This document shows positions 1 to 64,000 of a DNA stretch of 64,000 nt, piece after piece. Both the position numbers and the translations under genes were made by a program. Origin of the DNA: Oscillospiraceae bacterium NTUH-002-81. GTDB taxonomy: Bacteria; Bacillota; Clostridia; Lachnospirales; Lachnospiraceae. How positions within the stretch are numbered: position 1 is the stretch's first letter; the number at the start of each line of letters is the position of its first letter. The stretch is from the NCBI GenBank assembly GCA_032620915.1, contig CP136052.1, positions 1,340,501 to 1,404,500 on the forward strand. The letters run 5' to 3'. The notes beneath the pieces were generated by a model. The model was not told where the DNA came from and ran no database searches. It saw only the letters and a list, made by a program, of their open reading frames with translations.

Positions 1-2486
1 CTTATCGTACATTAGCATTGAAAGAACTGCTGTCCCAAAAAGTCACTTCTATTCTTATTTTGATTGCCGTTGTGCTGTCTACTATGATGACAACCATTGT
101 AGGACAATCCATTGGCGTACTTAGTGCAATGCGGGAACAGCAGGCCATCGCTATCGGAGGAAACCGATATGCCACTTTTTTGCAGATGAATGCAGATCAG
201 CTTCACGCACTGGAACAGGATGAGCGTCTTTCCTATGTAGGGAAATCTATTTATATGGGAAGTTTAGAACTCTCCCCATCTCTTACCCTTGGTTTGATGG
301 AATATTTGGATGACAATGCCGCTATCTATCCGTCCAGTACCAGTGTAGAAGAAGGTCGTCTGCCGGAAGCCCCGATGGAAATAGCTCTTTCGGAAGATAT
401 TCTGAAATATCTTGGCTTTGAGGGCGGTATTGGAGATAAGATTACACTTTCACTGCAAAAAAATCTTCGCCACAACATTGCGGACAGCTATTCCTATACA
501 GCAGAATTTGTTCTTACAGGGATATTGAAAAATAACTACTTGGGATATACAAGCGGCACTGTTACGGGAGTTGTAGGGGAAGGAACTGCCGAACAACTTT
601 TACCGGAATCTTATATTTGTTACAATGTGGATATTCGGACTGCCGATAAAAAGAATTTTCAAGCAGTTGTCGATGACATCAATAAGGAATTGAACATCCA
701 TGAGCTTGATACCAGCTACAATATTGTATATTTGAACGCTTTGGGAATTTCCTATACTGCAAATTCCGAGGATGCCAATGATAAGGGATTCTCTTTTATG
801 ACAGTCGCAGGGATATTAGTGGGTACTTTGATTTTGCTGGCTGCTGGTCTTGTGATTTACAACATTCTGAAAATATCTGTATCAAAACGGATAAAGGGAT
901 ATGGAACACTTCGGGCTATTGGAGGCGAAAAAGGACAGCTTTATCAGATCATTGTAATTGAAGTAATCCTATTATGCCTGATGGGGATTCCTATTGGTAT
1001 GCTTCTTGGCTTCTTGAGTGCCAGAGGAATTTTAGAGGCAGCTACCGGCTTGGTTTCCCCTGAATTGTTCTTGGTTCAGGATGCTTCTGAATTGAAAACT
1101 CTAATAGCAGAGAACAGTTCTTTGAATGGAACCTTACTGGTTTTAAGCGGAGCAATCACTTTGGCGTTTGCGCTGTTTGCAGCATTGCCAGCAGCCAGAT
1201 CAGCCGCAAGGGTATCCCCCATTATGGCGATGTCTGGAACAAATCTGAAAATTCGCCGCAGAAAGCGTAAAACAAAGAAAATCCATAATTTTGAAGCATA
1301 CTATGCCCGTCTGAACTTAAAGAGAAATAAAGGCCGTACTGCAATTACAATTTTGTCCCTTGTTATGAGTATCACGGTTTTTATAGCGCTGCAAGGGTTT
1401 TCCTCTCTCCTGAACGCTGCAAGCGCACTGCAAGATAACCATTTAGGAGATTATCAGATCACAAATGAAAGTGTTGGATTTACCACAGATGATCTGAACA
1501 CTTTGCGAAAAAATGAAGCTGTGCAAAGTGTAGCCGCCATACAATTTTCGCTTTACGAACAAAATGAAAATGGGCTGCTCGATGAAATCAGTCTTGAATT
1601 TCAACTGAAACCCGGTGAAACTTTTCAGGTTGTCGGATTGAACGATGAATATTGGGATTATTTTATGGGGGATCAATTACCAGAAGAACAGCTTGGACAA
1701 CTGAAATCAGGGAACGCCTGTATAGTAAGGAATCCTATTCCCATGAGCTACGGCGAAGATGTTCTTGAATTTACAAATATAGAGGCCGGAGAAAACATCT
1801 GTGTTGCGGGAATGGAGCTGAATGTTTTGAAAACCTTGGATGGCTATGACGGTTATCTTGGTATTGGAAATGGCGGTTTCACAAATGGTGTTCAGGTGAT
1901 CGTTGATGATGCTATCTATGAACGCCTGACGGGAAAAGATACCTATTCAGAGTTTTTGCCTACGCTGAACGAGGGCGCAGACAGGGAAATTTTTGATACA
2001 TTTATCGAGGCATTTTGTGATAGGACGCCGGGGACAACATTCTTGTCGTATGAAGAAAGCGACCAGCAACTGAAAGAGAGCTTTGCACAGATTCAAATGC
2101 TGGCATGGGGGCTGATCCTTTTCGTTGGCCTGATCGGTATTCTTAATATCATCAATACCGTTTACACAAATATTCACACCAGAGTAACAGAAATCGGTAT
2201 GCAGCGGGCCATTGGAATGAGCGCCGGTAGCCTTTATAAAACTTTTCTTTGGGAAGGTGCATATTACGGAATCATTGCCTCTGTGATCGGAAGCGTACTG
2301 GGATATGGTTGTACGATCTTCATTGAGGCGGCCACGAGCGACACCATCCAGCTTGTTGCAATCCCTGTCATGTCCATTCTTGAAGCAACCCTCTTGGCAG
2401 TAGGAGCTTGCTTGCTGGCAACAGCAATTCCACTGCGGAAAATTTCAAAAATGAGTATTGTAGATTCGATTGAAACGGTTGAGTAG
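1..2486 (+). CDS. FtsX-like ABC transporter permease (5' end outside window)
   Basis: This is a membrane permease of the MacB/FtsX type, which works with a separate ATPase to export or sense peptides or lipids. The frame is open to the window edge; the first start-like codon is TTG at 18, but in-frame codons before it read YRTLA, so the true start is probably upstream. The visible part has an N-terminal membrane segment, an extracellular domain, a first FtsX membrane block (about residues 255-400), a second N-terminal-like segment after NLKRNKGRTAITILSLVMS (about 435-460), another extracellular domain and a final FtsX block. This is the usual two-repeat architecture. Its ATPase is expected just upstream. 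Location in an integrative element suggests a peptide-resistance role, which is inference. Confidence 0.85.
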   Translation, partial: YRTLALKELLSQKVTSILILIAVVLSTMMTTIVGQSIGVLSAMREQQAIAIGGNRYATFLQMNADQLHALEQDERLSYVGKSIYMGSLELSPSLTLGLMEYLDDNAAIYPSSTSVEEGRLPEAPMEIALSEDILKYLGFEGGIGDKITLSLQKNLRHNIADSYSYTAEFVLTGILKNNYLGYTSGTVTGVVGEGTAEQLLPESYICYNVDIRTADKKNFQAVVDDINKELNIHELDTSYNIVYLNALGISYTANSEDANDKGFSFMTVAGILVGTLILLAAGLVIYNILKISVSKRIKGYGTLRAIGGEKGQLYQIIVIEVILLCLMGIPIGMLLGFLSARGILEAATGLVSPELFLVQDASELKTLIAENSSLNGTLLVLSGAITLAFALFAALPAARSAARVSPIMAMSGTNLKIRRRKRKTKKIHNFEAYYARLNLKRNKGRTAITILSLVMSITVFIALQGFSSLLNAASALQDNHLGDYQITNESVGFTTDDLNTLRKNEAVQSVAAIQFSLYEQNENGLLDEISLEFQLKPGETFQVVGLNDEYWDYFMGDQLPEEQLGQLKSGNACIVRNPIPMSYGEDVLEFTNIEAGENICVAGMELNVLKTLDGYDGYLGIGNGGFTNGVQVIVDDAIYERLTGKDTYSEFLPTLNEGADREIFDTFIEAFCDRTPGTTFLSYEESDQQLKESFAQIQMLAWGLILFVGLIGILNIINTVYTNIHTRVTEIGMQRAIGMSAGSLYKTFLWEGAYYGIIASVIGSVLGYGCTIFIEAATSDTIQLVAIPVMSILEATLLAVGACLLATAIPLRKISKMSIVDSIETVE

Positions 2487-2668
2487 AACACTATTTTTTG
2501 AAATGTCCGAGTGTTGTAACAATTCAGCCTGTTTTTCTGTCGAAATCAAAGGCACCTCGGACATTTGTGTAACATTTGTAGTTTATGATGATTATAAATC
2601 AAAGATAACTTTCACTTAGGTATTAAGACATAATATGGAGGTGATGATGTGATGGGACATTAGCTGTT

Positions 2669-3139
2669 TTGGATATAGAAGAATCCGGCAAGCAGATCGG
2701 AGAAAAGTTATTTCTGCTTCTTAACGAGGAACAAAAGAATGCTCTGATGCAATATATTTTGGAACAGGGAGTCTGTCATGGAACGGTATTCAATTCCTGT
2801 CACACTTCCTCCGCAGCAAAGAAAAATCCTCTAACAGAAATACAGGAAGGCGAGCTTTATCTATGCCTGGAACACCGCACTGTCAGGGTTAGGGAACGGA
2901 TAATCAACCTGACAAGTAAGGAGTTTGATATACTGGCATTACTCATTGCCAATCCCAAACGTGTTTTTACTTACGAACTGATTACCGATTTGGTTTGGAA
3001 AGAGAATTGTGATTTCTATTCGAGAAAAGCCATTCATAATCATATAAGTAAGTTGCGTAAGAAATTGCGCTTTGAACCGGATCTTCCAAACTATATTGAG
3101 AGTGTCGCCGGAATCGGCTATAAATTTGAACAACTATAA
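2669..3139 (+). CDS. Winged-helix (OmpR/PhoB C-terminal type) DNA-binding protein
   Basis: A 156-aa protein whose C-terminal 95 residues form a transcriptional regulatory winged helix: LTSKEFDILALLIANPKRVFTYELI, then HISKLRKKLRF and a terminal GIGYKFE. There is no receiver domain or phospho-acceptor aspartate, so it is not a standard response regulator. The start is inferred as TTG at 2669, because the frame has a stop at 2645-2647 and no ATG. The strong GGAGGTG box near 2638 lies about 25 nt upstream and precedes two tiny reading frames, MM-stop at 2644 and MGH-stop at 2652, suggesting translational coupling. The gene follows the permease on the same strand and ends at a hairpin terminator. 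A role as element regulator is inferred. Confidence 0.75.
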   Translation: MDIEESGKQIGEKLFLLLNEEQKNALMQYILEQGVCHGTVFNSCHTSSAAKKNPLTEIQEGELYLCLEHRTVRVRERIINLTSKEFDILALLIANPKRVFTYELITDLVWKENCDFYSRKAIHNHISKLRKKLRFEPDLPNYIESVAGIGYKFEQL

Positions 3140-3144
3140 TATGA

Positions 3145-3184
3145 GCCCACAAGGTGTCGGTTCCCCTTGTGGGCTTGCTTTTTG
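3145..3184 (+). terminator. Rho-independent terminator after winged-helix gene
   Basis: GCCCACAAGG pairs with CCTTGTGGGC around a short loop, followed by a T-rich run. It lies 5 nt after the stop of the winged-helix gene. Confidence 0.8.
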
Positions 3185-3645
3185 CAGCATATATTCTAAG
3201 GAGCAGAATATGTAGAAAATTGCGAATATAAAGAGTAAAAAGCGAATGTCTGCGGACTGATACAGGAAACATAAACGATATAATTTTCTCCCAAGGAGGT
3301 ATCAAGCAGCCGATTCAGGTTCCTCCTTGATGGGAGGAAATGCCTATGCGTCTATGCAACACAGATTCGCAGATAAACTGCTTTACATTCAGTCACCTAT
3401 ACGTCGTAGTCCAGTTCGTATGGATTGCGGCGTTTTTGGTTTCGACAAAGTTTGAGCATTTTCGCTGTCAGCCTCCCGGAGAAATTTCATATTGCTGCTT
3501 TGGCGCGCCTGTTCTTTGTACGGGCGCGCTTTTTTGTACCCTTTTTTTAATCAGAAAGAGACTAAGACTCTATCGCTGCCGCAGCTCCACCCTCTGATTT
3601 CGATTTTTGCCATCAACTCAAACATCGAAATTGGAGGAATTTACT
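3185..3645. other. Long untranslated region before sigma-like gene
   Basis: About 460 bp with no convincing gene. It contains an inverted pair CAAGGAGG/CCTCCTTG near 3294-3328 and a GC-rich hairpin with T-run at 3502-3537. An 85-codon open frame from 3340 lacks a credible coding signature. The region looks like a structured leader or attenuator for the gene at 3646. Confidence 0.4.
3502..3537 (+). terminator. Hairpin plus T-run, possible attenuator
   Basis: GCGCGCC pairs with GGCGCGC over a 13-nt loop and is followed by TTTTTTG. It lies about 110 nt before the start of the sigma-like gene, so it may act as an attenuator rather than an end-of-operon terminator. Confidence 0.65.
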
Positions 3646-4095
3646 ATGAAAAAAATCAATCTTCGGGATTATTACCCGTATTATACACAAGACATGATCG
3701 TTGAGGTGCCGGATGAAGTTGCGGACATTCTCCGGGAATATAAACTTGCTGAAGCAGCTTATTTTTTGCGTACATACCGGCACAAAGCCTATTTTTCTTT
3801 GGATTATGACATCAATGTGGAACATGAGGCTATGGTGCTTGTTTTGACACCGGCAGATATTTTTGAACAGAAGGAAGAAAACGCCAAACTATATGAAGCG
3901 CTTGCCTCGTTGCCGGAAAAACAGCGTAACCGTATCACTTCACATTTTTTGTTGGGAATGAGTTTATCGGATATTGCAAAAAGCGAAGGAACCGGCGTCA
4001 GCTCTGTACATGAAGGAATCCAACGTGGACTTCGGCGTTTGAAAAAAATTTTAGAAAAAATAAATACAGACCCCGAAAATTACCATCAAAAATGA
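3646..4095 (+). CDS. Sigma-70 region 4-like protein of the integrative element
   Basis: A 149-aa protein beginning at ATG 3646, well placed after TTGGAGGAA. The N-terminal half (LRDYYPYYTQDMIVEVPDEV) is of the kind seen in element-borne sigma-like factors. The C-terminal half has a region-4 helix-turn-helix: LYEALASLPEKQRNRI, then MSLSDIAKSEGTGVSSVHEGI and RGLRRLKKIL. Region 2 is poorly recognisable, so it may be a sigma-like activator rather than a complete sigma factor. It probably controls transfer or excision genes of the element, which is inference from position before the recombinase block. Confidence 0.75.
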   Translation: MKKINLRDYYPYYTQDMIVEVPDEVADILREYKLAEAAYFLRTYRHKAYFSLDYDINVEHEAMVLVLTPADIFEQKEENAKLYEALASLPEKQRNRITSHFLLGMSLSDIAKSEGTGVSSVHEGIQRGLRRLKKILEKINTDPENYHQK

Positions 4096-4667
4096 AATGT
4101 ATAGTAGAGGGACATATTCGGCGGGACAAGCCGGACGGGTGTGGTAAGGAAGCATATATATCCTCCCACCCCAACTGCAATATCAATTTGTCTGCCATGC
4201 CCCTTGCTCGTTCCTTGACAATCGAATATACGCTGTTACAGGTACTTCATTCTGTGTTCCGAGCGGCAGATGGGGCGGCGCGGTGACAGGCGGCCTAAGG
4301 AGGTGATGAATCCAGGCTGTCCGAGCGATAAACGCAACCTACGAAACCGGCTATGGCAAGCTAGACGCGATAACGACACAGATCATAATGGTACTTCTTC
4401 ACAGCTTCCTAAAGACTTGGGGAGAGCTCCTGCGGCGTTTGCTTGCTCCGGCAAAGCGGCGGCGTATGCGGGACTATGATGCGGTGACGCTACCCGCAGC
4501 CTGTAACAGCCCCGTCCTTATAACAGAAGGACTTGCCGGGGTGCGTGGCAAATACGGCAGTAAAATCGAAATCAGATATAATGGGCCGGATTTATGTGTG
4601 CAATAACCATAGATCCGACCTATTCATGTGGTTTTGATAACACAGTTTTCAGAAGGGAGTTGATACT
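4096..4667. other. Region between sigma-like gene and recombinase operon
   Basis: About 570 bp. A strong Shine-Dalgarno AAGGAGGTGATG lies at 4298-4309. The frame starting there is short and arginine-rich, while the +1 frame stays open to 4606. A TTGACA at 4216 could be a -35 box without a convincing -10. I cannot assign a function with confidence. Confidence 0.3.
4388..4606 (+). CDS. Possible small element protein
   Basis: A 72-aa open frame (MVLLHSFLKTWGELLRR...) ending DLCVQ. The same frame is open back to stop codons at about 4304, reading IQAVRAINATYETGYGKLDAI, which looks more protein-like than the competing frame that starts at the good ribosome-binding site near 4300. A real gene may therefore start upstream with a frameshift. 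Neither domain nor function is recognised. Confidence 0.25.
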   Translation: MVLLHSFLKTWGELLRRLLAPAKRRRMRDYDAVTLPAACNSPVLITEGLAGVRGKYGSKIEIRYNGPDLCVQ

Positions 4668-4883
4668 ATGGAATTGAACACCATTGTCAGTGAAGTGGGT
4701 ACGCTGGTAGACATTCGAGATGTCTCTGTCAACAAAGAACTTTCCCGTGATGAACGGATTGCAGAATTTGTTCAGCAAATCAAAAATCCATACCATTTTA
4801 AGTGTGGACGTTTTACTGTACAAGCCAGTTTTTCTGCTGAAGGTGCTACTCTGGAAGAATGTATCAAGGGTATTTTGCGATAG
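4668..4883 (+). CDS. Small conserved element protein preceding recombinases
   Basis: A 71-aa protein starting at ATG 4668 after AGAAGGGAG. It is soluble and has a compact C-terminal part (IKNPYHFKCGRFTVQASFSAEGATLEECIKGIL). Proteins of this type sit just upstream of large serine recombinases in clostridial integrative elements, as far as I recall; the function is unknown. Its place 135 bp before the first recombinase suggests a regulatory or directionality role, which is speculative. Confidence 0.6.
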   Translation: MELNTIVSEVGTLVDIRDVSVNKELSRDERIAEFVQQIKNPYHFKCGRFTVQASFSAEGATLEECIKGILR

Positions 4884-5018
4884 CTGCAATTCTAAGAAAG
4901 GGGCTGACTTTTCCGTAAAAGCATGGTAGAATAAGAATCGGAAAAGGAATTGAATATGGAATAACCACACTTCTTGAATTGCGGGGATTTTTCTGTGCAA
5001 CGAAAGGAGTGTTTTTTT

Positions 5019-6647
5019 ATGCAGGTTTACAAAGCGATTAAGTACATCCGTCTTTCTTATACGGATGATAAAACAGTAGAAAGTGACAGCGTTGCTAACC
5101 AGCGGCGCCTGATTGATGACTACATAGCCCGACACCCGGAAATTGAGGTTGTGGCAGAAAAAATTGACGATGGTTATAGTGGTGTTTTGTTTGATCGCCC
5201 GGCATTTCAGGAAATGATACGGATGATCGAACAAGGCGAAGCTAACTGCGTGATTGTCAAAGACCTCTCCCGCTTAGGTCGTGAGTACATAGAAACAGGC
5301 CGTTATATGCGCAGGGTATTTCCAGCCTATGGAGTGCGTTTTATCGCAATTAACGATAATGTGGACACGGAAAATGACGCTGCCGATGATCTCACGGTTT
5401 CTGTCAAAAACATTATGAATGAGGCTTACTGTCGGGATATTTCTGTTAAGACACGGAGCGCCCTGGAAGTAAAACGGCGCAGCGGGGATTTTGTAGGTGC
5501 TTTTACCATTTATGGTTATGTGAAAGTCGGAGATAAACACAAGAGCCTGGAAGTAGACGAATATGCTGCCAATGTTGTGAGGGATATTTTCAGAAAACGG
5601 CTGGAGGGATTCAGCGCTTCCCATATAGCGGATGAACTGAACCGATTAGGAATTCTTTCGCCTTTAGCGTATAAGCGCAATCACGGAATGCCTCATGCAA
5701 AAGGTGGCTATACAGACCGAAAAGATTGCAAATGGTCTGCAACTACAATCATCCGCATTTTGCAGGATGAAACTTACACCGGAACACTGGTCCAGGGCAA
5801 ACAGACAACGCCCCATTTCAAATTAAAAGAGCGTGAGGACAAACCTTCTTCGGAATGGATTCGTGTGGAGGGAACCCATGAAGCGATCATACAAAAGCAC
5901 GATTTTGATCTGGTACAACGGCTCCGCAGGATTGACACAAGGACTTCTCCCAAATCGGATAAGGTTTACCTGTTTTCCGGTATTTTGATCTGCGGCTGTT
6001 GTGGCTGCCGTATGACCCGCAAGACGAACCGCTATAAAGATAAAGAGTATCACTATTATTACTGCCCGACCGGCAAAAAGAATGGCTGCACATCATCGGT
6101 CATGCTGAAAGAATCGGATCTGATTGAATGTGTGCAGGACAGTTTGAAAGGACATATTGAAAATGTTGCTTCTCTGGATGCCCTGCTGTCCAGTATCAGT
6201 CAGGAACGGATCAACCGGGAATTGGCGCAGGAATATGCCGCACAGATCAGAGTAAATAAAAAGCGTGTGGCACAGACCGAGGGCTTTAAGGCAAAACTCT
6301 ATGAAAATCTGGTGAGTGGAATTCTGACAAAGGAAGAATTTCTCTCTTATAAGCGAAAATACAATGCAGATATTGAACTGTTCCAAAAGGCAATCGCTGA
6401 ATGGAACGATAAACTTACAGATGTATTGGAAAACCGAAGCGAACGAAACCGTTGGATCAACCATTTTATGAAATTTTCTACTATGGAGGATATTGACCGC
6501 CGGGCAGTCATGCAGCTTATCCGAAGCATACGGGTAATGGGTAAAGATGAACTGCATATTGAATTTAATTACCAGGATGAATATCAGAAAGCAATCTCTT
6601 TGGCGGAACAGATTGCTACAAAAAATGAAGAAAGGATGGTGGGCTAA
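5019..6647 (+). CDS. Large serine recombinase 1 of 3
   Basis: A 542-aa site-specific recombinase. The N-terminal resolvase domain has catalytic Ser13 in KYIRLSY and the VIVKDLSRLGREYIETG motif. A recombinase domain follows (about 165-290). A zinc ribbon (CGCCGC then CPTGKKNGC) and a C-terminal coiled coil complete the usual architecture. The start is ATG 5019, chosen for the GAAAGGAG box 9 nt upstream; an earlier in-frame ATG at 4974 lacks one. Its stop abuts the next recombinase start, so the three genes form one translationally linked operon. It should integrate or excise the element together with, or redundantly to, its neighbours. Confidence 0.92.
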   Translation: MQVYKAIKYIRLSYTDDKTVESDSVANQRRLIDDYIARHPEIEVVAEKIDDGYSGVLFDRPAFQEMIRMIEQGEANCVIVKDLSRLGREYIETGRYMRRVFPAYGVRFIAINDNVDTENDAADDLTVSVKNIMNEAYCRDISVKTRSALEVKRRSGDFVGAFTIYGYVKVGDKHKSLEVDEYAANVVRDIFRKRLEGFSASHIADELNRLGILSPLAYKRNHGMPHAKGGYTDRKDCKWSATTIIRILQDETYTGTLVQGKQTTPHFKLKEREDKPSSEWIRVEGTHEAIIQKHDFDLVQRLRRIDTRTSPKSDKVYLFSGILICGCCGCRMTRKTNRYKDKEYHYYYCPTGKKNGCTSSVMLKESDLIECVQDSLKGHIENVASLDALLSSISQERINRELAQEYAAQIRVNKKRVAQTEGFKAKLYENLVSGILTKEEFLSYKRKYNADIELFQKAIAEWNDKLTDVLENRSERNRWINHFMKFSTMEDIDRRAVMQLIRSIRVMGKDELHIEFNYQDEYQKAISLAEQIATKNEERMVG

Positions 6648-8297
6648 ATGGCAAGAAAAAGCAGAAAACAGACGGCAGCGCCTATGCCGACACCATCTTT
6701 ATATGTACATGTGGCTCTGTATATCCGTCTTTCTGTGGAGGATAACAAAAAGCGGGGCTGCTCAGTAGAAAATCAAAAGCTAGTACTGAATGACTTTCTT
6801 TCAGATAAACCGGACTTCGTTGTGTATGATACCTATATCGACAACGGAGCGACAGGGACAAATTTTCACCGCCCTGGATTTCAGCAAATGCTATCTGATA
6901 TTGAAGCAGGCCACATTAACTGTGTGATTGTTAAGGATCTTTCCCGATTAGGGCGAAATTCTATTGACACAGGTTATTATATCGAACAGTATTTCCATGC
7001 TCATAATGTTCGCTTCATTGCTGTTACGGATCAGTTTGATACAGCGGATTCCGGAAATCTTCATGGCGGTATCATGCTGCCTTTGAAAAATATGATCAAT
7101 GAAGCCTATGCTCTGGACATTGGACGAAAAATCAAAGCACAAGCGCGGCAGGCTATGAAAGATGGCGACTATATTGGTGCACGGGCACCTTACGGTTACA
7201 GGAAAGACCCTGATAATTGCCATAAACTTCTGATTGATGAAAATACTGCCCCTGTGGTAAAACAGATTTTTGAATGGGCACATGAGCATGTGTCTCTGAA
7301 CCGGATTGTCCGCAATCTAAATGAGATGGGGATTCCGGCACCGAGCCATTATAAAAAGGCCACTGGCGAGATTACCAGTCCGGGCCTGATTGGAAGCGGC
7401 AAATGGCAGACCCGTACAGTGATGAAAATTTTAGAAAGCGAAGTCTATACAGGCGATCTGGTGCAAGGAAAAACAAAGATTGTAGATCATCAGCAGGTCA
7501 AGGCTGGAGAAGATAATCTGATTATTGCCAAATGCACCCATGAACCGATCATTAGCTATGAATTGTTTAGTGCAGTTCAGGAATACAGAAAACAGATCTG
7601 TGAAGAAAGCAAAGCAACTCCAAAACGCCCCTACACGCCAAACATTTTCAAAGGCAAAGTGTTCTGTGCTGATTGTGGCAGAAGCCTTCACCGGCAACGT
7701 GCCGAGCGCCGGAAAGGCCCCGATACTTATTGGTTCCACTGCCTTACAAACAGCCGGGTAGAAAAAGATAGCTGCAAAGGCGCAACGATGCAGGAAAAGG
7801 AACTGATTTCTACTGTTACGGCTATTCTTGAAAAAGAGCTGACAGTTGCGCTGGGAATGTCGCTGCCACTCTTTCAGTTGGAGGCAAGACAAAAACAGGA
7901 AAAAGATAAGCTGAAAATTCAGATGTCTGCCAAACGGCAGGAAATTGAAAAAACACGCCGACTGATCCGTGGTCTATATGAAAATTTTGTGCAGGGTATT
8001 TTGACAAATGATGAATACTTTGAATTGAAGGCGGATTATGAATATGCTATCAATGCTCTGTCTGGTGAGATTGAAGTATTTGAAAAATCTATGGACTCCC
8101 TGGACAACCAGCTTGCCCGATACCGTGCAATGGAAAAGGATGCAAAAACACTGGCACAGGATCATGTGCTGACTGCAGAACTGATTGAACGGCTCATTGA
8201 ACGAATTGAGATCGACCACGAGCGGAATATTCATGTAACCTTCCGTTTCAAAAATGAATTTCAGGGAAAGGCGGTGGAACCGTGCGCAACTATGTGA
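6648..8297 (+). CDS. Large serine recombinase 2 of 3
   Basis: A 549-aa serine recombinase starting directly after the stop of recombinase 1. It has catalytic Ser29 in ALYIRLSVED, the INCVIVKDLSRLGRNSIDTGYY motif, a recombinase domain, a zinc ribbon (CADCG ... CKGATM) and a C-terminal coiled coil of alternating K/E residues near 400-500. The 28-residue N-terminal extension before the resolvase domain is longer than in its neighbours. All catalytic motifs look intact, so the copy is probably active. The division of labour between the three enzymes cannot be told from sequence. Confidence 0.92.
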   Translation: MARKSRKQTAAPMPTPSLYVHVALYIRLSVEDNKKRGCSVENQKLVLNDFLSDKPDFVVYDTYIDNGATGTNFHRPGFQQMLSDIEAGHINCVIVKDLSRLGRNSIDTGYYIEQYFHAHNVRFIAVTDQFDTADSGNLHGGIMLPLKNMINEAYALDIGRKIKAQARQAMKDGDYIGARAPYGYRKDPDNCHKLLIDENTAPVVKQIFEWAHEHVSLNRIVRNLNEMGIPAPSHYKKATGEITSPGLIGSGKWQTRTVMKILESEVYTGDLVQGKTKIVDHQQVKAGEDNLIIAKCTHEPIISYELFSAVQEYRKQICEESKATPKRPYTPNIFKGKVFCADCGRSLHRQRAERRKGPDTYWFHCLTNSRVEKDSCKGATMQEKELISTVTAILEKELTVALGMSLPLFQLEARQKQEKDKLKIQMSAKRQEIEKTRRLIRGLYENFVQGILTNDEYFELKADYEYAINALSGEIEVFEKSMDSLDNQLARYRAMEKDAKTLAQDHVLTAELIERLIERIEIDHERNIHVTFRFKNEFQGKAVEPCATM

Positions 8298-9823
8298 TTG
8301 CCCTTTATATCCGTCTTTCTGTGGAAGATTTCAAAACCGAAAGTTTGAGCATACCAAATCAAAAACTGATTCTTCGTGAAAAAGCTATGTCTCTGCCGGA
8401 ATGGGATAACAGTGAGATTTTGGAATTTATTGACAACGGTCATACAGGGACAAACTTTGAGCGTCCGGCGGTGCAGGAACTTTTAACAATGGTTCAGGCC
8501 GGAAAGATCAACTGTATTATTGTAAAAGACCTTTCCCGATTTGGACGTAACAGCATTGAAACCGGCTATTTTATTGAGCGGGTATTTCCTCTTTACCACA
8601 CCCGTTTTATTTCCGTCAGTGATGATTTTGACACAGCTAATTTCAAAGGTGATACTGGAGGGATTGATATTGCTTTCAAGTATCTTATTAGCGAGTGTTA
8701 TAGCCGAGATATGTCCATGAAAACCAAAAGTGCAAAATACGCAAAGATGCGTCGTGGGGAATATCAGAGTGTCATCTGTCCTTACGGCTATCGCAAGAGT
8801 GCAGACGGACGTATGGAACCGGACGAGGATGTTGCCCCGAATGTGCAGATGATATTTCAATGGGCGTCTGAAGGCAACACCGCAGCCGAGATCACAAGAA
8901 AACTGTATGCCATGAATATCCCCACCCCTGGGGAATATCGCAAACTTAAAGGCAAGGACTATTACAATGTTTCCCGAACAAACGGCGTTTGGAGTACATC
9001 AACGGTCCTGCGTATTTTAGAAGATCAAAGATATATCGGTACCTATGTAATTGGCAAGAGAAAGGTAAAAGAGATTGGCAGCCGACATACACAGTTAAAG
9101 GATGAAAGTGAGTGGTTCAAAATACCGAACCATCATCCGGCTATTGTAAGTGTGGATCTATTTGAGAAAGCCAATGCTTCAATCAAGCGTTTCTCTCTGT
9201 CAAATAAAAAGCCGCGTGATTATCTGCTCCGTGGTAAGGTATTCTGTGGATGCTGCGATCATGCAATGTCTCTACGAAATGGTGCGTGGTTTTATTGCCG
9301 TCATTCCGAGGTGGCTGAAACGCTTTCTTGTCATGGTGTGCGCATAAAGATGGCAGATCTGGAGCAGGTTGTATTTGAAACAATTCGGGCTCAAATGTGT
9401 CCGGCATTGGGAATTGATAGCAATAAGGATAAATTGGATTTGCAGACAGTCCAGCAGGCCGAACATGAAGAAAAACTCCGTTCTATTCAAGACAGCAAGC
9501 GGCATCTTTATGAGCAGTATGCACTCGGAGAGATTGGTTTGGAAACCTATCGAACACGAAAAGCGGTTTATGACACGGAACTGGTACAAGCCAAAAATGT
9601 TCATGCTGTCATTACTGCACAGACAAAGCAGATAAAAAGTGATTATGAGATTAAGCTGAAACAACAGGAAATTGTGCAGGAAGTCGGAAACGCCAACATG
9701 CTGACAAAAGCTCTGATTGACCGGCTTATCAACAAAGTTTACGTCTTTCCAGGAGAGCGGATTGAGATTGAATATGCAACACAGGATTTCTTAGAAACTA
9801 AGGAATCCGAAAAGGAGGTATAA
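8282..9823 (+). CDS. Large serine recombinase 3 of 3
   Basis: A 513-aa serine recombinase starting at GTG 8282, which overlaps the end of recombinase 2 by 16 nt and implies translational coupling. Catalytic Ser13 lies in ALYIRLSVED, followed by INCIIVKDLSRFGRNSIETGYF. The zinc ribbon is present but compact (CGCCDHAMSLRNGAWFYC). The C-terminal helical region is shorter than in the other two. It lies nearest the element end at about 9.92 kb, the usual position of the integrase relative to the attachment site. Confidence 0.92.
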   Translation: MRNYVIALYIRLSVEDFKTESLSIPNQKLILREKAMSLPEWDNSEILEFIDNGHTGTNFERPAVQELLTMVQAGKINCIIVKDLSRFGRNSIETGYFIERVFPLYHTRFISVSDDFDTANFKGDTGGIDIAFKYLISECYSRDMSMKTKSAKYAKMRRGEYQSVICPYGYRKSADGRMEPDEDVAPNVQMIFQWASEGNTAAEITRKLYAMNIPTPGEYRKLKGKDYYNVSRTNGVWSTSTVLRILEDQRYIGTYVIGKRKVKEIGSRHTQLKDESEWFKIPNHHPAIVSVDLFEKANASIKRFSLSNKKPRDYLLRGKVFCGCCDHAMSLRNGAWFYCRHSEVAETLSCHGVRIKMADLEQVVFETIRAQMCPALGIDSNKDKLDLQTVQQAEHEEKLRSIQDSKRHLYEQYALGEIGLETYRTRKAVYDTELVQAKNVHAVITAQTKQIKSDYEIKLKQQEIVQEVGNANMLTKALIDRLINKVYVFPGERIEIEYATQDFLETKESEKEV

Positions 9824-9825
9824 CC

Positions 9826-9894
9826 GTGAACACCCATTTGAAACAGCTATGGGCAGCTATGAAGCTGCCCGAAAAACTTCAAAAAAAGTTATAA
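9826..9894 (+). CDS. 22-codon open frame at the element end
   Basis: GTG at 9826 is preceded by AAAGGAGGT, an excellent ribosome-binding site, and the frame encodes 22 residues rich in K, L and A ending KKL. It overlaps the hairpin at 9851-9870. It is either a genuine tiny protein coupled to recombinase 3 or a remnant cut by the element end. Function unknown. Confidence 0.35.
   Translation: MNTHLKQLWAAMKLPEKLQKKL
9851..9870 (+). terminator. Perfect hairpin closing the recombinase operon
   Basis: GGGCAGCT and AGCTGCCC form an 8-bp perfect stem with a 4-nt ATGA loop, followed by A-rich sequence and then a T-run at 9895-9903. It could be a terminator or a recombinase-binding arm, since it sits about 55 bp from the inferred element end. 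Confidence 0.5.
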
Positions 9895-9914
9895 ATTTTT
9901 TTTGTCGTGGGCTT

Positions 9915-9930
9915 GACATACGGGTGCCGC
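9915..9930. other. Inferred right attachment site (attR) of the integrative element
   Basis: The tyrosine integrase reading frame is normal until the second histidine of HGLRH (codon complement at 9924-9926) and abnormal beyond it, so the junction lies about here. The core dinucleotide cannot be fixed without the left end or an empty site. Confidence 0.55.
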
Positions 9931-10688
9931 AACCCGTGCACGGTGATCAAAGGGATGTTGGCCTTGCGGCAATGCCTGGCGAGAAGCGCATTTACAGTAG
10001 AATTATAAACTTTATTTTTCACAAAAATGGGTTTTTCTTCAGGCAACGGTTTGATGAGTTCTGCGAATTGGATGACGGTTTGCCAGTCTAACGGGATTTT
10101 TCGGATGGAAGATTGATTCTTGGTGGGAAGAAATCCCCCGTCTCCTTTATAGTCCCATGTTTTGGAAACGGAAAGCATTTGACGGGAAAAGTCGAAATCT
10201 TTTGGAGTAAGAGCCAGTGCTTCTGAAAAACGCATGCCGGTTTTGGCAATCAGGAGAAGAAGCCAGTCTAAATTGATTTCTGTATGTAAATCCAGATCGT
10301 CAAGTAATTTGTGGAGTTCATACTGGTTCAGATACTTGGGTTTCTTTTCTCCAGGCGTTTTCCCTTTGATGATTGCTTTTCGGGTGGGGTCTTTTGGAAG
10401 TAGGCCTTCATCTACGGCATCGAGGATGGCACATTTGAGATGATGGTGAAAATCCATGGTCGTCTGGCGCTCATGTGAAAGGGCATAGTCATTGAGAAGT
10501 TTTTGATATGCAAAGCGATCCAGGCCGCATAAAGGAAGCTCAGGAATGAGTTTTTCAAGCCAGTGATGTGCCATGTGATATTTTTGCATGGTTATGGGAC
10601 GGATAGCTCCTTCTTTATAGATGGTGATCCATTGTTTGTAATAATCGCAGAATAAAAGGGTAGAGGTGTTGGTTGAGGTTACATCCAT
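9922..10688 (-). pseudogene. Tyrosine integrase truncated by insertion of the upstream element
   Basis: A phage-type tyrosine recombinase read from ATG 10688 after AAAGGAG. It has an N-terminal SAM-like DNA-binding domain (about 10-110), the Arg-I box TGMRFSEALALT and the box-II motif HGLRH. Immediately after HGLRH the sequence changes to PYVKPTTKKIYNFF and stops at 9879, the last residues being encoded by the invading element. The region with the second conserved Arg/His and the nucleophilic Tyr is missing, so the protein should be inactive. It may have been a solitary chromosomal integrase or a remnant of an older element. Confidence 0.85.
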
Positions 10689-10809
10689 AGTTCAGTTCTC
10701 CTTTGTTTCAGTGGTGTTTGCGCCGATGAAGTTTTATTGTGTATTCAGTATAGAGGGGATTTGCGGCAAATCAAACAGGGGGTACGGCCATTGGTTGTGG
10801 CTTAGGGTC

Positions 10810-10838
10810 TTGTCCCCTCCCCAAGATTGTGTTACTAT
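10810..10838 (+). promoter_or_regulatory. Putative sigma-A promoter for prmA operon
   Basis: TTGTCC and TACTAT are separated by 17 bp, about 77 bp before the prmA start. There is no competing gene between the truncated integrase and prmA. Confidence 0.5.
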
Positions 10839-10914
10839 GAGAGAAGCGGCCGTATGCCTGCAGGTGGCATGCGGCGTTTTCATGAGGCTGTAAACATACA
10901 GGAGGTTTTTATAA

Positions 10915-11868
10915 ATGAAGTGGAAAAAATTTACGCTGAAGACACTGGCGGAAGCGGAGGATATCGTCATTGCCACACTGGCGGAGGCCGGCATCGAGGG
11001 TGTGGAGATCGAGGATAAAGTACCGCTGACGGAGAAGGACAAGGAGCAGATGTTTGTGGACATTCTGCCGGATGCGCCGGACAATGACGGTATTGCTTAC
11101 CTGAACTTTTATCTGGAGGAGGATGCGGACGTGGATGCGATCCTTCCCGGGGTGCAGGAGGCGCTGGAGGAGCTGCGCCAGTTCATGGATATCGGAGAGG
11201 CCAGCATTGCGGCGTCTGAGACAGAGGATAAGGACTGGATCAACAACTGGAAGCAGTATTTTAAGCAGTTTTACGTGGACGATCTGCTGATCATTCCGTC
11301 CTGGGAGGAGATCAGACCGGAGGATCAGGGCCGCCCGGTGATCCACATTGATCCGGGTACCGCTTTTGGCACGGGCATGCATGAGACGACCCAGCTGTGT
11401 ATCCGTCAGCTGAAAAAATATGTCAGGCCCGGGGATGAGATTCTGGATGTGGGCTGCGGCAGCGGCATTTTGTCCATCGCAGCAGTGAAATTCGGCGCCG
11501 GTCATGCGGTGATGACGGATCTGGATCCCTGCGCCATCACAGCAACGAAGGAGAATATGGAGGTCAATGGCATCGGCGAGGCGCAGTATGACGTGATGAT
11601 CGGCAACCTGATCGATGACAAAGCGGTGCAGGATCAGGTGGGCTATGAGAAATATGACATTGTGGCAGCCAATATTCTGGCGGACGTGCTGGTACCGCTG
11701 ACACCGGTGATCGTGCACCAGATGAAGAAGGGCGGTATTTATATCACTTCCGGTATTATTGATGAGAAGGAAACCGTTGTGGTGGAGGCCGTGAAAGCTG
11801 CCGGCCTGGAAGTGGTGGAAGTGAACCACCAGGGCGAGTGGGTGTCTGTGACAGCCAGAAAGAATTAA
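10915..11868 (+). CDS. prmA: Ribosomal protein L11 methyltransferase
   Basis: This 317-aa enzyme methylates ribosomal protein L11 using S-adenosylmethionine. The N-terminal substrate-recognition half begins MKWKKFTLKT. The C-terminal Rossmann fold has the DPGTAFGTGMHETT segment and the SAM motif ILDVGCGSGILSIAAVKFG, followed by the post-I acid in MTDLDP and the NILADVL motif. Length and motifs match the family. The start is ATG 10915 after AGGAGG. It is followed after 10 bp by rsmE, the standard Firmicutes pairing of two ribosome-methylation genes. Confidence 0.95.
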   Translation: MKWKKFTLKTLAEAEDIVIATLAEAGIEGVEIEDKVPLTEKDKEQMFVDILPDAPDNDGIAYLNFYLEEDADVDAILPGVQEALEELRQFMDIGEASIAASETEDKDWINNWKQYFKQFYVDDLLIIPSWEEIRPEDQGRPVIHIDPGTAFGTGMHETTQLCIRQLKKYVRPGDEILDVGCGSGILSIAAVKFGAGHAVMTDLDPCAITATKENMEVNGIGEAQYDVMIGNLIDDKAVQDQVGYEKYDIVAANILADVLVPLTPVIVHQMKKGGIYITSGIIDEKETVVVEAVKAAGLEVVEVNHQGEWVSVTARKN

Positions 11869-11878
11869 GAGGCAGTCT

Positions 11879-12617
11879 ATGTATCATTTTTTTGTGGAAC
11901 CGGAACAGATTTCGGAAAAAGAGATCCGGATCACCGGGAGTGATGTGAACCATATCCGCAGTGTGCTGCGCATGAAGCCGGGAGAGGAGATCCTCATCAG
12001 CAGCCGTACCGGTGGGGACTACCACTGTGCGGTGGAGGAGATCGGCCAGGATGAGGTGCGCACATCCATTATGTGGAAGGAAGCGCTGGGCAGGGAGCTT
12101 TCCTGTCCCATCGTACTGTTTCAGGGGCTGCCCAAGGGCGATAAGATGGAAATGGTCATTCAGAAAAATGTGGAGCTGGGTGTCCATGCCATTGTGCCGG
12201 TGTCCATGAAGCGCTGTGTGGTGAAGCTGGATGAAAAAAAGGCCCAGGCAAAACAGAAACGGTGGCAGCAGATTTCCGAGAGCGCGGCGAAGCAGGCCAA
12301 ACGGGGCATCGTGCCGGAAATTTTGCCGGTGATGTCCTTTGCCCAGGCGCTGGACTATGCGAAGGATTTTGAACAGAAGCTGCTGCCCTACGAGTGTGCC
12401 GAGGGCATCGAAGGGACGAGACGTATCCTTTCTGGTATTCAGCCGGGACAGAAGGTGGCGGTTTTCATTGGCCCGGAGGGCGGTTTTGACGAAAAAAGAA
12501 GTAGAAGCGGCGAAGGATGCGGGCTTTCAGGTGCTGACGCTGGGCCGCAGGATTTTGCGGACGGAGACGGCGGGCATGATGCTGTTGTCCGTGCTTGGAT
12601 ATTTACTGGAGGAATAA
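11879..12617 (+). CDS. rsmE: 16S rRNA m3U1498 methyltransferase, frameshifted
   Basis: A SPOUT-class methyltransferase acting on 16S rRNA U1498. The first frame runs from ATG 11879 with an N-terminal PUA-like part (EISEKEIRITGSDVNHIRSVLRMKPG) and continues through VAVFIGPEGGF. At an A6 run (12492-12497) the frame is lost; one A fewer restores DEKEVEAAKDAGFQVLTLGRRILRTETA and the end MMLLSVLGYLLEE at 12617. Both halves are strongly conserved, so one extra A (sequencing error or recent mutation) is the simplest explanation. As it stands, translation would run to 12643 with an aberrant tail lacking the SAM-binding knot. Confidence 0.88.
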
Positions 12618-12623
12618 TGGAAG

Positions 12624-13778
12624 ATGGAAATATATCTGGATAATTCCGCCACCACGAAATGTTTTCCGGAGGTGGCGCAGGTGGTGATGAAAACCATGCT
12701 GGAGGATTACGGCAACCCGTCCTCCATGCATCAGAAGGGCGTGGACGCGGAGAAATACATGCGGGACACCCGTTCGGTCATCGCTTCCAACCTGAAAGTG
12801 CAGGAGAAAGAAATCTTTTTCACTTCCGGCGGCACGGAATCAGACAATCTGGCGCTCATCGGCGTGGCCATGGCCAATCAGCGGGCCGGGAAGCACCTGA
12901 TCACGACACAGATCGAGCATCCGGCGGTGCTGGAGACGATGAAATATCTGGAAACCCAGGGCTTTTCTGTGACCTACTTGCCGGTGGATCACGACGGCAT
13001 TGTGGAGCTGGATGCCCTGCGGGCGGCCATGACGCCGGAAACCATTCTCGTGTCGGTGATGTTTGTGAACAATGAGATCGGTTCCGTGCAGCCCATTGAG
13101 GAGATTTCTAAGATTGTGAAAATGGTCAATCCCCAGGCGCTGCTCCATGTGGATGCGGTGCAGGCCTACGGCAAATACCGGATTTATCCCAAGCGGATGG
13201 GCATTGATCTGCTGGCTTTTTCTGGGCACAAGATCCACGGCCCCAAGGGCATCGGCGTGCTTTACATTTCTTCTGCGGCAAAGGTGCGGAATATCAATTA
13301 CGGCGGCGGCCAGCAGAAGGGGATGCGTTCCGGGACGGACAATGTGCCGGGCATCGCAGGCCTCGGGGAAGCGGTAAAAGAGATTTATACAGATTTCGAC
13401 AGCCATATCGACAAGCTGTATGCGCTGAAGCAGCTGTTTGTGGAAGGGGTACAGAAGCTGGATGAGGTGTGGGTCAACGGCCGCACCGGCCGGGACAGTG
13501 CGCCCCATGTGGTGAGTGTGACCTTTCCGGGCATCCGCAGCGAGGTGCTGCTCCATGCCCTGGAGGATAAGGGCATTTATGTGTCCTCCGGTTCTGCCTG
13601 TGCCACCAACAAACCGGCGGTCAGCGCCACGCTGAAAGCCATCGGCATGCCAAAGGAGGGGCTGGATTCCACCCTGCGGTTCAGTTTTTCCGTATTTACC
13701 ACAGAAGAAGAGATTCGGGAAACGCTGTCAGCTTTGAACGAGCTGGTGCCCATGCTGCGACGGTATCGCCGTTCCTAG
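12624..13778 (+). CDS. Cysteine desulfurase (IscS/NifS type)
   Basis: This 384-aa PLP enzyme removes sulfur from cysteine as a persulfide. It opens with IYLDNSATT and has the PLP lysine in LLAFSGHKIHGPKGIGVLY, the G/S-rich PLP phosphate contact FTSGGTESDN, and the catalytic cysteine in VSSGSACATNKPA. Length fits the family. It lies 47 bp before thiI, so its main sulfur acceptor is probably ThiI in 4-thiouridine formation, as with the NifZ-ThiI pair of Bacillus. That role is inferred from neighbourhood; a more general Fe-S role remains possible. Confidence 0.93.
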   Translation: MEIYLDNSATTKCFPEVAQVVMKTMLEDYGNPSSMHQKGVDAEKYMRDTRSVIASNLKVQEKEIFFTSGGTESDNLALIGVAMANQRAGKHLITTQIEHPAVLETMKYLETQGFSVTYLPVDHDGIVELDALRAAMTPETILVSVMFVNNEIGSVQPIEEISKIVKMVNPQALLHVDAVQAYGKYRIYPKRMGIDLLAFSGHKIHGPKGIGVLYISSAAKVRNINYGGGQQKGMRSGTDNVPGIAGLGEAVKEIYTDFDSHIDKLYALKQLFVEGVQKLDEVWVNGRTGRDSAPHVVSVTFPGIRSEVLLHALEDKGIYVSSGSACATNKPAVSATLKAIGMPKEGLDSTLRFSFSVFTTEEEIRETLSALNELVPMLRRYRRS

Positions 13779-13825
13779 TAAAAAAACAGCATGCGAGTGA
13801 ATGAAAAAGATATAGAGGGAAAAGA

Positions 13826-15004
13826 ATGTTTAAAATGTTTTTGATCAAATATGCGGAGATTGCCATCAAGGGAAAAAACCGGTATCTGTTTGAGGATGCC
13901 CTGGTGGAACAGATCCGTCACACCCTGGAGCGGGTGGAAGGTCACTTTGTGGTGACAAAAGAATCCGGTCGTGTGTATGTGTCCTGTAAATCGGATTTTG
14001 ATTTTGATGAAGTGGTGGCGGCATTAAAGACCGTTTTCGGCATCGTCGGCATCTGTCCGGTGGTGCATATCGAGGACAGGGGATTTGACAATCTGGCAGA
14101 ACAGGTTGTGAAGTACATGAAAACCCAGTACCCGGAGCAGAACCAGTCTTTCAAGGTATTTACCCGCCGGGTCAACAAGCGCTATCCCATGGAATCCATG
14201 GAAGTGAGCGCGGCGCTGGGCGAGCGGATTCTGGATGAACTGCCCGGATTTTCTGTGGACGTGCATCATCCTGATATTGAACTGCATGTGGAGATCCGCA
14301 AAACCATTTATATTTATTCCGAAACCATCCCGGGCCCGGGAGGTATGCCCCTGGGCACCAATGGCCGGGCCATGCTGCTCTTATCCGGCGGTATTGACAG
14401 CCCGGTGGCTGGTTACATGATCGCCAAGCGCGGCGTGTTCGTGGATGCGGTATATTTCCATGCGCCGCCGTATACCAGTGAGCGGGCCAAGCAGAAGGTG
14501 GTAGATCTGGCAAAACTGGTGTCCAGATATGCAGGACCCATCCGCCTGAAAGTGGTGAACTTTACGGACATACAGCTGTATATTTACGAGCAGTGTCCCC
14601 ACGATGAGCTGACCATCATCATGCGCCGGTACATGATGCGCATTGCAGAGAAACTGGCAGAACAGGCCGGCTGTCTGGGCCTCATCACAGGCGAGAGCAT
14701 CGGCCAGGTGGCGAGCCAGACCATCCAGAGCCTGGCCGTGACCAACCAGGTATGTACCATGCCGGTATTCCGTCCGCTTATCGGCTTTGACAAGCAGGAG
14801 ATCGTCACCATCGCGGAGAACATTGACACCTACGATACGTCCATTCTCCCCTACGAGGACTGCTGCACGATCTTCGTGGCCAAGCATCCGGTGACCAAGC
14901 CCAACCTTAAGTCCATTCTGCGTTCCGAGACCAAGCTGACGGAGAAGATCGACGAGCTGGTGCAGACTGCTATTGACACCGCAGAGACCATCGTTTGCGA
15001 ATAA
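13826..15004 (+). CDS. thiI: tRNA 4-thiouridine synthetase
   Basis: This 392-aa enzyme adenylates U8 of tRNA and transfers sulfur to form s4U. It has an N-terminal ferredoxin-like and THUMP region (about 1-165, beginning LIKYAEIAIKGKNR) and a PP-loop in LLSGGIDSPVAGYMIAKRG. The downstream GLITGESIGQVASQT and PYEDCCTIF segments are typical. There is no C-terminal rhodanese domain, as in Firmicutes, so sulfur should come straight from the adjacent cysteine desulfurase. A hairpin terminator follows within 60 bp. Confidence 0.95.
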   Translation: MFKMFLIKYAEIAIKGKNRYLFEDALVEQIRHTLERVEGHFVVTKESGRVYVSCKSDFDFDEVVAALKTVFGIVGICPVVHIEDRGFDNLAEQVVKYMKTQYPEQNQSFKVFTRRVNKRYPMESMEVSAALGERILDELPGFSVDVHHPDIELHVEIRKTIYIYSETIPGPGGMPLGTNGRAMLLLSGGIDSPVAGYMIAKRGVFVDAVYFHAPPYTSERAKQKVVDLAKLVSRYAGPIRLKVVNFTDIQLYIYEQCPHDELTIIMRRYMMRIAEKLAEQAGCLGLITGESIGQVASQTIQSLAVTNQVCTMPVFRPLIGFDKQEIVTIAENIDTYDTSILPYEDCCTIFVAKHPVTKPNLKSILRSETKLTEKIDELVQTAIDTAETIVCE

Positions 15005-15035
15005 AACAGGAAGCCATTTCTTATGAAATAAAACA

Positions 15036-15060
15036 CCCCCGGAAGATTTCTCTCCGGGGG
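15036..15060. terminator. Rho-independent terminator between thiI and HPr-like gene
   Basis: CCCCCGGA pairs with TCCGGGGG around a 9-nt loop. It lies between converging genes (thiI on + and the HPr-like gene on -) and could serve either direction, although T-rich flanks are weak. Confidence 0.65.
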
Positions 15061-15112
15061 CATCAGTCTCTTCTGTATGGGGTGTTGCGATGTACGTAAG
15101 CCAGCAGGCCGG

Positions 15113-15346
15113 TTATTCTACAATATAAGGCTTCAGAGCTTCCATCACTGCGTCCATGTTATCTCCTGCGTGAACGTTCAGATCGATCGGTTTGGACAGA
15201 TCCAGGCTGAAGATACCCATGATGGATTTTGCGTCGATGACGTAACGGCCGGATACCAGGTCAAAATCATTGTCAAACTTCGTGATGTCGTTTACGAAGG
15301 ATTTCACTTTATCGATAGAGTTTAATGAAATCTGCACAGTTTTCAT
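15113..15346 (-). CDS. HPr-like protein lacking the phospho-histidine
   Basis: A 77-aa protein with the fold pattern of the PTS phosphocarrier HPr: after the second strand it reads FDLVSGRYVIDAKSIMGIFSLDLSKPIDLNV, matching the Ser46 region (KSIMGVMSL) of HPr. The N-terminal GIHARPA active-site loop with His15 is replaced by ISLNSIDKVKSFVN, so it cannot carry phosphate from Enzyme I. The retained Ser46-like residue suggests a regulatory role like Crh (CcpA cofactor), but that is inference. The start ATG 15346 follows AAGGAGG. It is a monocistronic gene divergent from mtaB. Confidence 0.8.
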   Translation of the reverse strand: MKTVQISLNSIDKVKSFVNDITKFDNDFDLVSGRYVIDAKSIMGIFSLDLSKPIDLNVHAGDNMDAVMEALKPYIVE

Positions 15347-15442
15347 AAGAAAAACCTCCTTACATTGATACTTTTATCTTAACTTTATTGACTGCGAAAG
15401 TCAACAGCTATTCATGTAAAAATCGCGGAAAGGAAAGAACCG

Positions 15443-16956
15443 ATGAGAAAAGCAGCATTGCATAATCTGGGCTGTAAAGTCAACGCATATGAGACGGAGG
15501 CGATGCAGCAGCTTCTGGAAGAAAACGGCTATGAGATCGTGCCGTTTGAGGAAAAGGCAGATGTATATATCGTCAATACGTGTTCGGTGACGAACATGGC
15601 TGACAGAAAGTCCCGGCAGATGCTGCACCGGGCGAGAAAGCGCAATCCCCAGGCGGTGATCGTGGCGGCGGGCTGCTATGTGCAGACAGCGGCGGAGAGC
15701 CTGAAGGAAACGCTGGCGGCGGACATTCTGATCGGCAACAATAAAAAACAGGAGCTGCCGGAGATTCTGGCGGCGTATTTTGAAAAAGCGGATGCAGGAA
15801 TCAAGTGTCAGCCAGATTTTGAAAGTGCTGACCGGGCAGATACAGCGGATAAAAAAACGGAGCAGACAGCAGTGTCAGGGCAGGATGGCATGCCGGGACA
15901 AATGTCCGCAGACGATGGCGCAGCCGCAGTACCGGAAACAGCGAAAACGACGGGAAAGATGGCTGATGCGGATATCTTTATCGAGGATATCTCCGTGGAG
16001 CACAGCTATGAAAATCTGGGACTCACCCGCACGGCAGAGCACACCCGGGCGTACATCAAAGTGCAGGACGGCTGCAACCAGTTCTGCAGCTACTGTATTA
16101 TCCCCTATGCCAGAGGCCGGGTGCGAAGCCGGGGCCTGGAGGATATTCTGGCGGAAGTGCGCACACTGGCAGCGGCCGGTTACAGAGAGGTGGTGCTCAC
16201 CGGTATCCATCTGAGTTCTTACGGCATTGATTTTGCAAAGACCAGTGGGGAACAGGATTATCTTACCGGCGGTGCAGGACGGCTTCTTGCGCTTCTGGAG
16301 GCTGTGGGAGAGATCCCCGGTATTGCCCGCATTCGTTTAGGGTCGCTGGAGCCCAGGATCATCACCAGAGATTTTGTGGAGCGGCTGTCCCGGATCCCTG
16401 AGATCTGTCCGCATTTTCACCTGTCCCTGCAGAGCGGCTGCGATGAGACACTGAAACGGATGAACCGCCATTATACCACAGAAGAGTATCTGGCGGCCTG
16501 CGGCCTTTTACGGCAGTATTTTGAAGATCCGGCGCTGACCACGGATCTTATCGCCGGATTCCCAGGAGAGACGGAGGAAGAGTTTGCACGGACGATGGAT
16601 TTTGTGGAAAAAGTGGGCTTCTACGAGACCCATGTGTTCAAATATTCCGTGCGGCAGGGCACAAGAGCAGCCACCATGAAAAATCAGGTGCCCGAGGAGA
16701 TCAAGACAAAAAGAAGCGGAAAGCTTCTGGAGCTGTCGGAACGGAAAAAAAGGAATACGAAGACCGGTTCCTGGGCCGGGAGGTAGAGCTGCTGGCCGAG
16801 GAAGAGGCCATGTGCGGCGGCGTGCGGATGATGACCGGGCACACAAAGGAATACCTGAAAGTGGGGGTTCCCATGGATGATGCGGTGCTGGAACGCGTGA
16901 AAAGCGGGGATATCGTAAAAGGAATTGTGGGGAGAAACGTATTTTTGGTGGAATAA
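15443..16956 (+). CDS. mtaB: tRNA t6A37 methylthiotransferase, frameshifted near C-terminus
   Basis: A radical-SAM methylthiotransferase that converts t6A37 to ms2t6A in tRNA. It starts RKAALHNLGCKVNAYETEAM, the hallmark of MtaB, with the three N-terminal cluster cysteines (GCKVN, NTCSVT, AGCYVQ) and the radical-SAM motif CNQFCSYC. A low-complexity acidic insert lies at about 115-175. An A7 run at 16745-16751 shifts the frame to a premature stop at 16786; in the alternative frame the TRAM domain follows (EYEDRFLGREVELLAEEEA ... GIVGRNVFLVE) to 16956. One missing A would restore it. The conserved TRAM end suggests an assembly error or recent mutation. Confidence 0.88.
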
Positions 16957-16998
16957 AGTGGAAAAAGCATGGGCGCGCCATTCGCAGCCAGATTGCAA

Positions 16999-17168
16999 CA
17001 GAAAAGTTCAACCGCGCCATTCGCAGAATCGCCCTTACAGGGCTTTCCGCTGCTGCGCAGCTAATTTCTGCTCATTACACGGCGCTCCCCCTCATGCTTA
17101 TTTCCATGTCCATCTTTTCATGCGAGCATGAAAGCTGTCCATGGAAAAAGCATGGTTGAACTTTTCTG
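16999..17168 (+). repeat. Dispersed structured repeat, copy R1 (upstream of ireB)
   Basis: A 170-bp unit with perfect 15-bp inverted ends, CAGAAAAGTTCAACC and GGTTGAACTTTTCTG. Internal landmarks shared with the other copies are GCGCCATTCGCAGAA, AGCTAATTTCTGCTCAT, GGCGCTCC and a terminal stem-loop around TTTCATGCGAGCATGAAA. A partial extra unit (GCGCGCCATTCGCAG) precedes it at about 16972. It fills the gap between mtaB and ireB. Confidence 0.8.
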
Positions 17169-17246
17169 AAAATTAGTATAGAATAGAAATAGTTTATCAG
17201 CGGAACAAGGCGGGGCACCCCGCCAGAAGATTAAGGAAGTGAGAAT

Positions 17247-17507
17247 TTGGATAAAATTACAAATACACAGTTTTTCAAGGTGGACAGCGCACCGCAGATG
17301 GGCGTGGAGGACATCCTCAAAACTGTATACAAGGCAATGACAGAGAAGGGATACAATCCTGTGAATCAGATTGTCGGATATATTATGTCCGGAGATCCGA
17401 CCTATATCACAAGCCATAAGGGCGCCAGAAGCCTGATCATGAAGGTGGAGCGGGACGAACTCGTGGAAGCACTGCTGAAGAACTATATCAGGCACAACTG
17501 TGAGTAA
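17247..17507 (+). CDS. ireB: IreB family regulatory protein (UPF0297)
   Basis: An 86-aa small regulator, in Enterococcus a substrate of the IreK kinase linked to cell-wall stress. The sequence NTQFFKVD ... YNPVNQIVGYIMSGDPTYITSHKGARSLI is essentially diagnostic. It starts with TTG 17247 after AAGGAAGTGAG; there is no in-frame ATG nearby. It heads the conserved Firmicutes cluster ireB-ruvX-DUF1292 and is 18 bp from ruvX. Confidence 0.93.
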   Translation: MDKITNTQFFKVDSAPQMGVEDILKTVYKAMTEKGYNPVNQIVGYIMSGDPTYITSHKGARSLIMKVERDELVEALLKNYIRHNCE

Positions 17508-17525
17508 AGGAACTTTGGCGAACGT

Positions 17526-17975
17526 ATGAGGATTATGGGACTGGACTATGGCTCGAAGACGGTGGGCGTGGCCATCAGCGACGCTCTGGGACTGACGGCG
17601 CAGGGGATAGAGATCATCCGCCGCACCCAGGAGAATAAGCTGCGGCAGACGCTGGCACGGATCGAGGCACTGGTAAAGGAGTATGAAGTAACGGCGATTG
17701 TACTTGGATTTCCCAAGAATATGAATAACACAATCGGAGACAGGGCCGAGAAGTCGCTGGCATTCAAGGAAATGCTGGAGCGGAGAACGGGTCTGAATGT
17801 TTTTATGTGGGATGAGCGGCTGACGACGGTGGAAGCAAACCGCACACTGATAGAAGGCGGGGTGCGCCGGGAAAATCGCGGAAAATACGTGGACAAGCTG
17901 GCTGCGATATTTATATTACAGGGATTCCTGGACTCAAAAGAAGGAAAGGAGTTATTTTTGCGTGGAGAAAATTAA
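17526..17975 (+). CDS. ruvX: Putative pre-16S rRNA nuclease / Holliday junction resolvase-like (YqgF)
   Basis: A 149-aa RNase H-fold nuclease of the YqgF family. It begins [21 protein letters not shown] with the first catalytic Asp in LDYG, has the [10 protein letters not shown] loop and the [13 protein letters not shown] motif with the second acidic pair, and ends with the [17 protein letters not shown] motif whose Asp completes the site. Length fits. The last 14 nt overlap the next gene. Confidence 0.93.
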
Positions 17976-18234
17976 ATTTATCCCGGATGGAGAAGCAGAG
18001 GCAGTGGAGTTTTTTGTCATTGAGCAGACAAGACTGCGCGGCGTGAACTATCTGCTGGTCACGGAGACGGAAGATGAGAGTGAGGACGCGGACGCCTATA
18101 TTTTAAAGGATCTGTCTGCGGATACAGATACAGAAGCAGTCTACGAGTTTGTGGAGGACGACAAGGAGCTGGAAGCGGTTTCGGATGTGTTCGAGAAGCT
18201 GCTGGACGGCGTGGATTTTGAAATCGGAGAGTAA
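17962..18234 (+). CDS. DUF1292 family acidic protein
   Basis: A 90-aa strongly acidic protein that starts with GTG 17962 inside the end of ruvX. DUF1292 proteins follow ireB and ruvX across Firmicutes. The pattern [16 protein letters not shown] and the acidic centre ([15 protein letters not shown]) are typical. Its function is unknown; the tight overlap suggests coupled translation with ruvX. Confidence 0.88.
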
Positions 18235-18237
18235 GCG

Positions 18238-18687
18238 ATGGCAGCTGATCGGGCAAGACTTAGAGAACTGTTAAAAGCAAAGGGACTGAAGATGACGAAC
18301 CAGAGGCTTCGGATTCTGGAGACGTTGGAGGAGAATGAAGGACAGCACCTGACGGTGGAGGAGCTTCATGCCCGTGTGAACGCATATCTTCCGGAGATCG
18401 GCCTTGCAACCGTATATCGCACGATCCAGTTATTTCTGGAGATGGGGCTGGCTGACCGCATTGATCTGAATGACGGCCAGGTACGCTATGAGATCGCAGA
18501 TGCCGGGGACGACAGAAGGCATCATCGCCATCACCATCTGATCTGTGTGAAATGCGGCAGAGTGTGGGCTTTTGAGGGAGATCTGCTGGAAGAGCTGGAG
18601 AGCCGTCTCATGACGGAGCTCTCTTTTCAGGTGATCAATCACGAGGTGAAACTGTTCGGTTACTGTCAGGAATGTCGGAATATATAG
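18238..18687 (+). CDS. fur: Fur family metal-dependent repressor
   Basis: A 149-aa ferric-uptake-type regulator. The N-terminal winged helix is LKAKGLKMTNQRLRILETLEE ... GLATVYRTIQLFLEMGL, with the ATVYR recognition element. The dimer domain has a histidine-rich metal site HHRHHHLICVKCG and the C-terminal structural zinc pair CQEC. Whether iron, zinc or peroxide is sensed (Fur, Zur or PerR) cannot be fixed; the HHRHHH cluster and the two CxxC pairs fit Fur. It is placed between DUF1292 and rnjA. Confidence 0.85.
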   Translation: MAADRARLRELLKAKGLKMTNQRLRILETLEENEGQHLTVEELHARVNAYLPEIGLATVYRTIQLFLEMGLADRIDLNDGQVRYEIADAGDDRRHHRHHHLICVKCGRVWAFEGDLLEELESRLMTELSFQVINHEVKLFGYCQECRNI

Positions 18688-18715
18688 AAAATCGTTTCAG
18701 GAGGTGTCATTTTTT

Positions 18716-20389
18716 TTGAAAAATATAAACAATTCAAAATTGAAAATCATTCCGCTGGGAGGACTGGAGCAGATCGGAATGAATATTACTGCCTTTGAGT
18801 TTGAAGACAGTATTATTGTTGTGGACTGCGGTCTGTCATTCCCGGAGGATGATATGTACGGAATCGACCTGGTCATTCCGGATGTGTCTTATCTGGAGGA
18901 AAATATCCAGAAGGTGAAGGGCTTTATCATCACTCACGGACATGAGGATCACATCGGCGCGCTGCCGTATGTGCTGAAAAAGGTCAACGTGCCCATCTAT
19001 GCGACCAAGCTGACCATTGCCATTATCGAAAACAAGTTAAAAGAGCATAATTTGCTGAAAACCACCAAGCGGAAGGTGGTAAAGTTCGGCCAGCATATCA
19101 ATCTGGGCAGCTTCCGCATCGAGTTTATCAAGACGAACCACAGTATTTCCGATGCGTCGGCGCTGGCCATCTACTCCCCGGTGGGCACCATTGTCCACAC
19201 CGGTGACTTCAAGGTGGACTATACCCCGGTATTCGGCGATGCCATCGACCTGCAGCGGTTTGCGGAGATCGGCAAGAAGGGTGTGCTGGCCCTTATGTGC
19301 GACAGCACCAACGCGGAGCGTCCCGGTTTCACCATGTCGGAAAAAACAGTCGGCAAGGCCTTTGACAATATTTTCGAGAATCACAAGCATTCCCGTATCA
19401 TTATTGCAACGTTTGCATCCAATGTGGACCGTGTACAGCAGATCATCAACTGTGCCTGCAAATTCGGCCGGAAGGTTGTGGTGGAAGGCCGCAGCATGGT
19501 CAATATCATTTCCATTGCCATTGAGCTGGGCTACATCAAGATCCCGGATAACACACTGATCGACATTGAAAATATGAAAAATTACCCGCCGGAGCAGATG
19601 GTGCTGATCACCACAGGCAGCCAGGGCGAGTCCATGGCGGCGCTGTCCCGGATGGCGGCAAACATTCATAAAAAGGTGAGCATCATGCCGGGCGATACGG
19701 TGATTTTCAGTTCTCATCCCATCCCGGGCAATGAGAAAGCCGTATCCAACGTCATCAACGAGCTGTCCCGGAAGGGCGCAGACGTGATTTTCCAGGATAC
19801 CCACGTATCCGGTCATGCCTGCCAGGAGGATATTAAGCTCATCTACTCTCTGGTGCATCCGAAATATTCCATTCCGGTGCACGGCGAGTATCGGCATCTG
19901 AAAGCACAGGCTGCCATTGCGGAGAGCCTGGGATATGACAAGGAGCATATCATCATGCTGACTTCCGGCGACGTGCTGGAGATGAGTGAAAATGATGCGA
20001 AGATCGTCGGCCATGTACACACCGGCGGCATTCTCGTGGACGGCCTGGGCGTGGGCGATGTGGGCAACATTGTCATGCGCGACCGGCAGCATCTGGCGGA
20101 GGACGGCATTCTCATCGTCGTGCTGACGCTGGGCAAATATACGAATCAGGTGCTGGCAGGCCCTGATATCGTATCCCGCGGTTTTGTTTATGTGCGGGAG
20201 TCCGAGGATCTGATGGAAGAAGCCAGACTGACGGTGCAGGATGCACTGGAGGGATGCCTGGGAAGCAGCCGCGGACAGGACTGGAACCGGATCAAAACGG
20301 TGATCAAAGATGCACTGTCTGATTTCGTTTGGAAGAAGACGAAGAGAAGCCCTATGATTCTGCCAATCATCATGGAGGTAGACGCATAG
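18716..20389 (+). CDS. rnjA: Ribonuclease J
   Basis: A 557-aa metallo-beta-lactamase/beta-CASP ribonuclease with 5'-exonuclease and endonuclease activity, central to mRNA decay in Firmicutes. The metal motif GHEDHIGALP, the GDFKVD motif and the beta-CASP segments (CDSTNAERPG, TGSQGESMAALSR, HVSGHACQED) are present. The preferred start is TTG 18716, 11 nt after AGGAGG; a GTG at 18704 is in frame but overlaps the Shine-Dalgarno itself. No second RNase J gene is visible here. Confidence 0.92.
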   Translation: MKNINNSKLKIIPLGGLEQIGMNITAFEFEDSIIVVDCGLSFPEDDMYGIDLVIPDVSYLEENIQKVKGFIITHGHEDHIGALPYVLKKVNVPIYATKLTIAIIENKLKEHNLLKTTKRKVVKFGQHINLGSFRIEFIKTNHSISDASALAIYSPVGTIVHTGDFKVDYTPVFGDAIDLQRFAEIGKKGVLALMCDSTNAERPGFTMSEKTVGKAFDNIFENHKHSRIIIATFASNVDRVQQIINCACKFGRKVVVEGRSMVNIISIAIELGYIKIPDNTLIDIENMKNYPPEQMVLITTGSQGESMAALSRMAANIHKKVSIMPGDTVIFSSHPIPGNEKAVSNVINELSRKGADVIFQDTHVSGHACQEDIKLIYSLVHPKYSIPVHGEYRHLKAQAAIAESLGYDKEHIIMLTSGDVLEMSENDAKIVGHVHTGGILVDGLGVGDVGNIVMRDRQHLAEDGILIVVLTLGKYTNQVLAGPDIVSRGFVYVRESEDLMEEARLTVQDALEGCLGSSRGQDWNRIKTVIKDALSDFVWKKTKRSPMILPIIMEVDA

Positions 20390-20407
20390 TTACGTAGGAG
20401 GAAGCAT

Positions 20408-20791
20408 ATGAACAGGAACAGCGTACTCGGTACACTCATCAGCATTCTCATAGAAATTCTGCTGATCCTTGTACTGGTGTTTGTCATCTGGGGGGCCGGC
20501 AGATGGGCCTACAGCTTTGGCTATGCCATTTTTGCGGAAAAAACGGTGGAGGAAGAGCCGGGCACCGATATCCAGGTGACGATTACGGAAGGACAGTCCA
20601 ACCGGCAGATCAGCAAGATGCTGGAGGAAAAAGGGCTCATCCGTGACGCCAATCCGTTCTATGTGCGCCTGATGCTGACAGACTATAAGAAGCTGATCCA
20701 GCCGGGCACTTATACACTGAACACATCCATGCAGTCCGAGGAAATGATGGCGGTCATGTCCGGAGAGACTGACGAGGATGAAGAGAGCTAG
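20408..20791 (+). CDS. Short MltG-like membrane protein
   Basis: A 127-aa protein with one N-terminal membrane helix (about 9-35) followed by an extracellular LysM-like part: DIQVTITEGQSNRQISKMLEEKGLIRDANPFYVRL. This resembles the N-terminal region of the MltG/YceG endolytic transglycosylase, but the catalytic domain is absent, so it is not expected to cleave glycan. It sits where mltG (yrrL) lies before the methyltransferase yrrM in Bacillus, so a truncated paralogue is likely. Its end overlaps the next start. Confidence 0.8.
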   Translation: MNRNSVLGTLISILIEILLILVLVFVIWGAGRWAYSFGYAIFAEKTVEEEPGTDIQVTITEGQSNRQISKMLEEKGLIRDANPFYVRLMLTDYKKLIQPGTYTLNTSMQSEEMMAVMSGETDEDEES

Positions 20792-21473
20792 AAAGATTAG
20801 GAGAATACCTGTGATTGTAGATGAAAGAATAACATCGTATATTCATTCGCTGGATCAGGGAAATACACAACTGCTGACGCAGATCGAGCGGGAAGCCCGT
20901 GCAGATCTCGTGCCGATCATCCGGCAGGAGACTGCCAGCTTCCTGAAAGTGCTTCTGCGCATGCAGCGGCCGAAAAACATTCTGGAGGTGGGAACCGCCG
21001 TCGGTTTTTCGGCTCTTTTTATGAGTGAATATGCGCCGGCGGACTGCCGGATTACGACCATTGAAAAATATGAGAAGCGCATTCCCATTGCCCGGGAAAA
21101 TTTCCGCCGGGCGGGAAAAGAGGACGTGATCACCCTGCTGGAGGGGGATGCCACGGAGATTCTGCATAGCCTGACCGGCAGTTATGATCTGATCTTCATG
21201 GATGCGGCCAAGGGGCAGTATATCCATTTCCTGCCGGATGTGCTGCGGCTTCTGGCTCCGGGCGGCGTGCTGCTGTCTGACAACGTGCTCCAGGACGGGG
21301 ACATCATCGAGTCCCGGTTTGCGGTGGAGCGGCGGAACCGGACGATCCACAGCCGGATGCGGGAGTATCTGTATGCGCTGACCCACACGCCGGGGATCAC
21401 CACCTCGGTGCTGCCCATGGGGGACGGGCTGACGCTGACGGTGAAAGGAGAAGATTATGAACAGACGACCTGA
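20778..21473 (+). CDS. trmR: SAM-dependent O-methyltransferase, TrmR-like
   Basis: A 231-aa class I methyltransferase of the caffeoyl-CoA type. The SAM motif is NILEVGTAVGFSALFM, with the acidic residue at TTIEKYE and the metal-binding LIFMDAAKGQY and SDNVLQDG segments. In Bacillus the gene at this place (yrrM/trmR) methylates 5-hydroxyuridine at tRNA position 34 and is followed by U32 genes that make the hydroxyl group. The same order is seen here, supporting the assignment. It overlaps both neighbours by 14-17 nt, indicating an operon. Confidence 0.82.
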   Translation: MKRARKIRRIPVIVDERITSYIHSLDQGNTQLLTQIEREARADLVPIIRQETASFLKVLLRMQRPKNILEVGTAVGFSALFMSEYAPADCRITTIEKYEKRIPIARENFRRAGKEDVITLLEGDATEILHSLTGSYDLIFMDAAKGQYIHFLPDVLRLLAPGGVLLSDNVLQDGDIIESRFAVERRNRTIHSRMREYLYALTHTPGITTSVLPMGDGLTLTVKGEDYEQTT

Positions 21474-22701
21474 ACTGCTTGTTCCGGCCAGCAACCTTGA
21501 AGTGCTGAAGGTGGCTGTCCGCTACGGCGCAGATGCGGTATATATCGGGGGTGAGGCTTTCGGGCTTCGCGCCAAGGCAAAAAATTTTTCCATGGAGGAT
21601 ATGCGGGAGGGCATCCGCTACGCCCATGCCCATGGGGTACGTGTCCATGTGACGGCCAATATTCTGGCCCACAACCGGGATCTTCCCGGTATGCGGGCTT
21701 ATTTCCAGGAGTTAAAAGAGCTGCAGCCGGATGCGCTCATCATTGCGGATCCCGGCGCTTTCATGCTGGCCCGGGAAATCTGCCCGGAGATTGACATTCA
21801 TGTGAGCACTCAGGCCAACAACACCAACTATCTGACATACCAGTTCTGGCATGCCCAGGGGGCGAAGCGGGTGGTATCTGCCCGGGAACTTTCCCTGGCG
21901 GAGATCCGGGAGATCCGGGAAAACATTCCGGCAGACATGGAGATCGAGTCGTTCATCCACGGCGCCATGTGCATTTCCTATTCCGGCCGATGTCTTTTGA
22001 GCAGCTATTTTACCGGCAGAGACGCCAATCAGGGCGCCTGTACCCATCCGTGCCGGTGGAAATACGCGCTGGTGGAGGAGACAAGGCCCGGGGAATATCT
22101 GCCGGTGTATGAAAATGAGCGGGGCACCTTTTTGTTCAATTCCAAAGATCTGTGCATGCTGGAGCATATCCCGGAGCTTCTGGATTCCGGCATCGACAGC
22201 TTCAAGATCGAGGGTCGGATGAAAACAGCGCTGTACGTGGCCACCGTGGCCCGGACGTATCGGAAAGCCATTGACGACTGCCTGCAGTCCGAAGAACTGT
22301 GGCGGCAGAACCTGCCTTGGTATCAGGAGCAGATCCGCAGCTGCACCTACCGGGAATTCACCACGGGATTTTTCTTCGGCAGACCGGACGAAGAGGCACA
22401 GATTTACGACAGCAACACGTATCACAAAGGTTACACCTACCTGGGACTGGTGGGAGAGATCGAACCGACAGACGGACATTGCCCGGCAGGCTGTATCTGC
22501 ACGGAGCAGCGCAACAAGTTTTCTGTGGGGGAGACCATTGAGGTGATGAAGCCGGATGGCAGCAGTCCTGCGGCAAAGGTGCTGGCCATTTACGACGGGG
22601 ACGGCAATTCCATGGAGAGTGCACCACATCCCAAGCAGAAGCTGTATGTGAAGCTTACTGTGGCGGCGGAACCGCTGGACGTGCTGCGGCGGAAGGACTG
22701 A
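21457..22701 (+). CDS. trhP: U32 family protein, tRNA uridine hydroxylation type
   Basis: A 414-aa U32 peptidase-family protein. It begins RPELLVPASNLEVLKVAVRYGADAVYIGG and has the family signature ESFIHGAMCISYSGRCLLSSYFTGRDANQGACTHPCRW, with the conserved cysteines that in TrhP bind an iron-sulfur cluster. TrhP makes 5-hydroxyuridine at tRNA position 34, substrate for the neighbouring TrmR-like enzyme. Bacillus has two U32 genes (yrrN, yrrO), whereas here one protein is present. The start overlaps the trmR stop. Confidence 0.87.
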   Translation: MNRRPELLVPASNLEVLKVAVRYGADAVYIGGEAFGLRAKAKNFSMEDMREGIRYAHAHGVRVHVTANILAHNRDLPGMRAYFQELKELQPDALIIADPGAFMLAREICPEIDIHVSTQANNTNYLTYQFWHAQGAKRVVSARELSLAEIREIRENIPADMEIESFIHGAMCISYSGRCLLSSYFTGRDANQGACTHPCRWKYALVEETRPGEYLPVYENERGTFLFNSKDLCMLEHIPELLDSGIDSFKIEGRMKTALYVATVARTYRKAIDDCLQSEELWRQNLPWYQEQIRSCTYREFTTGFFFGRPDEEAQIYDSNTYHKGYTYLGLVGEIEPTDGHCPAGCICTEQRNKFSVGETIEVMKPDGSSPAAKVLAIYDGDGNSMESAPHPKQKLYVKLTVAAEPLDVLRRKD

Positions 22702-22712
22702 TAAATTTGCTG

Positions 22713-22760
22713 AAAAGCAGATGTGAGGACGCACAGAAACGAATCCTCCATCTGCTTTTT
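22713..22760. terminator. Bidirectional terminator between trhP and uxuB
   Basis: AAAAGCAGATG pairs exactly with CATCTGCTTTT, giving A/T tracts on both sides, between converging genes. Confidence 0.85.
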
Positions 22761-22766
22761 GACATT

Positions 22767-24383
22767 TTACATTACATATTTATGCAGTGTTGCACCTGCT
22801 GCGCCCGGCCCGGCAAGCATTTCCCGGAACATGCGCTCAATCTTCTCCCCGATGCCTGCCTGGTAAAGATCAATGAAAAACAGACGCTCATTGGAGAGGA
22901 TGGGGCGCAGCTGGTCGGTGAAGGTGGAAGGTTCTCCCACCACAATATCTTTTAACTGCGCCTGCAGTTCTTCCTTCATGGGATCGGGAGCCAGTTCATA
23001 GGTCTTCCCGGCATCGTCCACGCCGAGCAGATACCGGAGCCAGCCTGCGATACCGAGCGGAATGGCGGTGAGCCGGGAAGCATCCCCGTATTTTGCCACG
23101 TAGGATTTCACTGTCTCCCCGAAACGGATCCCCAGCATCTGGGAAACATCCACTGCCAGCCGCAGGTTCGTGTCTCCCAGATATTCGTTGGGGAAACGAT
23201 CCAGGAACAGCTCATCTACAAAGGCCTGGGGTGAGAGAATTCCCGGATCGGGCACTACGGGAAGTCCCTCATCGTAGGCTACCATTCGGGCCATTTTCAT
23301 CATATCCGGGTTGGTGTTCAGCATGTGGGCGAACAGATCGTAGCCCAGCACCACACCCAGGGGACCGGTGGCGGAATGCACCGGGTTCAGGCAGACAGTT
23401 ACCTTCATGCGCTCGGATAGGTTGACGGTGTTCCGGTCAGTCAGATAGACGCCGAAGCCCTTCTCCAGAGTGGGGCGGCCGCCTGGAAAATGATCCTCAA
23501 TGACGAGATACTGGGACTTTTCTGCGTTGACAAAGGGTGCAATGTAGGTTTTCTTTTCTGTAATGACAGGCTGCATTTGTTCCACACCCAGCGCTTCCAG
23601 ATCTGCTGCGATGGCTTCACTGGGACGGGGCGTGATCTTGTCGATCATCGTCCAGGGGAAAGCAACCGTGTTTTCATCGGCAACATAGGAAAGGAAGCCT
23701 TCATCCACAAAACCGGCTTTCTGCCATTCCTCTGCCATCGTCAGCACAGACTGCCGGAGAATGGCACCGTTCTGGGAACAGTTGTCCATGGATACCAGTG
23801 CCAGAGGGTATTTTCCGGCCTGATACCGGGCATAGAGCATGGCAGTGAGCACTGCCATGGCGCCGCCGGGCATGTCCGGACCGTTCTGGATATCTGCCTG
23901 TACAAAGGGGAAATAGGTACCATCGGCCTTGTGGAGGGCATAACCCTTTTCTGTAATGGTGAAGGACACCAGCTGGAGGGATGGACTTGTGAAGACCTCT
24001 TTCAGCCGTGCCCAGTGTGCCGGATCAGAAGCCTGTGCCTTGATGGCTTCGGCCATGGAGCCCAACACCTTGTACTCCCGGCGGCCATCCCTGTGGAGAA
24101 TAACGCTTAAGCCCAGATTGTCAAAGGGGGCATAGATTTTGTCCACCACATCATAGTCAAAGGTTTCCACACAGGTGATCCCCCGGTCCAGGGCGCCACT
24201 TTCCAACAGGCCGTCAGCAATGCCGCCGATGAAAATGCGGAAAATATTGCCGATGCCAAAGTGCACCCACAGGGGTTCCTTTCTTGCTTTTTCTGATACT
24301 GCTTTCACGTCATAGCCGGGAAGTGTGATGCCGGCTTTGTTCCAGGAAGCCCGATCTTGGATGCCGTCCATGGTCAATTTCAT
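22767..24383 (-). CDS. uxuB: Mannitol dehydrogenase family protein, probable fructuronate reductase
   Basis: A 538-aa NAD-dependent polyol dehydrogenase. It opens with the nucleotide-binding stretch WVHFGIGNIFRIFIGGIADGLLESG and has ALVSMDNCSQNG and the catalytic-domain segment KVTVCLNPVHSATGPLGVVLGYDLF with the family K..LN..H pattern. Family members oxidise mannitol, reduce fructuronate (UxuB) or act on altronate; UxuB is the commonest for this length, but specificity cannot be set from sequence. The start is ATG 24383, after AAGGAGGG; an upstream open stretch lacks a ribosome-binding site. It is monocistronic and convergent to the trhP operon. Confidence 0.82.
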   Translation of the reverse strand: MKLTMDGIQDRASWNKAGITLPGYDVKAVSEKARKEPLWVHFGIGNIFRIFIGGIADGLLESGALDRGITCVETFDYDVVDKIYAPFDNLGLSVILHRDGRREYKVLGSMAEAIKAQASDPAHWARLKEVFTSPSLQLVSFTITEKGYALHKADGTYFPFVQADIQNGPDMPGGAMAVLTAMLYARYQAGKYPLALVSMDNCSQNGAILRQSVLTMAEEWQKAGFVDEGFLSYVADENTVAFPWTMIDKITPRPSEAIAADLEALGVEQMQPVITEKKTYIAPFVNAEKSQYLVIEDHFPGGRPTLEKGFGVYLTDRNTVNLSERMKVTVCLNPVHSATGPLGVVLGYDLFAHMLNTNPDMMKMARMVAYDEGLPVVPDPGILSPQAFVDELFLDRFPNEYLGDTNLRLAVDVSQMLGIRFGETVKSYVAKYGDASRLTAIPLGIAGWLRYLLGVDDAGKTYELAPDPMKEELQAQLKDIVVGEPSTFTDQLRPILSNERLFFIDLYQAGIGEKIERMFREMLAGPGAAGATLHKYVM

Positions 24384-24610
24384 GAGAAAACCCTCCTTCA
24401 TATGTTTTTGCGTTTGCTTATCGCTTCTTATAAATTGAATATAGTACATTTTTTGAGAAAAATCCATAGGCAGGGTGTGTGATTTTGGGTTAATCTTCAG
24501 GATTCGCCGGATGACAGATTCCGGGGATCCATCATAAATCTGCAGATGGGAAAGGCACGAAACTGCTCTTGGTTTCATATGTTATAGCAACTACGTTTTG
24601 AGGTATCTGC

Positions 24611-24892
24611 TTGAAAACATTTCCGAAGCCACTGACGACAGAGGAGGAGAAGGAATATCTTAAGAGGTATCGTAAGGGCGACCAAACGGCCAGGAATGTA
24701 CTGATCGAGCGGAACTTAAGGCTGGTGGCACATATTGTAAAAAAATATCAGTCGTCGGGGGAGGATACAGAAGATCTGATCTCCGTCGGCACCATCGGGC
24801 TCATCAAGGCCGTTATGACATTTGACGCGGCCAAAGGCAGCCGACTGGCCACTTATGCAGCCCGGTGCATTGATAATGCTATGCTATCATAG
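24611..24892 (+). CDS. sigK: Sporulation sigma-K, N-terminal fragment (split by intervening element)
   Basis: The first 89 codons of the mother-cell sigma factor. [20 protein letters not shown], then [32 protein letters not shown] (region 2) and [15 protein letters not shown] match sigma-K. At Asn89 (24875-24877) the frame runs into the intervening element and stops after AMLS. The start is TTG 24611, 7 nt after GAGGT; a stop at 24599-24601 shows there is no pro-sequence. The fragment has the core-binding region but no region 4, so it should be inactive alone. Joined to the fragment at 50090 it gives a 213-aa sigma-K, comparable to the family once the pro-sequence is excluded. Confidence 0.93.
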
Positions 24893-24896
24893 CGGA
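24858..24896. other. attL of the sigK intervening element
   Basis: Core AATG at 24875-24878. Bases to the right (GCTATGCTATCATAGCGG from 24878) form one arm of the predicted attP inverted repeat; bases to the left are sigK coding sequence. Confidence 0.8.
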
Positions 24897-25041
24897 ACAA
24901 ACGGCGGTTGAGGTGGCGGAACGGGTGTCTTTTGAGGCAAAATGGCGCCTGCTGGCGAGAGTGGGAGTACGCTGATATATTCTGATTTCCAATGTATCGG
25001 GTGCAGTAAAAGTAGCCCCGCTGCAAATTCTTCAGTTTCCA
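24897..25041 (+). other. Left-end coding-like stretch that would extend the recombinase on the excised circle
   Basis: From the crossover onward (24879) a frame reads [13 protein letters not shown] ... RLLARVGVR and stops at TGA 24973-24975. This frame has no start here, but it is exactly in phase with the last codons of the recombinase at 50085-50089. Excision would therefore fuse it to the recombinase. A further open stretch (SNVSGAVKVAPLQ) continues from 24976 toward the HTH gene at 25042 without an ATG. Confidence 0.7.
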
Positions 25042-25488
25042 GTGGTGCTGCCGCACAAGTTTCAGAACGCAGAAAAGTTCAATTTGCAGTTCCTGGACTT
25101 CTCAGAAATCACCGAAACAGCGGACAAGCTGCGCTGGCTTCGCTACCAGAAAGGCCTGCGCCAGAGAGACGTTGCAGACTACGCCGGGATAGACCGGAGC
25201 ACCTATGTCCACTATGAGGAATACGGCAAAGATCTCTATCCGCCGGAGCACATGGAGAAAATCGCGCAGCTTTTTGAAGTGCCGGTCAATACGCTTCTGG
25301 ATGACTACAATCTATTTCTGAGAAATGGTCAGGGTGAGCAGATCAAGGCGATCCGAACGAAACTGGGGCTGACGCAAAAACAATATGCGGACAAGCTGGG
25401 TGTCAGCCTTGGCAGTCTCAAGCATTGGGAGCAAAACCGCAAGCAGATTTTCAAATCCACATGGGAGAAGTATTTCAAGCAGACGTAA
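25042..25488 (+). CDS. Tandem helix-turn-helix (XRE type) regulator
   Basis: A 148-aa protein with two XRE-like domains: LRWLRYQKGLRQRDVADYAGIDRSTYVHYEEYG and IKAIRTKLGLTQKQYADKLGVSLGSLKHWEQNRKQI. The start is uncertain. GTG 25042 lacks a Shine-Dalgarno, and the frame is open back to a stop at 24973, reading plausible protein, so a non-ATG start near 24979 is possible. It is the first gene inside the left end. On the excised circle it would lie just downstream of the recombinase, making it a candidate regulator of excision or of cargo expression; this is inference. Confidence 0.75.
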   Translation: MVLPHKFQNAEKFNLQFLDFSEITETADKLRWLRYQKGLRQRDVADYAGIDRSTYVHYEEYGKDLYPPEHMEKIAQLFEVPVNTLLDDYNLFLRNGQGEQIKAIRTKLGLTQKQYADKLGVSLGSLKHWEQNRKQIFKSTWEKYFKQT

Positions 25489-25543
25489 TCATAGCAAAAC
25501 GAGCAGACCGGCTGTTGAGGCTGGCCTGCCCGTTTGCTATGTA

Positions 25544-25720
25544 TTATTGCTGCGCTTTCAGGTGTTTCACGGCTGCGTCCACCAGTTCCAGCTTCTGCTC
25601 CGCGGAGCAGGGCAGCTTCTGGATGGATTTCAGCGCCTGCTCGGACTGGAACTTCGCCAGCTCCTGCCCAAGCTCCTGCTGCGCCTGCTTTGATTTCGGG
25701 AAGATCAGAAATACTTCCAT
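25544..25720 (-). CDS. Small helical protein
   Basis: A 58-aa protein (MEVFLIFPKSKQAQQELGQELAKF ... AAVKHLKAQQ) starting at ATG 25720 with GGAAAGGAGG just upstream. It is rich in Q, K, E and A, and probably helical. It belongs to a minus-strand group with the zinc-ribbon, RepA_N-like and MobC-like genes. No function is recognised; a small basic or helical protein near the element end could be an excision factor, but nothing in the sequence proves it. Confidence 0.55.
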   Translation of the reverse strand: MEVFLIFPKSKQAQQELGQELAKFQSEQALKSIQKLPCSAEQKLELVDAAVKHLKAQQ

Positions 25721-25862
25721 GGCTGCCCTCCTTTCCAGTGCGTTTTCTGCTTCAATCTATGCTTGTGTTCCGGCTGCTATGTAGACAAATAGAACTCGAT
25801 TTCGCGGCTGCGAGGAAAATCGTATTGCCGCGCGGCTTTGGTGGTGCGGGAATGCTTGCAAT

Positions 25863-26124
25863 TCAAGGGCTTTTCGCCCCTGAATTGTCTACGCCCGAGC
25901 GGCGTTTGCGAGCGGATTTCGCCTTCTGCTGGCGATGAACCTCTCTGGCGCAGGCGGGGCAGTATTTTGTCCTGCCGGAGCGGGCGAGAATGCCCGTGCC
26001 GCAGACTTCGCAGCGGCGTAGTTTTTTTCGGGCTGAGGATGGCCTGTTCCAGCTTTGGCTGTCCCGGCGTCAGGCGGAAGAGCGTGCCATCCGGCAGCCG
26101 CTCGATGGGGTCAAGCTTGTGCAT
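25863..26124 (-). CDS. Zinc-ribbon protein, frameshifted
   Basis: ATG 26124 (after AAGGAAGG) starts MHKLDPIERLPDGTLFRLTPGQPKLEQAILSPKK. After an A7 run (T7 on the + strand, 26022-26028) the good sequence moves to another frame: LRRCEVCGTGILARSGRTKYCPACAREVHRQQKAKSARKRR, with two CxxC pairs of a zinc ribbon, ending at 25863. One A fewer restores a single protein of about 86 residues. As written the first frame continues to about 25777 as nonsense. It overlaps the RepA_N-like gene by 14 nt. Function unknown; DNA binding is likely from the basic tail. Confidence 0.6.
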
Positions 26125-26497
26125 CTTCGCCTTCCTTTGTGATGAGTTTTGCATCCGCTGGGTAATTCAGCGTAATAAGCGCGGGCTTTCCCAAGCCCTG
26201 CTTGCGCCGAACGATCAAGCCGCTGTATTCCAGCTCCCGGAAGATCCGCGTGGCGCTTTGGCGGCTGCGGTGGAGCTTTGTCTGTGCCTGCTCCAAGGTG
26301 AAGTACAGCCGGATCGTGCCGTCCGGCTCGACGTAGCCGTTCTGGCGGGAAATGCTGGCTCTGTCCAGCAGCAGCGCATAGAGCACCTTGGCGTCGTTGC
26401 TGATGTCCCGCAGGGCTTCGTCTTGGAGAAGGAACCTCGGAAGCGGCACATAGGACGCCGCCGGGCTTTGCATCGTGAGCTTGCAAAAAGTTTTCAT
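26111..26497 (-). CDS. RepA_N-type replication initiator domain protein
   Basis: A 128-aa protein starting at ATG 26497 after AGGAGGTC. YVPLPRFLLQDEALRDISNDAKVLYALLLDRASISRQNGYVEPDGTIRLYFTLEQAQTKLHRSRQSATRIFRELEYSGLI is the winged-helix region of the RepA_N initiators of Firmicutes plasmids and mobile elements. The usual long C-terminal half is absent, so it is either a short regulatory version or truncated. It follows the mobilisation gene on the same strand and suggests plasmid or IME ancestry of the element. Confidence 0.75.
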   Translation of the reverse strand: MKTFCKLTMQSPAASYVPLPRFLLQDEALRDISNDAKVLYALLLDRASISRQNGYVEPDGTIRLYFTLEQAQTKLHRSRQSATRIFRELEYSGLIVRRKQGLGKPALITLNYPADAKLITKEGEDAQA

Positions 26498-26726
26498 CTG
26501 ACCTCCTGTCCCATCCATCAATCCATCCATTTTTGTGTTGATTGATAGATTGATTCTCTTGTATCTTGGTTTATTTCTTATTAGTTAGAGGATGAATTTC
26601 AGCCCCGATGGAGGGCACGAAAATCGTCGTCCTGAAATCCGGTTGCGGAACGCTCCGGAGCGTCAGCTTGTCCACCGTCCGGAAAACCGGTGACGGAAAA
26701 CCCACACATGGAAAATCCCGTTGTGG
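26498..26726. other. Short intergenic region with palindrome
   Basis: It holds a perfect 14-bp palindrome ACGCTCCGGAGCGT at 26650-26663 and repeated CCGGTTGCGG/CCGGTGACGG words. A relaxase gene, expected after MobC, is not present here. No gene is supported. Confidence 0.35.
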
Positions 26727-27041
26727 TCAAAGCTCATCTCTCTGCCGCACTTTCAGCAGTTCCCAGATCTCGGCTTGCCGCGCTTTCAGTTCGGCAACGT
26801 CGTCTTCATAGCAGCGCCCGGTGCTGTTGATGCGACGGCAGATCTGGTTGATGTTCGAGGCGGCAGCTAGCTTCTTTTGCTCGGTGTAGTCCACCTTGAT
26901 GATGTAGCCGTCGATGAGCATCTTGCGGGCATACGCTCCAAAATTGTGTGTCCCCAACTGGCGCATCTTGTGCTGGATGAGATGCAGCTCCTGCTCGTTC
27001 AGGCAGATTTCCTTGCGGATGGGGCGCGTGCGGTCCGGCAT
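26727..27041 (-). CDS. MobC-like relaxosome accessory protein
   Basis: A protein of about 104 aa starting at ATG 27041 (a GTG at 27050 is also possible). RTRPIRKEICLNEQELHLIQHKMRQLGTHNFGAYARKMLIDGYIIKVDYTEQKKLAAASNINQICRRINSTGRCYEDDVAEL is typical of MobC mobilisation proteins: a ribbon-helix-helix-like N-terminus and the Y...L.........NQI.R..N motif. MobC normally helps a relaxase at oriT. No relaxase is visible in the element, so mobilisation would need one in trans, or the module is decayed. Overlap with the preceding gene implies coupled translation. Confidence 0.8.
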   Translation of the reverse strand: MPDRTRPIRKEICLNEQELHLIQHKMRQLGTHNFGAYARKMLIDGYIIKVDYTEQKKLAAASNINQICRRINSTGRCYEDDVAELKARQAEIWELLKVRQRDEL

Positions 27042-27046
27042 GAGAA

Positions 27047-27307
27047 TCACCCCTTCAGGTGCAGCCCGAAGGCACCGTTTTCTTCCAGAATTTCCAGATA
27101 GCCGTTGCCGGTGAGTTCAGCAAAAACCGGAGCAACTTTTTCGGGCGGAAGGGTCAGAGCATTTGCAAGTTCCTGCGCACTCAGACCGCCGTCCTCGAAG
27201 GTGTACAAGAGCGCGCCGGTGAGCTTGGCTTCTGCGGAGAGGTTCGTATCCAGCAGGAGGCGGGTGGGTACAGCAGTCATGTGGGGGTGGTTGTAGTAAG
27301 TGGTCAT
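27047..27307 (-). CDS. Small winged-helix-like element protein
   Basis: An 86-aa protein starting at ATG 27307 after AAAGGAG. It begins MTTYYNHPHMTAVPTRLLLDTNLSAEAKLTGALLYTFEDGGLSAQELANALTLPPEKVAPVFAELTGNGYLEIL, a helix-turn-helix pattern reminiscent of replication initiator N-domains. It leads a three-gene minus-strand set with MobC and RepA_N-like genes. It probably binds the repeat region just upstream (27384-27797), but that is inference. Confidence 0.6.
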   Translation of the reverse strand: MTTYYNHPHMTAVPTRLLLDTNLSAEAKLTGALLYTFEDGGLSAQELANALTLPPEKVAPVFAELTGNGYLEILEENGAFGLHLKG

Positions 27308-27884
27308 AGTGTTTTCTCCTTTCAATTTTGAAAACTTTGTTTGAAGGGCGGGTTTATATGGATTGGTTTCCCTTTCACCATCCCACGGACAATTTTTGGC
27401 CGTTTGTCAGGTGGCACGAAAAAATCTTTGGTTGTGCAGAAGGCCCTCTATATAACCAACGGACATTTTTTCGAGGTTTGTCCGAAAAAGTTTTGAGGGT
27501 GGAGGCCCCCTCCTGCACGCTCACCTCAAAAGATCCTTTCACTATTCAACGGACAGAATGAATCGGAGTGTCACGATTTTGTCTCACGGACGTTTTCCTC
27601 TCTACCTTTTAACGGACATTTTTCCTCAAAAACTTGGCACCCCCTTTCAAAAAACTTTTCTTGCTCCTGATTCCCCCTCTACTTAGCTAAGTGAATCAGC
27701 GACCGGTTTTGTCCCAGATTTCTCGAAAGAGTTTTGAGGACGGCGAGACAAGCCCTGTGCGCTGCTCCAAATTGCCCTTTCTACTTTCCAACGGACAAAA
27801 TGATGCGGGGCGTTACGATTTTGTCATAACAAGGGCAAAAAAGAAGCGCCTGCCACTACGACAAGCGCTTTGATTTTGCATCAA
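27308..27884. repeat. Iteron-like non-coding region
   Basis: About 575 bp without a gene. The 8-mer AACGGACA, or a one-base variant, occurs six times at 27384, 27458, 27548, 27585, 27611 and 27790. Two longer blocks, about 27472-27587 and 27712-27827, are imperfect direct copies that share GTTTTGAGG, CAACGGACA and ACGATTTTGTC in the same order. A perfect palindrome ACTTAGCTAAGT lies at 27680-27691. The region separates the Rep/Mob-like genes from the next gene and looks like a replication origin, oriT or operator array. Confidence 0.6.
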
Positions 27885-28628
27885 TTATTCGAGCAAATCC
27901 TCTATATCCCTTTGATCGTATTCAGTTTTCCGCATCAGCCGACAGACGCCGTCTGCCTCATCCCGCTGCTGCAAAAGCTGGGTGAACGCCCGATAGAGTG
28001 CGGCCTGCCGACGCTCGATCACGCCGCGATTCTGCTGCATGGCATCCGCTGCTTTGCGGATGGACAGTCCCTCGGAAAAGCGTTTCCGGAAGAGATTGGC
28101 GTAGTCGTTGAGCACCGTTTTGAGCGACTGCTGGGCAAATGCGAGATCCTCACACATGGCCTGATATGCCTCGCGGTTGGATACGCCGATGTACTGCTTC
28201 CGCTCCCGGATGAGTTTGTATCGCCGCAGATCCATCCGGTAGTTTTCGCAGATGTCCTTGGCGTATTCATAGTAGGTTCTGCTGCAACGGATGGCGCGCT
28301 CCGCGTACTCGTCATCAACGTAAGTGAAGGGCTTGCTCTTGGGCTCCGGAAAGCCGTCCTCTGTTACTTCTCCGATCATTTCCGATTCGACCTCACGTCG
28401 GGTCTGACGGATGTATTTATCTCTAAGAATACCATCCACATTCACCTGCTCACAGAAGGACTCCAGGCGAATGGTGTAGTATTCCTCATTGCCTTCCCGG
28501 ATGAAGCTGGCATCCTTGCAGATCACAACAGCTTCGCCGGTATCGATATCTTTTACCACGCGGACAACGTAGATCCGCTTGCCGTCGTATCGTTTATAGT
28601 AACCGGCAAAAACGCGTTTGACTGCCAT
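27885..28628 (-). CDS. Hypothetical element protein with DUF1653-like N-terminus
   Basis: A 247-aa protein starting at ATG 28628; GGAGGGG lies 11 nt upstream. The first 70 residues (VKRVFAGYYKRYDGKRIYVVRVVKDIDTGEAVVICKDAS) resemble small beta domains such as DUF1653, a weak match made by eye. The remainder is helical, with many Tyr/Arg residues and a helix-turn-helix-like segment (SEGLSIRKAADAMQQNRGVIERRQAALYRAF). Function is not recognised. It lies between the iteron-like region and the cargo operons. Confidence 0.6.
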   Translation of the reverse strand: MAVKRVFAGYYKRYDGKRIYVVRVVKDIDTGEAVVICKDASFIREGNEEYYTIRLESFCEQVNVDGILRDKYIRQTRREVESEMIGEVTEDGFPEPKSKPFTYVDDEYAERAIRCSRTYYEYAKDICENYRMDLRRYKLIRERKQYIGVSNREAYQAMCEDLAFAQQSLKTVLNDYANLFRKRFSEGLSIRKAADAMQQNRGVIERRQAALYRAFTQLLQQRDEADGVCRLMRKTEYDQRDIEDLLE

Positions 28629-29103
28629 GCATAGGCCCCTCCTTTCCGGGTGATTTGCTATCAGTATATCATAGAGTGCGGCCGATAAACAGGACAATTT
28701 GAAAAACGCGGATCAGAGAGTATTGAAGAATAGCAAGCACATCCGGTGTCCGTACACACCGGAAAAATGCACGCGCTGCCCCCCTCCGTCCAAGCGTGAA
28801 TTTTATCATTTGGGATACTCCCAAACCCTGTGTTTTTGATAAACCTCGGTTGTAATCAGAGAAATGAGATGATAACAAGAGCAGCACAGACAGCTGGGCT
28901 ACCGAAATGGCAACGGACGCGATTATTTCCAAAATATTTTTGAAAAATCATGCGGATAAATCATTTCGTATTGTAATTTGTCGAAACTTGTGTCATAATT
29001 ATTTACAACGTTGCTAAGCGCTGTTGCGCTTGGCTGCAAGCATGATGAATCAGTGCTCTGCCAAACGGCGGGGCACATTTTGTTTATCAGGAGGAGATTC
29101 CTT
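28629..29103. other. Intergenic control region before the cargo regulator
   Basis: About 475 bp. It contains a perfect hairpin TTTGGGATACTCCCAAA at 28809-28825, nested within a TTTATCA/TGATAAA pair, and a promoter at 28971-28999. An 87-codon minus-strand open frame here has no ribosome-binding site and is not convincing. Confidence 0.5.
28971..28999 (+). promoter_or_regulatory. Putative promoter for XRE regulator and cargo operon
   Basis: TTGTAA and CATAAT are separated by 17 bp, about 105 bp before the XRE gene start. Confidence 0.55.
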
Positions 29104-29322
29104 ATGGCAGTCAGTTATAAAAAGCTCTGGAAAATGCTGATCGACAAAGATATGAAGAAAAAAGATCTCTGCGCGAAAGCCGGTATCAGTACGGCCTCCG
29201 TCACCAAGATGGGCAAAGGCGGCCATGTCACTACAGAGGTGCTTGCTAAGATATGTGCAGCGATGGATTGTGGAGTGGATGATATTATGGAGATTGTGCT
29301 TGATGAAAGTGAGAAAAAATAG
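29104..29322 (+). CDS. XRE-family HTH regulator
   Basis: A 72-aa protein (MAVSYKKLWKMLIDKDMKKKDLCAKAGISTASVTKMGKGGHVTTEVLAKICAAMDCGVDDIMEI), a minimal Cro/C1-type helix-turn-helix of the YozG-like kind. The start is ATG 29104 after AGGAGGAG; longer in-frame extensions lack a ribosome-binding site. It precedes the four-gene helicase operon. A copy of the last codons of this gene and its 3' flank recurs at 40004, after that operon. Such small regulators often stand before restriction or defence operons. Confidence 0.85.
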   Translation: MAVSYKKLWKMLIDKDMKKKDLCAKAGISTASVTKMGKGGHVTTEVLAKICAAMDCGVDDIMEIVLDESEKK

Positions 29323-29359
29323 AGAAAAGATAATGTAAAATCCTTCTCAAATTGTAAGG
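29287..29359 (+). repeat. Flanking direct repeat, left copy
   Basis: A 73-bp stretch covering the last codons of the XRE gene and its 3' flank, ending AAATTGTAAGG. It matches 40004-40075 with roughly 80 percent identity and two small gaps; 33 of the final 38 positions are the same. Confidence 0.8.
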
Positions 29360-29411
29360 CCAGAATGAAAAAATTTGAGGAATCCAGAAAACAACATAAG
29401 GAGGAATGCAT

Positions 29412-30971
29412 ATGGCTTCACTAACACATGTCTGTATGTGGGCGGATAATGGCTGGAAGCGAATTACAGCAGAACAAGCCGCCAGATTGCATCCGGGTGG
29501 AACTGTATCTGCTCATAGTGGTCTGTTTATGTGTGAACTCTGTGGCCAGTATGTTATTCTTACCAACGGTGATATTAGGATACGCTACTTCAAACACAGT
29601 GCTTATGAGAAAAGCAAAGATTGTCCTGAGCGCACATTCGGAGCTGGATATTCAATCTCTTACGGTTCTCAGGAACACGATTTACCAATCCGTATTACAA
29701 GCGTATCCTCATCTTCTTTCAGCTTTGAAGTCGGCTTGATTCGTGTTCCAATAAGTTCTCTCGGCAAGGATTTTTGTATAGAAATCAAACCAAAGGGAGC
29801 ATTTGATATACCCTATGTGTATACCAAAGAACGTCTGAACTACGACAGTATTACATATCTTCCTATCGGTGAAAGGCCGTTTGAAAAATACACTCTCAGT
29901 TTCCAAAATGGAAACGATAAATTACGTGAATTCTGGCCGGCAGAGATTAAAGGCATTGATCCGGAAGGCACATTGTTTGAAAAAGTTTCCGGCAAAAAAC
30001 TCTCATATGATGCCGATGTTGAGATTGGTAAAGAATACTACCTGCTAAAACGTGGCTACATCTATAGGAAGTCATTCAGCAGCGTGCGAATTCAAGAAAT
30101 CATGCAAAAACGAATCGGGTGGGAAACTTGGAGTCTCTATGTGGTTTCTGCATCTGCATTTAATGAAGATGCAGCCCGATTCTATCTCGACTTCCATTGT
30201 CGGCTGACAGATCACCCTATTTCATTGCAACCGGTATGGCCGTTATTTGTTGAAGGAAATTATATTGTTAAGCACAATCAAAACAGTATGTATATGCTTA
30301 TCGAAGGTAATGTAGCCGCAGTTAAAACATTTCCTTCTGTGACAGTTCGTCAGCTAAATTACAATTCATCTCAGTCAAAACTATATGAGGTGTTTTGTTC
30401 CGGCAGACAGCAGTTAATATCTGCTGGCCGCACTCAAGCCTTACAATACACATACCTTTGGAAAGAGCCTCTTGATCAAGTGGGCTTGCATCCAGAAGTT
30501 TCAGTAACCGATATTGCAGGTGCTGAGGTTGATCCTGGCGAGACCGATACTTTACCGCACGACAAAACATTGCGCTTCAAATCAACATTTGATGGAGAGC
30601 TAATTATCTTCAACAATAACCGTGTTGTAGATAAGCGGAAATTATCCGCTGACAAATATATAGAGTTGAACGGACTATCCTACGGTTTAGGCGTTCAAGT
30701 TGTCATTGGCTTTGATGTCATCTGGCAAATCGATTTCAAGAAGCAACAGCCCATCGTTGTAAATGACGAAATTGAAATGCTGAAGCGAATTACTAATGTA
30801 TCAGAGGCAACAATCCCGGCTCCGCACTCTTTGCGAAATATGTTAGCGGGTATGAATTGCTATCCGCAGGTATGTCAGTGGATACGAAAATGTATTAAAA
30901 ATGGCACCATTAATGAGCAATCATACCGCAGATTGCAAGAGGCCTATCGCAGCATGAATACGAATAGATAA
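29412..30971 (+). CDS. Helicase-operon protein 1, N-terminal zinc-binding
   Basis: A 519-aa protein starting at ATG 29412, 7 nt after AGGAGGA; an ATG at 29406 is too close to the box. The N-terminus has a zinc-site pattern SGLFMCELCGQYV ... RYFKHSAYEKSKDCPER (C-x2-C, H, C), reminiscent of CoiA-like domains. The rest is predicted beta-rich (VDPGETDTLPHDKTLRFKSTFDGELIIF) and ends in a helical segment. No enzymatic motif is seen. It is the first gene of a tight operon (12 bp to the next). By size and order it could correspond to a DruB-like subunit; this is a hypothesis only. Confidence 0.7.
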   Translation: MASLTHVCMWADNGWKRITAEQAARLHPGGTVSAHSGLFMCELCGQYVILTNGDIRIRYFKHSAYEKSKDCPERTFGAGYSISYGSQEHDLPIRITSVSSSSFSFEVGLIRVPISSLGKDFCIEIKPKGAFDIPYVYTKERLNYDSITYLPIGERPFEKYTLSFQNGNDKLREFWPAEIKGIDPEGTLFEKVSGKKLSYDADVEIGKEYYLLKRGYIYRKSFSSVRIQEIMQKRIGWETWSLYVVSASAFNEDAARFYLDFHCRLTDHPISLQPVWPLFVEGNYIVKHNQNSMYMLIEGNVAAVKTFPSVTVRQLNYNSSQSKLYEVFCSGRQQLISAGRTQALQYTYLWKEPLDQVGLHPEVSVTDIAGAEVDPGETDTLPHDKTLRFKSTFDGELIIFNNNRVVDKRKLSADKYIELNGLSYGLGVQVVIGFDVIWQIDFKKQQPIVVNDEIEMLKRITNVSEATIPAPHSLRNMLAGMNCYPQVCQWIRKCIKNGTINEQSYRRLQEAYRSMNTNR

Positions 30972-30982
30972 GGAGATGCATT

Positions 30983-33748
30983 ATGAATTACATTGATCTT
31001 CTTACTCAGGAAGAAAAACCAATCCTCTGTAGAATCATCACTGGTAGAGATTTCAAAGAACTCTTTAAAAGAAACGAACAGGAATTCTCGAAAATACGAA
31101 AAGGATTCAGAGCCAAATCATTGACAGAGCAGCAAGCGCTTTCGATTGCTATAGTCAATGTTGATAAGCCCTTTATTGCAATGTGGGTCAATACAAGGGT
31201 AGATATCTGGCTTAAGGAAATTCAGGAAAATATTGAGGAACTTGAAGAGGAGGGTTCAACGCATGACATTGCCCTGGCATCGACTATGCTTGACTCCGTC
31301 TTTGCCAATAATGTTGATTTATACCTCAAACTTGCAGGAAAAACTATGGATGCGGATGTCCGCTCTAAACTTCATGAAAGAATGGAGAGCATCAAATCTG
31401 AGCGTGCAAGGAATGCGGAGGTGGCTGACCGTATTAAGGTTATGGAAGAAGAAAAACGCCATCTACTCGATCAAATTGCTGCTGCTCAGCAGAGTGTTAA
31501 TACTATAAAGGCGGAATACGAACGGAAAATACAAGAGCTTGAACAGGATAAAGACACATTGGAATCCTTGTTAGCTGAAGCGCAAGAGAGAATTACTGAG
31601 TTGCAGACTGCTCCTACCGCTGCTAAAAGTGACGATGCCGATTATCTCGCACAGTTTGACGATACAGATACTTCTGTTCTGCCCTCTGTTGGTAGCGATG
31701 AGATCGTTTCTTTATGTGGTGTTATCTCAGATTACAATGGGCAGAAATGGCTTATTCGACATGCTGATTTGAGTCATAATGGGCACTATCACATTTTCCG
31801 CAAAAGTGAAGATGTTCCGCCGTACTTCACAAATAGAGACAAGATTTTCTATAAGGACGGCCCTTCCAATGACGGTTTTTATGGCATTTGGACTTGGTCC
31901 GCAACTCCGAATGAGAAGGACCCTTCCAAGGATTATATATTATCCCGGTACAACATGGATCTTGATGCCATTGAAGTCGTTACCATTTCAGAAGCATCAA
32001 ACCTTGACAACCTGATCAATCTGCTGAAAAACGGGATCGAATACCAACCTCATAGTCATAGAGTCATGTTCGCCTTTTATGCATCCAAAGGACAGTACAT
32101 GGGCATTCTGTGCAACACCCAAGAACTCAACACGGTTAATGGAAAAACTGCCTTTGCTGAAGATTGCATTGAAGTACCAGTATATGAATTTACTGGTGGC
32201 AACATTTTGCGTTTGGATAATGGGCTCTCTTTCTATAGAAATGCGTTTGCTGGTCTTCCAAGTAAGCTTTATCAATTGAAAAGTCCACTTGATATTGTAA
32301 AGAATATCGTTTTCTCTTCAATTTCTTGGGGTACATATAAAACAAGAGGGTTGACTCGTGCCGAGTATAGAACCTTCAAGGATTTTCTCGGTTCAATTCC
32401 GGTTGACGACATAACGCGCAAGATTGAGACTGCGTGCCGTTGCTCCAATTCCGCTGCTAAAGAATTGCTGGATGAATTCCTAAATGTGGTCTGGAAATAC
32501 GTTGATGGAGATAGTTTAGAAGACGAAATAATCCTCTCTGCTATTTCTGCAAGTACTGAACTTCAGGAAAGAATAAAAGCACTCATTCGAACGGATTGGG
32601 AAGCAGAGAATAAAAGCTTACTAGATAAAGCCCAGAAAAAACTCGATTCACTTGATGCCCAGTTAAAATCTGCTACTATTAGTTTAACCAAAGCACAAGA
32701 AGCGTTTAATAAAACAAAATCGGAAGAAGAACGTCTTGCCGGTGTCATAGCAGAAAAAGAAAAACTGGCTGAGGATGTTGAAGTAGCAGTTGCTGAAAGA
32801 ATACAAAAGGCACGCGAAAACGCGGCAGATTTCATTGCAAATATGGCTTTTGTTGGTGGACAACCGATTCAAGTTGCAGCCACAGAAACTCCTGCCGCAG
32901 TTGAAGTTTCGTCCAAACCTGTTATTGCCCCATATCACACTTTTTCAGCATTCGATGATCTAAATGATCTCGAAGTTCATCACTCTTGGGCAGATGTCAT
33001 TAATACAGCCGCATTTGAACTCAAGGAAGCTGGTGTAGCAGAAAAATACAGAAGCAGCCTAGCCGCGTTCCTCTGCGCTGCCTATATCGAAAAACAGCCA
33101 ATTTTTCTTGTTGGCCCTAATGCAATTGACATTGTTCAAGCATTCAGTGCAGCCGTAACAGGTCATAAATATGGAATGCTCTGCTGTGAGGGCGGTTATT
33201 GCAATCAGGTAATCACTGAAATTGGCACCGATGGCGAAGACATCGTGATAATCAACAATCTTCTTGCAAGTGGCTGGATGAACAGACTCCCGGAGATTCT
33301 TTCTCAAAAAGATATTTTCTATGTTGCCACCCATCCATATGCAGAAGATATCCAAGTTGAGCCAAAGAGCCTGTACGGATTTATGCTACCGCTGTTTACA
33401 GAGTTTTTTGTGGATGAAAAAGCTACCGGAAAATACTATGGAGGTTATTTTGCTGAGGACTTCAAAACCTACTCAACGCCAAAGGGTACACGTAAAGATT
33501 TAAGGGTCCTTTCAAAATTAAAGATAGGTTCGTTAGTCAGGAACCGAATCAACAGACTTGTTGCTACGATGCACGGCATTTACTCTGCAACAACAACGGA
33601 TGAGGACTTCTTATATGCTGTCCTTCCTATTGCTTATGCTTCACTGGAAATTAATGAACTCACAGAGGCGATTGCTGATCCTCAAAAGGATATCGCAATT
33701 TCTGAAGGCCTCAAGCGTGATCTGCAGTATGTTTTAGGAGAATTCTAA
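30983..33748 (+). CDS. Helicase-operon protein 2: coiled coils plus degenerate ATPase-like C-terminus
   Basis: A 921-aa protein. Residues about 125-205 form a coiled coil (RIKVMEEEKRHLLDQIAAAQQ ... ELEQDKDTLESLLAEA), and about 535-610 a second one. Between them is a domain containing WLIRHADLSHNGHYHIFRKSEDVPPYF. The C-terminal part resembles an AAA+/McrB-like core: IFLVGPNAIDIVQAF sits where a Walker A would be but lacks the GKS/T, and EDIVIINNLL looks like a degenerate Walker B. It is thus probably a non-hydrolysing scaffold. Its stop overlaps the next start (TAATGA), so the subunits are likely made in fixed ratio. Function not recognised. Confidence 0.7.
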   Translation: MNYIDLLTQEEKPILCRIITGRDFKELFKRNEQEFSKIRKGFRAKSLTEQQALSIAIVNVDKPFIAMWVNTRVDIWLKEIQENIEELEEEGSTHDIALASTMLDSVFANNVDLYLKLAGKTMDADVRSKLHERMESIKSERARNAEVADRIKVMEEEKRHLLDQIAAAQQSVNTIKAEYERKIQELEQDKDTLESLLAEAQERITELQTAPTAAKSDDADYLAQFDDTDTSVLPSVGSDEIVSLCGVISDYNGQKWLIRHADLSHNGHYHIFRKSEDVPPYFTNRDKIFYKDGPSNDGFYGIWTWSATPNEKDPSKDYILSRYNMDLDAIEVVTISEASNLDNLINLLKNGIEYQPHSHRVMFAFYASKGQYMGILCNTQELNTVNGKTAFAEDCIEVPVYEFTGGNILRLDNGLSFYRNAFAGLPSKLYQLKSPLDIVKNIVFSSISWGTYKTRGLTRAEYRTFKDFLGSIPVDDITRKIETACRCSNSAAKELLDEFLNVVWKYVDGDSLEDEIILSAISASTELQERIKALIRTDWEAENKSLLDKAQKKLDSLDAQLKSATISLTKAQEAFNKTKSEEERLAGVIAEKEKLAEDVEVAVAERIQKARENAADFIANMAFVGGQPIQVAATETPAAVEVSSKPVIAPYHTFSAFDDLNDLEVHHSWADVINTAAFELKEAGVAEKYRSSLAAFLCAAYIEKQPIFLVGPNAIDIVQAFSAAVTGHKYGMLCCEGGYCNQVITEIGTDGEDIVIINNLLASGWMNRLPEILSQKDIFYVATHPYAEDIQVEPKSLYGFMLPLFTEFFVDEKATGKYYGGYFAEDFKTYSTPKGTRKDLRVLSKLKIGSLVRNRINRLVATMHGIYSATTTDEDFLYAVLPIAYASLEINELTEAIADPQKDIAISEGLKRDLQYVLGEF

Positions 33749-34758
33749 TGAATAAGTATAATGGGCTGCTTTCGTCAGTGGCGCACAAGTATCATATCTG
33801 CAAAGGAGAACGAGAAACAGAGAACGAATGGAAAACTCGTCTGGTGTATAGTATCTGTGGAATGATGGCTTATGCTTCGCTCTGGGACGACTCGGAAGAA
33901 GGCACCATTTCCATTGTGCACTTAAAAAGGAAAGTCCGCAGCATGCTTGCAAATTACAAATCAATGTACCCGGAGCTGTCTGGCAGCTTACCATATGTTT
34001 CTGAAGAGCTCGAAGATGAGATTGCAGACCAATTCTTAAGCACTGGCGTGGTTTATCACCGCCCCAACCGAATAGTTCCATCAATGAAGCATGAAGAACC
34101 GTTTGGTGATATCTTATTTCAAAGAGGTATTGCTTTGGATAGTATTTCCTGTGTATCCGGTATTGGATTTTATTCAAAACAGTATGGAGCAAAAAATACA
34201 GATAAGATAAAGGCAATGTTCGGTCTCGACCAAGAGAATTTACAAACATTGTGGCGTATAACGCTGTCTGCTGCTTCTTGGAAATCCGATCTGTCGTTTG
34301 AGCAAAATACAGAGTACCTTCGCTTAAAACCGCACTTCTCTCAAGGGTACTGGGTAAACAAGCCGGATACGACTGGTACTGTTTCGATTCTTCGAACCGG
34401 AATGAAAGGTTCACAGTTATACTATCTTTACCGCTATTATGGCACCACGATGGAAGTCAGCCCACTCCCACAGTGGCAGGTAGAGTTCTACAATTACAGA
34501 TCGCTTGCATGTGCCTGTCTCTCTACCTATGGAACATTGCCGCCAATAGAGTATTTCGAGGATGGAGCATTAGTCCATGTACATATGAATTATTTGCTCC
34601 CACCACGTGAACTTGAGTTTTTAAAACTCTATAGCTGGCCTGAGATATGCACATCACTCCCGTGCAATTTTAGGCGAAAGCTCTCAATAGAAGTCTTTAC
34701 AGCCATTAAGAATGTTCTATCTGATGAGGGATATGAATTTAAAGGAGGGACAATCTGA
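33748..34758 (+). CDS. Helicase-operon protein 3, unknown
   Basis: A 336-aa protein with no motif I recognise. It begins MNKYNGLLSSVAHKYHICKGERETENEWKTRLVYSICGMMAYASLWDD, is mixed alpha/beta with many aromatic residues, and has no signal peptide or membrane segment. The start overlaps the upstream stop and its own stop overlaps the helicase start (TGATG), so it is translationally coupled to both. The size and place just before the large helicase recall DruD of type I Druantia, without detectable motif evidence. It probably acts as a subunit of the helicase complex. Confidence 0.7.
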   Translation: MNKYNGLLSSVAHKYHICKGERETENEWKTRLVYSICGMMAYASLWDDSEEGTISIVHLKRKVRSMLANYKSMYPELSGSLPYVSEELEDEIADQFLSTGVVYHRPNRIVPSMKHEEPFGDILFQRGIALDSISCVSGIGFYSKQYGAKNTDKIKAMFGLDQENLQTLWRITLSAASWKSDLSFEQNTEYLRLKPHFSQGYWVNKPDTTGTVSILRTGMKGSQLYYLYRYYGTTMEVSPLPQWQVEFYNYRSLACACLSTYGTLPPIEYFEDGALVHVHMNYLLPPRELEFLKLYSWPEICTSLPCNFRRKLSIEVFTAIKNVLSDEGYEFKGGTI

Positions 34759-37700
34759 TGCCAAACGGAGCAAATTCTGTTCATAAGCAGTTGCGAACGG
34801 AGTTGGAAGACTATATTAAATCACAGTATTTCGGAAAGTCTCCCCTCCTGCTCTCTGCCTTAAGCGATCATATTGATGATGAGGGACTGCTTTACCAGAA
34901 ACCCTTTATTGAGTCATCTCCGGCATACGTTACTGTCCAAAACGGCATTGAAACAGCATCCATAGAACCTTGGCTGAAAGATTATTTTTTACAGTTGGCA
35001 GAAGCGGGTATCGGTGTTTTCCCATCTCCATTTGCTCACCAGATATCTGCGCTTGAAGCAGCAACCAGAGGTGAAAACCTGTTTGTGTCAACGGGTACTG
35101 GTTCTGGTAAAACTGAGTGTTTTATGTGGCCGCTTCTTGCGAAGATGGCTGATGAAGCGAGAAACTCCAAAGAATCATGGGCAAAACGAGGTGTTCGCAC
35201 AATTGTTATGTATCCCATGAACGCTCTGGTTTCAGATCAGGTTAGCCGACTCAGAAGGATGATTGGAGATCCTGATAAGAAGTTTATCAAGATATTCAGA
35301 AACACCTGCGGTGACGAAGTTCGCCGTCCCCAATTTGGTATGTATACTGGTCGAACCCCATATCCTGGAGCGCAGCCTTCTACAGAACAGGACAGAAAAC
35401 TTGAAAAAACTTTGGCCAGAATGTCTTTCCCGCAAAGTGATTCTGAACAAGAATACTTCAATCACCTTCTCAAAGAGGGAAAGATCCCCGCAAAGGCAGA
35501 TATGCATCAGTTTCTGCAAGGACTTCATGAGAGTAGGCATATTCCAAACGATGAGGACGCAGAGCTAATAACCCGCTTTGAAATGCAGCAATTTTGCCCA
35601 GACATTCTCATCACAAACTATTCTATGCTGGAATATATGTTGCTGCGCCCTAGAGAACAGAAAATCTGGGATGATACTCGCGAGTGGCTTGCTTCGAACA
35701 ACGAGAACAAATTGCTGTTTGTTATTGATGAAGCACACATGTACCGTGGTTCATCAGGCGGTGAAGTTGCGTTGCTGATTCGCAGACTTTTCCATAAACT
35801 TGGCATTAGCCGTGACCGCATGCAATTTATACTTACAACCGCAAGTATGCCCAACAAGAATCAGCAAGACGTTGATTCAGTAATGAAGTTTGCAAATGAG
35901 CTTACTGCCTCCGACAAAGCAACCCGGTTTTGCTATCTCACCGGCGAAAGAGAAGTCATTGATGGTCAGTTGAAATATGACATACCTGCTGAGCTTCTCT
36001 TAAGCTCAGATCCTAGCCAATTTGAGGACAAGGATGACTTAAAGCTTTCTGCGCTCTTGTCGTTCTGGCGTCAATTGGAAGGCTTTGACCAGAATATCAA
36101 CTCCTTGGAAGCAATCTGCAACTGGATGTACGACAATCTTGTCTATTATCGCCCGTTCCATGAACTCATCAAGTATTGTCGTGGGAATGCAGTATCCCTA
36201 GGAGAGTTGTCTTACGGTATCTTTCCGGATCTCAGTCAGGAAAATGCTTTAAAAGCGGTCAGTGTCCTTCTGGCAATTGCACCACTTGCAAAAAACGCCA
36301 AGGGTTCTGTCCTTTTCCCTGCACGCATGCATATGCTTTTCAAAGGCATTTCTGGAGTTTATGCCTGTGCCAATGCGAATTGCAGCCGTTCTCATTCGGA
36401 AGGAGGTCTCACTTTAGGTGAGGTCTATTTGTCTGATGGTAATTTGATTTGCCCCCATTGTGGCAGTGTGGTCTATGAGCTTTATAATGACAGACGCTGT
36501 GGTGCGCTATTCTTCAAGGGCTATGTCCTTGAAGATGACTCGGAACTTCATGGAAATGTATACCTGTGGCGCTACCCCGGTCAGTTAATGGATCACAGGA
36601 TGAAAGAAGTACATCTGTTTATTCCAATTGACGATTTTGAGCTACCTGCAAAACAGGGTAAAAACGCCATCAAACCCTGTTATCTTGATGTGAAGAGCGG
36701 GTTTATCAACTTTACGGATGACTCTTCCGCTGGTAAGTCATGGATTAGAAAGCTATACTACTGCAACTACTCTGCAAAAGGCAGGCCGCAGATCATTACC
36801 TTCCCGACCTGCCCGCATTGCAGGCATCAACTTTCTACATCGCAGCTTACCTCATTCAGCACTCGAGGTAATCAGTCTTTCTTCAACTTGATTAAGTCGC
36901 AGTTCCAACTGCAACCTGCTGTACCAGGAAAGGACAGTGATCCTGTTCGTTTTCCTAACGAGGGACGCAAGGTTTTGCTTTTCTCTGATAGCCGTCAACG
37001 TGCAGCAAAACTGGCTAGAGATATGTCTGATGCTTCGGACATTTCTGCTGCAAGGCAGTTATTTGCAATAGCGATAAAAACAATGGAAGAGCAAACAGTC
37101 GAGCAATCCATGAATACGCTGTACGATTATTTCTGCCTTGCAGCTGGTCAGCGTCATGTGCAGATGTTCCATGCCGATGAACGCACAAAATTCGCTGAAG
37201 ATTGTGCTTCCGCGCTGAATAATTACAATCGATGCGTAAAACGGGGAAGGGACTACGCTCCGCGATTTACGATTGCGAACGCGCCTGTACAGATGCAAGA
37301 ATACCTTCTTCGACTGTTCGCTGGAGGTTATAACACTTTGTACGACTCCGCTACGAGCTGGATTGAACCTACCGATCAGGCACTTTTTAATGCTGTCGAT
37401 GCTCTCGAGGAAAACCATGTGACGGTCACCGATGAGGAGTTTATCAATCTCTTCAATGCTTGGATTCTATCGATCTGTGATATGTCTACTGCTCTTGGCC
37501 ATACCATCAATGATACGGTTCGGTTAAAGGTTCGCCCAAAGCGAGGTGGTTATGGACTTGATAAAGATTGGGAGTTTTCGAAAGTCATCCGAGAGATCAT
37601 GGGTTGGAGTGACGGAAATGAAACTGAGATGGCTTGGAAACGAGTATTGAAAGAAGCATTCCTTGACTCAGCGCAACCTGATAACGGCAAACTATATATT

Positions 37701-40004
37701 GATCTTTCCAGAGTAAAGACACGTTATGATGCTACGCATGTATGGTACAAGTGTGAGCAGTGCTCTGAGTTGACACCTTTCTTCCTAAAAGGCAGATGCC
37801 CAAGCTGCGGTTCTACTCATATCCACAAGATGGAATCCGACGAATACGAAGCACTTAGTTTCTGGAGAAGGCCGGTTGCTGACGCGGTTCAGGGTGAGCC
37901 AATCCATGTGATCGACACAGAGGAGCATACTGCTCAGCTCTCACATAAAGACCAGCGTGACGACCTTTGGAGTAAGACCGAACAATATGAGTTACGCTTC
38001 CAGGACTTGATTCAAGATGGTGAAACGCCTGTCGATATTCTCAGCAGCACAACCACCATGGAAGTTGGTATTGATATTGGCTCCCTAGTTGCAGTTGGTC
38101 TGCGAAACATTCCTCCAATGCGTGAAAACTATCAACAGAGAGCTGGCCGTGCGGGCCGTCGTGGATCTAGTTTATCTACAATCGTTACCTTCTGTGAAGA
38201 TGGTCCTCATGATACATTGTACTTCAATGACCCGATTCCCATGTTCCGTGGCGATCCCCGCAGGCCTTGGATCGATGTGCGAAGCGAGAAACTCCTCCAG
38301 CGCCATCTGGCTATGGTTGTCTTACAGGAATTTCTCGCAGAAAAACATATGAGCCTTGATACAGTTTCCGCAGCCGTTTTTCTCGAAGATTTCCTTGACA
38401 GTTTCAAGAACTATCTTGCTTCCTACAGTGTTGATAAGGACAAGCTCCTTTTGCCTATTGGAGTGGTATTTCATTATTCAGAGTTTGCGGATGAACTCAA
38501 AGAGGCCCTTGATACACTTAAAGAAAAATGCCATGCTCATCCCGAGCTTTTTGGTGTAGATGAAGGCGCCAAGGAAGGCGATGCAAAAGTTCTCTTGGAT
38601 GCTCTTTATGAAGAAGGTATCATCCCAACATATTCGTTCCCGAAGAACGTCGTCAGTACTTATATACCAGATATGAACGGGAAAATCCTTTACGAGGTTG
38701 AACGTGGACTTGATGTAGCTATTGGCGAATATGCTCCTGGCAGAGCAATTGTGGTTGATAAGCAAACCTATCAGATTGGCGGATTCTACTATCCTGGAAG
38801 TGAACGTCATCACGGTCAATCACTAACCCCGGCACGTGCCTACGCAGAAGACCCAAATTATGTGAAGCAGATTATCTCTTGTCCTGAGTGCGGCTGGTTT
38901 GGCTTGATGGAGGAAAACACAAAACAGTGCCCATTCTGTGGGAACGATGATCTCAAAATCACTCGTGAAATGATGCGTCCATGGGGCTTTGCACCAAGAA
39001 ATGCTGAAGCAATACCGGATGTTCAGCTATCAGAAGAGTATACCGCCGTACAGCAGCCTCTGTATTCAACTCTACCAGATGCAGAAGAAATGAAACTTGC
39101 CCCAGGTTGCAAGAACATACGAATTGCTTCACGAACAAATCAGCGAATCATCATGCTGAATAAAGGATCGGATGACAAGGGCTTTATGGTCTGCAAAGAC
39201 TGTGGTGCTGCTATGCCAGGCGACGATATTTCTGTTCTGAATGACGTTAACAGGCCATACAAGTCAAAGTATGCTCGAAACAGATGCCGTCACGGTAATT
39301 CCTTTAATGTGAATCTTGGCTATGACTTCATAACTGATATGTTGGTCCTTGAATTCACAATTGACGACAAGGTTATTGATGCACGCCGTAATGATAATCC
39401 ATGGCTTAACCGTGCATCTCAATCCTTAGCTGAAGCACTGCGACTGGTAGCAAGCAAAAAACTCGATGTTGAATTCACCGAACTTGTCACCGGTTATCGT
39501 CTCAGGACTGGGGCTGAAGCCTCCTATGTCGATATCTATCTTTACGATAGTCTATCGAGCGGCGCTGGTTATGCTGTCAGTGTAGCCGATGCAATTGCCG
39601 AACTACTATCCGATATGAAAGAGCTGTTGAGTTCCTGTGATTGTGGATCTGCGTGTTCCAAATGCCTAAAGCATTACAGGAACCAATATGTACATGGCAT
39701 TCTTGACCGCTTTGCTGCACTTCAGCTCCTTGAATGGGGTGTTGATGGCATAAAAGCATCTCCTATCAAACCAGAGACACAGATTAACATGATCATGCCT
39801 TTAGCGAATATCCTTAAGCAATCAGGCTGCGAAATCACTGCTGATAGTGAAATTACCGCAACTGGACGAAGAATCAAAAAGAAGATTGTTATCTACCCGG
39901 CAATGTGGGTTGAACCACATGCTACAAACACCATTTTCGTGAACGATGCTTATATCAAGTACGCCAAGCCATATGCCGTCCAAAAGATTCTAGATAACAT
40001 TTGA
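34758..40004 (+). CDS. Giant DEAH-box helicase with DUF1998/MZB domain (Druantia DruE-like)
   Basis: A 1,748-aa SF2 helicase. Motif I STGTGSGKTECF lies at about 112-123, motif Ia as MYPMNALVSDQVSRLRR, motif II as VIDEAHMYRG at about 322, motif III-like LTTAS, and motifs V-VI as TTTMEVGIDIG ... QQRAGRAGRRGSS near 1125. Several zinc knuckles are inserted: CPHCGSVVYELYNDRRCG, CPTCPHC-type, CEQCSELTPFFLKGRCPSCG and CPECGWFG...CPFCG. The C-terminus (about 1570-1660) has the DUF1998/MrfA zinc-binding pattern YDSLSSGAGYAVSVAD ... CDCGSACSKCLKHYRNQ. DruE of Druantia and MrfA share this layout; the great length and the three small partners favour a Druantia-like antiphage complex. This is inference from architecture. 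Confidence 0.88.
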   Translation: MPNGANSVHKQLRTELEDYIKSQYFGKSPLLLSALSDHIDDEGLLYQKPFIESSPAYVTVQNGIETASIEPWLKDYFLQLAEAGIGVFPSPFAHQISALEAATRGENLFVSTGTGSGKTECFMWPLLAKMADEARNSKESWAKRGVRTIVMYPMNALVSDQVSRLRRMIGDPDKKFIKIFRNTCGDEVRRPQFGMYTGRTPYPGAQPSTEQDRKLEKTLARMSFPQSDSEQEYFNHLLKEGKIPAKADMHQFLQGLHESRHIPNDEDAELITRFEMQQFCPDILITNYSMLEYMLLRPREQKIWDDTREWLASNNENKLLFVIDEAHMYRGSSGGEVALLIRRLFHKLGISRDRMQFILTTASMPNKNQQDVDSVMKFANELTASDKATRFCYLTGEREVIDGQLKYDIPAELLLSSDPSQFEDKDDLKLSALLSFWRQLEGFDQNINSLEAICNWMYDNLVYYRPFHELIKYCRGNAVSLGELSYGIFPDLSQENALKAVSVLLAIAPLAKNAKGSVLFPARMHMLFKGISGVYACANANCSRSHSEGGLTLGEVYLSDGNLICPHCGSVVYELYNDRRCGALFFKGYVLEDDSELHGNVYLWRYPGQLMDHRMKEVHLFIPIDDFELPAKQGKNAIKPCYLDVKSGFINFTDDSSAGKSWIRKLYYCNYSAKGRPQIITFPTCPHCRHQLSTSQLTSFSTRGNQSFFNLIKSQFQLQPAVPGKDSDPVRFPNEGRKVLLFSDSRQRAAKLARDMSDASDISAARQLFAIAIKTMEEQTVEQSMNTLYDYFCLAAGQRHVQMFHADERTKFAEDCASALNNYNRCVKRGRDYAPRFTIANAPVQMQEYLLRLFAGGYNTLYDSATSWIEPTDQALFNAVDALEENHVTVTDEEFINLFNAWILSICDMSTALGHTINDTVRLKVRPKRGGYGLDKDWEFSKVIREIMGWSDGNETEMAWKRVLKEAFLDSAQPDNGKLYIDLSRVKTRYDATHVWYKCEQCSELTPFFLKGRCPSCGSTHIHKMESDEYEALSFWRRPVADAVQGEPIHVIDTEEHTAQLSHKDQRDDLWSKTEQYELRFQDLIQDGETPVDILSSTTTMEVGIDIGSLVAVGLRNIPPMRENYQQRAGRAGRRGSSLSTIVTFCEDGPHDTLYFNDPIPMFRGDPRRPWIDVRSEKLLQRHLAMVVLQEFLAEKHMSLDTVSAAVFLEDFLDSFKNYLASYSVDKDKLLLPIGVVFHYSEFADELKEALDTLKEKCHAHPELFGVDEGAKEGDAKVLLDALYEEGIIPTYSFPKNVVSTYIPDMNGKILYEVERGLDVAIGEYAPGRAIVVDKQTYQIGGFYYPGSERHHGQSLTPARAYAEDPNYVKQIISCPECGWFGLMEENTKQCPFCGNDDLKITREMMRPWGFAPRNAEAIPDVQLSEEYTAVQQPLYSTLPDAEEMKLAPGCKNIRIASRTNQRIIMLNKGSDDKGFMVCKDCGAAMPGDDISVLNDVNRPYKSKYARNRCRHGNSFNVNLGYDFITDMLVLEFTIDDKVIDARRNDNPWLNRASQSLAEALRLVASKKLDVEFTELVTGYRLRTGAEASYVDIYLYDSLSSGAGYAVSVADAIAELLSDMKELLSSCDCGSACSKCLKHYRNQYVHGILDRFAALQLLEWGVDGIKASPIKPETQINMIMPLANILKQSGCEITADSEITATGRRIKKKIVIYPAMWVEPHATNTIFVNDAYIKYAKPYAVQKILDNI

Positions 40005-40075
40005 TGGAGATTATGCCTGAGTAGTGAGAAATAAATGGAGAAGAGATATTGTAAAATTTTTCTGAAATTGTAAGG
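40004..40075 (+). repeat. Flanking direct repeat, right copy (XRE gene tail remnant)
   Basis: It starts inside the helicase stop codon with ATGGAGATT, matching the MEI codons of the XRE gene, continues AGTGAGAA and ends AAATTGTAAGG like the left copy. It carries no gene start of its own, so it looks like the 3' end of a lost XRE regulator. Confidence 0.8.
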
Positions 40076-40084
40076 AGCGAAACT

Positions 40085-43000
40085 ATGTTACACCACGGCC
40101 TATATGAACAAGTTATCAATAACGCCTTGACTAGCGAGCTTGCGGAGATTCCGGAAGCCCGCAAGGCGGTTGCACCCATTGACAAGGCCGAGGCGTCCAA
40201 GGTTCTGGCGCAGTATCTGGCAGATGTGGTTCAAAAGGGCTTGGATAACGTGCTGGACAACGGCGGGGATATTTCTGCCCAGATCGGGCTGACCAACCAG
40301 ATCGTTGATCTCATTCAAAATACAACGAAAGAAGCTGATTTTGCCGCGCTGGGCGTTGACCGGCGGGCAGAGCAGCTTCTTGCGCTTTTGCGAGAGATCG
40401 ACCCACGGTTAGCGGTGGGGAAAACAGCGGCGGACATAGAGCGCCCGGAAACCTCCATCGCACAAAGCTCACTTTTCACCGGGGCTGTGCATGAGCCGCA
40501 GATGTTTACCGAGCTCAAAAAAGGAAATCGTCTCGGCCGACCGGATCGACATGCTGGTGTCCTTCATCAAATGGAGCGGTCTGCGGCTTATCATGGACGA
40601 GCTGCGGGAGTTTACGCACAGCGGCGGCGAGCTCCGCATCATCACCACCTCTTACATGGGCGCTACAGATGTGAAAGCCATTGAGGAGCTTCGAAAGCTG
40701 CCCAATACGCACATCAAGGTCAGCTACAACACCAAGATGACCCGGCTCCACGCCAAGGCATATATCTTTTACCGCGAAACCGGCTTCACGACGGCCTATG
40801 TTGGCTCGTCCAATCTGTCCAATGCGGCATTGACTAGCGGGTTGGAATGGAACACAAAAGTAACGCGGCGCGACTTGCCCGAAACCATCGACAAGATCGC
40901 CGCTACCTTTGAGTATTACTGGAATGACCGCGAATTTGAATACTACGCAGAGGATCAGAAAGAGCGCTTGGCACGGGCATTGAAGGCGGAAAAATATTTC
41001 GACACCAACAATGCTGACGTCTACACCATGGACATCAACCCATATTCCTACCAGCAGGAGATTTTGGACAAGCTGGAGGCAGAGCGCACTGTTCGTGGCT
41101 ATACGCGCAATCTGGTGGTGGCGGCCACCGGTACCGGCAAGACGGTCATCTCTGCGCTGGATTACAAGCGCTTCCGCAAGCAGAATCCGGATCGACCCTG
41201 CCGCTTGCTCTTTGTGGCGCACCGAGAGGAAATCCTCAAGCAGAGCTTGTACACCTTCCGCGCCGTGCGCAAGGATGCAAACTTTGGTGAGCTGTTTGTG
41301 GGCAACTATAAGCCGGAGAGCATCGACAACCTGTTTCTGTCCATCCAGACTTTCAACTCACAGAGCTTCACGGAAAAGACGAGTCCCGATTTTTACGATT
41401 ACATCATCGTGGACGAATTCCACCATGCCGCTGCACCGACTTATCAGAAGTTGTTGTCCTACTACCAGCCGCGCATCCTGCTGGGCTTGACCGCTACTCC
41501 GGAGCGTATGGACGGCAAGAGCATCCTGCCGTACTTCCATAATCGCATTGCAGCGGAGATCCGTCTACCGGAAGCTATTGATCGAAAGCTCCTGTGCCCG
41601 TTCCAATATTTTGGCGTTACCGATACGGTGGATTTGGATGCGCTCAAATGGTCTGCCGGTGGCTACCAAAAGAGCGAGCTGGAGCACATCTACACGTTCA
41701 GCGGGGCGGTTGCCGACCGCCGCGCTGACCATGTGGTGACGGCACTGCTGAAATATGTGACGGACATTGACGAGGTGAAGGGCCTCGGCTTCTGTGTAAC
41801 GGTAGATCACGCGGAATTTATGTGCCGGTATTTTAACGACCACAACATCCCGTCCATGTGCCTCATCGGGCAATCTTCGGACGAGGAAAGAGCGGCGGCC
41901 AAGCGGCGCTTGGTGTCCGGCGAGGTGCGGTTCATCTTCGTCGTGGACATCTACAACGAGGGCGTGGATATTCCGGAAGTTAATACTGTTCTGTTCCTGC
42001 GTCCCACAGAGTCGTTGACGATTTTCTTGCAGCAGCTGGGACGTGGTCTGCGTCTATCTGAGGACAAGGAATGCCTGACCGTGCTGGACTTCATCGGTCA
42101 GGCAAATCGAAAATACAATTTTGAAGATAAGCTTGCGGCACTGCTGTCGAATGCCACCCGCAGCGTGAGTCGTGAAATTAAAGATGGTTTTGTGTCCGTC
42201 CCCAAGGGTTGCTATATCCAGTTGGAGAAGAAGGCAGCCAAATACATTTTGGAGAATATCCGCGCGTCCTATGGCAATACGGCTGGGTTGGTGGCTCGCG
42301 CAGCCTCCTTCACGGAGGACAGTGGGCTGGAGCTGACGCTCAAAAATTTCTTGGATTACTACCATCTTGACCTACGGGCGATCTACAAGTTTTCCTCCTT
42401 CTCTCGCATTTGCACCAGAGCGGATGCCATCGAGGACTTTTCAGAACCGCTGGAGGACATTCTGACCAAAGCGTTTGTAAAGCTTGCTGTGGCCGATTCC
42501 CGCCGCTGGATTTCGTTCCTGCTGGACGTCCTTCCGCGTTTGGACAACCTTGATTTTACAGCGCTTCCGGATGCGGAAAAGCGGATGATGCAGATGTTCT
42601 ATGTCACCGTCTGGGGCAAGACTGTGGAGAACTGGGACGACGAAGAGGTGCTTAGTAACCTCTATGCCCTGTCTGACAGCACGGTTCTGCTCGGCGAGCT
42701 CTTGGAGCTGCTGCGTTATCGCTTCGAGCAGATCGACTTTATCGACGAGCCGGTGGAACTGGGCTTCGACTGCCCGTTGGATCTGCACTGCACCTATACC
42801 CGCGACCAGCTCTTGGTGGCGCTGGACTTTATGAAGCCGTCCACCGTTCGTGAGGGCGTGAAGTGGCTGCCGGAGAAAAACATTGACGTGTTCTTTGTGA
42901 CGCTGAACAAGGCGGACAAGGACTACTCGCCAACTACCATGTACAACGATTATTCCATCAATGAGAGCTTGTTCCATTGGCAGAGCCAGAGCACCACGGC

Positions 43001-43242
43001 AGAAAAATTTGCCCACCGGCCAGCGCTATATCCACCACAAGGAACGCGGCAGCAAGGTGCTGCTGTTTGTCCGTGAGTTTAAGGCGGACCGTATGACCGG
43101 CGGTGCGGAGGCGTACACCTATCTGGGCACGGCGAACTACGTGAAGCACACAGGCAGCAGGCCGATGAATATCACCTGGCAGCTGGACCGCCCGATCCCG
43201 GCGAAGTTCTTGAAGAAGACAAATAAGTTGGTAGTAGGCTGA
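40085..43242 (+). CDS. PLD nuclease - SF2 helicase - DUF3427 protein, two frameshifts
   Basis: One gene of about 1,050 codons broken twice. Frame one starts at ATG 40085 after TAAGGAG ([21 protein letters not shown]) and runs to MFTELKK. After an A6 run (40517-40522) a second frame gives the phospholipase D-type nuclease ([29 protein letters not shown]) and the helicase: [18 protein letters not shown] in place of [13 protein letters not shown] and [14 protein letters not shown]3427-like region follows. After an A5 run (43003-43007) a third frame completes it ([25 protein letters not shown]) to 43242. One base less at each site restores the whole. Such proteins are common in defence islands. 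It is more GC-rich than the upstream operon. Confidence 0.82.
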
Positions 43243-43271
43243 CATACTTGGCATGATTTAAGGAGACACCT

Positions 43272-45982
43272 ATGGACGCACGAAAGCACTTAATTATCAT
43301 AAAAGGAAAAGACCAGACGGACTCGGTTGCGAGCTTTCAGTTCCATGACGGGAAGTGCGAGGTCGTCTATATCAGTGCGCCCAATAAGACATACAGCTTT
43401 CAGCGTAGCAGTGTGGAGATCCTACCCCTGCAAAAGAAAATCGACCCTGCGCAGGTGATTGTCACCGCAAATGGGCAGACCATCAGCGAAATTGATGAGC
43501 TTCTCGACTTCGGTGGGTATTATCGTATTGTCCGCAACGGAAAGAGAGATTTATCATTCCGTAGGAGCGAAGTGCAGTTCCGGCAAAATTGCCTGACAGA
43601 CGGTAAAAATCAAGAAACATGCCAATATTTCAAGGAGACTGCCGCTGCAATCAGTCTGGTGGCGGAAAACGGTATCAACATTCTAAGCATGCAGTATGAC
43701 AAGATCAAGCAGGTCAGCGAGGATACCGTGTTGGCAAGCTATCTTGCACCGCAGAAAGACGTCAAAATGCCCCAGATGCCGGAGGCAGTGATCTATCCGT
43801 TTGGCCTGAACCAGAGTCAAAAGCTGGCGGTAGAACGGGCGCTTTCCTCCAAAATCAGTATCATTCAGGGGCCTCCGGGTACTGGAAAGACACAGACGAT
43901 CCTGAATATCATCGCCAATGTTGTCCGCAGTGGAAAAAACGTGGCGGTTGTCTCCAACAACAATTCCGCAACGCATAATGTTGTGGAAAAGCTGGAGAAG
44001 AAAAATTCAGCCTTTCTGACTGCGTTTCTCGGCATCCTTGCCAACAAAGAGAGAGGTTTCTGGATGCACAGACAGGCACCTATCCGAATATGAGCGATTG
44101 GGAAATGCCGCCGGAGGAGCAACAGCAATTAGACCGGGAAACAACTGCGCTTTCCAAAGAACTGAACGAAATGCTCAATGCTAAAAACCGCATTGCGGAA
44201 ATTGAGCAGGAGTTCTTGCGGCTAAACCCGGAGCAGCATTATTTTGAGGAATATTACGCAAGTTACAGCGATGTGCCAATGGATAGCATGGACAAGCTGT
44301 CCTCGCAGAAGCTTCTTGCGCTTTGGATGGAATTTGAACAGCATGCAGAGCGTGAGACTCGCTTGGGCCTGTTGCAAAAAATATCCATCATGTTTCGATT
44401 CAACCGTAATGCGCTCAAATTGTTTATCCGTTCCCCGGAACAGGTCATTCCCTATTTGCAGAGTCAGTTTTATTCGGTGAAGAGGCAGGAACTGGAGGCT
44501 GAAAAGCAGGAATTGCACCGAAAGCTGGAGCGTTACGCTTTCGACGCGAAAATGGAAGAGCTCACACAGAAGTCCCTGCGGCTGTTCCGGGCGGAACTGG
44601 CAACACGGTATCATTGGCGAAATAATAGACGGTGCTTTGAAAAGAATGATTTCCGCCGGAATTCCGAAGAGTTTACCCGCGAGTATCCGGTGGTGCTTAG
44701 CACGACCTATTCCATCAAAGGAACGCTGAGCATCGATCATATCTACGATTACTTGATCGTGGATGAAGCCTCACAGGTCGATTTAGCCACAGGGGTGCTG
44801 GCATTTTCCTGTGCGCGGAATATCGTGATTGTCGGGGACTTGAAGCAGCTCCCCAATGTGCTGACGGAGGATGACATTCGCACCAGCGATGCCATTTGGC
44901 AAAAGCATTCCTTGGATGAGCGTTATCGCTTTTCTACCCACAGTTTGCTGTCCTCTGCATTGGAAATATGGCAGGATGCACCTGTTACGCTGCTGCGGGA
45001 ACACTACCGCTGTCACCCGAAGATCATCAATTTCTGCAATCAGAAGTTCTACCACGGACAGCTGATCGTTATGACAAAAGACCATGATGAGCCGGATGTG
45101 TTGACCATGTTCCGGACGATTGCCGGTAATCACGCCCGTGGGCATCTCAACCAGCGCCAGATCGATGTCATCCAGCAGGAGGTGCTTCCGCGGCTGCATC
45201 AGCAAAATTTCCAGAGCATCGGTATTATCACGCCATATCGGGATCAGGTGACAGCCATCCGCAAGCAGCTGGGAGATACTTATGAGGTGGACACCGTCCA
45301 CAAGTTTCAGGGGCGAGAACAAGATGCGATCATTCTGACCTCAGTCGACAATGTCATCACAGATTTTGTGGATGATCCCCATATGCTGAATGTGGCGGTT
45401 TCCCGCGCGGTCCATTCGCTGACGGTGGTCACATCGCAGGACCCACGTAATGACCAGACCAACTACGGTGATTTGACACGATACATCGAATATAACAATT
45501 TTGAAGTGATCCAGAGCCAAGTCTACTCCGTGTTCGATATGCTCTACCAGGGCTATGCCGAGCAGCGCAAGGTATATCTGCAAAAACATAAGCGGGTATC
45601 TGAGTACGATTCTGAGAATCTCATGTACTCTGTGATTCAAGAGGTGCTGTCCGAAGAGGCATTTTCCACTATCGGCTGCGCTGTACATGTTTCTCTTGCA
45701 ACACTGGTGAAAGACTATGAACCGTTGACGGGGGAAGAACGCAAATATGCCCGGAATCCGTTGACGCATGTTGATTTTTTGTTATTCAATCAAATGGATA
45801 AACAACCTGTGCTAGCAATTGAAGTGGACGGGACTGGCTTCCATGAAGCCGGGAGCAAACAGGCAGAACGCGATATAAAGAAGAACTCCATTCTGAAGAA
45901 GTGTGCCATCTCGCTGCTGCGGCTACGTACAGACGGTAGCGGAGAAAGAGAGAAGATTAGGACTGCACTAAAGAGAAAATGA
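43272..45982 (+). CDS. SF1 (Dna2/UPF1-type) helicase with DUF2726 nuclease-like domain, frameshifted
   Basis: A gene of about 900 codons starting at ATG 43272 after TTAAGGAG. The first part ends with Walker A IQGPPGTGKTQTILNIIANVVRSGKNVAVVSNNNSA. At an AG dinucleotide run (44048-44055) the frame is lost; two bases fewer give FLDAQTGTYPNMSDWEMPPEEQ and a continuous second part. That part has YLIVDEASQVDLATG (motif II), VGDLKQLPNV (motif III), YRCHPKIINF, TVHKFQGREQDAIILT and NVAVSRA. The C-terminus (VDFLLFNQMDKQPVLAIEVDGTGFHEAGSKQAERD) matches the DUF2726 nuclease-like fold. It lies 29 bp after the PLD helicase, probably the same operon and system. Confidence 0.82.
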
Positions 45983-46197
45983 TTATGTCGAGAATAATCA
46001 GGAATACAATCAGATGTAAAAAATGTGGAGACGTCATCGAAAGTAAAACCATTCTTTGAGACATAACGCTTCGTTTCAGCAATTCTATTATGAATGCTAG
46101 ATTGTATTGGTTTCGATTATACCCCATTATACCCTTGATTTAGATGGTATAATGGGGTATAATTCTGCATAGAATAGTATCTCACAGGAGGTGCGCT
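45983..46197. other. Intergenic control region before AAA ATPase
   Basis: 215 bp containing a large perfect inverted repeat and a promoter, listed separately. No gene. Confidence 0.5.
46117..46163 (+). promoter_or_regulatory. Promoter embedded in a 17-bp perfect inverted repeat
   Basis: TTATACCCCATTATACC (46117-46133) and GGTATAATGGGGTATAA (46146-46162) are perfect inverted copies around a 12-nt loop. TTGATT at 46135-46140 and TATAAT at 46158-46163 are 17 bp apart, so the right arm fills the spacer and overlaps the -10 box. This is a likely operator controlling the gene at 46198; a transcript hairpin is an alternative. Confidence 0.7.
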
Positions 46198-47982
46198 ATG
46201 GACTTATCTGAAATGCAAACCCGCGTGGCGGAGCTGGAACAGCAGATTTCTGCTTTGCCCGCTGGCTCTGTCACGAAGAAAACCGTCAACGGCAAGGAGT
46301 ATTTTTACCACCGTTGGACGGAGAACAAGAAGCGGCGGGAGAAGTATATTCCTGCTGACGAATTGGAGAATTTCCGCGCGCAGATCGAACAGCGGAAGGA
46401 ACTGGAGCAGGAGCTGAAAGCGCTGAAAAAGCAGCTGCCCAAGGCGAAATCTGCGAACCTTTCCGCGTTTGCCACCAATGTCCGCACCGGCAAGGCGCTG
46501 CGTTCCCTTGCGGCGTCTGTTCGCAGCTATCGCAGGCGCGAGTGTTTCCGGCAGCTGCACGACTTTGTCTATGGTGAGCCGCAGGACAAGGTATTCATCC
46601 TCTACGGCCTGCGCCGGACGGGAAAGACCACCATGATCCGCCAGATTTTTGCGGAGATGAGCGACACGGAGCTTGCCAAGGCAGCGTTCATTCAGATCAC
46701 CGCAAAAGACACGCTGGCAGACGTGAACCGCGACCTTAAGGCATTGGAAGTGCAGGGTTTTCGCTATGTGTTCCTCGACGAAGTGACGATGATGGAGGAT
46801 TTTATCGAGGGCGCAGCGCTGTTTTCTGACGTGTTTGCGGCCTGCGGTATGAAGATCGTGCTCTCCGGCACGGACTCGCTGGGCTTCCTCTTTACAGAGG
46901 ACGAGCAGCTTTACGACCGCTGCATCCTGCTGCACACCACATTCATCCCTTACCGTGAGTTTGAATCCGTCCTCGGCGTTCACGGCATTGACGAGTATAT
47001 CCGCTACGGCGGCACCATGAGTCTCGGCGGCGTCCACTACAACGAGACCTCCACCTTTGCCAGCAAGGAAAGCACCGACGAATATGTGGACACCGCCATC
47101 GCCCGCAACATCCAGCACTCCCTGCGCTGCTATCAGTATGAGGGACATTTTCGCCATCTGCGGGATTTATACGAGAAGGGCGAGCTGACCAGCGCCATCA
47201 ACCGGGTGGTGGAGGACATCAACCATCGCTTTACGCTGGAGGTGCTGTCGCAGGATTGGAAGTCCCACGACCTTGGCATTTCCGCCAGCAATCTGCGCCG
47301 GGATCGGAAGAACCCGACGGACATCCTCGACCGCATCGACCTTGCGCTTGTCACCGACAGCCTGCGGAAGCTGCTGGAGATCCGCAACAAGGCAGAGCAG
47401 ACCGTAGCGCTGGACGATGTTCACGCGGCAGAGATCAAGGAGTATCTGGACTTGCTGGACTTAACGCGAGAGATTGACGTGCTGCACCTGCCGGATGTCA
47501 GTACAAAGTCCGAACGCACGGTGATTGCACAGCCGGGGCTCCGCTATGCACAGGCGGATGCGCTGATCCGCAGTCTGCTGCTGGATGAGACGTTCAGCGC
47601 CCTGTCTCTTGCGGAGCGCACCGCCGTGCAGCAGCGCATCCTGACCGAGATCAAGGGGCGGATGCTGGAGGACATTGTCCTGCTGGAAACCAAGCTGACA
47701 AACCCCAAGAAGCAGGTATTTGTCCTGCAATTCCCCGTGGGCGAATTTGACATGGTGGTGTTTGACCCGGAGGCAGGCTCCTGCCAGATTTTCGAGATCA
47801 AGCACAGTGAAGAAGCTGTCCCGCAGCAGTATCGCCATCTGATCGACGGGCAAAAATGCGCCCAGACCGAGCACCGCTACGGCCCGATCATCGGGAAGAT
47901 TGTCCTCTATCGTGGAGAAAGCCAAGAGATAGACGGCATTCAGTATCAGAATGTGGAAGAATATCTGCGAAACCTTGCATGA
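46198..47982 (+). CDS. AAA ATPase with C-terminal PD-(D/E)xK-like domain
   Basis: A 594-aa protein starting at ATG 46198 after AGGAGGTG. The N-terminal coiled coil (MDLSEMQTRVAELEQQISAL ... LEQELKALKKQ) is followed by the P-loop FILYGLRRTGKTTMIRQIF at about 136, a Walker B YVFLDEVTMMEDF near 190 and a sensor segment KIVLSGTDSLGF. This is the ATPase_2/DUF4143-type fold. The C-terminus has FPVGEFDMVVFDPEAGSCQIFEIKHS near 515-533, with the D and ExK pattern of PD-(D/E)xK nucleases. It is a single-gene unit with its own operator and terminator. A defence or toxin-like role is plausible but unproven. Confidence 0.78.
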   Translation: MDLSEMQTRVAELEQQISALPAGSVTKKTVNGKEYFYHRWTENKKRREKYIPADELENFRAQIEQRKELEQELKALKKQLPKAKSANLSAFATNVRTGKALRSLAASVRSYRRRECFRQLHDFVYGEPQDKVFILYGLRRTGKTTMIRQIFAEMSDTELAKAAFIQITAKDTLADVNRDLKALEVQGFRYVFLDEVTMMEDFIEGAALFSDVFAACGMKIVLSGTDSLGFLFTEDEQLYDRCILLHTTFIPYREFESVLGVHGIDEYIRYGGTMSLGGVHYNETSTFASKESTDEYVDTAIARNIQHSLRCYQYEGHFRHLRDLYEKGELTSAINRVVEDINHRFTLEVLSQDWKSHDLGISASNLRRDRKNPTDILDRIDLALVTDSLRKLLEIRNKAEQTVALDDVHAAEIKEYLDLLDLTREIDVLHLPDVSTKSERTVIAQPGLRYAQADALIRSLLLDETFSALSLAERTAVQQRILTEIKGRMLEDIVLLETKLTNPKKQVFVLQFPVGEFDMVVFDPEAGSCQIFEIKHSEEAVPQQYRHLIDGQKCAQTEHRYGPIIGKIVLYRGESQEIDGIQYQNVEEYLRNLA

Positions 47983-48005
47983 TAACAGTTCAATAAAAAC
48001 TTAGG

Positions 48006-48035
48006 CAGCCTCTGGTTGAAACCAACCGGAGGCTG
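48006..48035 (+). terminator. Terminator after AAA ATPase gene
   Basis: CAGCCTC pairs with GAGGCTG, with TGGTT/AACC extending the stem, followed by TCTTTTA. It lies 24 bp after the stop. Confidence 0.8.
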
Positions 48036-48380
48036 TCTTTTACTTATTAAATCGCAACTTGTTTATCCGATATGCTATAAACAAGTTTGCCGGAATTGAC
48101 TTGACGTATGACAAGTAGCAATGCGCAAAAATCGCGCGGCGAGACTGCAAGAATGCCGTCGATGACGAAAACAATAATGTTCTAAATAGCATGCATCGCT
48201 CATTTCATCAATCATTTTCTCAATGCACATGAGCGATGCGCTCCGAACTGGCACGGTCAGCGCGCGAAAACCTCTGCCTCCCGCAGAAATTTTCGGATTC
48301 TTCCCTTGGGTACCTTTTCAAATGGATCCCAATCCGTTATAATATATCTACCAACCTAACGAATAACGCGAGGTGCCGCC
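48036..48380. other. Recombinase upstream region with two inverted repeats
   Basis: It holds AACTTGTTTAT/ATAAACAAGTT (48056-48066 and 48077-48087) and GCATCGCTCAT/ATGAGCGATGC (48193-48203 and 48229-48239), both perfect 11-bp arms, then a promoter. No gene is supported. Confidence 0.55.
48315..48343 (+). promoter_or_regulatory. Putative promoter of the excision recombinase
   Basis: TATAAT at 48338-48343 with a weak TTTTCA 17 bp upstream, about 38 bp before the start codon. It looks vegetative; I do not see a convincing sigma-E type promoter, although one could be missed by eye. Confidence 0.45.
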
Positions 48381-50090
48381 ATGAAAACGAAAGATACGCC
48401 GAAGCAATATGTCATCTACTCCCGCAAGTCCAAATTCACCGGCAAGGGCGAAAGCATTGAGAACCAGATCGAGCTTTGCCGCCAGTACATCGCCATGCAC
48501 TTTGGCGAGGAAGCGGCGGAAAACGTGCTGGTCTACGAGGACGAGGGCTTTTCCGGCGGCAATCTGGAGCGCCCGCAGTTCAAGAAGATGATGAAGGACT
48601 CCCAGAAGATCGCCTTTGCCGCCATCGTGGTCTATCGCCTCGACCGCATCAGCCGCAACATCGGCGACTTTGCCAAGCTCATCGAGGACCTGGGCGACCG
48701 GCACATCGACTTCATCTCCATCCGCGAGCAGTTCGACACGTCCTCGCCCATGGGCCGCGCCATGATGTACATTGCGTCCGTGTTCTCCCAGCTGGAGCGG
48801 GAGACCATCGCCGAGCGCATCCGGGACAATATGCACGAGCTGTCCAAGACCGGACGCTGGCTGGGCGGCACAACGCCCACGGGCTATGCCTCGGAGAGCC
48901 TGTCCAGCGTGACGGTGGACGGCAAGGTGAAGAAGGCCTGCAAGCTCAAGTCCATCCCGGAGGAAATTCAGCTGGTCAAGACGATCTTCGCGGTGTTCAT
49001 GGAGACCGGCTCTCTCAGCAAGACCGACCAGTATCTTTTGGAGCACCGCTGCGTCACAAAGCGCGGCAAGCAGTTCACCCGCTTTGCCATCCGGGGCATT
49101 CTCACGAACCCGGTTTACATGATTGCCGACGAGACGGCGTATCAGTATCTGAAAGAAAACAATGTTGACCTGTTTGCCGAGCGCGCAGAATTCGACGGCG
49201 AGCACGGCATCATGGCCTATAACCGCACCCTCCAGCGCCCCGGCAAGGCCAACCAGATCCGCCCTATGGAGGAATGGATCGTGGCGGTGGGCAAGCATCC
49301 GGGCATCATCTCCGGCAGCGACTGGGTGCAGGTGCAGACCATGCTGGACGTCAACAAATCCAAGAGCTACCGCAGGCCCCGCAGCAATGTGGCGCTGTTG
49401 TCTGGCCTTCTGCGTTGCGGCGAATGCGGCGACTATATGCGCCCGAAGCTGACTAACCGCAAGAATGCGGAGGGCGAGCTGATCTACACCTACATGTGCT
49501 CCACCAAGGAGCGCAGCCACGGCACGGTCTGCGCCATGAAAAACTGCAACGGCAACACGCTGGACGCTAAAATCATCGAGGAGATCCGCAAGCTTTCCGC
49601 CGACAAGGAGACCCTTACCCGGCTGCTGGCGCAGACCAAGAAGGTTATCAGCGGCAGCAAGGAGGGCTACGACGCAGAGCTTGCGCTGCTCCGGGAAAAG
49701 CACACCGAGACGGAAGACCGCATCAAGCGGCTGGTGGAATCCCTGTCCGTTGCCAGCGACACCTCTGCGAAGTACGTCATGGAACAGATCGACGCGCTCC
49801 ATCAGGAGAGCGAGACACAGCAGATGAGGCTTTCTGAGCTGGAAGCCCTGACTGAACAGAGCCGGATGCTGCATCAGGAGTTTGCCTTCCATCAGGAAAT
49901 GATCGAATCCTTTGCCAGCGCGGTGGATACGGCGACGCTGGAGGAAAAACGCCGCCTGCTGCGCACTATCGTCAAAAAGGTGGTCTGGGACGGCAAAAAT
50001 GCCTATGTTTACCTCTTTGCGGAGGATGGAGAGGCAGATTTGCCGCCCATTGACCAACCTATGTATCCGTTAGGAGAGGATAGCGAATGA
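48381..50090 (+). CDS. Large serine recombinase of the sigK intervening element (SpoIVCA-like)
   Basis: This 569-aa site-specific recombinase is placed to excise the element and rebuild sigK. Catalytic Ser14 lies in YVIYSRKS, with IVVYRLDRISRNIGDF and the GRAMMYIASVFSQLERETIAERI helix of the resolvase domain. The recombinase domain (about 150-300), a zinc ribbon (CGECG at about 344 with later CSTKERSHGTVC) and the coiled coil (about 410-520) are complete. The last codons AGC GAA TGA contain the att core AATG, so the stop codon itself is split by the crossover. On the circular form the TGA becomes TGC and 32 further residues are added before a stop at 24973. The left-hand ATG 48381 has only a weak box (GCGAGG). 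Confidence 0.93.
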   Translation: MKTKDTPKQYVIYSRKSKFTGKGESIENQIELCRQYIAMHFGEEAAENVLVYEDEGFSGGNLERPQFKKMMKDSQKIAFAAIVVYRLDRISRNIGDFAKLIEDLGDRHIDFISIREQFDTSSPMGRAMMYIASVFSQLERETIAERIRDNMHELSKTGRWLGGTTPTGYASESLSSVTVDGKVKKACKLKSIPEEIQLVKTIFAVFMETGSLSKTDQYLLEHRCVTKRGKQFTRFAIRGILTNPVYMIADETAYQYLKENNVDLFAERAEFDGEHGIMAYNRTLQRPGKANQIRPMEEWIVAVGKHPGIISGSDWVQVQTMLDVNKSKSYRRPRSNVALLSGLLRCGECGDYMRPKLTNRKNAEGELIYTYMCSTKERSHGTVCAMKNCNGNTLDAKIIEEIRKLSADKETLTRLLAQTKKVISGSKEGYDAELALLREKHTETEDRIKRLVESLSVASDTSAKYVMEQIDALHQESETQQMRLSELEALTEQSRMLHQEFAFHQEMIESFASAVDTATLEEKRRLLRTIVKKVVWDGKNAYVYLFAEDGEADLPPIDQPMYPLGEDSE

Positions 50091-50106
50091 GCTGCTGATG
50101 ATGTTC
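50067..50106. other. attR of the sigK intervening element
   Basis: Core AATG at 50086-50089. Left of it CCGTTAGGAGAGGATAGCG forms the second arm of the predicted attP inverted repeat; right of it sigK coding resumes with AGCTGCTGATG. Confidence 0.8.
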
Positions 50107-50463
50107 CGTGCCCGGAAGAAATCAGCCCGGGATGTGTCTTTGTATGAGCCTATAGGGACGGATCGGGAGGGGAACGAGATTAGCCTGCTGGATGTCATTG
50201 AGTATGCAGATCCCGAGATTCCGGAGAAAATAGATCTGAAAGATAATACTGTTTATCTGTATGAAGTTATGCATCAGATACTCACTGCCAGAGAACGGCA
50301 GGTGTTGACCATGCGATACGGACTGTATGGCCGGCAGAGCGTCACACAGCGGGAAACGGCAGCTATATTGGGGATTTCCAGATCCTATGTGTCCCGGATC
50401 GAAAAAACAGCGGTTCAGAAATTACAGAAAGCCTTTGAAAAAAGTGGAAGAAGCGAAAGATAG
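50090..50463 (+). CDS. sigK: Sporulation sigma-K, C-terminal fragment
   Basis: The 3' part of sigK. The restored frame resumes with E-L-L from 50090 and then ATG 50098: MMFRARKKSARDVSLYEPIGTDREGNEISLLDVIE (regions 2-3) and YEVMHQILTARERQVLTMRYGLYG...TQRETAAILGISRSYVSRIEKTA (region 4 helix-turn-helix). This matches sigma-K rather than sigma-E (DVSLYEPIG with EGNEISL). In the integrated state no proper ribosome-binding site precedes ATG 50098, although the recombinase stop lies 8 nt upstream and could couple translation. Without the fragment at 24611 it lacks promoter -10 recognition. A hairpin terminator follows. Confidence 0.92.
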
Positions 50464-50480
50464 CAGGAAATTGCTTAAGT

Positions 50481-50533
50481 GACAGAAGCTGAACCACATC
50501 TGGGCTTTGAACGGATGTGGTCCAACTTCTGTC
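50481..50533 (+). terminator. Terminator after sigK
   Basis: GACAGAAG...ACCACATC pairs with GATGTGGT...CTTCTGTC, a long hairpin followed by TTGTGTTT. Confidence 0.75.
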
Positions 50534-50561
50534 TTGTGTTTCAGGGAAAGTCTGTTATAAT
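50534..50561 (+). promoter_or_regulatory. Putative promoter for comM-dprA-topA
   Basis: TTGTGT and TATAAT are separated by 16 bp, about 90 bp before the comM start. Confidence 0.5.
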
Positions 50562-50650
50562 GAAAATATCTTGATTACTATCTTTATTTCTTTTGGGCAG
50601 TTCGCCCGTTATTTCACAAAACATTATAGAATGAAAAGGAGGAAACGATC

Positions 50651-52187
50651 TTGTACAGTACGGTATATTCTGTGCTTATGATGGGATTGCATCCGCAGAA
50701 GATCTGTGTGGAGACGGATATCAGTGACGGTCTGCCCATGTTTCAGATGGTGGGGTATCTGTCAGCTTCGGTGCGGGAGGCCAGGGAGCGCGTGTGTACG
50801 GCTATCCGAAACGGCGGGGTAAAAATGCCGGCAAAAAAAATCACGGTAAATCTGTCACCTGCGGGCCTGCGAAAGCAGGGGAGCCGGGTTTGACCTTCCG
50901 CTGGCGATCTCTGTGCTGGCTGCCCTGGGACTGGTGAAGGAGCAGACATTAAAGGAGACTTTGATCCTGGGAGAACTGGGGCTGGATGGCAGTGTACATC
51001 CGGTGCGCGGTGTCCTGCCGGCTGTTTTGTTTGCCCGGGAGCAGGGATTTGACCGCTGTCTGGTACCGATGGAAAACGTGCGGGAGGGGGAACTGGTGGA
51101 GGGCATTGCCTGCGTGGGGACAAAGAGCCTGATGGAAGCAGTGGAACTGTTGAACCACCCGGAACAGATGCGACCGGTGAAAGGAGATTATGAGAGATTT
51201 TTGAAAACCCTTACGGATTATCCGGTGGATTTTGCAGAACTGCAGGGACAGAAAACAGCGAGACGGGCGGCAGAGGCGGCGGTGGCAGGGATGCATAATC
51301 TGCTGATCCTGGGTCCCCAGGGCTCCGGCAAGACCATGCTTTCCCGCAGGATCCCGACGATTTTTCCCCCGCTGACACTGGAAGAAAGTATGGAGATTTC
51401 AAAAATCTACAGTGTCACAGGCCTTCTGAGCCAGGAGGAGCCCATGGTTACCAGAAGACCCTTCCGGGTACCGCACCATACGCTGACAGAGAACGGGATG
51501 TGCGGTGGCGGGCGTATTCCGACGCCGGGAGAGATCAGCCTGGCTCATCTGGGGGTTCTGTTTCTGGATGAGCTGACAGAATATCCCAGGCCGGTGCTGG
51601 AATGCCTGCGGCAGCCTATGGAGGATGCCAGCATCCAGATTTCCCGGGTCAGCGGCACATTTGTCTACCCGGCAGATTTTATGCTGGTGGCAGCCATGAA
51701 CCCATGTCCCTGTGGCTATTATCCGGACAGGGGGAAATGCACCTGCAGTCCCGGTGAGATCCGACGGCACCTGGAGCACATCAGCCAGCCTTTGCTGGAT
51801 CGCATGGATATCTGTGTGGAAATGCCCAGAGGCGGCTATGCAGAAGTGAAAGTCGCACATACCGTGCAGGAGAGCTCTGTGCGCATCCGTGATCGGGTGA
51901 TCCGTGCAGTGCTGCGGCAGCGGGAACGTTTTGCGGGCACCGGAATCCGATACAACGCGGGAATTCCGCCGGCGCGGATGGAGGAATTCTGCCCCCTCGG
52001 CAAAAAGCAGGAACGGCGGATGGAGCAGCTGTTCGGACGTCTGGATCTGAGCGCCCGGTCGTACCACAAGATTCTGAAGGTCGCCCGGACACTGGCCGAT
52101 CTGGAGGGCTGTGCAGATATACAGGAAAAGCATTTGGATGAGTCTGTCCTTTACCGGTCTATCGACAAAAAATATTGGATCAGATAA
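50651..52187 (+). CDS. comM: ComM/YifB family AAA+ (Mg-chelatase-like) protein, frameshifted
   Basis: A helicase-like AAA+ protein linked to branch migration during transformation. It starts with TTG 50651 after AAAGGAGGAAA: YSTVYSVLMMGLHPQKICVETDISDGLPMFQMVG. At a G4 run (50878-50881) the frame breaks; one G fewer gives GLRKQGAGFDLPLAISVLAALGLV and the rest. The second part has Walker A ILGPQGSGKTMLSRRIPTI, PFRVPHHTLTENGMCGGG, Walker B VLFLDELTEYPRPVLE, the zinc cluster PCPCGYYPDRGKCTC and the C-terminal YHKILKVARTLADLEG. It is otherwise full length. It is followed by dprA, as in many bacteria. Confidence 0.9.
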
Positions 52188-52220
52188 AAAAACGGACAAC
52201 ACATATGGGAGGCGTATCTG

Positions 52221-53318
52221 ATGGAAAATGAAAGAGATCTGCCATGGATGTACTGGCTGGCCGGTTGCTTTTCCGTGCGCAGAAAAACAAAAGAAAAATT
52301 GCTGGACATGTATGGAACAGCTGAGAATATATATAATATGAAGAAACAGGTGCTAAATGAGCCGGGATTTCTGACAGACCGGGAAAAAGAGGCCTTTTTG
52401 CAGCGCGGAAAGGTGGATCCGGAGCGGGAATTTGAGGATTTTTTTCGGCAGGGCGGAAGCTTCACATGGATCGGCGCGGCGGATTATCCGCAGAAGCTGC
52501 AGCCCCTCTCCGGTGCACCTTTTGCCCTGTTTTACTATGGAAAGCTCCCTGATCCGGAGAAAAAAGCGGTGGCCATTGTAGGCGCCAGAGGCTGTACTTC
52601 TTATGGGCGGGCGGCGGCCGGTTCTTTTGCGGAGGCAGCAGCCCTGGCCGGAGCGGAGATCATCAGCGGGATGGCCTGCGGCATTGACAACACGGCGCAG
52701 CTGGCGGCTCTGCGTGTGGGCGGCACCAGTACGGCGGTGCTGGGGTGCGGGACAGACATCTGTTATCCGGCTTCTTCGGCAGAGACCTACTGGCAGCTGC
52801 GGGAAAATGGCTGTGTCCTGTCGGAGTATCCGCCGGGGGTGCGGCCGGAAGCCTGGCATTTTCCTGCCCGGAACCGGATCATCAGCGGTCTGTCCGACGC
52901 GGTGCTTGTCGTGGAAGCCCGGGAAAAGAGTGGTTCTCTTATCACGGCAGACCTGGCTCTGGAGCAGGGGAGGGATGTCTACGCCTTGCCCGGGCGGGTG
53001 GGAGATGCTTTAAGCGCAGGCTGCAACCGGCTCATTCGGCAGGGGGCAGGGCTGGCGGAAAGCCCGGAGGAATTTGTTGCGGAGCTTGGTTTAAATTCTT
53101 TACAAACCGTGAATAAATGTAAAAAAAATAAGAATTCGCTTGCAAAGGAAGAGAACATGTTGTATAGTTGTGTGGATTTGAAACCGAAAACCCTGGAAGA
53201 AATCTTGGCGGAATCGCCGTTTTCTGCGGAAAAAACCATGGAATTGCTATTGAATCTGCTGGTTCGCGGTGTGATTCGGGAGATTTCCAGGGGGCTTTAT
53301 GTCCGGGAACGCCTGTAA
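52221..53318 (+). CDS. dprA: DNA processing protein A
   Basis: A 365-aa protein that protects incoming single-stranded DNA and loads RecA in transformation. The N-terminal helical region (YWLAGCFSVRRKTKEKLLDMYG) precedes the Rossmann-like core: KKAVAIVGARGCTSYGRAAAGSFAEAAALAGAEIISGMACGIDNTAQ and the signature SALIVVEA-type segment as SDAVLVVEAREKSGSLITADLALEQGRDVYALPG. The C-terminal winged helix (LKPKTLEEILAESPFSAEKTMELLLNLLVRGVIREI) is present. The start is ATG 52221, 33 bp after comM. It is complete. Confidence 0.94.
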   Translation: MENERDLPWMYWLAGCFSVRRKTKEKLLDMYGTAENIYNMKKQVLNEPGFLTDREKEAFLQRGKVDPEREFEDFFRQGGSFTWIGAADYPQKLQPLSGAPFALFYYGKLPDPEKKAVAIVGARGCTSYGRAAAGSFAEAAALAGAEIISGMACGIDNTAQLAALRVGGTSTAVLGCGTDICYPASSAETYWQLRENGCVLSEYPPGVRPEAWHFPARNRIISGLSDAVLVVEAREKSGSLITADLALEQGRDVYALPGRVGDALSAGCNRLIRQGAGLAESPEEFVAELGLNSLQTVNKCKKNKNSLAKEENMLYSCVDLKPKTLEEILAESPFSAEKTMELLLNLLVRGVIREISRGLYVRERL

Positions 53319-53384
53319 GAGGGATGTTATTTGCAGGGATAAAAGGCCGGACGAGAGGGTGGATAAGACAATGGAGGGGCATAT

Positions 53385-55469
53385 ATGGCAAAGTATCTGG
53401 TGATTGTGGAGTCACCGGCAAAGGTTAAGACAATAAAAAAATTTCTTGGGGCGAATTACGAGGTGGCCGCATCCAATGGCCATGTGCGGGATCTGCCCAA
53501 GAGTCAGCTGGGTATCGATGTGGAACATGATTTCGAACCCAAATATATCACGATCCGCGGAAAGGGAGACATTCTGGCCAACCTGCGCAAGCTGGTAAAG
53601 AAGGCAGACAAAGTGTATCTGGCAACTGACCCGGACCGTGAGGGAGAGGCGATCTCCTGGCATCTGTCCAAGGCGCTGAAGCTGGAGGACAAGAAGGCAT
53701 GCCGGATCACCTTCAATGAAATTACGAAGACGGCGGTGAAAGCATCCTTAAAGGCACCGCGGGAAATTGATATGAATCTGGTGGATGCGCAGCAGACGAG
53801 AAGAATTCTTGACCGTATGGTTGGTTACATGATCTCTCCGCTGCTGTGGGAGAAAGTAAAGAGGGGATTAAGTGCCGGCCGGGTGCAGTCGGTAGCTCTT
53901 CGTATCATCGCAGACCGGGAGGAAGAGATCAACAGCTTTATCCCGGAGGAATACTGGAGCCTGGATGCCCAGTTTGCACTGAAGGGCGAGAAAAAGCCGT
54001 TGACAGCGAAATTTTACGGAACCCCCGAGGGCAAGATGGATATCCACAGCCAGGAGGAGCTGAACCGGATTTTGAAAGCACTGGACGGCGCCGATTATCA
54101 GGTATCTGAGGTGCGGATGGGCGAGCGCACAAAGAAAGCGCCGTTGCCATTTACCACAAGTACCCTGCAGCAGGAGGCTTCCAAGGCACTGAATTTTTCC
54201 ACCCAGAAAACCATGCGTCTGGCTCAGCAGTTATATGAGGGCATAGACATCAAGGGCAGTGGTACGGTCGGTATCATCACTTACCTGCGTACCGATTCTG
54301 TCCGCATTTCCGATGAGGCGCAGGCAGCAGCCCGTGCATACATCACCGGGCGCTTCGGAGAACAGTATGCAGCCGTGCAGGAGACAACGCGAAAGGAAGG
54401 CAAGAAGATCCAGGATGCCCATGAGGCCATCCGTCCCACGGATATCAGCCGGACACCTGAGCAGATCAAGGATTCCCTGAGCCGGGATCAGTACCGTCTG
54501 TATCAGCTCATCTGGAAGCGTTTTACAGCCAGCAGGATGAATGCTGCGGTATTTGAGACAACCTCCGTGAAGATCGACGGCGGTGGATATCGCTTTGCCG
54601 TGTCCGCATCCCGGGTAAAATTTGACGGTTACCGCAGCGTTTACATGTCCGAGGATGAAGTAAAAGTGGACAGCAATACGCTGGTCAGCAGCATTGATAA
54701 GGATTCCGTGCTGACTTTCAGGGATTTTGATTATAAACAGCATTTCACCCAGCCACCGGCGCACTACACAGAGGCATCTCTGGTCAAGACGCTGGAGGAG
54801 CTGGGCATTGGCCGGCCGAGTACCTACTCACCGACCATCACCACGATTATTGCCAGACGGTACGTGGCTAAGGAAAGCAAGAACCTGTACATCACTGAGC
54901 TGGGCGAGGTGGTCAATTCCATCATGGTGGAGGCATTCCCCAGCATTGTGGATGTGAACTTCACCGCCACCATGGAGTCGCTGCTGGACAGCATCGGCGA
55001 CGGGATCATCCCCTGGAAAACCGTGGTGAAGAACTTCTATCCGGATCTGGCCGAATCTGTAAACCGGGCCAAGGAGGAGCTGGAGCAGGTGAAGATCGAG
55101 GACGAAGTCACCGATGTGATCTGTGAGCAGTGCGGCAGAAATATGGTGGTAAAATATGGCCCTCACGGTAAGTTTCTGGCCTGCCCGGGATTTCCGGAAT
55201 GCCGCAATACGAAGCCTTATCTGGAAAAAACAGGTGTGCCCTGTCCCAAGTGCGGCAGGGAGATCGTTATCCGCAAGACGAAGAAAGGCCGCCGGTATTA
55301 CGGCTGTGAGGCTGCACCGGAATGTGATTTCATGTCCTGGCAGAAGCCTTCCAAAGAAAAATGTCCTCAATGCGGCAGCATTTTGCTGGAGAAGGGAAGC
55401 AAGCTGGTATGTTCCCGGGAGGGCTGCGGTTATGTGCGTCCTGCCAAGGAAGAGGAAAAAGAAGCTTAG
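53385..55469 (+). CDS. topA: DNA topoisomerase I
   Basis: A 694-aa type IA topoisomerase that relaxes negative supercoils. The Toprim domain (KYLVIVESPAKVKTIKKFLG, and VYLATDPDREGEAISWHL), the active-site tyrosine in GIITYLRTDSVRIS, and the HEAIRPTD motif are clear. The C-terminus has three zinc ribbons: CEQCGRNMV...CPGFPEC, CPKCGREIV...CEAAPEC and CPQCGSILL...CSREGC. Length matches Firmicutes TopA. It lies 66 bp after dprA. Confidence 0.96.
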   Translation: MAKYLVIVESPAKVKTIKKFLGANYEVAASNGHVRDLPKSQLGIDVEHDFEPKYITIRGKGDILANLRKLVKKADKVYLATDPDREGEAISWHLSKALKLEDKKACRITFNEITKTAVKASLKAPREIDMNLVDAQQTRRILDRMVGYMISPLLWEKVKRGLSAGRVQSVALRIIADREEEINSFIPEEYWSLDAQFALKGEKKPLTAKFYGTPEGKMDIHSQEELNRILKALDGADYQVSEVRMGERTKKAPLPFTTSTLQQEASKALNFSTQKTMRLAQQLYEGIDIKGSGTVGIITYLRTDSVRISDEAQAAARAYITGRFGEQYAAVQETTRKEGKKIQDAHEAIRPTDISRTPEQIKDSLSRDQYRLYQLIWKRFTASRMNAAVFETTSVKIDGGGYRFAVSASRVKFDGYRSVYMSEDEVKVDSNTLVSSIDKDSVLTFRDFDYKQHFTQPPAHYTEASLVKTLEELGIGRPSTYSPTITTIIARRYVAKESKNLYITELGEVVNSIMVEAFPSIVDVNFTATMESLLDSIGDGIIPWKTVVKNFYPDLAESVNRAKEELEQVKIEDEVTDVICEQCGRNMVVKYGPHGKFLACPGFPECRNTKPYLEKTGVPCPKCGREIVIRKTKKGRRYYGCEAAPECDFMSWQKPSKEKCPQCGSILLEKGSKLVCSREGCGYVRPAKEEEKEA

Positions 55470-55483
55470 TATAGAAAGAATTC

Positions 55484-55629
55484 ATCTCGCGCCATTTGGA
55501 AGAATGTGCATGAGCGCAGCAGTTCAGCCGCGCCATTCAGAAGAATGCGTATGAGCACAACAGTTCAGCCGCGCCATTCGCAGAACCGCGCATACTGCGC
55601 TCTTCATCAAAGAATTGCTGAACTGTTGT
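55484..55629 (+). repeat. Dispersed structured repeat, copy R2 (tandem and internally deleted)
   Basis: GCGCCATT with a following AGAA word occurs three times in tandem. The last unit (55557-55629) has inverted ends ACAACAGTTCAGC and GCTGAACTGTTGT, and the landmark GCGCCATTCGCAGAACCGCG, but lacks the central part of the full-length copies. Confidence 0.7.
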
Positions 55630-55777
55630 AGAATAGTCTGATAAAACGTGAAATAGGACTTGCTTATTCGGAAATTGCGTGATAAACTCTAATAAAGGAT
55701 GAAAAATCCGAAAATTCCGAATTGATAGATTTATTTGAGGCAGTGAAGAGACGGGCAAAGTCAGAAGCGGAAATATT

Positions 55778-55943
55778 TGTTACAGTTCACTCGTATGTTC
55801 TTGCGGACAGATTTCATGTTTGCATGAAAATCTGGATACATGAACAGACGAAGGGAGCGCCCCGTAATGAGCAAAAATGAGCTGCAAGGCAGCGGAGAGC
55901 ATCGAAGATGCGGTTTTGCGAATGGCGCGAGTGAACAGTAACA
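55778..55943 (-). repeat. Dispersed structured repeat, copy R3 (codY leader)
   Basis: A 166-bp unit in reverse orientation. Its ends TGTTACAGTTCACTCG and CGAGTGAACAGTAACA are inverted copies with one mismatch. It has the same internal landmarks as R1, and a hairpin around TTTCATGTTTGCATGAAA. It ends 32 bp before the codY start, inside the probable leader. Confidence 0.8.
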
Positions 55944-55975
55944 AAAAAATATCAGTACGAAAGGACAGGGATGAA

Positions 55976-56755
55976 ATGAGTGTACAATTATTAGACAAGA
56001 CGAGAAAGATCAACAAGCTTCTGCACAACAATAACTCCAGTAAGGTAGTATTTAACGACATCTGTGAGGTTCTGACAGAAATCTTGCTGTCCAATGTGCT
56101 GGTGATCAGCCGGAAGGGCAAGATTCTCGGTGTCAGTGAATGTGAAGGTGTGGAAGAGATTACAGAGCTTATTTCTGATAAAGTGGGCGGTTATATAGAT
56201 CCGCTTTTGAATGAGCGGCTCCTTGGTGTGCTTTCCACAAAAGAGAATGTGAATCTGGAAACGCTTGGCTTCGGCTCTGAGGTGAAGAAGTACCAGGCCA
56301 TCATTACGCCCATTGATATTGCCGGTGAGCGACTGGGGACGCTGTTCCTGTACAAATGCGGTGAACAGTATGAGATCGATGATATTATTCTGAGTGAGTA
56401 TGGCACGACGGTGGTCGGCCTGGAGATGATGCGCTCTGTGAATGAGGAGAATGCAGAGGAGAACCGGAAGATCCAGATTGTAAAATCTGCCATCAGCACA
56501 TTATCCTTCTCCGAGCTGGAAGCCATCATCCATATTTTTGACGAGCTGGATGGCAAGGAGGGCATTCTTGTGGCCAGCAAGATCGCAGACCGGGTGGGCA
56601 TTACCCGTTCCGTGATCGTCAATGCCCTGCGCAAGTTTGAGAGTGCCGGTGTCATTGAATCCCGTTCCTCCGGTATGAAGGGAACGTATATCAAGGTCAT
56701 CAATGATGTGGTATTTGATGAGCTGGAAGATATCAAGAAGCAGAAAAAGCACTAG
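55976..56755 (+). CDS. codY: GTP/branched-chain amino acid sensing repressor CodY
   Basis: A 259-aa global regulator, exactly the family length. The N-terminal GAF domain begins MSVQLLDKTRKINKLLHNNNSSKVVFNDICEVLTEILLSNVLVISRKGKILG. The C-terminal winged helix reads LVASKIADRVGITRSVIVNALRKFESAGVIESRSSGMKGTYIKVIN, which is the highly conserved recognition region. ATG 55976 is chosen because AAGGACAGG precedes it and the protein start then matches CodY; the open frame continues back through repeat R3 but those residues are not CodY. It is solitary, not in the Bacillus hslUV context. It is followed by a terminator. Confidence 0.96.
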   Translation: MSVQLLDKTRKINKLLHNNNSSKVVFNDICEVLTEILLSNVLVISRKGKILGVSECEGVEEITELISDKVGGYIDPLLNERLLGVLSTKENVNLETLGFGSEVKKYQAIITPIDIAGERLGTLFLYKCGEQYEIDDIILSEYGTTVVGLEMMRSVNEENAEENRKIQIVKSAISTLSFSELEAIIHIFDELDGKEGILVASKIADRVGITRSVIVNALRKFESAGVIESRSSGMKGTYIKVINDVVFDELEDIKKQKKH

Positions 56756-56798
56756 GATCATTGTCTGCGTGAAACGGTTGAACATGAATGCAATAGAG

Positions 56799-56834
56799 AA
56801 GAGTCAAGGCACACCCGTTGCTTTGACTCTTTAT
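56799..56834 (+). terminator. Terminator after codY
   Basis: AGAGTCAA pairs with TTGACTCT around GGCACACCCGTTGCT, followed by TTTATTAT. Confidence 0.75.
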
Positions 56835-56862
56835 TATGGCAGCGGCTGACGAAGAGGAGAAT

Positions 56863-57660
56863 ATGAATAAAAAAGCGGTATTTTTTGACATTGACGGAAC
56901 ACTGTATGACCACGAAACGGGAATCAGTGACAGTACGAAGGAGGGGATTGCCCGACTAAAGGAAAACGGACACTATGCGTTTATCTGCACAGGCAGGAGC
57001 ATGGCAGCGGTGTTTGATCCGGAGCTTCTCGGTATGGGATTTGACGGCATCGTGGCGGGCTGCGGCACCTATGTAAAGCTGGGGGAGGAGCTGCTCCTGA
57101 ATGCGGAGATATCCCAGGAAAAGCTGTGCGGACTGCTGGATCTTCTGCAGGCGCACCGCATCATCCCGGTGCTGGAGGGCTGCGATTATCTGTATTACCA
57201 CAGAAAGGATTATGAGATCGGCGACACCGATCTTTATATCCGGTCACTGAAAAAATACATTCCCGACCGGCTGGTGGAGATTGAAGACCATGAAGGGGAT
57301 CTTCATGTGAACAAATTCAGTATCCAGTGTCAGGATCCTGCGCTGCAGCCGGAGGCACTGGAGCGGCTGGCAGAGGATTACTGCATCCTGCCCTTCTCCG
57401 CGCATCAGATGGAGCTCATTCCGCTGGGCCACACGAAAGCCACCGGCATGGGCGTGGTGTGCAGCCGCCTGTCTATTGAGCGGAATGATGTGTACGCCTT
57501 TGGTGACAGCGGCAACGATGTGGACATGCTGCGGTATGCAGGCTGCGGCATCGCCATGGGAAATGGTTCCGGGAAGGCCAAAGAGGCGGCGGACTATGTT
57601 ACCAGAGGCATCCGGGATCACGGCATCTACATGGGGTTGAATGAATTCGGGCTCATCTAA
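56863..57660 (+). CDS. Cof-type HAD phosphatase
   Basis: A 265-aa haloacid dehalogenase-family phosphatase with a C2-type cap. Motif I FFDIDGTLYD (nucleophile and general acid Asp), motif II ICTGRS, motif III lysine in LIPLGHTKATGM, and motif IV FGDSGNDVDMLRYAG are all intact. Such enzymes dephosphorylate sugar phosphates, flavins or PLP; the substrate cannot be predicted. The start is ATG 56863 after GAGGAG; an upstream in-frame ATG at 56836 is less likely. It is a single gene between codY and the thiT riboswitch. Confidence 0.9.
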   Translation: MNKKAVFFDIDGTLYDHETGISDSTKEGIARLKENGHYAFICTGRSMAAVFDPELLGMGFDGIVAGCGTYVKLGEELLLNAEISQEKLCGLLDLLQAHRIIPVLEGCDYLYYHRKDYEIGDTDLYIRSLKKYIPDRLVEIEDHEGDLHVNKFSIQCQDPALQPEALERLAEDYCILPFSAHQMELIPLGHTKATGMGVVCSRLSIERNDVYAFGDSGNDVDMLRYAGCGIAMGNGSGKAKEAADYVTRGIRDHGIYMGLNEFGLI

Positions 57661-57727
57661 AATATAACGGATCTTGCGTATCTCCAGACGGTTTGCTGCC
57701 TGATTTGAAAAATGATCATTCCGGTGC

Positions 57728-57756
57728 TTGACAGTCCGTGGCTGATACGGTAAGAT
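57728..57756 (+). promoter_or_regulatory. Promoter of the thiT riboswitch transcript
   Basis: TTGACA and TAAGAT with a 17-bp spacer, about 33 bp before the TPP aptamer. Confidence 0.65.
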
Positions 57757-57787
57757 TGACACGAAAATACAATAAAGCAACAGAAAC

Positions 57788-57905
57788 AACGCTAGGGGAG
57801 CGCATTGCTGAGACAGGCCACAAGGCCTACACCCTCATTACTTGACCCGGATAATACCGGCGGAAGGAAGCGAAAGCAGCAGACACTCCTTCCTTGCGTA
57901 GACAA
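57788..57905 (+). promoter_or_regulatory. TPP riboswitch (THI element)
   Basis: The aptamer has GGGGAGCGC, the conserved GCTGAGA, ACACCCT, ACTTGA and CCGGATAATACCGGCGGAAGGAA in the usual order. The 3' segment GGAAGGAAG can pair with CTTCCTT-like sequence at about 57889-57896, just before the AAAGGAGG ribosome-binding site, giving an expression platform. Thiamin diphosphate binding should turn thiT off. Confidence 0.93.
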
Positions 57906-57919
57906 AGGAGGATTTTTTT

Positions 57920-58474
57920 ATGTCAAAACCGAACACAACGAAGAAACTGGTCTTTTCTGCAGCGGCCATCGCGCTGGCAACGGTGATCTCCGTTGTCATC
58001 AAACTGCCGTCCCTGCCCAACGGCGGCTCTGTCACCCTGTTTTCCATGCTCTGCATCTGTCTGGTTGGCTACTGGTATGGCCTGAAAACCGGCCTGACCG
58101 CGGCAGTGGCCTATGGTATTTTACAGTTCATCACCGGCCCTTATGTGGTACACCCGGCCCAGGTGCTTTTGGACTACCCGCTGGCATTCGGCGCTCTGGG
58201 ATTGTCCGGCCTTTTTTCCAATGCCAAGAACGGTCTGGTGAAGGGCTATATCGTGGGAGTGCTGGGAAGATATGTGATGCACATGATCTCCGGCCTGATT
58301 TTCTACACCGCCTACACCGGAGATTTCGCCGGAAATGCTGCAGCCATCTGGGCATCCACGCTGTATAACATGTCCTACATATTCCCGGAAGCGATCCTGA
58401 CCCTCATTCTGCTGGCCATCCCGGCTGTGCGCAAAGGTCTGGACAGTGTGAAACGGATGGCTGTCGGTGCATAA
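57920..58474 (+). CDS. thiT: Thiamin ECF transporter S component
   Basis: A 184-aa membrane protein with about six transmembrane segments, the substrate-binding subunit of an energy-coupling factor transporter. KLVFSAAAIALATVISVVIKLPSLPNGGSVTLFSMLCICLVGYWYG and YVVHPAQVLLDYPLAFGALGLSG are typical of ThiT, including the conserved PxGGSVTLFSM loop that contacts thiamin. The upstream TPP riboswitch confirms the ligand. The shared EcfA/EcfT module is not in this window. The start is ATG 57920 after AAAGGAGG. Confidence 0.94.
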   Translation: MSKPNTTKKLVFSAAAIALATVISVVIKLPSLPNGGSVTLFSMLCICLVGYWYGLKTGLTAAVAYGILQFITGPYVVHPAQVLLDYPLAFGALGLSGLFSNAKNGLVKGYIVGVLGRYVMHMISGLIFYTAYTGDFAGNAAAIWASTLYNMSYIFPEAILTLILLAIPAVRKGLDSVKRMAVGA

Positions 58475-58556
58475 TCTGACGCGGATATCATACAATTTTA
58501 ATGAGGTGTTCTATTGACTTTACTTTTTGTATTTGTTAGTATGTAGATACAGAGAA

Positions 58557-58640
58557 AGTTTACCACTGACCGATATGTGGTATATAAATGGTCGGGTTGT
58601 AAGTTTACCGCTGACCAATATGCGGTATATAAATGGTTGG
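58557..58640 (+). repeat. Two tandem 39-nt hairpin repeats after thiT
   Basis: Copies at 58557-58595 and 58602-58640 (period 45) differ at four positions. ACCAC/GTGGT in the first becomes ACCGC/GCGGT in the second, so stem pairs co-vary. A terminator-like hairpin follows. Confidence 0.75.
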
Positions 58641-58650
58641 CTCGAAAGTA

Positions 58651-58684
58651 TAGTCCTTCGCCGTAAGGCGGGGGACTTTTTACA
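58651..58684 (+). terminator. Terminator downstream of thiT repeats
   Basis: AGTCC-TTCGCC pairs with GGCG-GGGGACT around GTAA, followed by TTTTTA. Confidence 0.8.
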
Positions 58685-58727
58685 TAATGAGGATGATAGA
58701 TGAAAAGAACGGGCCGGAAATCATTTG

Positions 58728-58868
58728 ATGTTGACAAGTGAACATACAGCGAAAGAAATTGAACGGAAAGCGAGAAAAGTATTGGGTATGTTAAAGCGTG
58801 GCACAAAATTCACTCCAACGCAGCCGGATGTTATGGCGATACTGCGGAAATTAAAAGAGCAGAGATAG
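58728..58868 (+). CDS. Small basic protein, 46 aa
   Basis: ATG 58728 encodes MLTSEHTAKEIERKARKVLGMLKRG ... MAILRKLKEQR, a highly basic helical peptide. There is no strong ribosome-binding site, but codon choice looks protein-like. A short overlapping frame from ATG 58701 also exists. It may be a gene remnant. No function recognised. Confidence 0.4.
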   Translation: MLTSEHTAKEIERKARKVLGMLKRGTKFTPTQPDVMAILRKLKEQR

Positions 58869-58901
58869 GTTATTATTTTGTGAAAATAACAAAAAAGGGA
58901 A

Positions 58902-58930
58902 TTGACTTTTTTCAAAAACCGTATTAGAAT
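58902..58930 (+). promoter_or_regulatory. Promoter of the trp operon
   Basis: TTGACT and TAGAAT separated by 17 bp, just before the T-box leader. Confidence 0.75.
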
Positions 58931-58949
58931 AACTTCATCCAATTAAATT

Positions 58950-59255
58950 ATGAAAGCAAACAAACCAGTGAGCAGGAGAAGTAGCTGACGGAAAGTCACC
59001 AGAGAGCCGTAGGTGGGTGGAAATACGGCAGGCGGGAACTCAGTGAATGGACCTGTGAGGGCAGCTTGAAACCGGTGAAAAGGGAGTAGACGCTGACGGG
59101 GACTTCGTCCGTTATCAGAGAAGGGCATATGATGGTATGTCAGAAGAGTGGATATACAACGTATATCAATTTGGGTGGTACCGCAGGAGAATACATGAGC
59201 TCCTGTCCCATATTTTTCCAACGGGAAAATGTGGGGCAGGGGCTCTTACTATTTT
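58950..59255 (+). promoter_or_regulatory. Tryptophan T-box riboswitch
   Basis: The leader has an AGTGAATGGACC segment at about 59042, with TGG (Trp codon) in the specifier position, and the T-box antiterminator core GGGTGGTACCGC at 59173-59184. A terminator follows (GAGCTCCTGTCCCAT...GTGGGGCAGGGGCTC with T-rich tail, 59197-59255). Uncharged tRNA-Trp should favour read-through into trpE. Repeat copy R4 lies between this terminator and trpE. Confidence 0.92.
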
Positions 59256-59261
59256 GATGAA

Positions 59262-59414
59262 AAAGTTCAGCCATCGATGATGAGGACGGATGTGTGCTTG
59301 CACAGAGATCCGTCCTCATCATCGATGAGCGGAGCGCCAGATCATGAGCAGAAAGTAGCTGTGTAAGCAGCGAAGAGCGTGGAACACGCGGTTCTGCGAA
59401 TGGCGCGGCTGAAC
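59262..59414 (-). repeat. Dispersed structured repeat, copy R4 (trpE leader)
   Basis: A 153-bp unit in reverse orientation with ends AAAGTTCAGCC and GGCTGAAC. The landmarks GGAGCGCCAGATCATGAGCAG, AAAGTAGCT and GCGGTTCTGCGAATGGCGC are shared. The terminal stem is long: GATGAGGACGGAT pairs with ATCCGTCCTCATC. Confidence 0.8.
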
Positions 59415-59468
59415 GGTGCAAATGGCGGAAACTGTTACTTAAATGAAAGAAAGGAATCGGTGCATGAT

Positions 59469-60929
59469 ATGATCAGACCGGACACAGGACAGATTGAAAA
59501 GCTGGCAAAGGAATACCCGATCTTGCCGGTGTGCAGAGAGATTTACGCAGATGTGACGACAACGATGACGCTGCTTCGCAGGCTGTCAGCCATCAGCAGC
59601 CGCTATTTTCTGCTGGAAAGCGTGGAGGGCGGAGAAACCTGGGGCAGGTATTCCTTTCTGGGATACAATCCGATCTTGCGGGTGACATGCAAAGACAAAA
59701 AGGTGACCATTGAAGAAAATCATAAAAAGCGTTTCGTGGAAACGGGCAAGCCGCTGGAGGTGCTGCGAGGAATTTTGAAGGAATACCGTTCCCCGCGGAT
59801 CGAAGGGATGCCGCCCTTTACCGGCGGCTTTGTGGGATATTTTGCCTATTCCATGATCGGATACGCGGAACCGGTGCTCTCCATTTCCGGCGGGGATTTC
59901 GATGACTACGACCTGATGCTGTTTGACCGGGTCATTGCCTACGATCATCTGCGGCAGAAGATATGCCTGGTGGTGAACATGAAGACCGATAAGGTGCTGG
60001 AAAATTACGGAAAAGCGGCAGCACAGCTGGAAGCCATGGCAGGGGTCATCCGCAGCAATGCGCCGCTTCCGGTGCTTACCACAGACAGCCAGGTGGATTT
60101 CACATGCAGTGCGTCCAAGGAAGAATATTGCCGGGTGGTGGAGAAGACGAAGGAATACATCCGGGAGGGCGATATTTTCCAGGCAGTCATTTCCAGACAG
60201 TTTACCAGCCCCTACGAGGGCAGCCTGCTGAACGCTTACCGGGTGCTGCGCACTACCAACCCGTCCCCTTACATGGTGTACATGCACATTGACGGGGAGG
60301 AGATCATGAGCACTTCGCCGGAGACGCTGGTGCGGCTGCAGAACGGGCGGCTGACCACCTTCCCGGTGGCCGGTTCCCGACCGCGGGGCAAGACCGTTGC
60401 CGAGGATGAACAGCTGGAGCTGGAGCTGCTGGCAGATGAAAAAGAGCTGGCAGAGCACAACATGTTGGTGGATCTGGGCAGAAACGATCTGGGTAGGATT
60501 TCCACCTACGGTTCGGTGGAAGTGACCCGTTACCAGATGATCCATAAATATTCGAAGATTATGCATATCTGTTCTCAGGTGGAGAGCAATATCCGGGAGG
60601 ATGCGGATGCGCTGGATGCAGTAGAGGCCGTGCTTCCGGCAGGTACCCTTTCCGGAGCGCCCAAGATCCGGGCCTGCCAGATCATTGAAGAGCTGGAGTC
60701 CTGTCCTAGAGGCATTTACGGCGGGGCACTGGGCTATGTGGATTTCACCGGCAATCTGGATACGTGTATTGCCATCCGCATGGCGGTGAAAAAGAACGGA
60801 ACGGTGTATGTCCAGTCCGGCGGCGGTATCGTGGCGGACAGCGTGCCGGAAAAAGAATACGAAGAGTCGGCCAACAAGGCAGCAGCTGTGATCTATGCCA
60901 TTGAACATGCCGGGGAGGTGGAAGAATGA
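59469..60929 (+). CDS. trpE: Anthranilate synthase component I
   Basis: A 486-aa enzyme that converts chorismate to anthranilate with TrpG. The start ATG 59469 gives MIRPDTGQIEKLAKEYPILPVCREIYAD; the LLESVEGGETWGRYSFLGYNP segment carries the Trp feedback site (LLES). Catalytic motifs include YMVYMHIDGEEIMSTSPETLVR, FPVAGSRPRGKT, VDLGRNDLGRIS and the C-terminal AGTLSGAPKIRACQIIEELE and GGGIVADSVPEKEY. It overlaps trpG by 4 nt. Confidence 0.96.
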   Translation: MIRPDTGQIEKLAKEYPILPVCREIYADVTTTMTLLRRLSAISSRYFLLESVEGGETWGRYSFLGYNPILRVTCKDKKVTIEENHKKRFVETGKPLEVLRGILKEYRSPRIEGMPPFTGGFVGYFAYSMIGYAEPVLSISGGDFDDYDLMLFDRVIAYDHLRQKICLVVNMKTDKVLENYGKAAAQLEAMAGVIRSNAPLPVLTTDSQVDFTCSASKEEYCRVVEKTKEYIREGDIFQAVISRQFTSPYEGSLLNAYRVLRTTNPSPYMVYMHIDGEEIMSTSPETLVRLQNGRLTTFPVAGSRPRGKTVAEDEQLELELLADEKELAEHNMLVDLGRNDLGRISTYGSVEVTRYQMIHKYSKIMHICSQVESNIREDADALDAVEAVLPAGTLSGAPKIRACQIIEELESCPRGIYGGALGYVDFTGNLDTCIAIRMAVKKNGTVYVQSGGGIVADSVPEKEYEESANKAAAVIYAIEHAGEVEE

Positions 60930-61495
60930 TTTTACTCATTGATAATTATGACAGCTTTTCCTACAATCTGGTGCAGCTGGCGGGAAGCCTGCGGCAGGAT
61001 GTAAAAGTCGTTCGAAACGATGCCCTGACGGTGGAAGAGGTGGAAGCGCTCTCCCCGGAGCGGATCATTTTATCCCCAGGGCCGGGATACCCGAAGGACG
61101 CGGGCATCTGTGAGGATGTGGTGCGCTGCCTGGGAGATCACATTCCGATCCTGGGCGTCTGCCTGGGCCATCAGGCCATCTGCGAGGTGTACGGCGCCAC
61201 CATCAGCCATGCCCGGTGCCTCATGCACGGCAAACAGAGCTGCATTAAGATCAATACGGACAGCTTGATCTTTCGGGGGCTGCCGGAGGAAGTACCGGTG
61301 GCCAGATACCATTCCCTGGCGGCCCAGCGGGACACCATGCCGGACTGCCTCACCATCATCGGCGAGGATGCCTACGGAGAGGTCATGGCGGTGAAACACA
61401 GAGATTTCCCTGTGTATGGATTGCAGTTCCACCCCGAATCCATCCTCACCCCGGATGGAAAGAAAATGATGAGAAACTTTTTGCTATTACAGTGA
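60926..61495 (+). CDS. trpG: Anthranilate synthase component II (glutamine amidotransferase)
   Basis: A 189-aa class I amidotransferase supplying ammonia to TrpE. ILLIDNYDSFSYNLVQ, ILSPGPGYPKDAG, the nucleophile cysteine in ILGVCLGHQAI, and the FPVYGLQFHPESILTPDG motif with the catalytic His/Glu are intact. It overlaps trpE (ATGA). It may also serve para-aminobenzoate synthesis, as in Bacillus, but its location supports Trp. Confidence 0.96.
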   Translation: MILLIDNYDSFSYNLVQLAGSLRQDVKVVRNDALTVEEVEALSPERIILSPGPGYPKDAGICEDVVRCLGDHIPILGVCLGHQAICEVYGATISHARCLMHGKQSCIKINTDSLIFRGLPEEVPVARYHSLAAQRDTMPDCLTIIGEDAYGEVMAVKHRDFPVYGLQFHPESILTPDGKKMMRNFLLLQ

Positions 61496-61499
61496 CAGA

Positions 61500-61600
61500 A
61501 AGTCTGAGCCTGCTCGTGCTTGCACGAAAGCAGGTGAAAGACCTTCTGGCACGCCGCGACATGAGCATAAAAGTGGAGCGTAGCTACACGATATGCGAAT
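61500..61600 (-). repeat. Degenerate copy R5 of the dispersed repeat (trpD leader)
   Basis: CATGAGCATAAAAGTGGAGCGT recalls the CATGAGCAGAAAGTAGCT landmark (shown here only in part), and CCTGCT...AGCAGG forms a stem around CGTGCTTGCACG. Similarity to R1-R4 is partial. Confidence 0.4.
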
Positions 61601-61627
61601 TTTTATACAACAAAGGAGGACACACAG

Positions 61628-62641
61628 ATGATCCAGGAAGCGTTGAACGAAGTGTTGAATAAAAAAGATTTAAGCTATGAGATGGCCTGTGCGGTGATGG
61701 CAGAGATTATGGACGGAACAGCTACCAACGCCCAGATGGGTGCTTTTCTGGCAGCCCTACGGATGAAGGGGGAGACGGTGACAGAGATCACGGCCTGTGC
61801 AGAGGTAATGCGGGAAAAAGGCCTGAAGGTGGAGGTTCCCTTTGATGTAATGGAGATCGTCGGTACCGGCGGTGACGAGGTAGGGACGTTCAACATTTCC
61901 ACCACCTCTGCATTTGTAGTGGCAGCAGGCGGTGTGCCGGTGGCCAAGCACGGCAACCGCAGCGTTTCCAGCAAGAGCGGCGCAGCAGATGTGCTGGAGC
62001 GTCTGGGTGCCCGGCTGGATCTGACGCCGGAGCAGAACGTAGAGGTGTTAAAGAAAGCCAACATGTGCTTCATGTTCGCTCAGGTGTACCATACATCCAT
62101 GAAAAATGTGGGTCCGGTGAGAAAAGAGATGGGCGCCCGGACGATCTTCAATATTTTGGGGCCGCTGACCAACCCGGCCAGAGCCAACATGCAGCTCATG
62201 GGTGTGTACCGGGAGGATCTGGTGGAGCCCATGGCGCAGGTGCTGTCCAACTTAGGTGTTGTGCGCGGCCTGGTGGTCAATGGTTCTGACGGCCTGGACG
62301 AGGCGACCATGACCGGTGCCACCCATATGTGCGAGATTCGGGAGGGAAAATTCCGCACCTATGATCTGACGCCGGAGGCGCTGGGGATGCGTCGCTGCAC
62401 GTTACAGGATCTGGTGGGCGGCACGCCGGAGGAAAACGCCCGGATTTCCAGAGACATCCTTACCGGCAAGCTGAAAGGGCCCAAGCGGGATGCGGTCATC
62501 TTAAATTCCGCCCTGAGCCTGTACTTAGGCATTGACGACTGCTCCATCCCGGAGTGTGTGAAGATGGCAAACGAGATCATCGACAGCGGCAAGGCCGGAG
62601 ACAAGCTGGAGCAGTTTGTGGCAGCAACGAAGGAAGTATAG
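61628..62641 (+). CDS. trpD: Anthranilate phosphoribosyltransferase
   Basis: A 337-aa enzyme of the third trp step. [27 protein letters not shown], the PRPP loop [43 protein letters not shown] and GPLTNPARA are conserved. The start is ATG 61628 after AAAGGAGG. It lies 132 bp after trpG, the gap being filled by repeat R5. It is 10 bp from trpC. Confidence 0.95.
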
Positions 62642-62651
62642 GAGACAGCAT

Positions 62652-63451
62652 ATGATTTTACAGCAGCTGGCGGACACGGCCAGAAAACGTGTGGCAGAGG
62701 ATCAGAAAAATATCACGACGGTGCAGATGCGCGCCATGGCAGAGGCGCTGGCAGCAGAGCAAAAAGAGCCCTTCCGGTTTTACAGATCCTTATCCCAGCC
62801 GGGGATGCGCTTTATCTGTGAGGTGAAGAAGGCGTCCCCCAGCAAGGGGCTCATTGCGGCAGATTTTCCCTATCTGTCCATTGCCCGGGAATATGAGGAA
62901 GCCGGGGCGGCGGCCATTTCCGTGCTGACGGAGCCCTCTCCCGGTTTCTGGGCAGCGACGCCTATCTGCAGGAGATCGCAGCCCAGGCGGGCATTCCGGT
63001 ATTGCGCAAAGATTTTACGGTGGATGCCTACCAGATTTACCAGGCGAAGGTACTGGGGGCGGAGGCGGTGCTGCTCATCTGTGCTCTGCTGGATACCGAA
63101 GAGATCCGGGAGGATCTGGCCATCTGCCGATCCCTTGGCATCAACGCCATTGTGGAGGCCCATGATGCCGCGGAAGTTTCCTCTGCGGTAAACGCCGGGG
63201 CGGACATCATCGGCGTCAACAACCGGAATCTGAAGGATTTCACCGTGGACATCCACAACGGGCTGCGGCTGCGCAGCCTCGTGCCGGAGGGTGTGCTTTT
63301 CATCGCAGAGAGCGGGATAAAGACCCGGGAGGACATCCGCCAGCTGGAGGAAGGCCATGTGGATGCGGTGCTCATCGGGGAGACGCTCATGCGCCAGCCG
63401 GATAAGAAGAAAGCCCTTGCCGTTTTGCGGGGAAGCGAGGAAACCCTATGA
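62652..63451 (+). CDS. trpC: Indole-3-glycerol-phosphate synthase, frameshifted
   Basis: The TIM-barrel enzyme of the fourth trp step. Frame one from ATG 62652 reads [17 protein letters not shown], the active-site [15 protein letters not shown], and [17 protein letters not shown]. At a C-rich point (62940-62942) it shifts; in the second frame [43 protein letters not shown] and ESGI complete the protein to 63451. Dropping two Cs, or adding one base, restores it. The enzyme is essential for the pathway, so a sequence error is likely. It overlaps trpF by 4 nt. Confidence 0.9.
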
Positions 63452-64000
63452 CCAGGATCAAGATCTGCGGCCTGAAACGGCCAGAGGATGTGGCGGCGGT
63501 GAACGCCGTGCTGCCGGATTACATCGGATTTGTTTTCGCGGGAGAAAAGCGGCGGATCAGCCGGGAGACCGCCCGGCAGCTGAAAGCCCTGCTGGATCCC
63601 CGGATCGCCAGTGTGGGGGTGTTTGTCAACGAGGCGCCGGAAAACATCGCCGCTATCGTAAATGACGGCACGCTGGATCTGGTGCAGCTCCACGGGGATG
63701 AGGACGGGGCCTATATACAGTGGCTACGGCAGCTGGTGGACGTGCCCCTCATCAAAGCTGTGCGGGTGCAGACCAGGGAACAGATCCTGGAGGCGGAGCA
63801 GCTGCCCTGCGACTATCTGCTGCTGGACACCTTTGTGAAGAATGCCTACGGCGGCAGCGGAAAGACCTTCAATCTGGGACTGATTCCGGCACTGTCCAAG
63901 CCGTTTTTCCTGGCAGGCGGGTTAAACGGGGACAATGTGGCGGCGGCCATTGCGGCAGGCCATCCCTGGTGCGTGGATATCAGCAGCGGCGCGGAGACCG
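63448..64000 (+). CDS. trpF: Phosphoribosylanthranilate isomerase (3' end outside window)
   Basis: At least 184 codons from ATG 63448, open to the window edge. It begins [30 protein letters not shown] with the catalytic Cys in KICGLK. It then has VGVFVNE, LDLVQLHGDE, LLLDTFVKNAYGGSGKTFN with the catalytic Asp, and the phosphate-binding FFLAGGLNGDNV near the end. About 20-30 residues are missing. trpB and trpA are expected to follow. Confidence 0.95.
   Translation, partial: MTRIKICGLKRPEDVAAVNAVLPDYIGFVFAGEKRRISRETARQLKALLDPRIASVGVFVNEAPENIAAIVNDGTLDLVQLHGDEDGAYIQWLRQLVDVPLIKAVRVQTREQILEAEQLPCDYLLLDTFVKNAYGGSGKTFNLGLIPALSKPFFLAGGLNGDNVAAAIAAGHPWCVDISSGAET

Follow-up and report, generated by a model that had tools for sequence, protein, structure and literature searches.

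The window analysed here, a stretch of 64,000 nucleotides from Oscillospiraceae bacterium NTUH-002-81, contains sigK in two pieces. The 5' half (24611–24878, plus strand), which has a TTG start, matches PF04542 (region 2) and shows no pro-sequence, is separated from the region 4-encoding 3' half (50090–50463, plus strand) by an element of 25,211 bp, counted with one core copy. Both junctions share the core AATG, with attL at 24875–24878 and attR at 50086–50089 (both plus strand), and the exchange dinucleotide is probably AA. Joining 24611–24878 to 50090–50463 gives 214 codons including the stop, and hence a protein of 213 amino acids with no internal stop, which scores above the equivalog cut-off of NCBIfam TIGR02846 (spore_sigmaK; 304.5 versus 298.65 bits). 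The first-pass annotation had described sigK as split by a skin-like element whose removal restores the exact frame at the shared AATG, and its coordinates, core and 213-codon frame hold. Upstream of the gene, GCAC and CATATGTTA, separated by 17 nt (24555–24584, plus strand; read by eye), form what we take to be a sigma-E/sigma-K-like promoter on the basis of the consensus; a like layout, also judged by eye, precedes most of the 16 sigK N-halves compared. A complete second copy of sigK had been considered as an argument against this reading; in the source genome, a single contig of 3,622,424 bases with a completeness of 98.97%, none is present, and the strong sigK matches are confined to the two halves, the next being SigE with 41%. 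An uninterrupted sigK is found in relatives, namely in all three other genomes of the same genus that were examined, and the uninterrupted sigK genes of 10 other genomes examined are similar to the joined sigK DNA.

Both ends of the element are fixed independently, because the alignment with a 94%-identical relative located outside sigK in Hominifimenecus (L144, the same as L162) ends exactly at 24874 and 50089 of the window. The junction of the circle, attP, is near-palindromic: in the 15 of 19 elements with both junctions in view, its arms pair at a mean of 10.5 of 12 positions, compared with 4.3 for the arms of attB. The attP pattern had no matches among public viral contigs. In other genomes of the family, sigK is split at the same place, and like junctions in many independent genomes speak against an assembly artefact that joined unrelated DNA into sigK, an explanation for which no supporting point was found and which is exceedingly improbable.

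The gene for a large serine recombinase of 569 amino acids (48381–50090, plus strand) terminates within the right core, in agreement with the earlier observation that a serine recombinase adjoins the right junction. It is preceded by a sigma-A-like promoter, TTTTCA-17-TATAAT (48315–48343, plus strand), which constitutes weak evidence and is near chance (one site found versus a shuffle mean of 0.7). When one adjacency rule was applied to the best 80 relatives of the recombinase, drawn from a collection of 84,980 species, a sigK half was found next to 73 of them (the C-half in 70, the antisense N-half in three); two had none and five were cut by contig ends, leaving 73 of 75 testable cases. Furthermore, at least 17 genomes out of 298 sampled from the host's family have sigK in two pieces, and, going by record titles, the split also occurs in several further clostridial groups. 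All 17 split-sigK genomes encode a relative of the recombinase at E<=1e-90, versus 10 of the 281 others, which were not individually checked for a split. Recombinase copies that are 94–97% identical occur in hosts whose sigK C-halves are merely 37–51% identical, and therefore the element moves between distant hosts. In the recombinase tree, most sigK recombinases cluster apart from others, those of G020 and G025 represent another sigK lineage, and the label of one sigK sequence (G166) was wrong; given the low support at the base nodes (0.0–0.74), we do not claim that the sigK recombinases are monophyletic. The suggestion that the element evolved independently is thus not borne out in that form: the element is one member of a large family that moves horizontally and whose recombinases and attachment sites are related, as seen from the shared position in sigK and from the neighbours of the recombinase relatives. 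The first-listed recombinase from a phage record is 37% identical to that of the element.

The left part of the element encodes a two-part HTH regulator of the Xre type (25042–25488, plus strand), whose counterpart in the 94% relative starts further upstream and has a longer frame, a protein with a RepA_N replication-initiator domain (PF06970; 26111–26530, minus strand), a MobC-like mobilisation protein (PF05713; 26727–27050, minus strand) and a 270-aa protein without a family match that is common to sister elements (27885–28697, minus strand). Of the mobilisation genes, relaxase included, that an integrative mobilisable element would encode, the proteins scanned comprise only the MobC-like and RepA_N ones, with no match to a relaxase family. 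A Cro/C1-type HTH protein (29011–29322, plus strand) marks the left edge of a Druantia-like module, which continues with three genes for proteins of 521, 921 and 336 amino acids (29406–34758, plus strand) and the 1748-aa helicase DruE1 of Druantia type I (34758–40004, plus strand; 1744 bits over residues 3–1745). DruE1 is full-length, as in Druantia type I; the further genes of that type, DruA, DruB, DruC and DruD, were not found as a set by PADLOC, in which the third of the three genes gave a weak DruD match (DruD1, E=1.5e-6), the 921-aa gene a weak LmuB match only and the 521-aa gene no match. Downstream of DruE1 lie a PLD-helicase resembling Type IV restriction enzymes (40085–43239, plus strand), which is broken by frame changes and comprises 1051–1052 amino acids in the sisters G334–G336, a superfamily-1 helicase in two frames (43272–45982, plus strand), which is a single 902-aa gene in sister L242, and an AAA_14 ATPase (46198–47982, plus strand) whose conservation extends to several sister elements. 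One sister element carries BREX where the window element is Druantia-like. As judged from these gene contents, the cargo consists of exchangeable defence modules, and the 25-kb island probably carries anti-virus genes. Nine element proteins were compared with PHROGs, with matches to regulators, a DnaD-like helicase-loader type, an integrase and an invertase only, and the remaining proteins were scanned by Pfam or PADLOC. The reading as a prophage was dropped because no phage structural genes were found among these nine proteins; the expectation of a different cargo was correct in that the cargo is unlike that of a prophage, none of the proteins scanned being a phage structural protein.

Close to the left end, a gene of 58 codons (25544–25720, minus strand) encodes a candidate recombination directionality factor, which is modelled as a helical hairpin (mean pLDDT 89) and preceded by a sigma-E-like promoter, ATA-N16-CATAGATT (25754–25780, minus strand), that fits the family pattern. 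The family of this small gene is new in the present analysis. In the first set, 13 of the 19 stretches and 12 of the 15 complete elements have a copy, as do all complete elements of two follow-up sets. A model built from the 13 first-set copies detected it in 15 of 15 loci with both sigK halves, 13 of which are from non-training genomes, and likewise in the 12 genomes analysed of 14 located, either in the element or in the end of an element (two of them also among the 15 loci). At E<=0.001 it was missed in four of the 17 split genomes (G025, G208, G254 and G291), and two matches, in G110 and G235, lie in the absence of sigK. The sigma-E-like pattern was defined after viewing the first 13 copies, with start codons set by rule; outside this set, it is present upstream of 17 of 24 non-redundant copies and missing from seven, and 15 of 22 copies have it after leaving out two training genomes that were reached again. 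In 100 shuffles of the 24 upstream regions, the pattern occurred 1.19 times on average and at most four times.

Control of excision could also lie elsewhere: the recombinase might, like that of B. subtilis, be made only during sporulation, with another role for the small protein. Comparisons of the candidate factor with Pfam, PHROGs and PDB sequences gave weak, scattered matches only, and the fold comparison gave no match at E<=0.001, which leaves the small protein without a relative of known function in these scans; this, the weakness of the sigma-A-like site and the three complete elements without a copy of the small gene (G208, G254 and G307) are points in favour of such a scenario. However, the occurrence of the small gene follows that of complete sigK elements whose recombinases are full-length, and the gene is usually preceded by a sigma-E-like promoter and resembles in size and promoter the genes of CD1234 (72 aa) and Skr (64 aa), as far as the available text of PMC5025042 and PMC6957869 describes them, which makes control elsewhere unlikely. 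The three elements without a copy all have shortened recombinases, and therefore the elements of some hosts may be dead or under other control.

The shortened recombinases, together with the broken cargo genes of the window element, could likewise be taken as signs of a dead insertion in a host that has lost late sporulation, leaving sigK as a split pseudogene that is never rejoined. In the window element, however, both sigK halves, the recombinase, the small gene and the att sites are all intact, and the genome encodes SigF, SigE and SigG as well as SpoIIID. Among eight related elements, median dN/dS values, for which dS is saturated in many pairs, were 0.007 and 0.030 for the sigK halves, 0.073 for the recombinase and 0.042 for the small gene, indicating that these genes are under purifying selection. 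A dead insertion is thus considered very improbable.

We therefore regard it as highly likely that a skin-type intervening element interrupts sigK and that a 58-aa factor, switched on by sigma-E in the mother cell, drives the recombinase to excise it and restore sigK. During growth, and likewise in the forespore, the element would stay integrated and sigK inactive. In the mother cell, sigma-E, perhaps together with SpoIIID, would turn on the 58-aa protein, which in turn would make the serine recombinase, expressed constitutively in this scenario, excise rather than integrate; we infer this switch from conservation of the gene, from its promoter and from the precedent in C. difficile, where CD1234 limits excision to the mother cell. 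The recombinase would then join the observed attL and attR sites at the AA/AATG core, yielding the 213-codon sigK and a circle of 25.2 kb. The spore chromosome would retain the element, which would therefore be inherited. In short, the element's own recombinase can probably excise the island cleanly at spore formation, and gating of late sporulation by the element, as proposed in the first-pass annotation, is the best inference.

Comparison of the elements indicates that they transfer between species and that their anti-phage cargo is exchangeable. It is tempting to go one step further, and we lean towards the view that sigK of gut-type Clostridia permanently offers a docking site to a mobile family which installs its own developmental excision switch at each transfer: the recombinase, the near-palindromic attP and the new sigma-E-controlled directionality factor would travel together, rendering the element harmless in a sporulation gene while it ferries exchangeable anti-phage systems between distant families. 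If true, this would explain how mobile DNA can land repeatedly in a developmental gene, and would link the movement of defence islands with sporulation. The split sigK would come with a portable switch, whose parts are testable in E. coli.

Among the titles listed by full-text literature searches, with most subscription papers outside their scope, none was on the present sigK element family. Skin elements are known as a kind, of which the present element is a variant with a wide family in sigK; the accessible part of PMC5595907 describes the distribution of such elements across spore formers. As described in the portions available of PMC5025042 and PMC6957869, skinBs and skinCd are unlike one another in their sites, orientations and gene contents. 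The skinCd element of Clostridioides difficile, with the recombinase CD1231 and the directionality factor CD1234, is alike in that sigK is split, the recombinase gene immediately precedes the 3' part, a pro-sequence is lacking from sigK and, as proposed for the 58-aa protein, a small factor is controlled by sporulation (PMC5025042, in part); this likeness is one of description rather than of sequence comparison, and many hosts and defence cargo distinguish the window family. In B. subtilis, as is proposed for the window element, sigK is rejoined by a serine recombinase, SpoIVCA, with a small directionality factor, Skr (PMC6957869, in part), whereas skinBs is prophage-like, spans 48 kb, has its recombinase under sigma-E and yields pro-sigma-K (PMC5025042 and PMC10745906, in the sections available); no phage structural genes were found in the proteins scanned of the window element. 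Bacillus cereus biovar anthracis carries island IV in its sigK; as far as the available text of PMC10745906 goes, this island resembles the window element in its size of 22 kb and its lack of phage proteins, is excised during sporulation, as proposed for the window element, and carries type I restriction-modification as cargo; it differs in its host group and in that its SpoIVCA-like recombinase is assumed to lie by the 5' fragment, whereas that of the window element lies by the 3' half. The gin element of Bacillus cereus ATCC 10987 is also a non-phage intervening element and has a recombinase and a directionality factor, for which the 58-aa protein is the candidate in the window element, but it interrupts gerE rather than sigK, and its recombinase is made at the sporulation phase (PMC5595907, in part).

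In the window, a 25,211-bp element of the skin type breaks sigK between the codons for ARCIDN and those for ELLM, and a common AATG forms both the end of the left half (24875-24878) and the start of the right half (50086-50089). The first-pass annotation had claimed that excision restores the reading frame exactly; taking out the 25,211 bp indeed yields 213 codons, whose product passes the curated SigK equivalog cut-off. The single-contig genome of 3.62 Mb contains no other sigK, and in each of the three congeneric genomes compared the gene is uninterrupted. SigK of these three genomes shows 76-77% identity over 192 to 208 residues, and their DNA at the split position resembles the rejoined window site. 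The window gene begins with TTG (24611) and no pro-sequence was seen, which also applies to the uninterrupted relatives L017-L019.

A relative that is 94% identical at both ends is found outside sigK in genome G145; the alignment stops at window positions 24874 and 50089, the copy sits beyond a tRNA gene, which by eye we take to be tRNA-Asn, and sigK of this genome is whole. The left and right half-sites of the elements are conserved. In the 15 initially compared elements with both junctions, the arms of the reconstructed attP pair on average at 10.5 of their 12 positions (nine in the window), and those of attB at 4.3. Judged by eye, the arms change in step in G185, G208 and G254 and mostly in G307, which fits the expectation for a real dyad site.

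Among eight related elements, the median dN/dS is 0.007 for the N-half of sigK (all 28 pairs usable), 0.030 for the C-half (14/28), 0.073 for the recombinase (6/28) and 0.042 for the small gene described below (10/28), pairs with saturated or very small dS being left out. The low values of the halves indicate that they are kept as coding parts, which argues against a dead insertion in the hosts of the compared elements. Within the window's own group, the medians are 0.055 for the recombinase (28/28 pairs) and 0.067 for the small gene (10/28); the highest single value, 0.223, belongs to the small gene.

Besides the large serine recombinase (48381-50090, forward strand), a frame comparison of 19 element stretches revealed one common small gene, present in 13 of them and in 12 of the 15 with both sigK halves. 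In the window, it encodes 58 amino acids (25544-25720, reverse strand), and the protein is modelled as a helical hairpin (mean pLDDT 89). The elements of G208, G254 and G307 are complete, lack a detected small gene and have recombinase frames of only 324-373 amino acids; they are possibly dead or excised via another recombinase. A profile model built from the 13 copies detected the gene (E<1e-6) at 28 of the best 80 recombinase loci from named hosts, most loci without a match showing just one sigK half. All 15 loci with both halves flanking the recombinase carry the gene, 13 of them in non-training genomes. It is also present in 12 of 12 elements or element ends fetched from 14 chosen named genomes with located halves; nine of these elements are full, and two also belong to the 15 loci. 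Among 298 genomes of the host's family, presumably Lachnospiraceae, the gene occurs in 15, namely the 13 training genomes, G110 (recombinase distant) and G235 (beside an apparent recombinase remnant), both with a whole sigK. It was undetected in four of 17 genomes with split sigK (G025, G208, G254 and G291) and in the G145 copy outside sigK.

Upstream of the small gene, the sigma-E-like pattern ATW-N15-18-CATANNNT, which was chosen after viewing the first 13 copies, is present in seven of nine copies of the first set. It lies within 100 nt upstream of 17 of 24 non-redundant copies outside this set, or 15 of 22 once L239 and L240, two training genomes that turned up a second time, are left out; shuffled versions of these 24 regions gave 1.19 matches on average and at most four. 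Several spacers contain GGACA, a SpoIIID-like motif, which is missing from the window spacer. The host genome encodes SigF, SigE, SigG and SpoIIID. The sequences document the split gene with its sites and recombinase, the conserved small gene and its promoter-like sequence, selection, and between-host movement. In the mechanism that we propose, the recombinase, preceded by a weak sigma-A-like site, would be constitutive, the small protein would act as directionality factor, sigma-E would confine it to the mother cell, and the element would be excised there. Earlier reports describe a constitutive recombinase and a 72-amino acid, sigma-E/SpoIIID-dependent factor that excise the sigK element of C. 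difficile (PMC5025042), the 64-amino acid Skr of B. subtilis (PMC6957869), a non-phage element interrupting gerE (PMC5595907) and a sigK island with restriction genes in B. cereus biovar anthracis (PMC10745906). This kind of element is thus already known; new are the element family, its candidate factor, its spread among hosts and the traffic of its cargo.

Separated sigK halves were found in at least 17 of the 298 family genomes (G000, G020, G025, G027, G028, G056, G147, G166, G172, G174, G185, G190, G208, G254, G271, G274 and G291), a lower bound, since the inspection covered only candidates chosen by match pattern; a second search covered 27 genomes, 24 of them from the 298. The halves lie on separate contigs in G025, G174 and G291; where a single contig carries both, the elements measure 3.6 to 25.4 kb. 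Recombinase relatives at E<=1e-90 occur in 27 of the 298, the 17 split genomes and ten others; among these ten, identity exceeds 43% only in G145 (96%) and G103 (55%). The recombinases of G020 and G025 are distant relatives (39-42%), a second lineage occupying the same place in sigK. In G103 (L145), a related element lies outside sigK, its cargo is 95% identical to that of G056, and the sole SigK match of the genome is weak (E 8.8e-17).

Genome contigs for 84,980 species yielded 414 recombinase relatives, the best 80 of which were analysed under one adjacency rule. The sigK C-half lies directly downstream of the recombinase in 70, the N-half lies beside it in antisense in three, contig ends cut five loci, and sigK is absent beside the recombinase in two (Hominifimenecus L162, Pectinatus L217). 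In the antisense loci (L185, L207, L229), the left junction looks the same. By record title, hosts include Oscillibacter, Pseudoflavonifractor, Anaeromassilibacillus, Flavonifractor, Sporomusa and Lacrimispora, and one record is labelled Faecalibacterium prausnitzii. Nine of the 80 recombinases, one of them partial, are 94-97% identical to that of the window, whereas the C-half is only 37-51% identical in the seven showing it, the contrast expected if the element was transferred; judged from these sequences, it moves between hosts. Of 41 recombinase relatives in a viral contig collection, three (L275, L276, L279) likewise lie next to one half of sigK.

The window element carries a full-length DruE1, a weak DruD-like gene, an AAA_14 ATPase and two helicase genes, one for a PLD-helicase of Type IV restriction-like kind and one for a superfamily-1 helicase. 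Both helicase genes are intact in the sister element L242; relative to it, three frame changes (40085-45982) break them in the window, through either real decay or long-read errors. Compared with the window, G335 lacks 28.9-40.1 kb and retains both sides, G336 contains 27.7-43.2 kb at 95%, and G332 instead encodes the BREX-type proteins BrxL, PglZ, BrxC and BrxP and a DndA/SspA-like protein; these differences show that sister elements exchange cargo modules. The window element also has RepA_N and MobC-like genes, suggesting that its ancestor was mobilisable. Defence genes are not found in every relative, as several first-set elements seem, by eye, to hold ordinary genes. By the same inspection, the Lachnospiraceae sigK elements L118, L120, L126, L130 and L133 seem to include sensor kinases, transporters and thiamine-type genes. 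In G338 (Clostridiales bacterium CCNA10, C1:3055136-3195490), the sigK halves lie ~140 kb apart with a copy of the candidate factor near each end of the interval, possibly an arrangement of nested elements.
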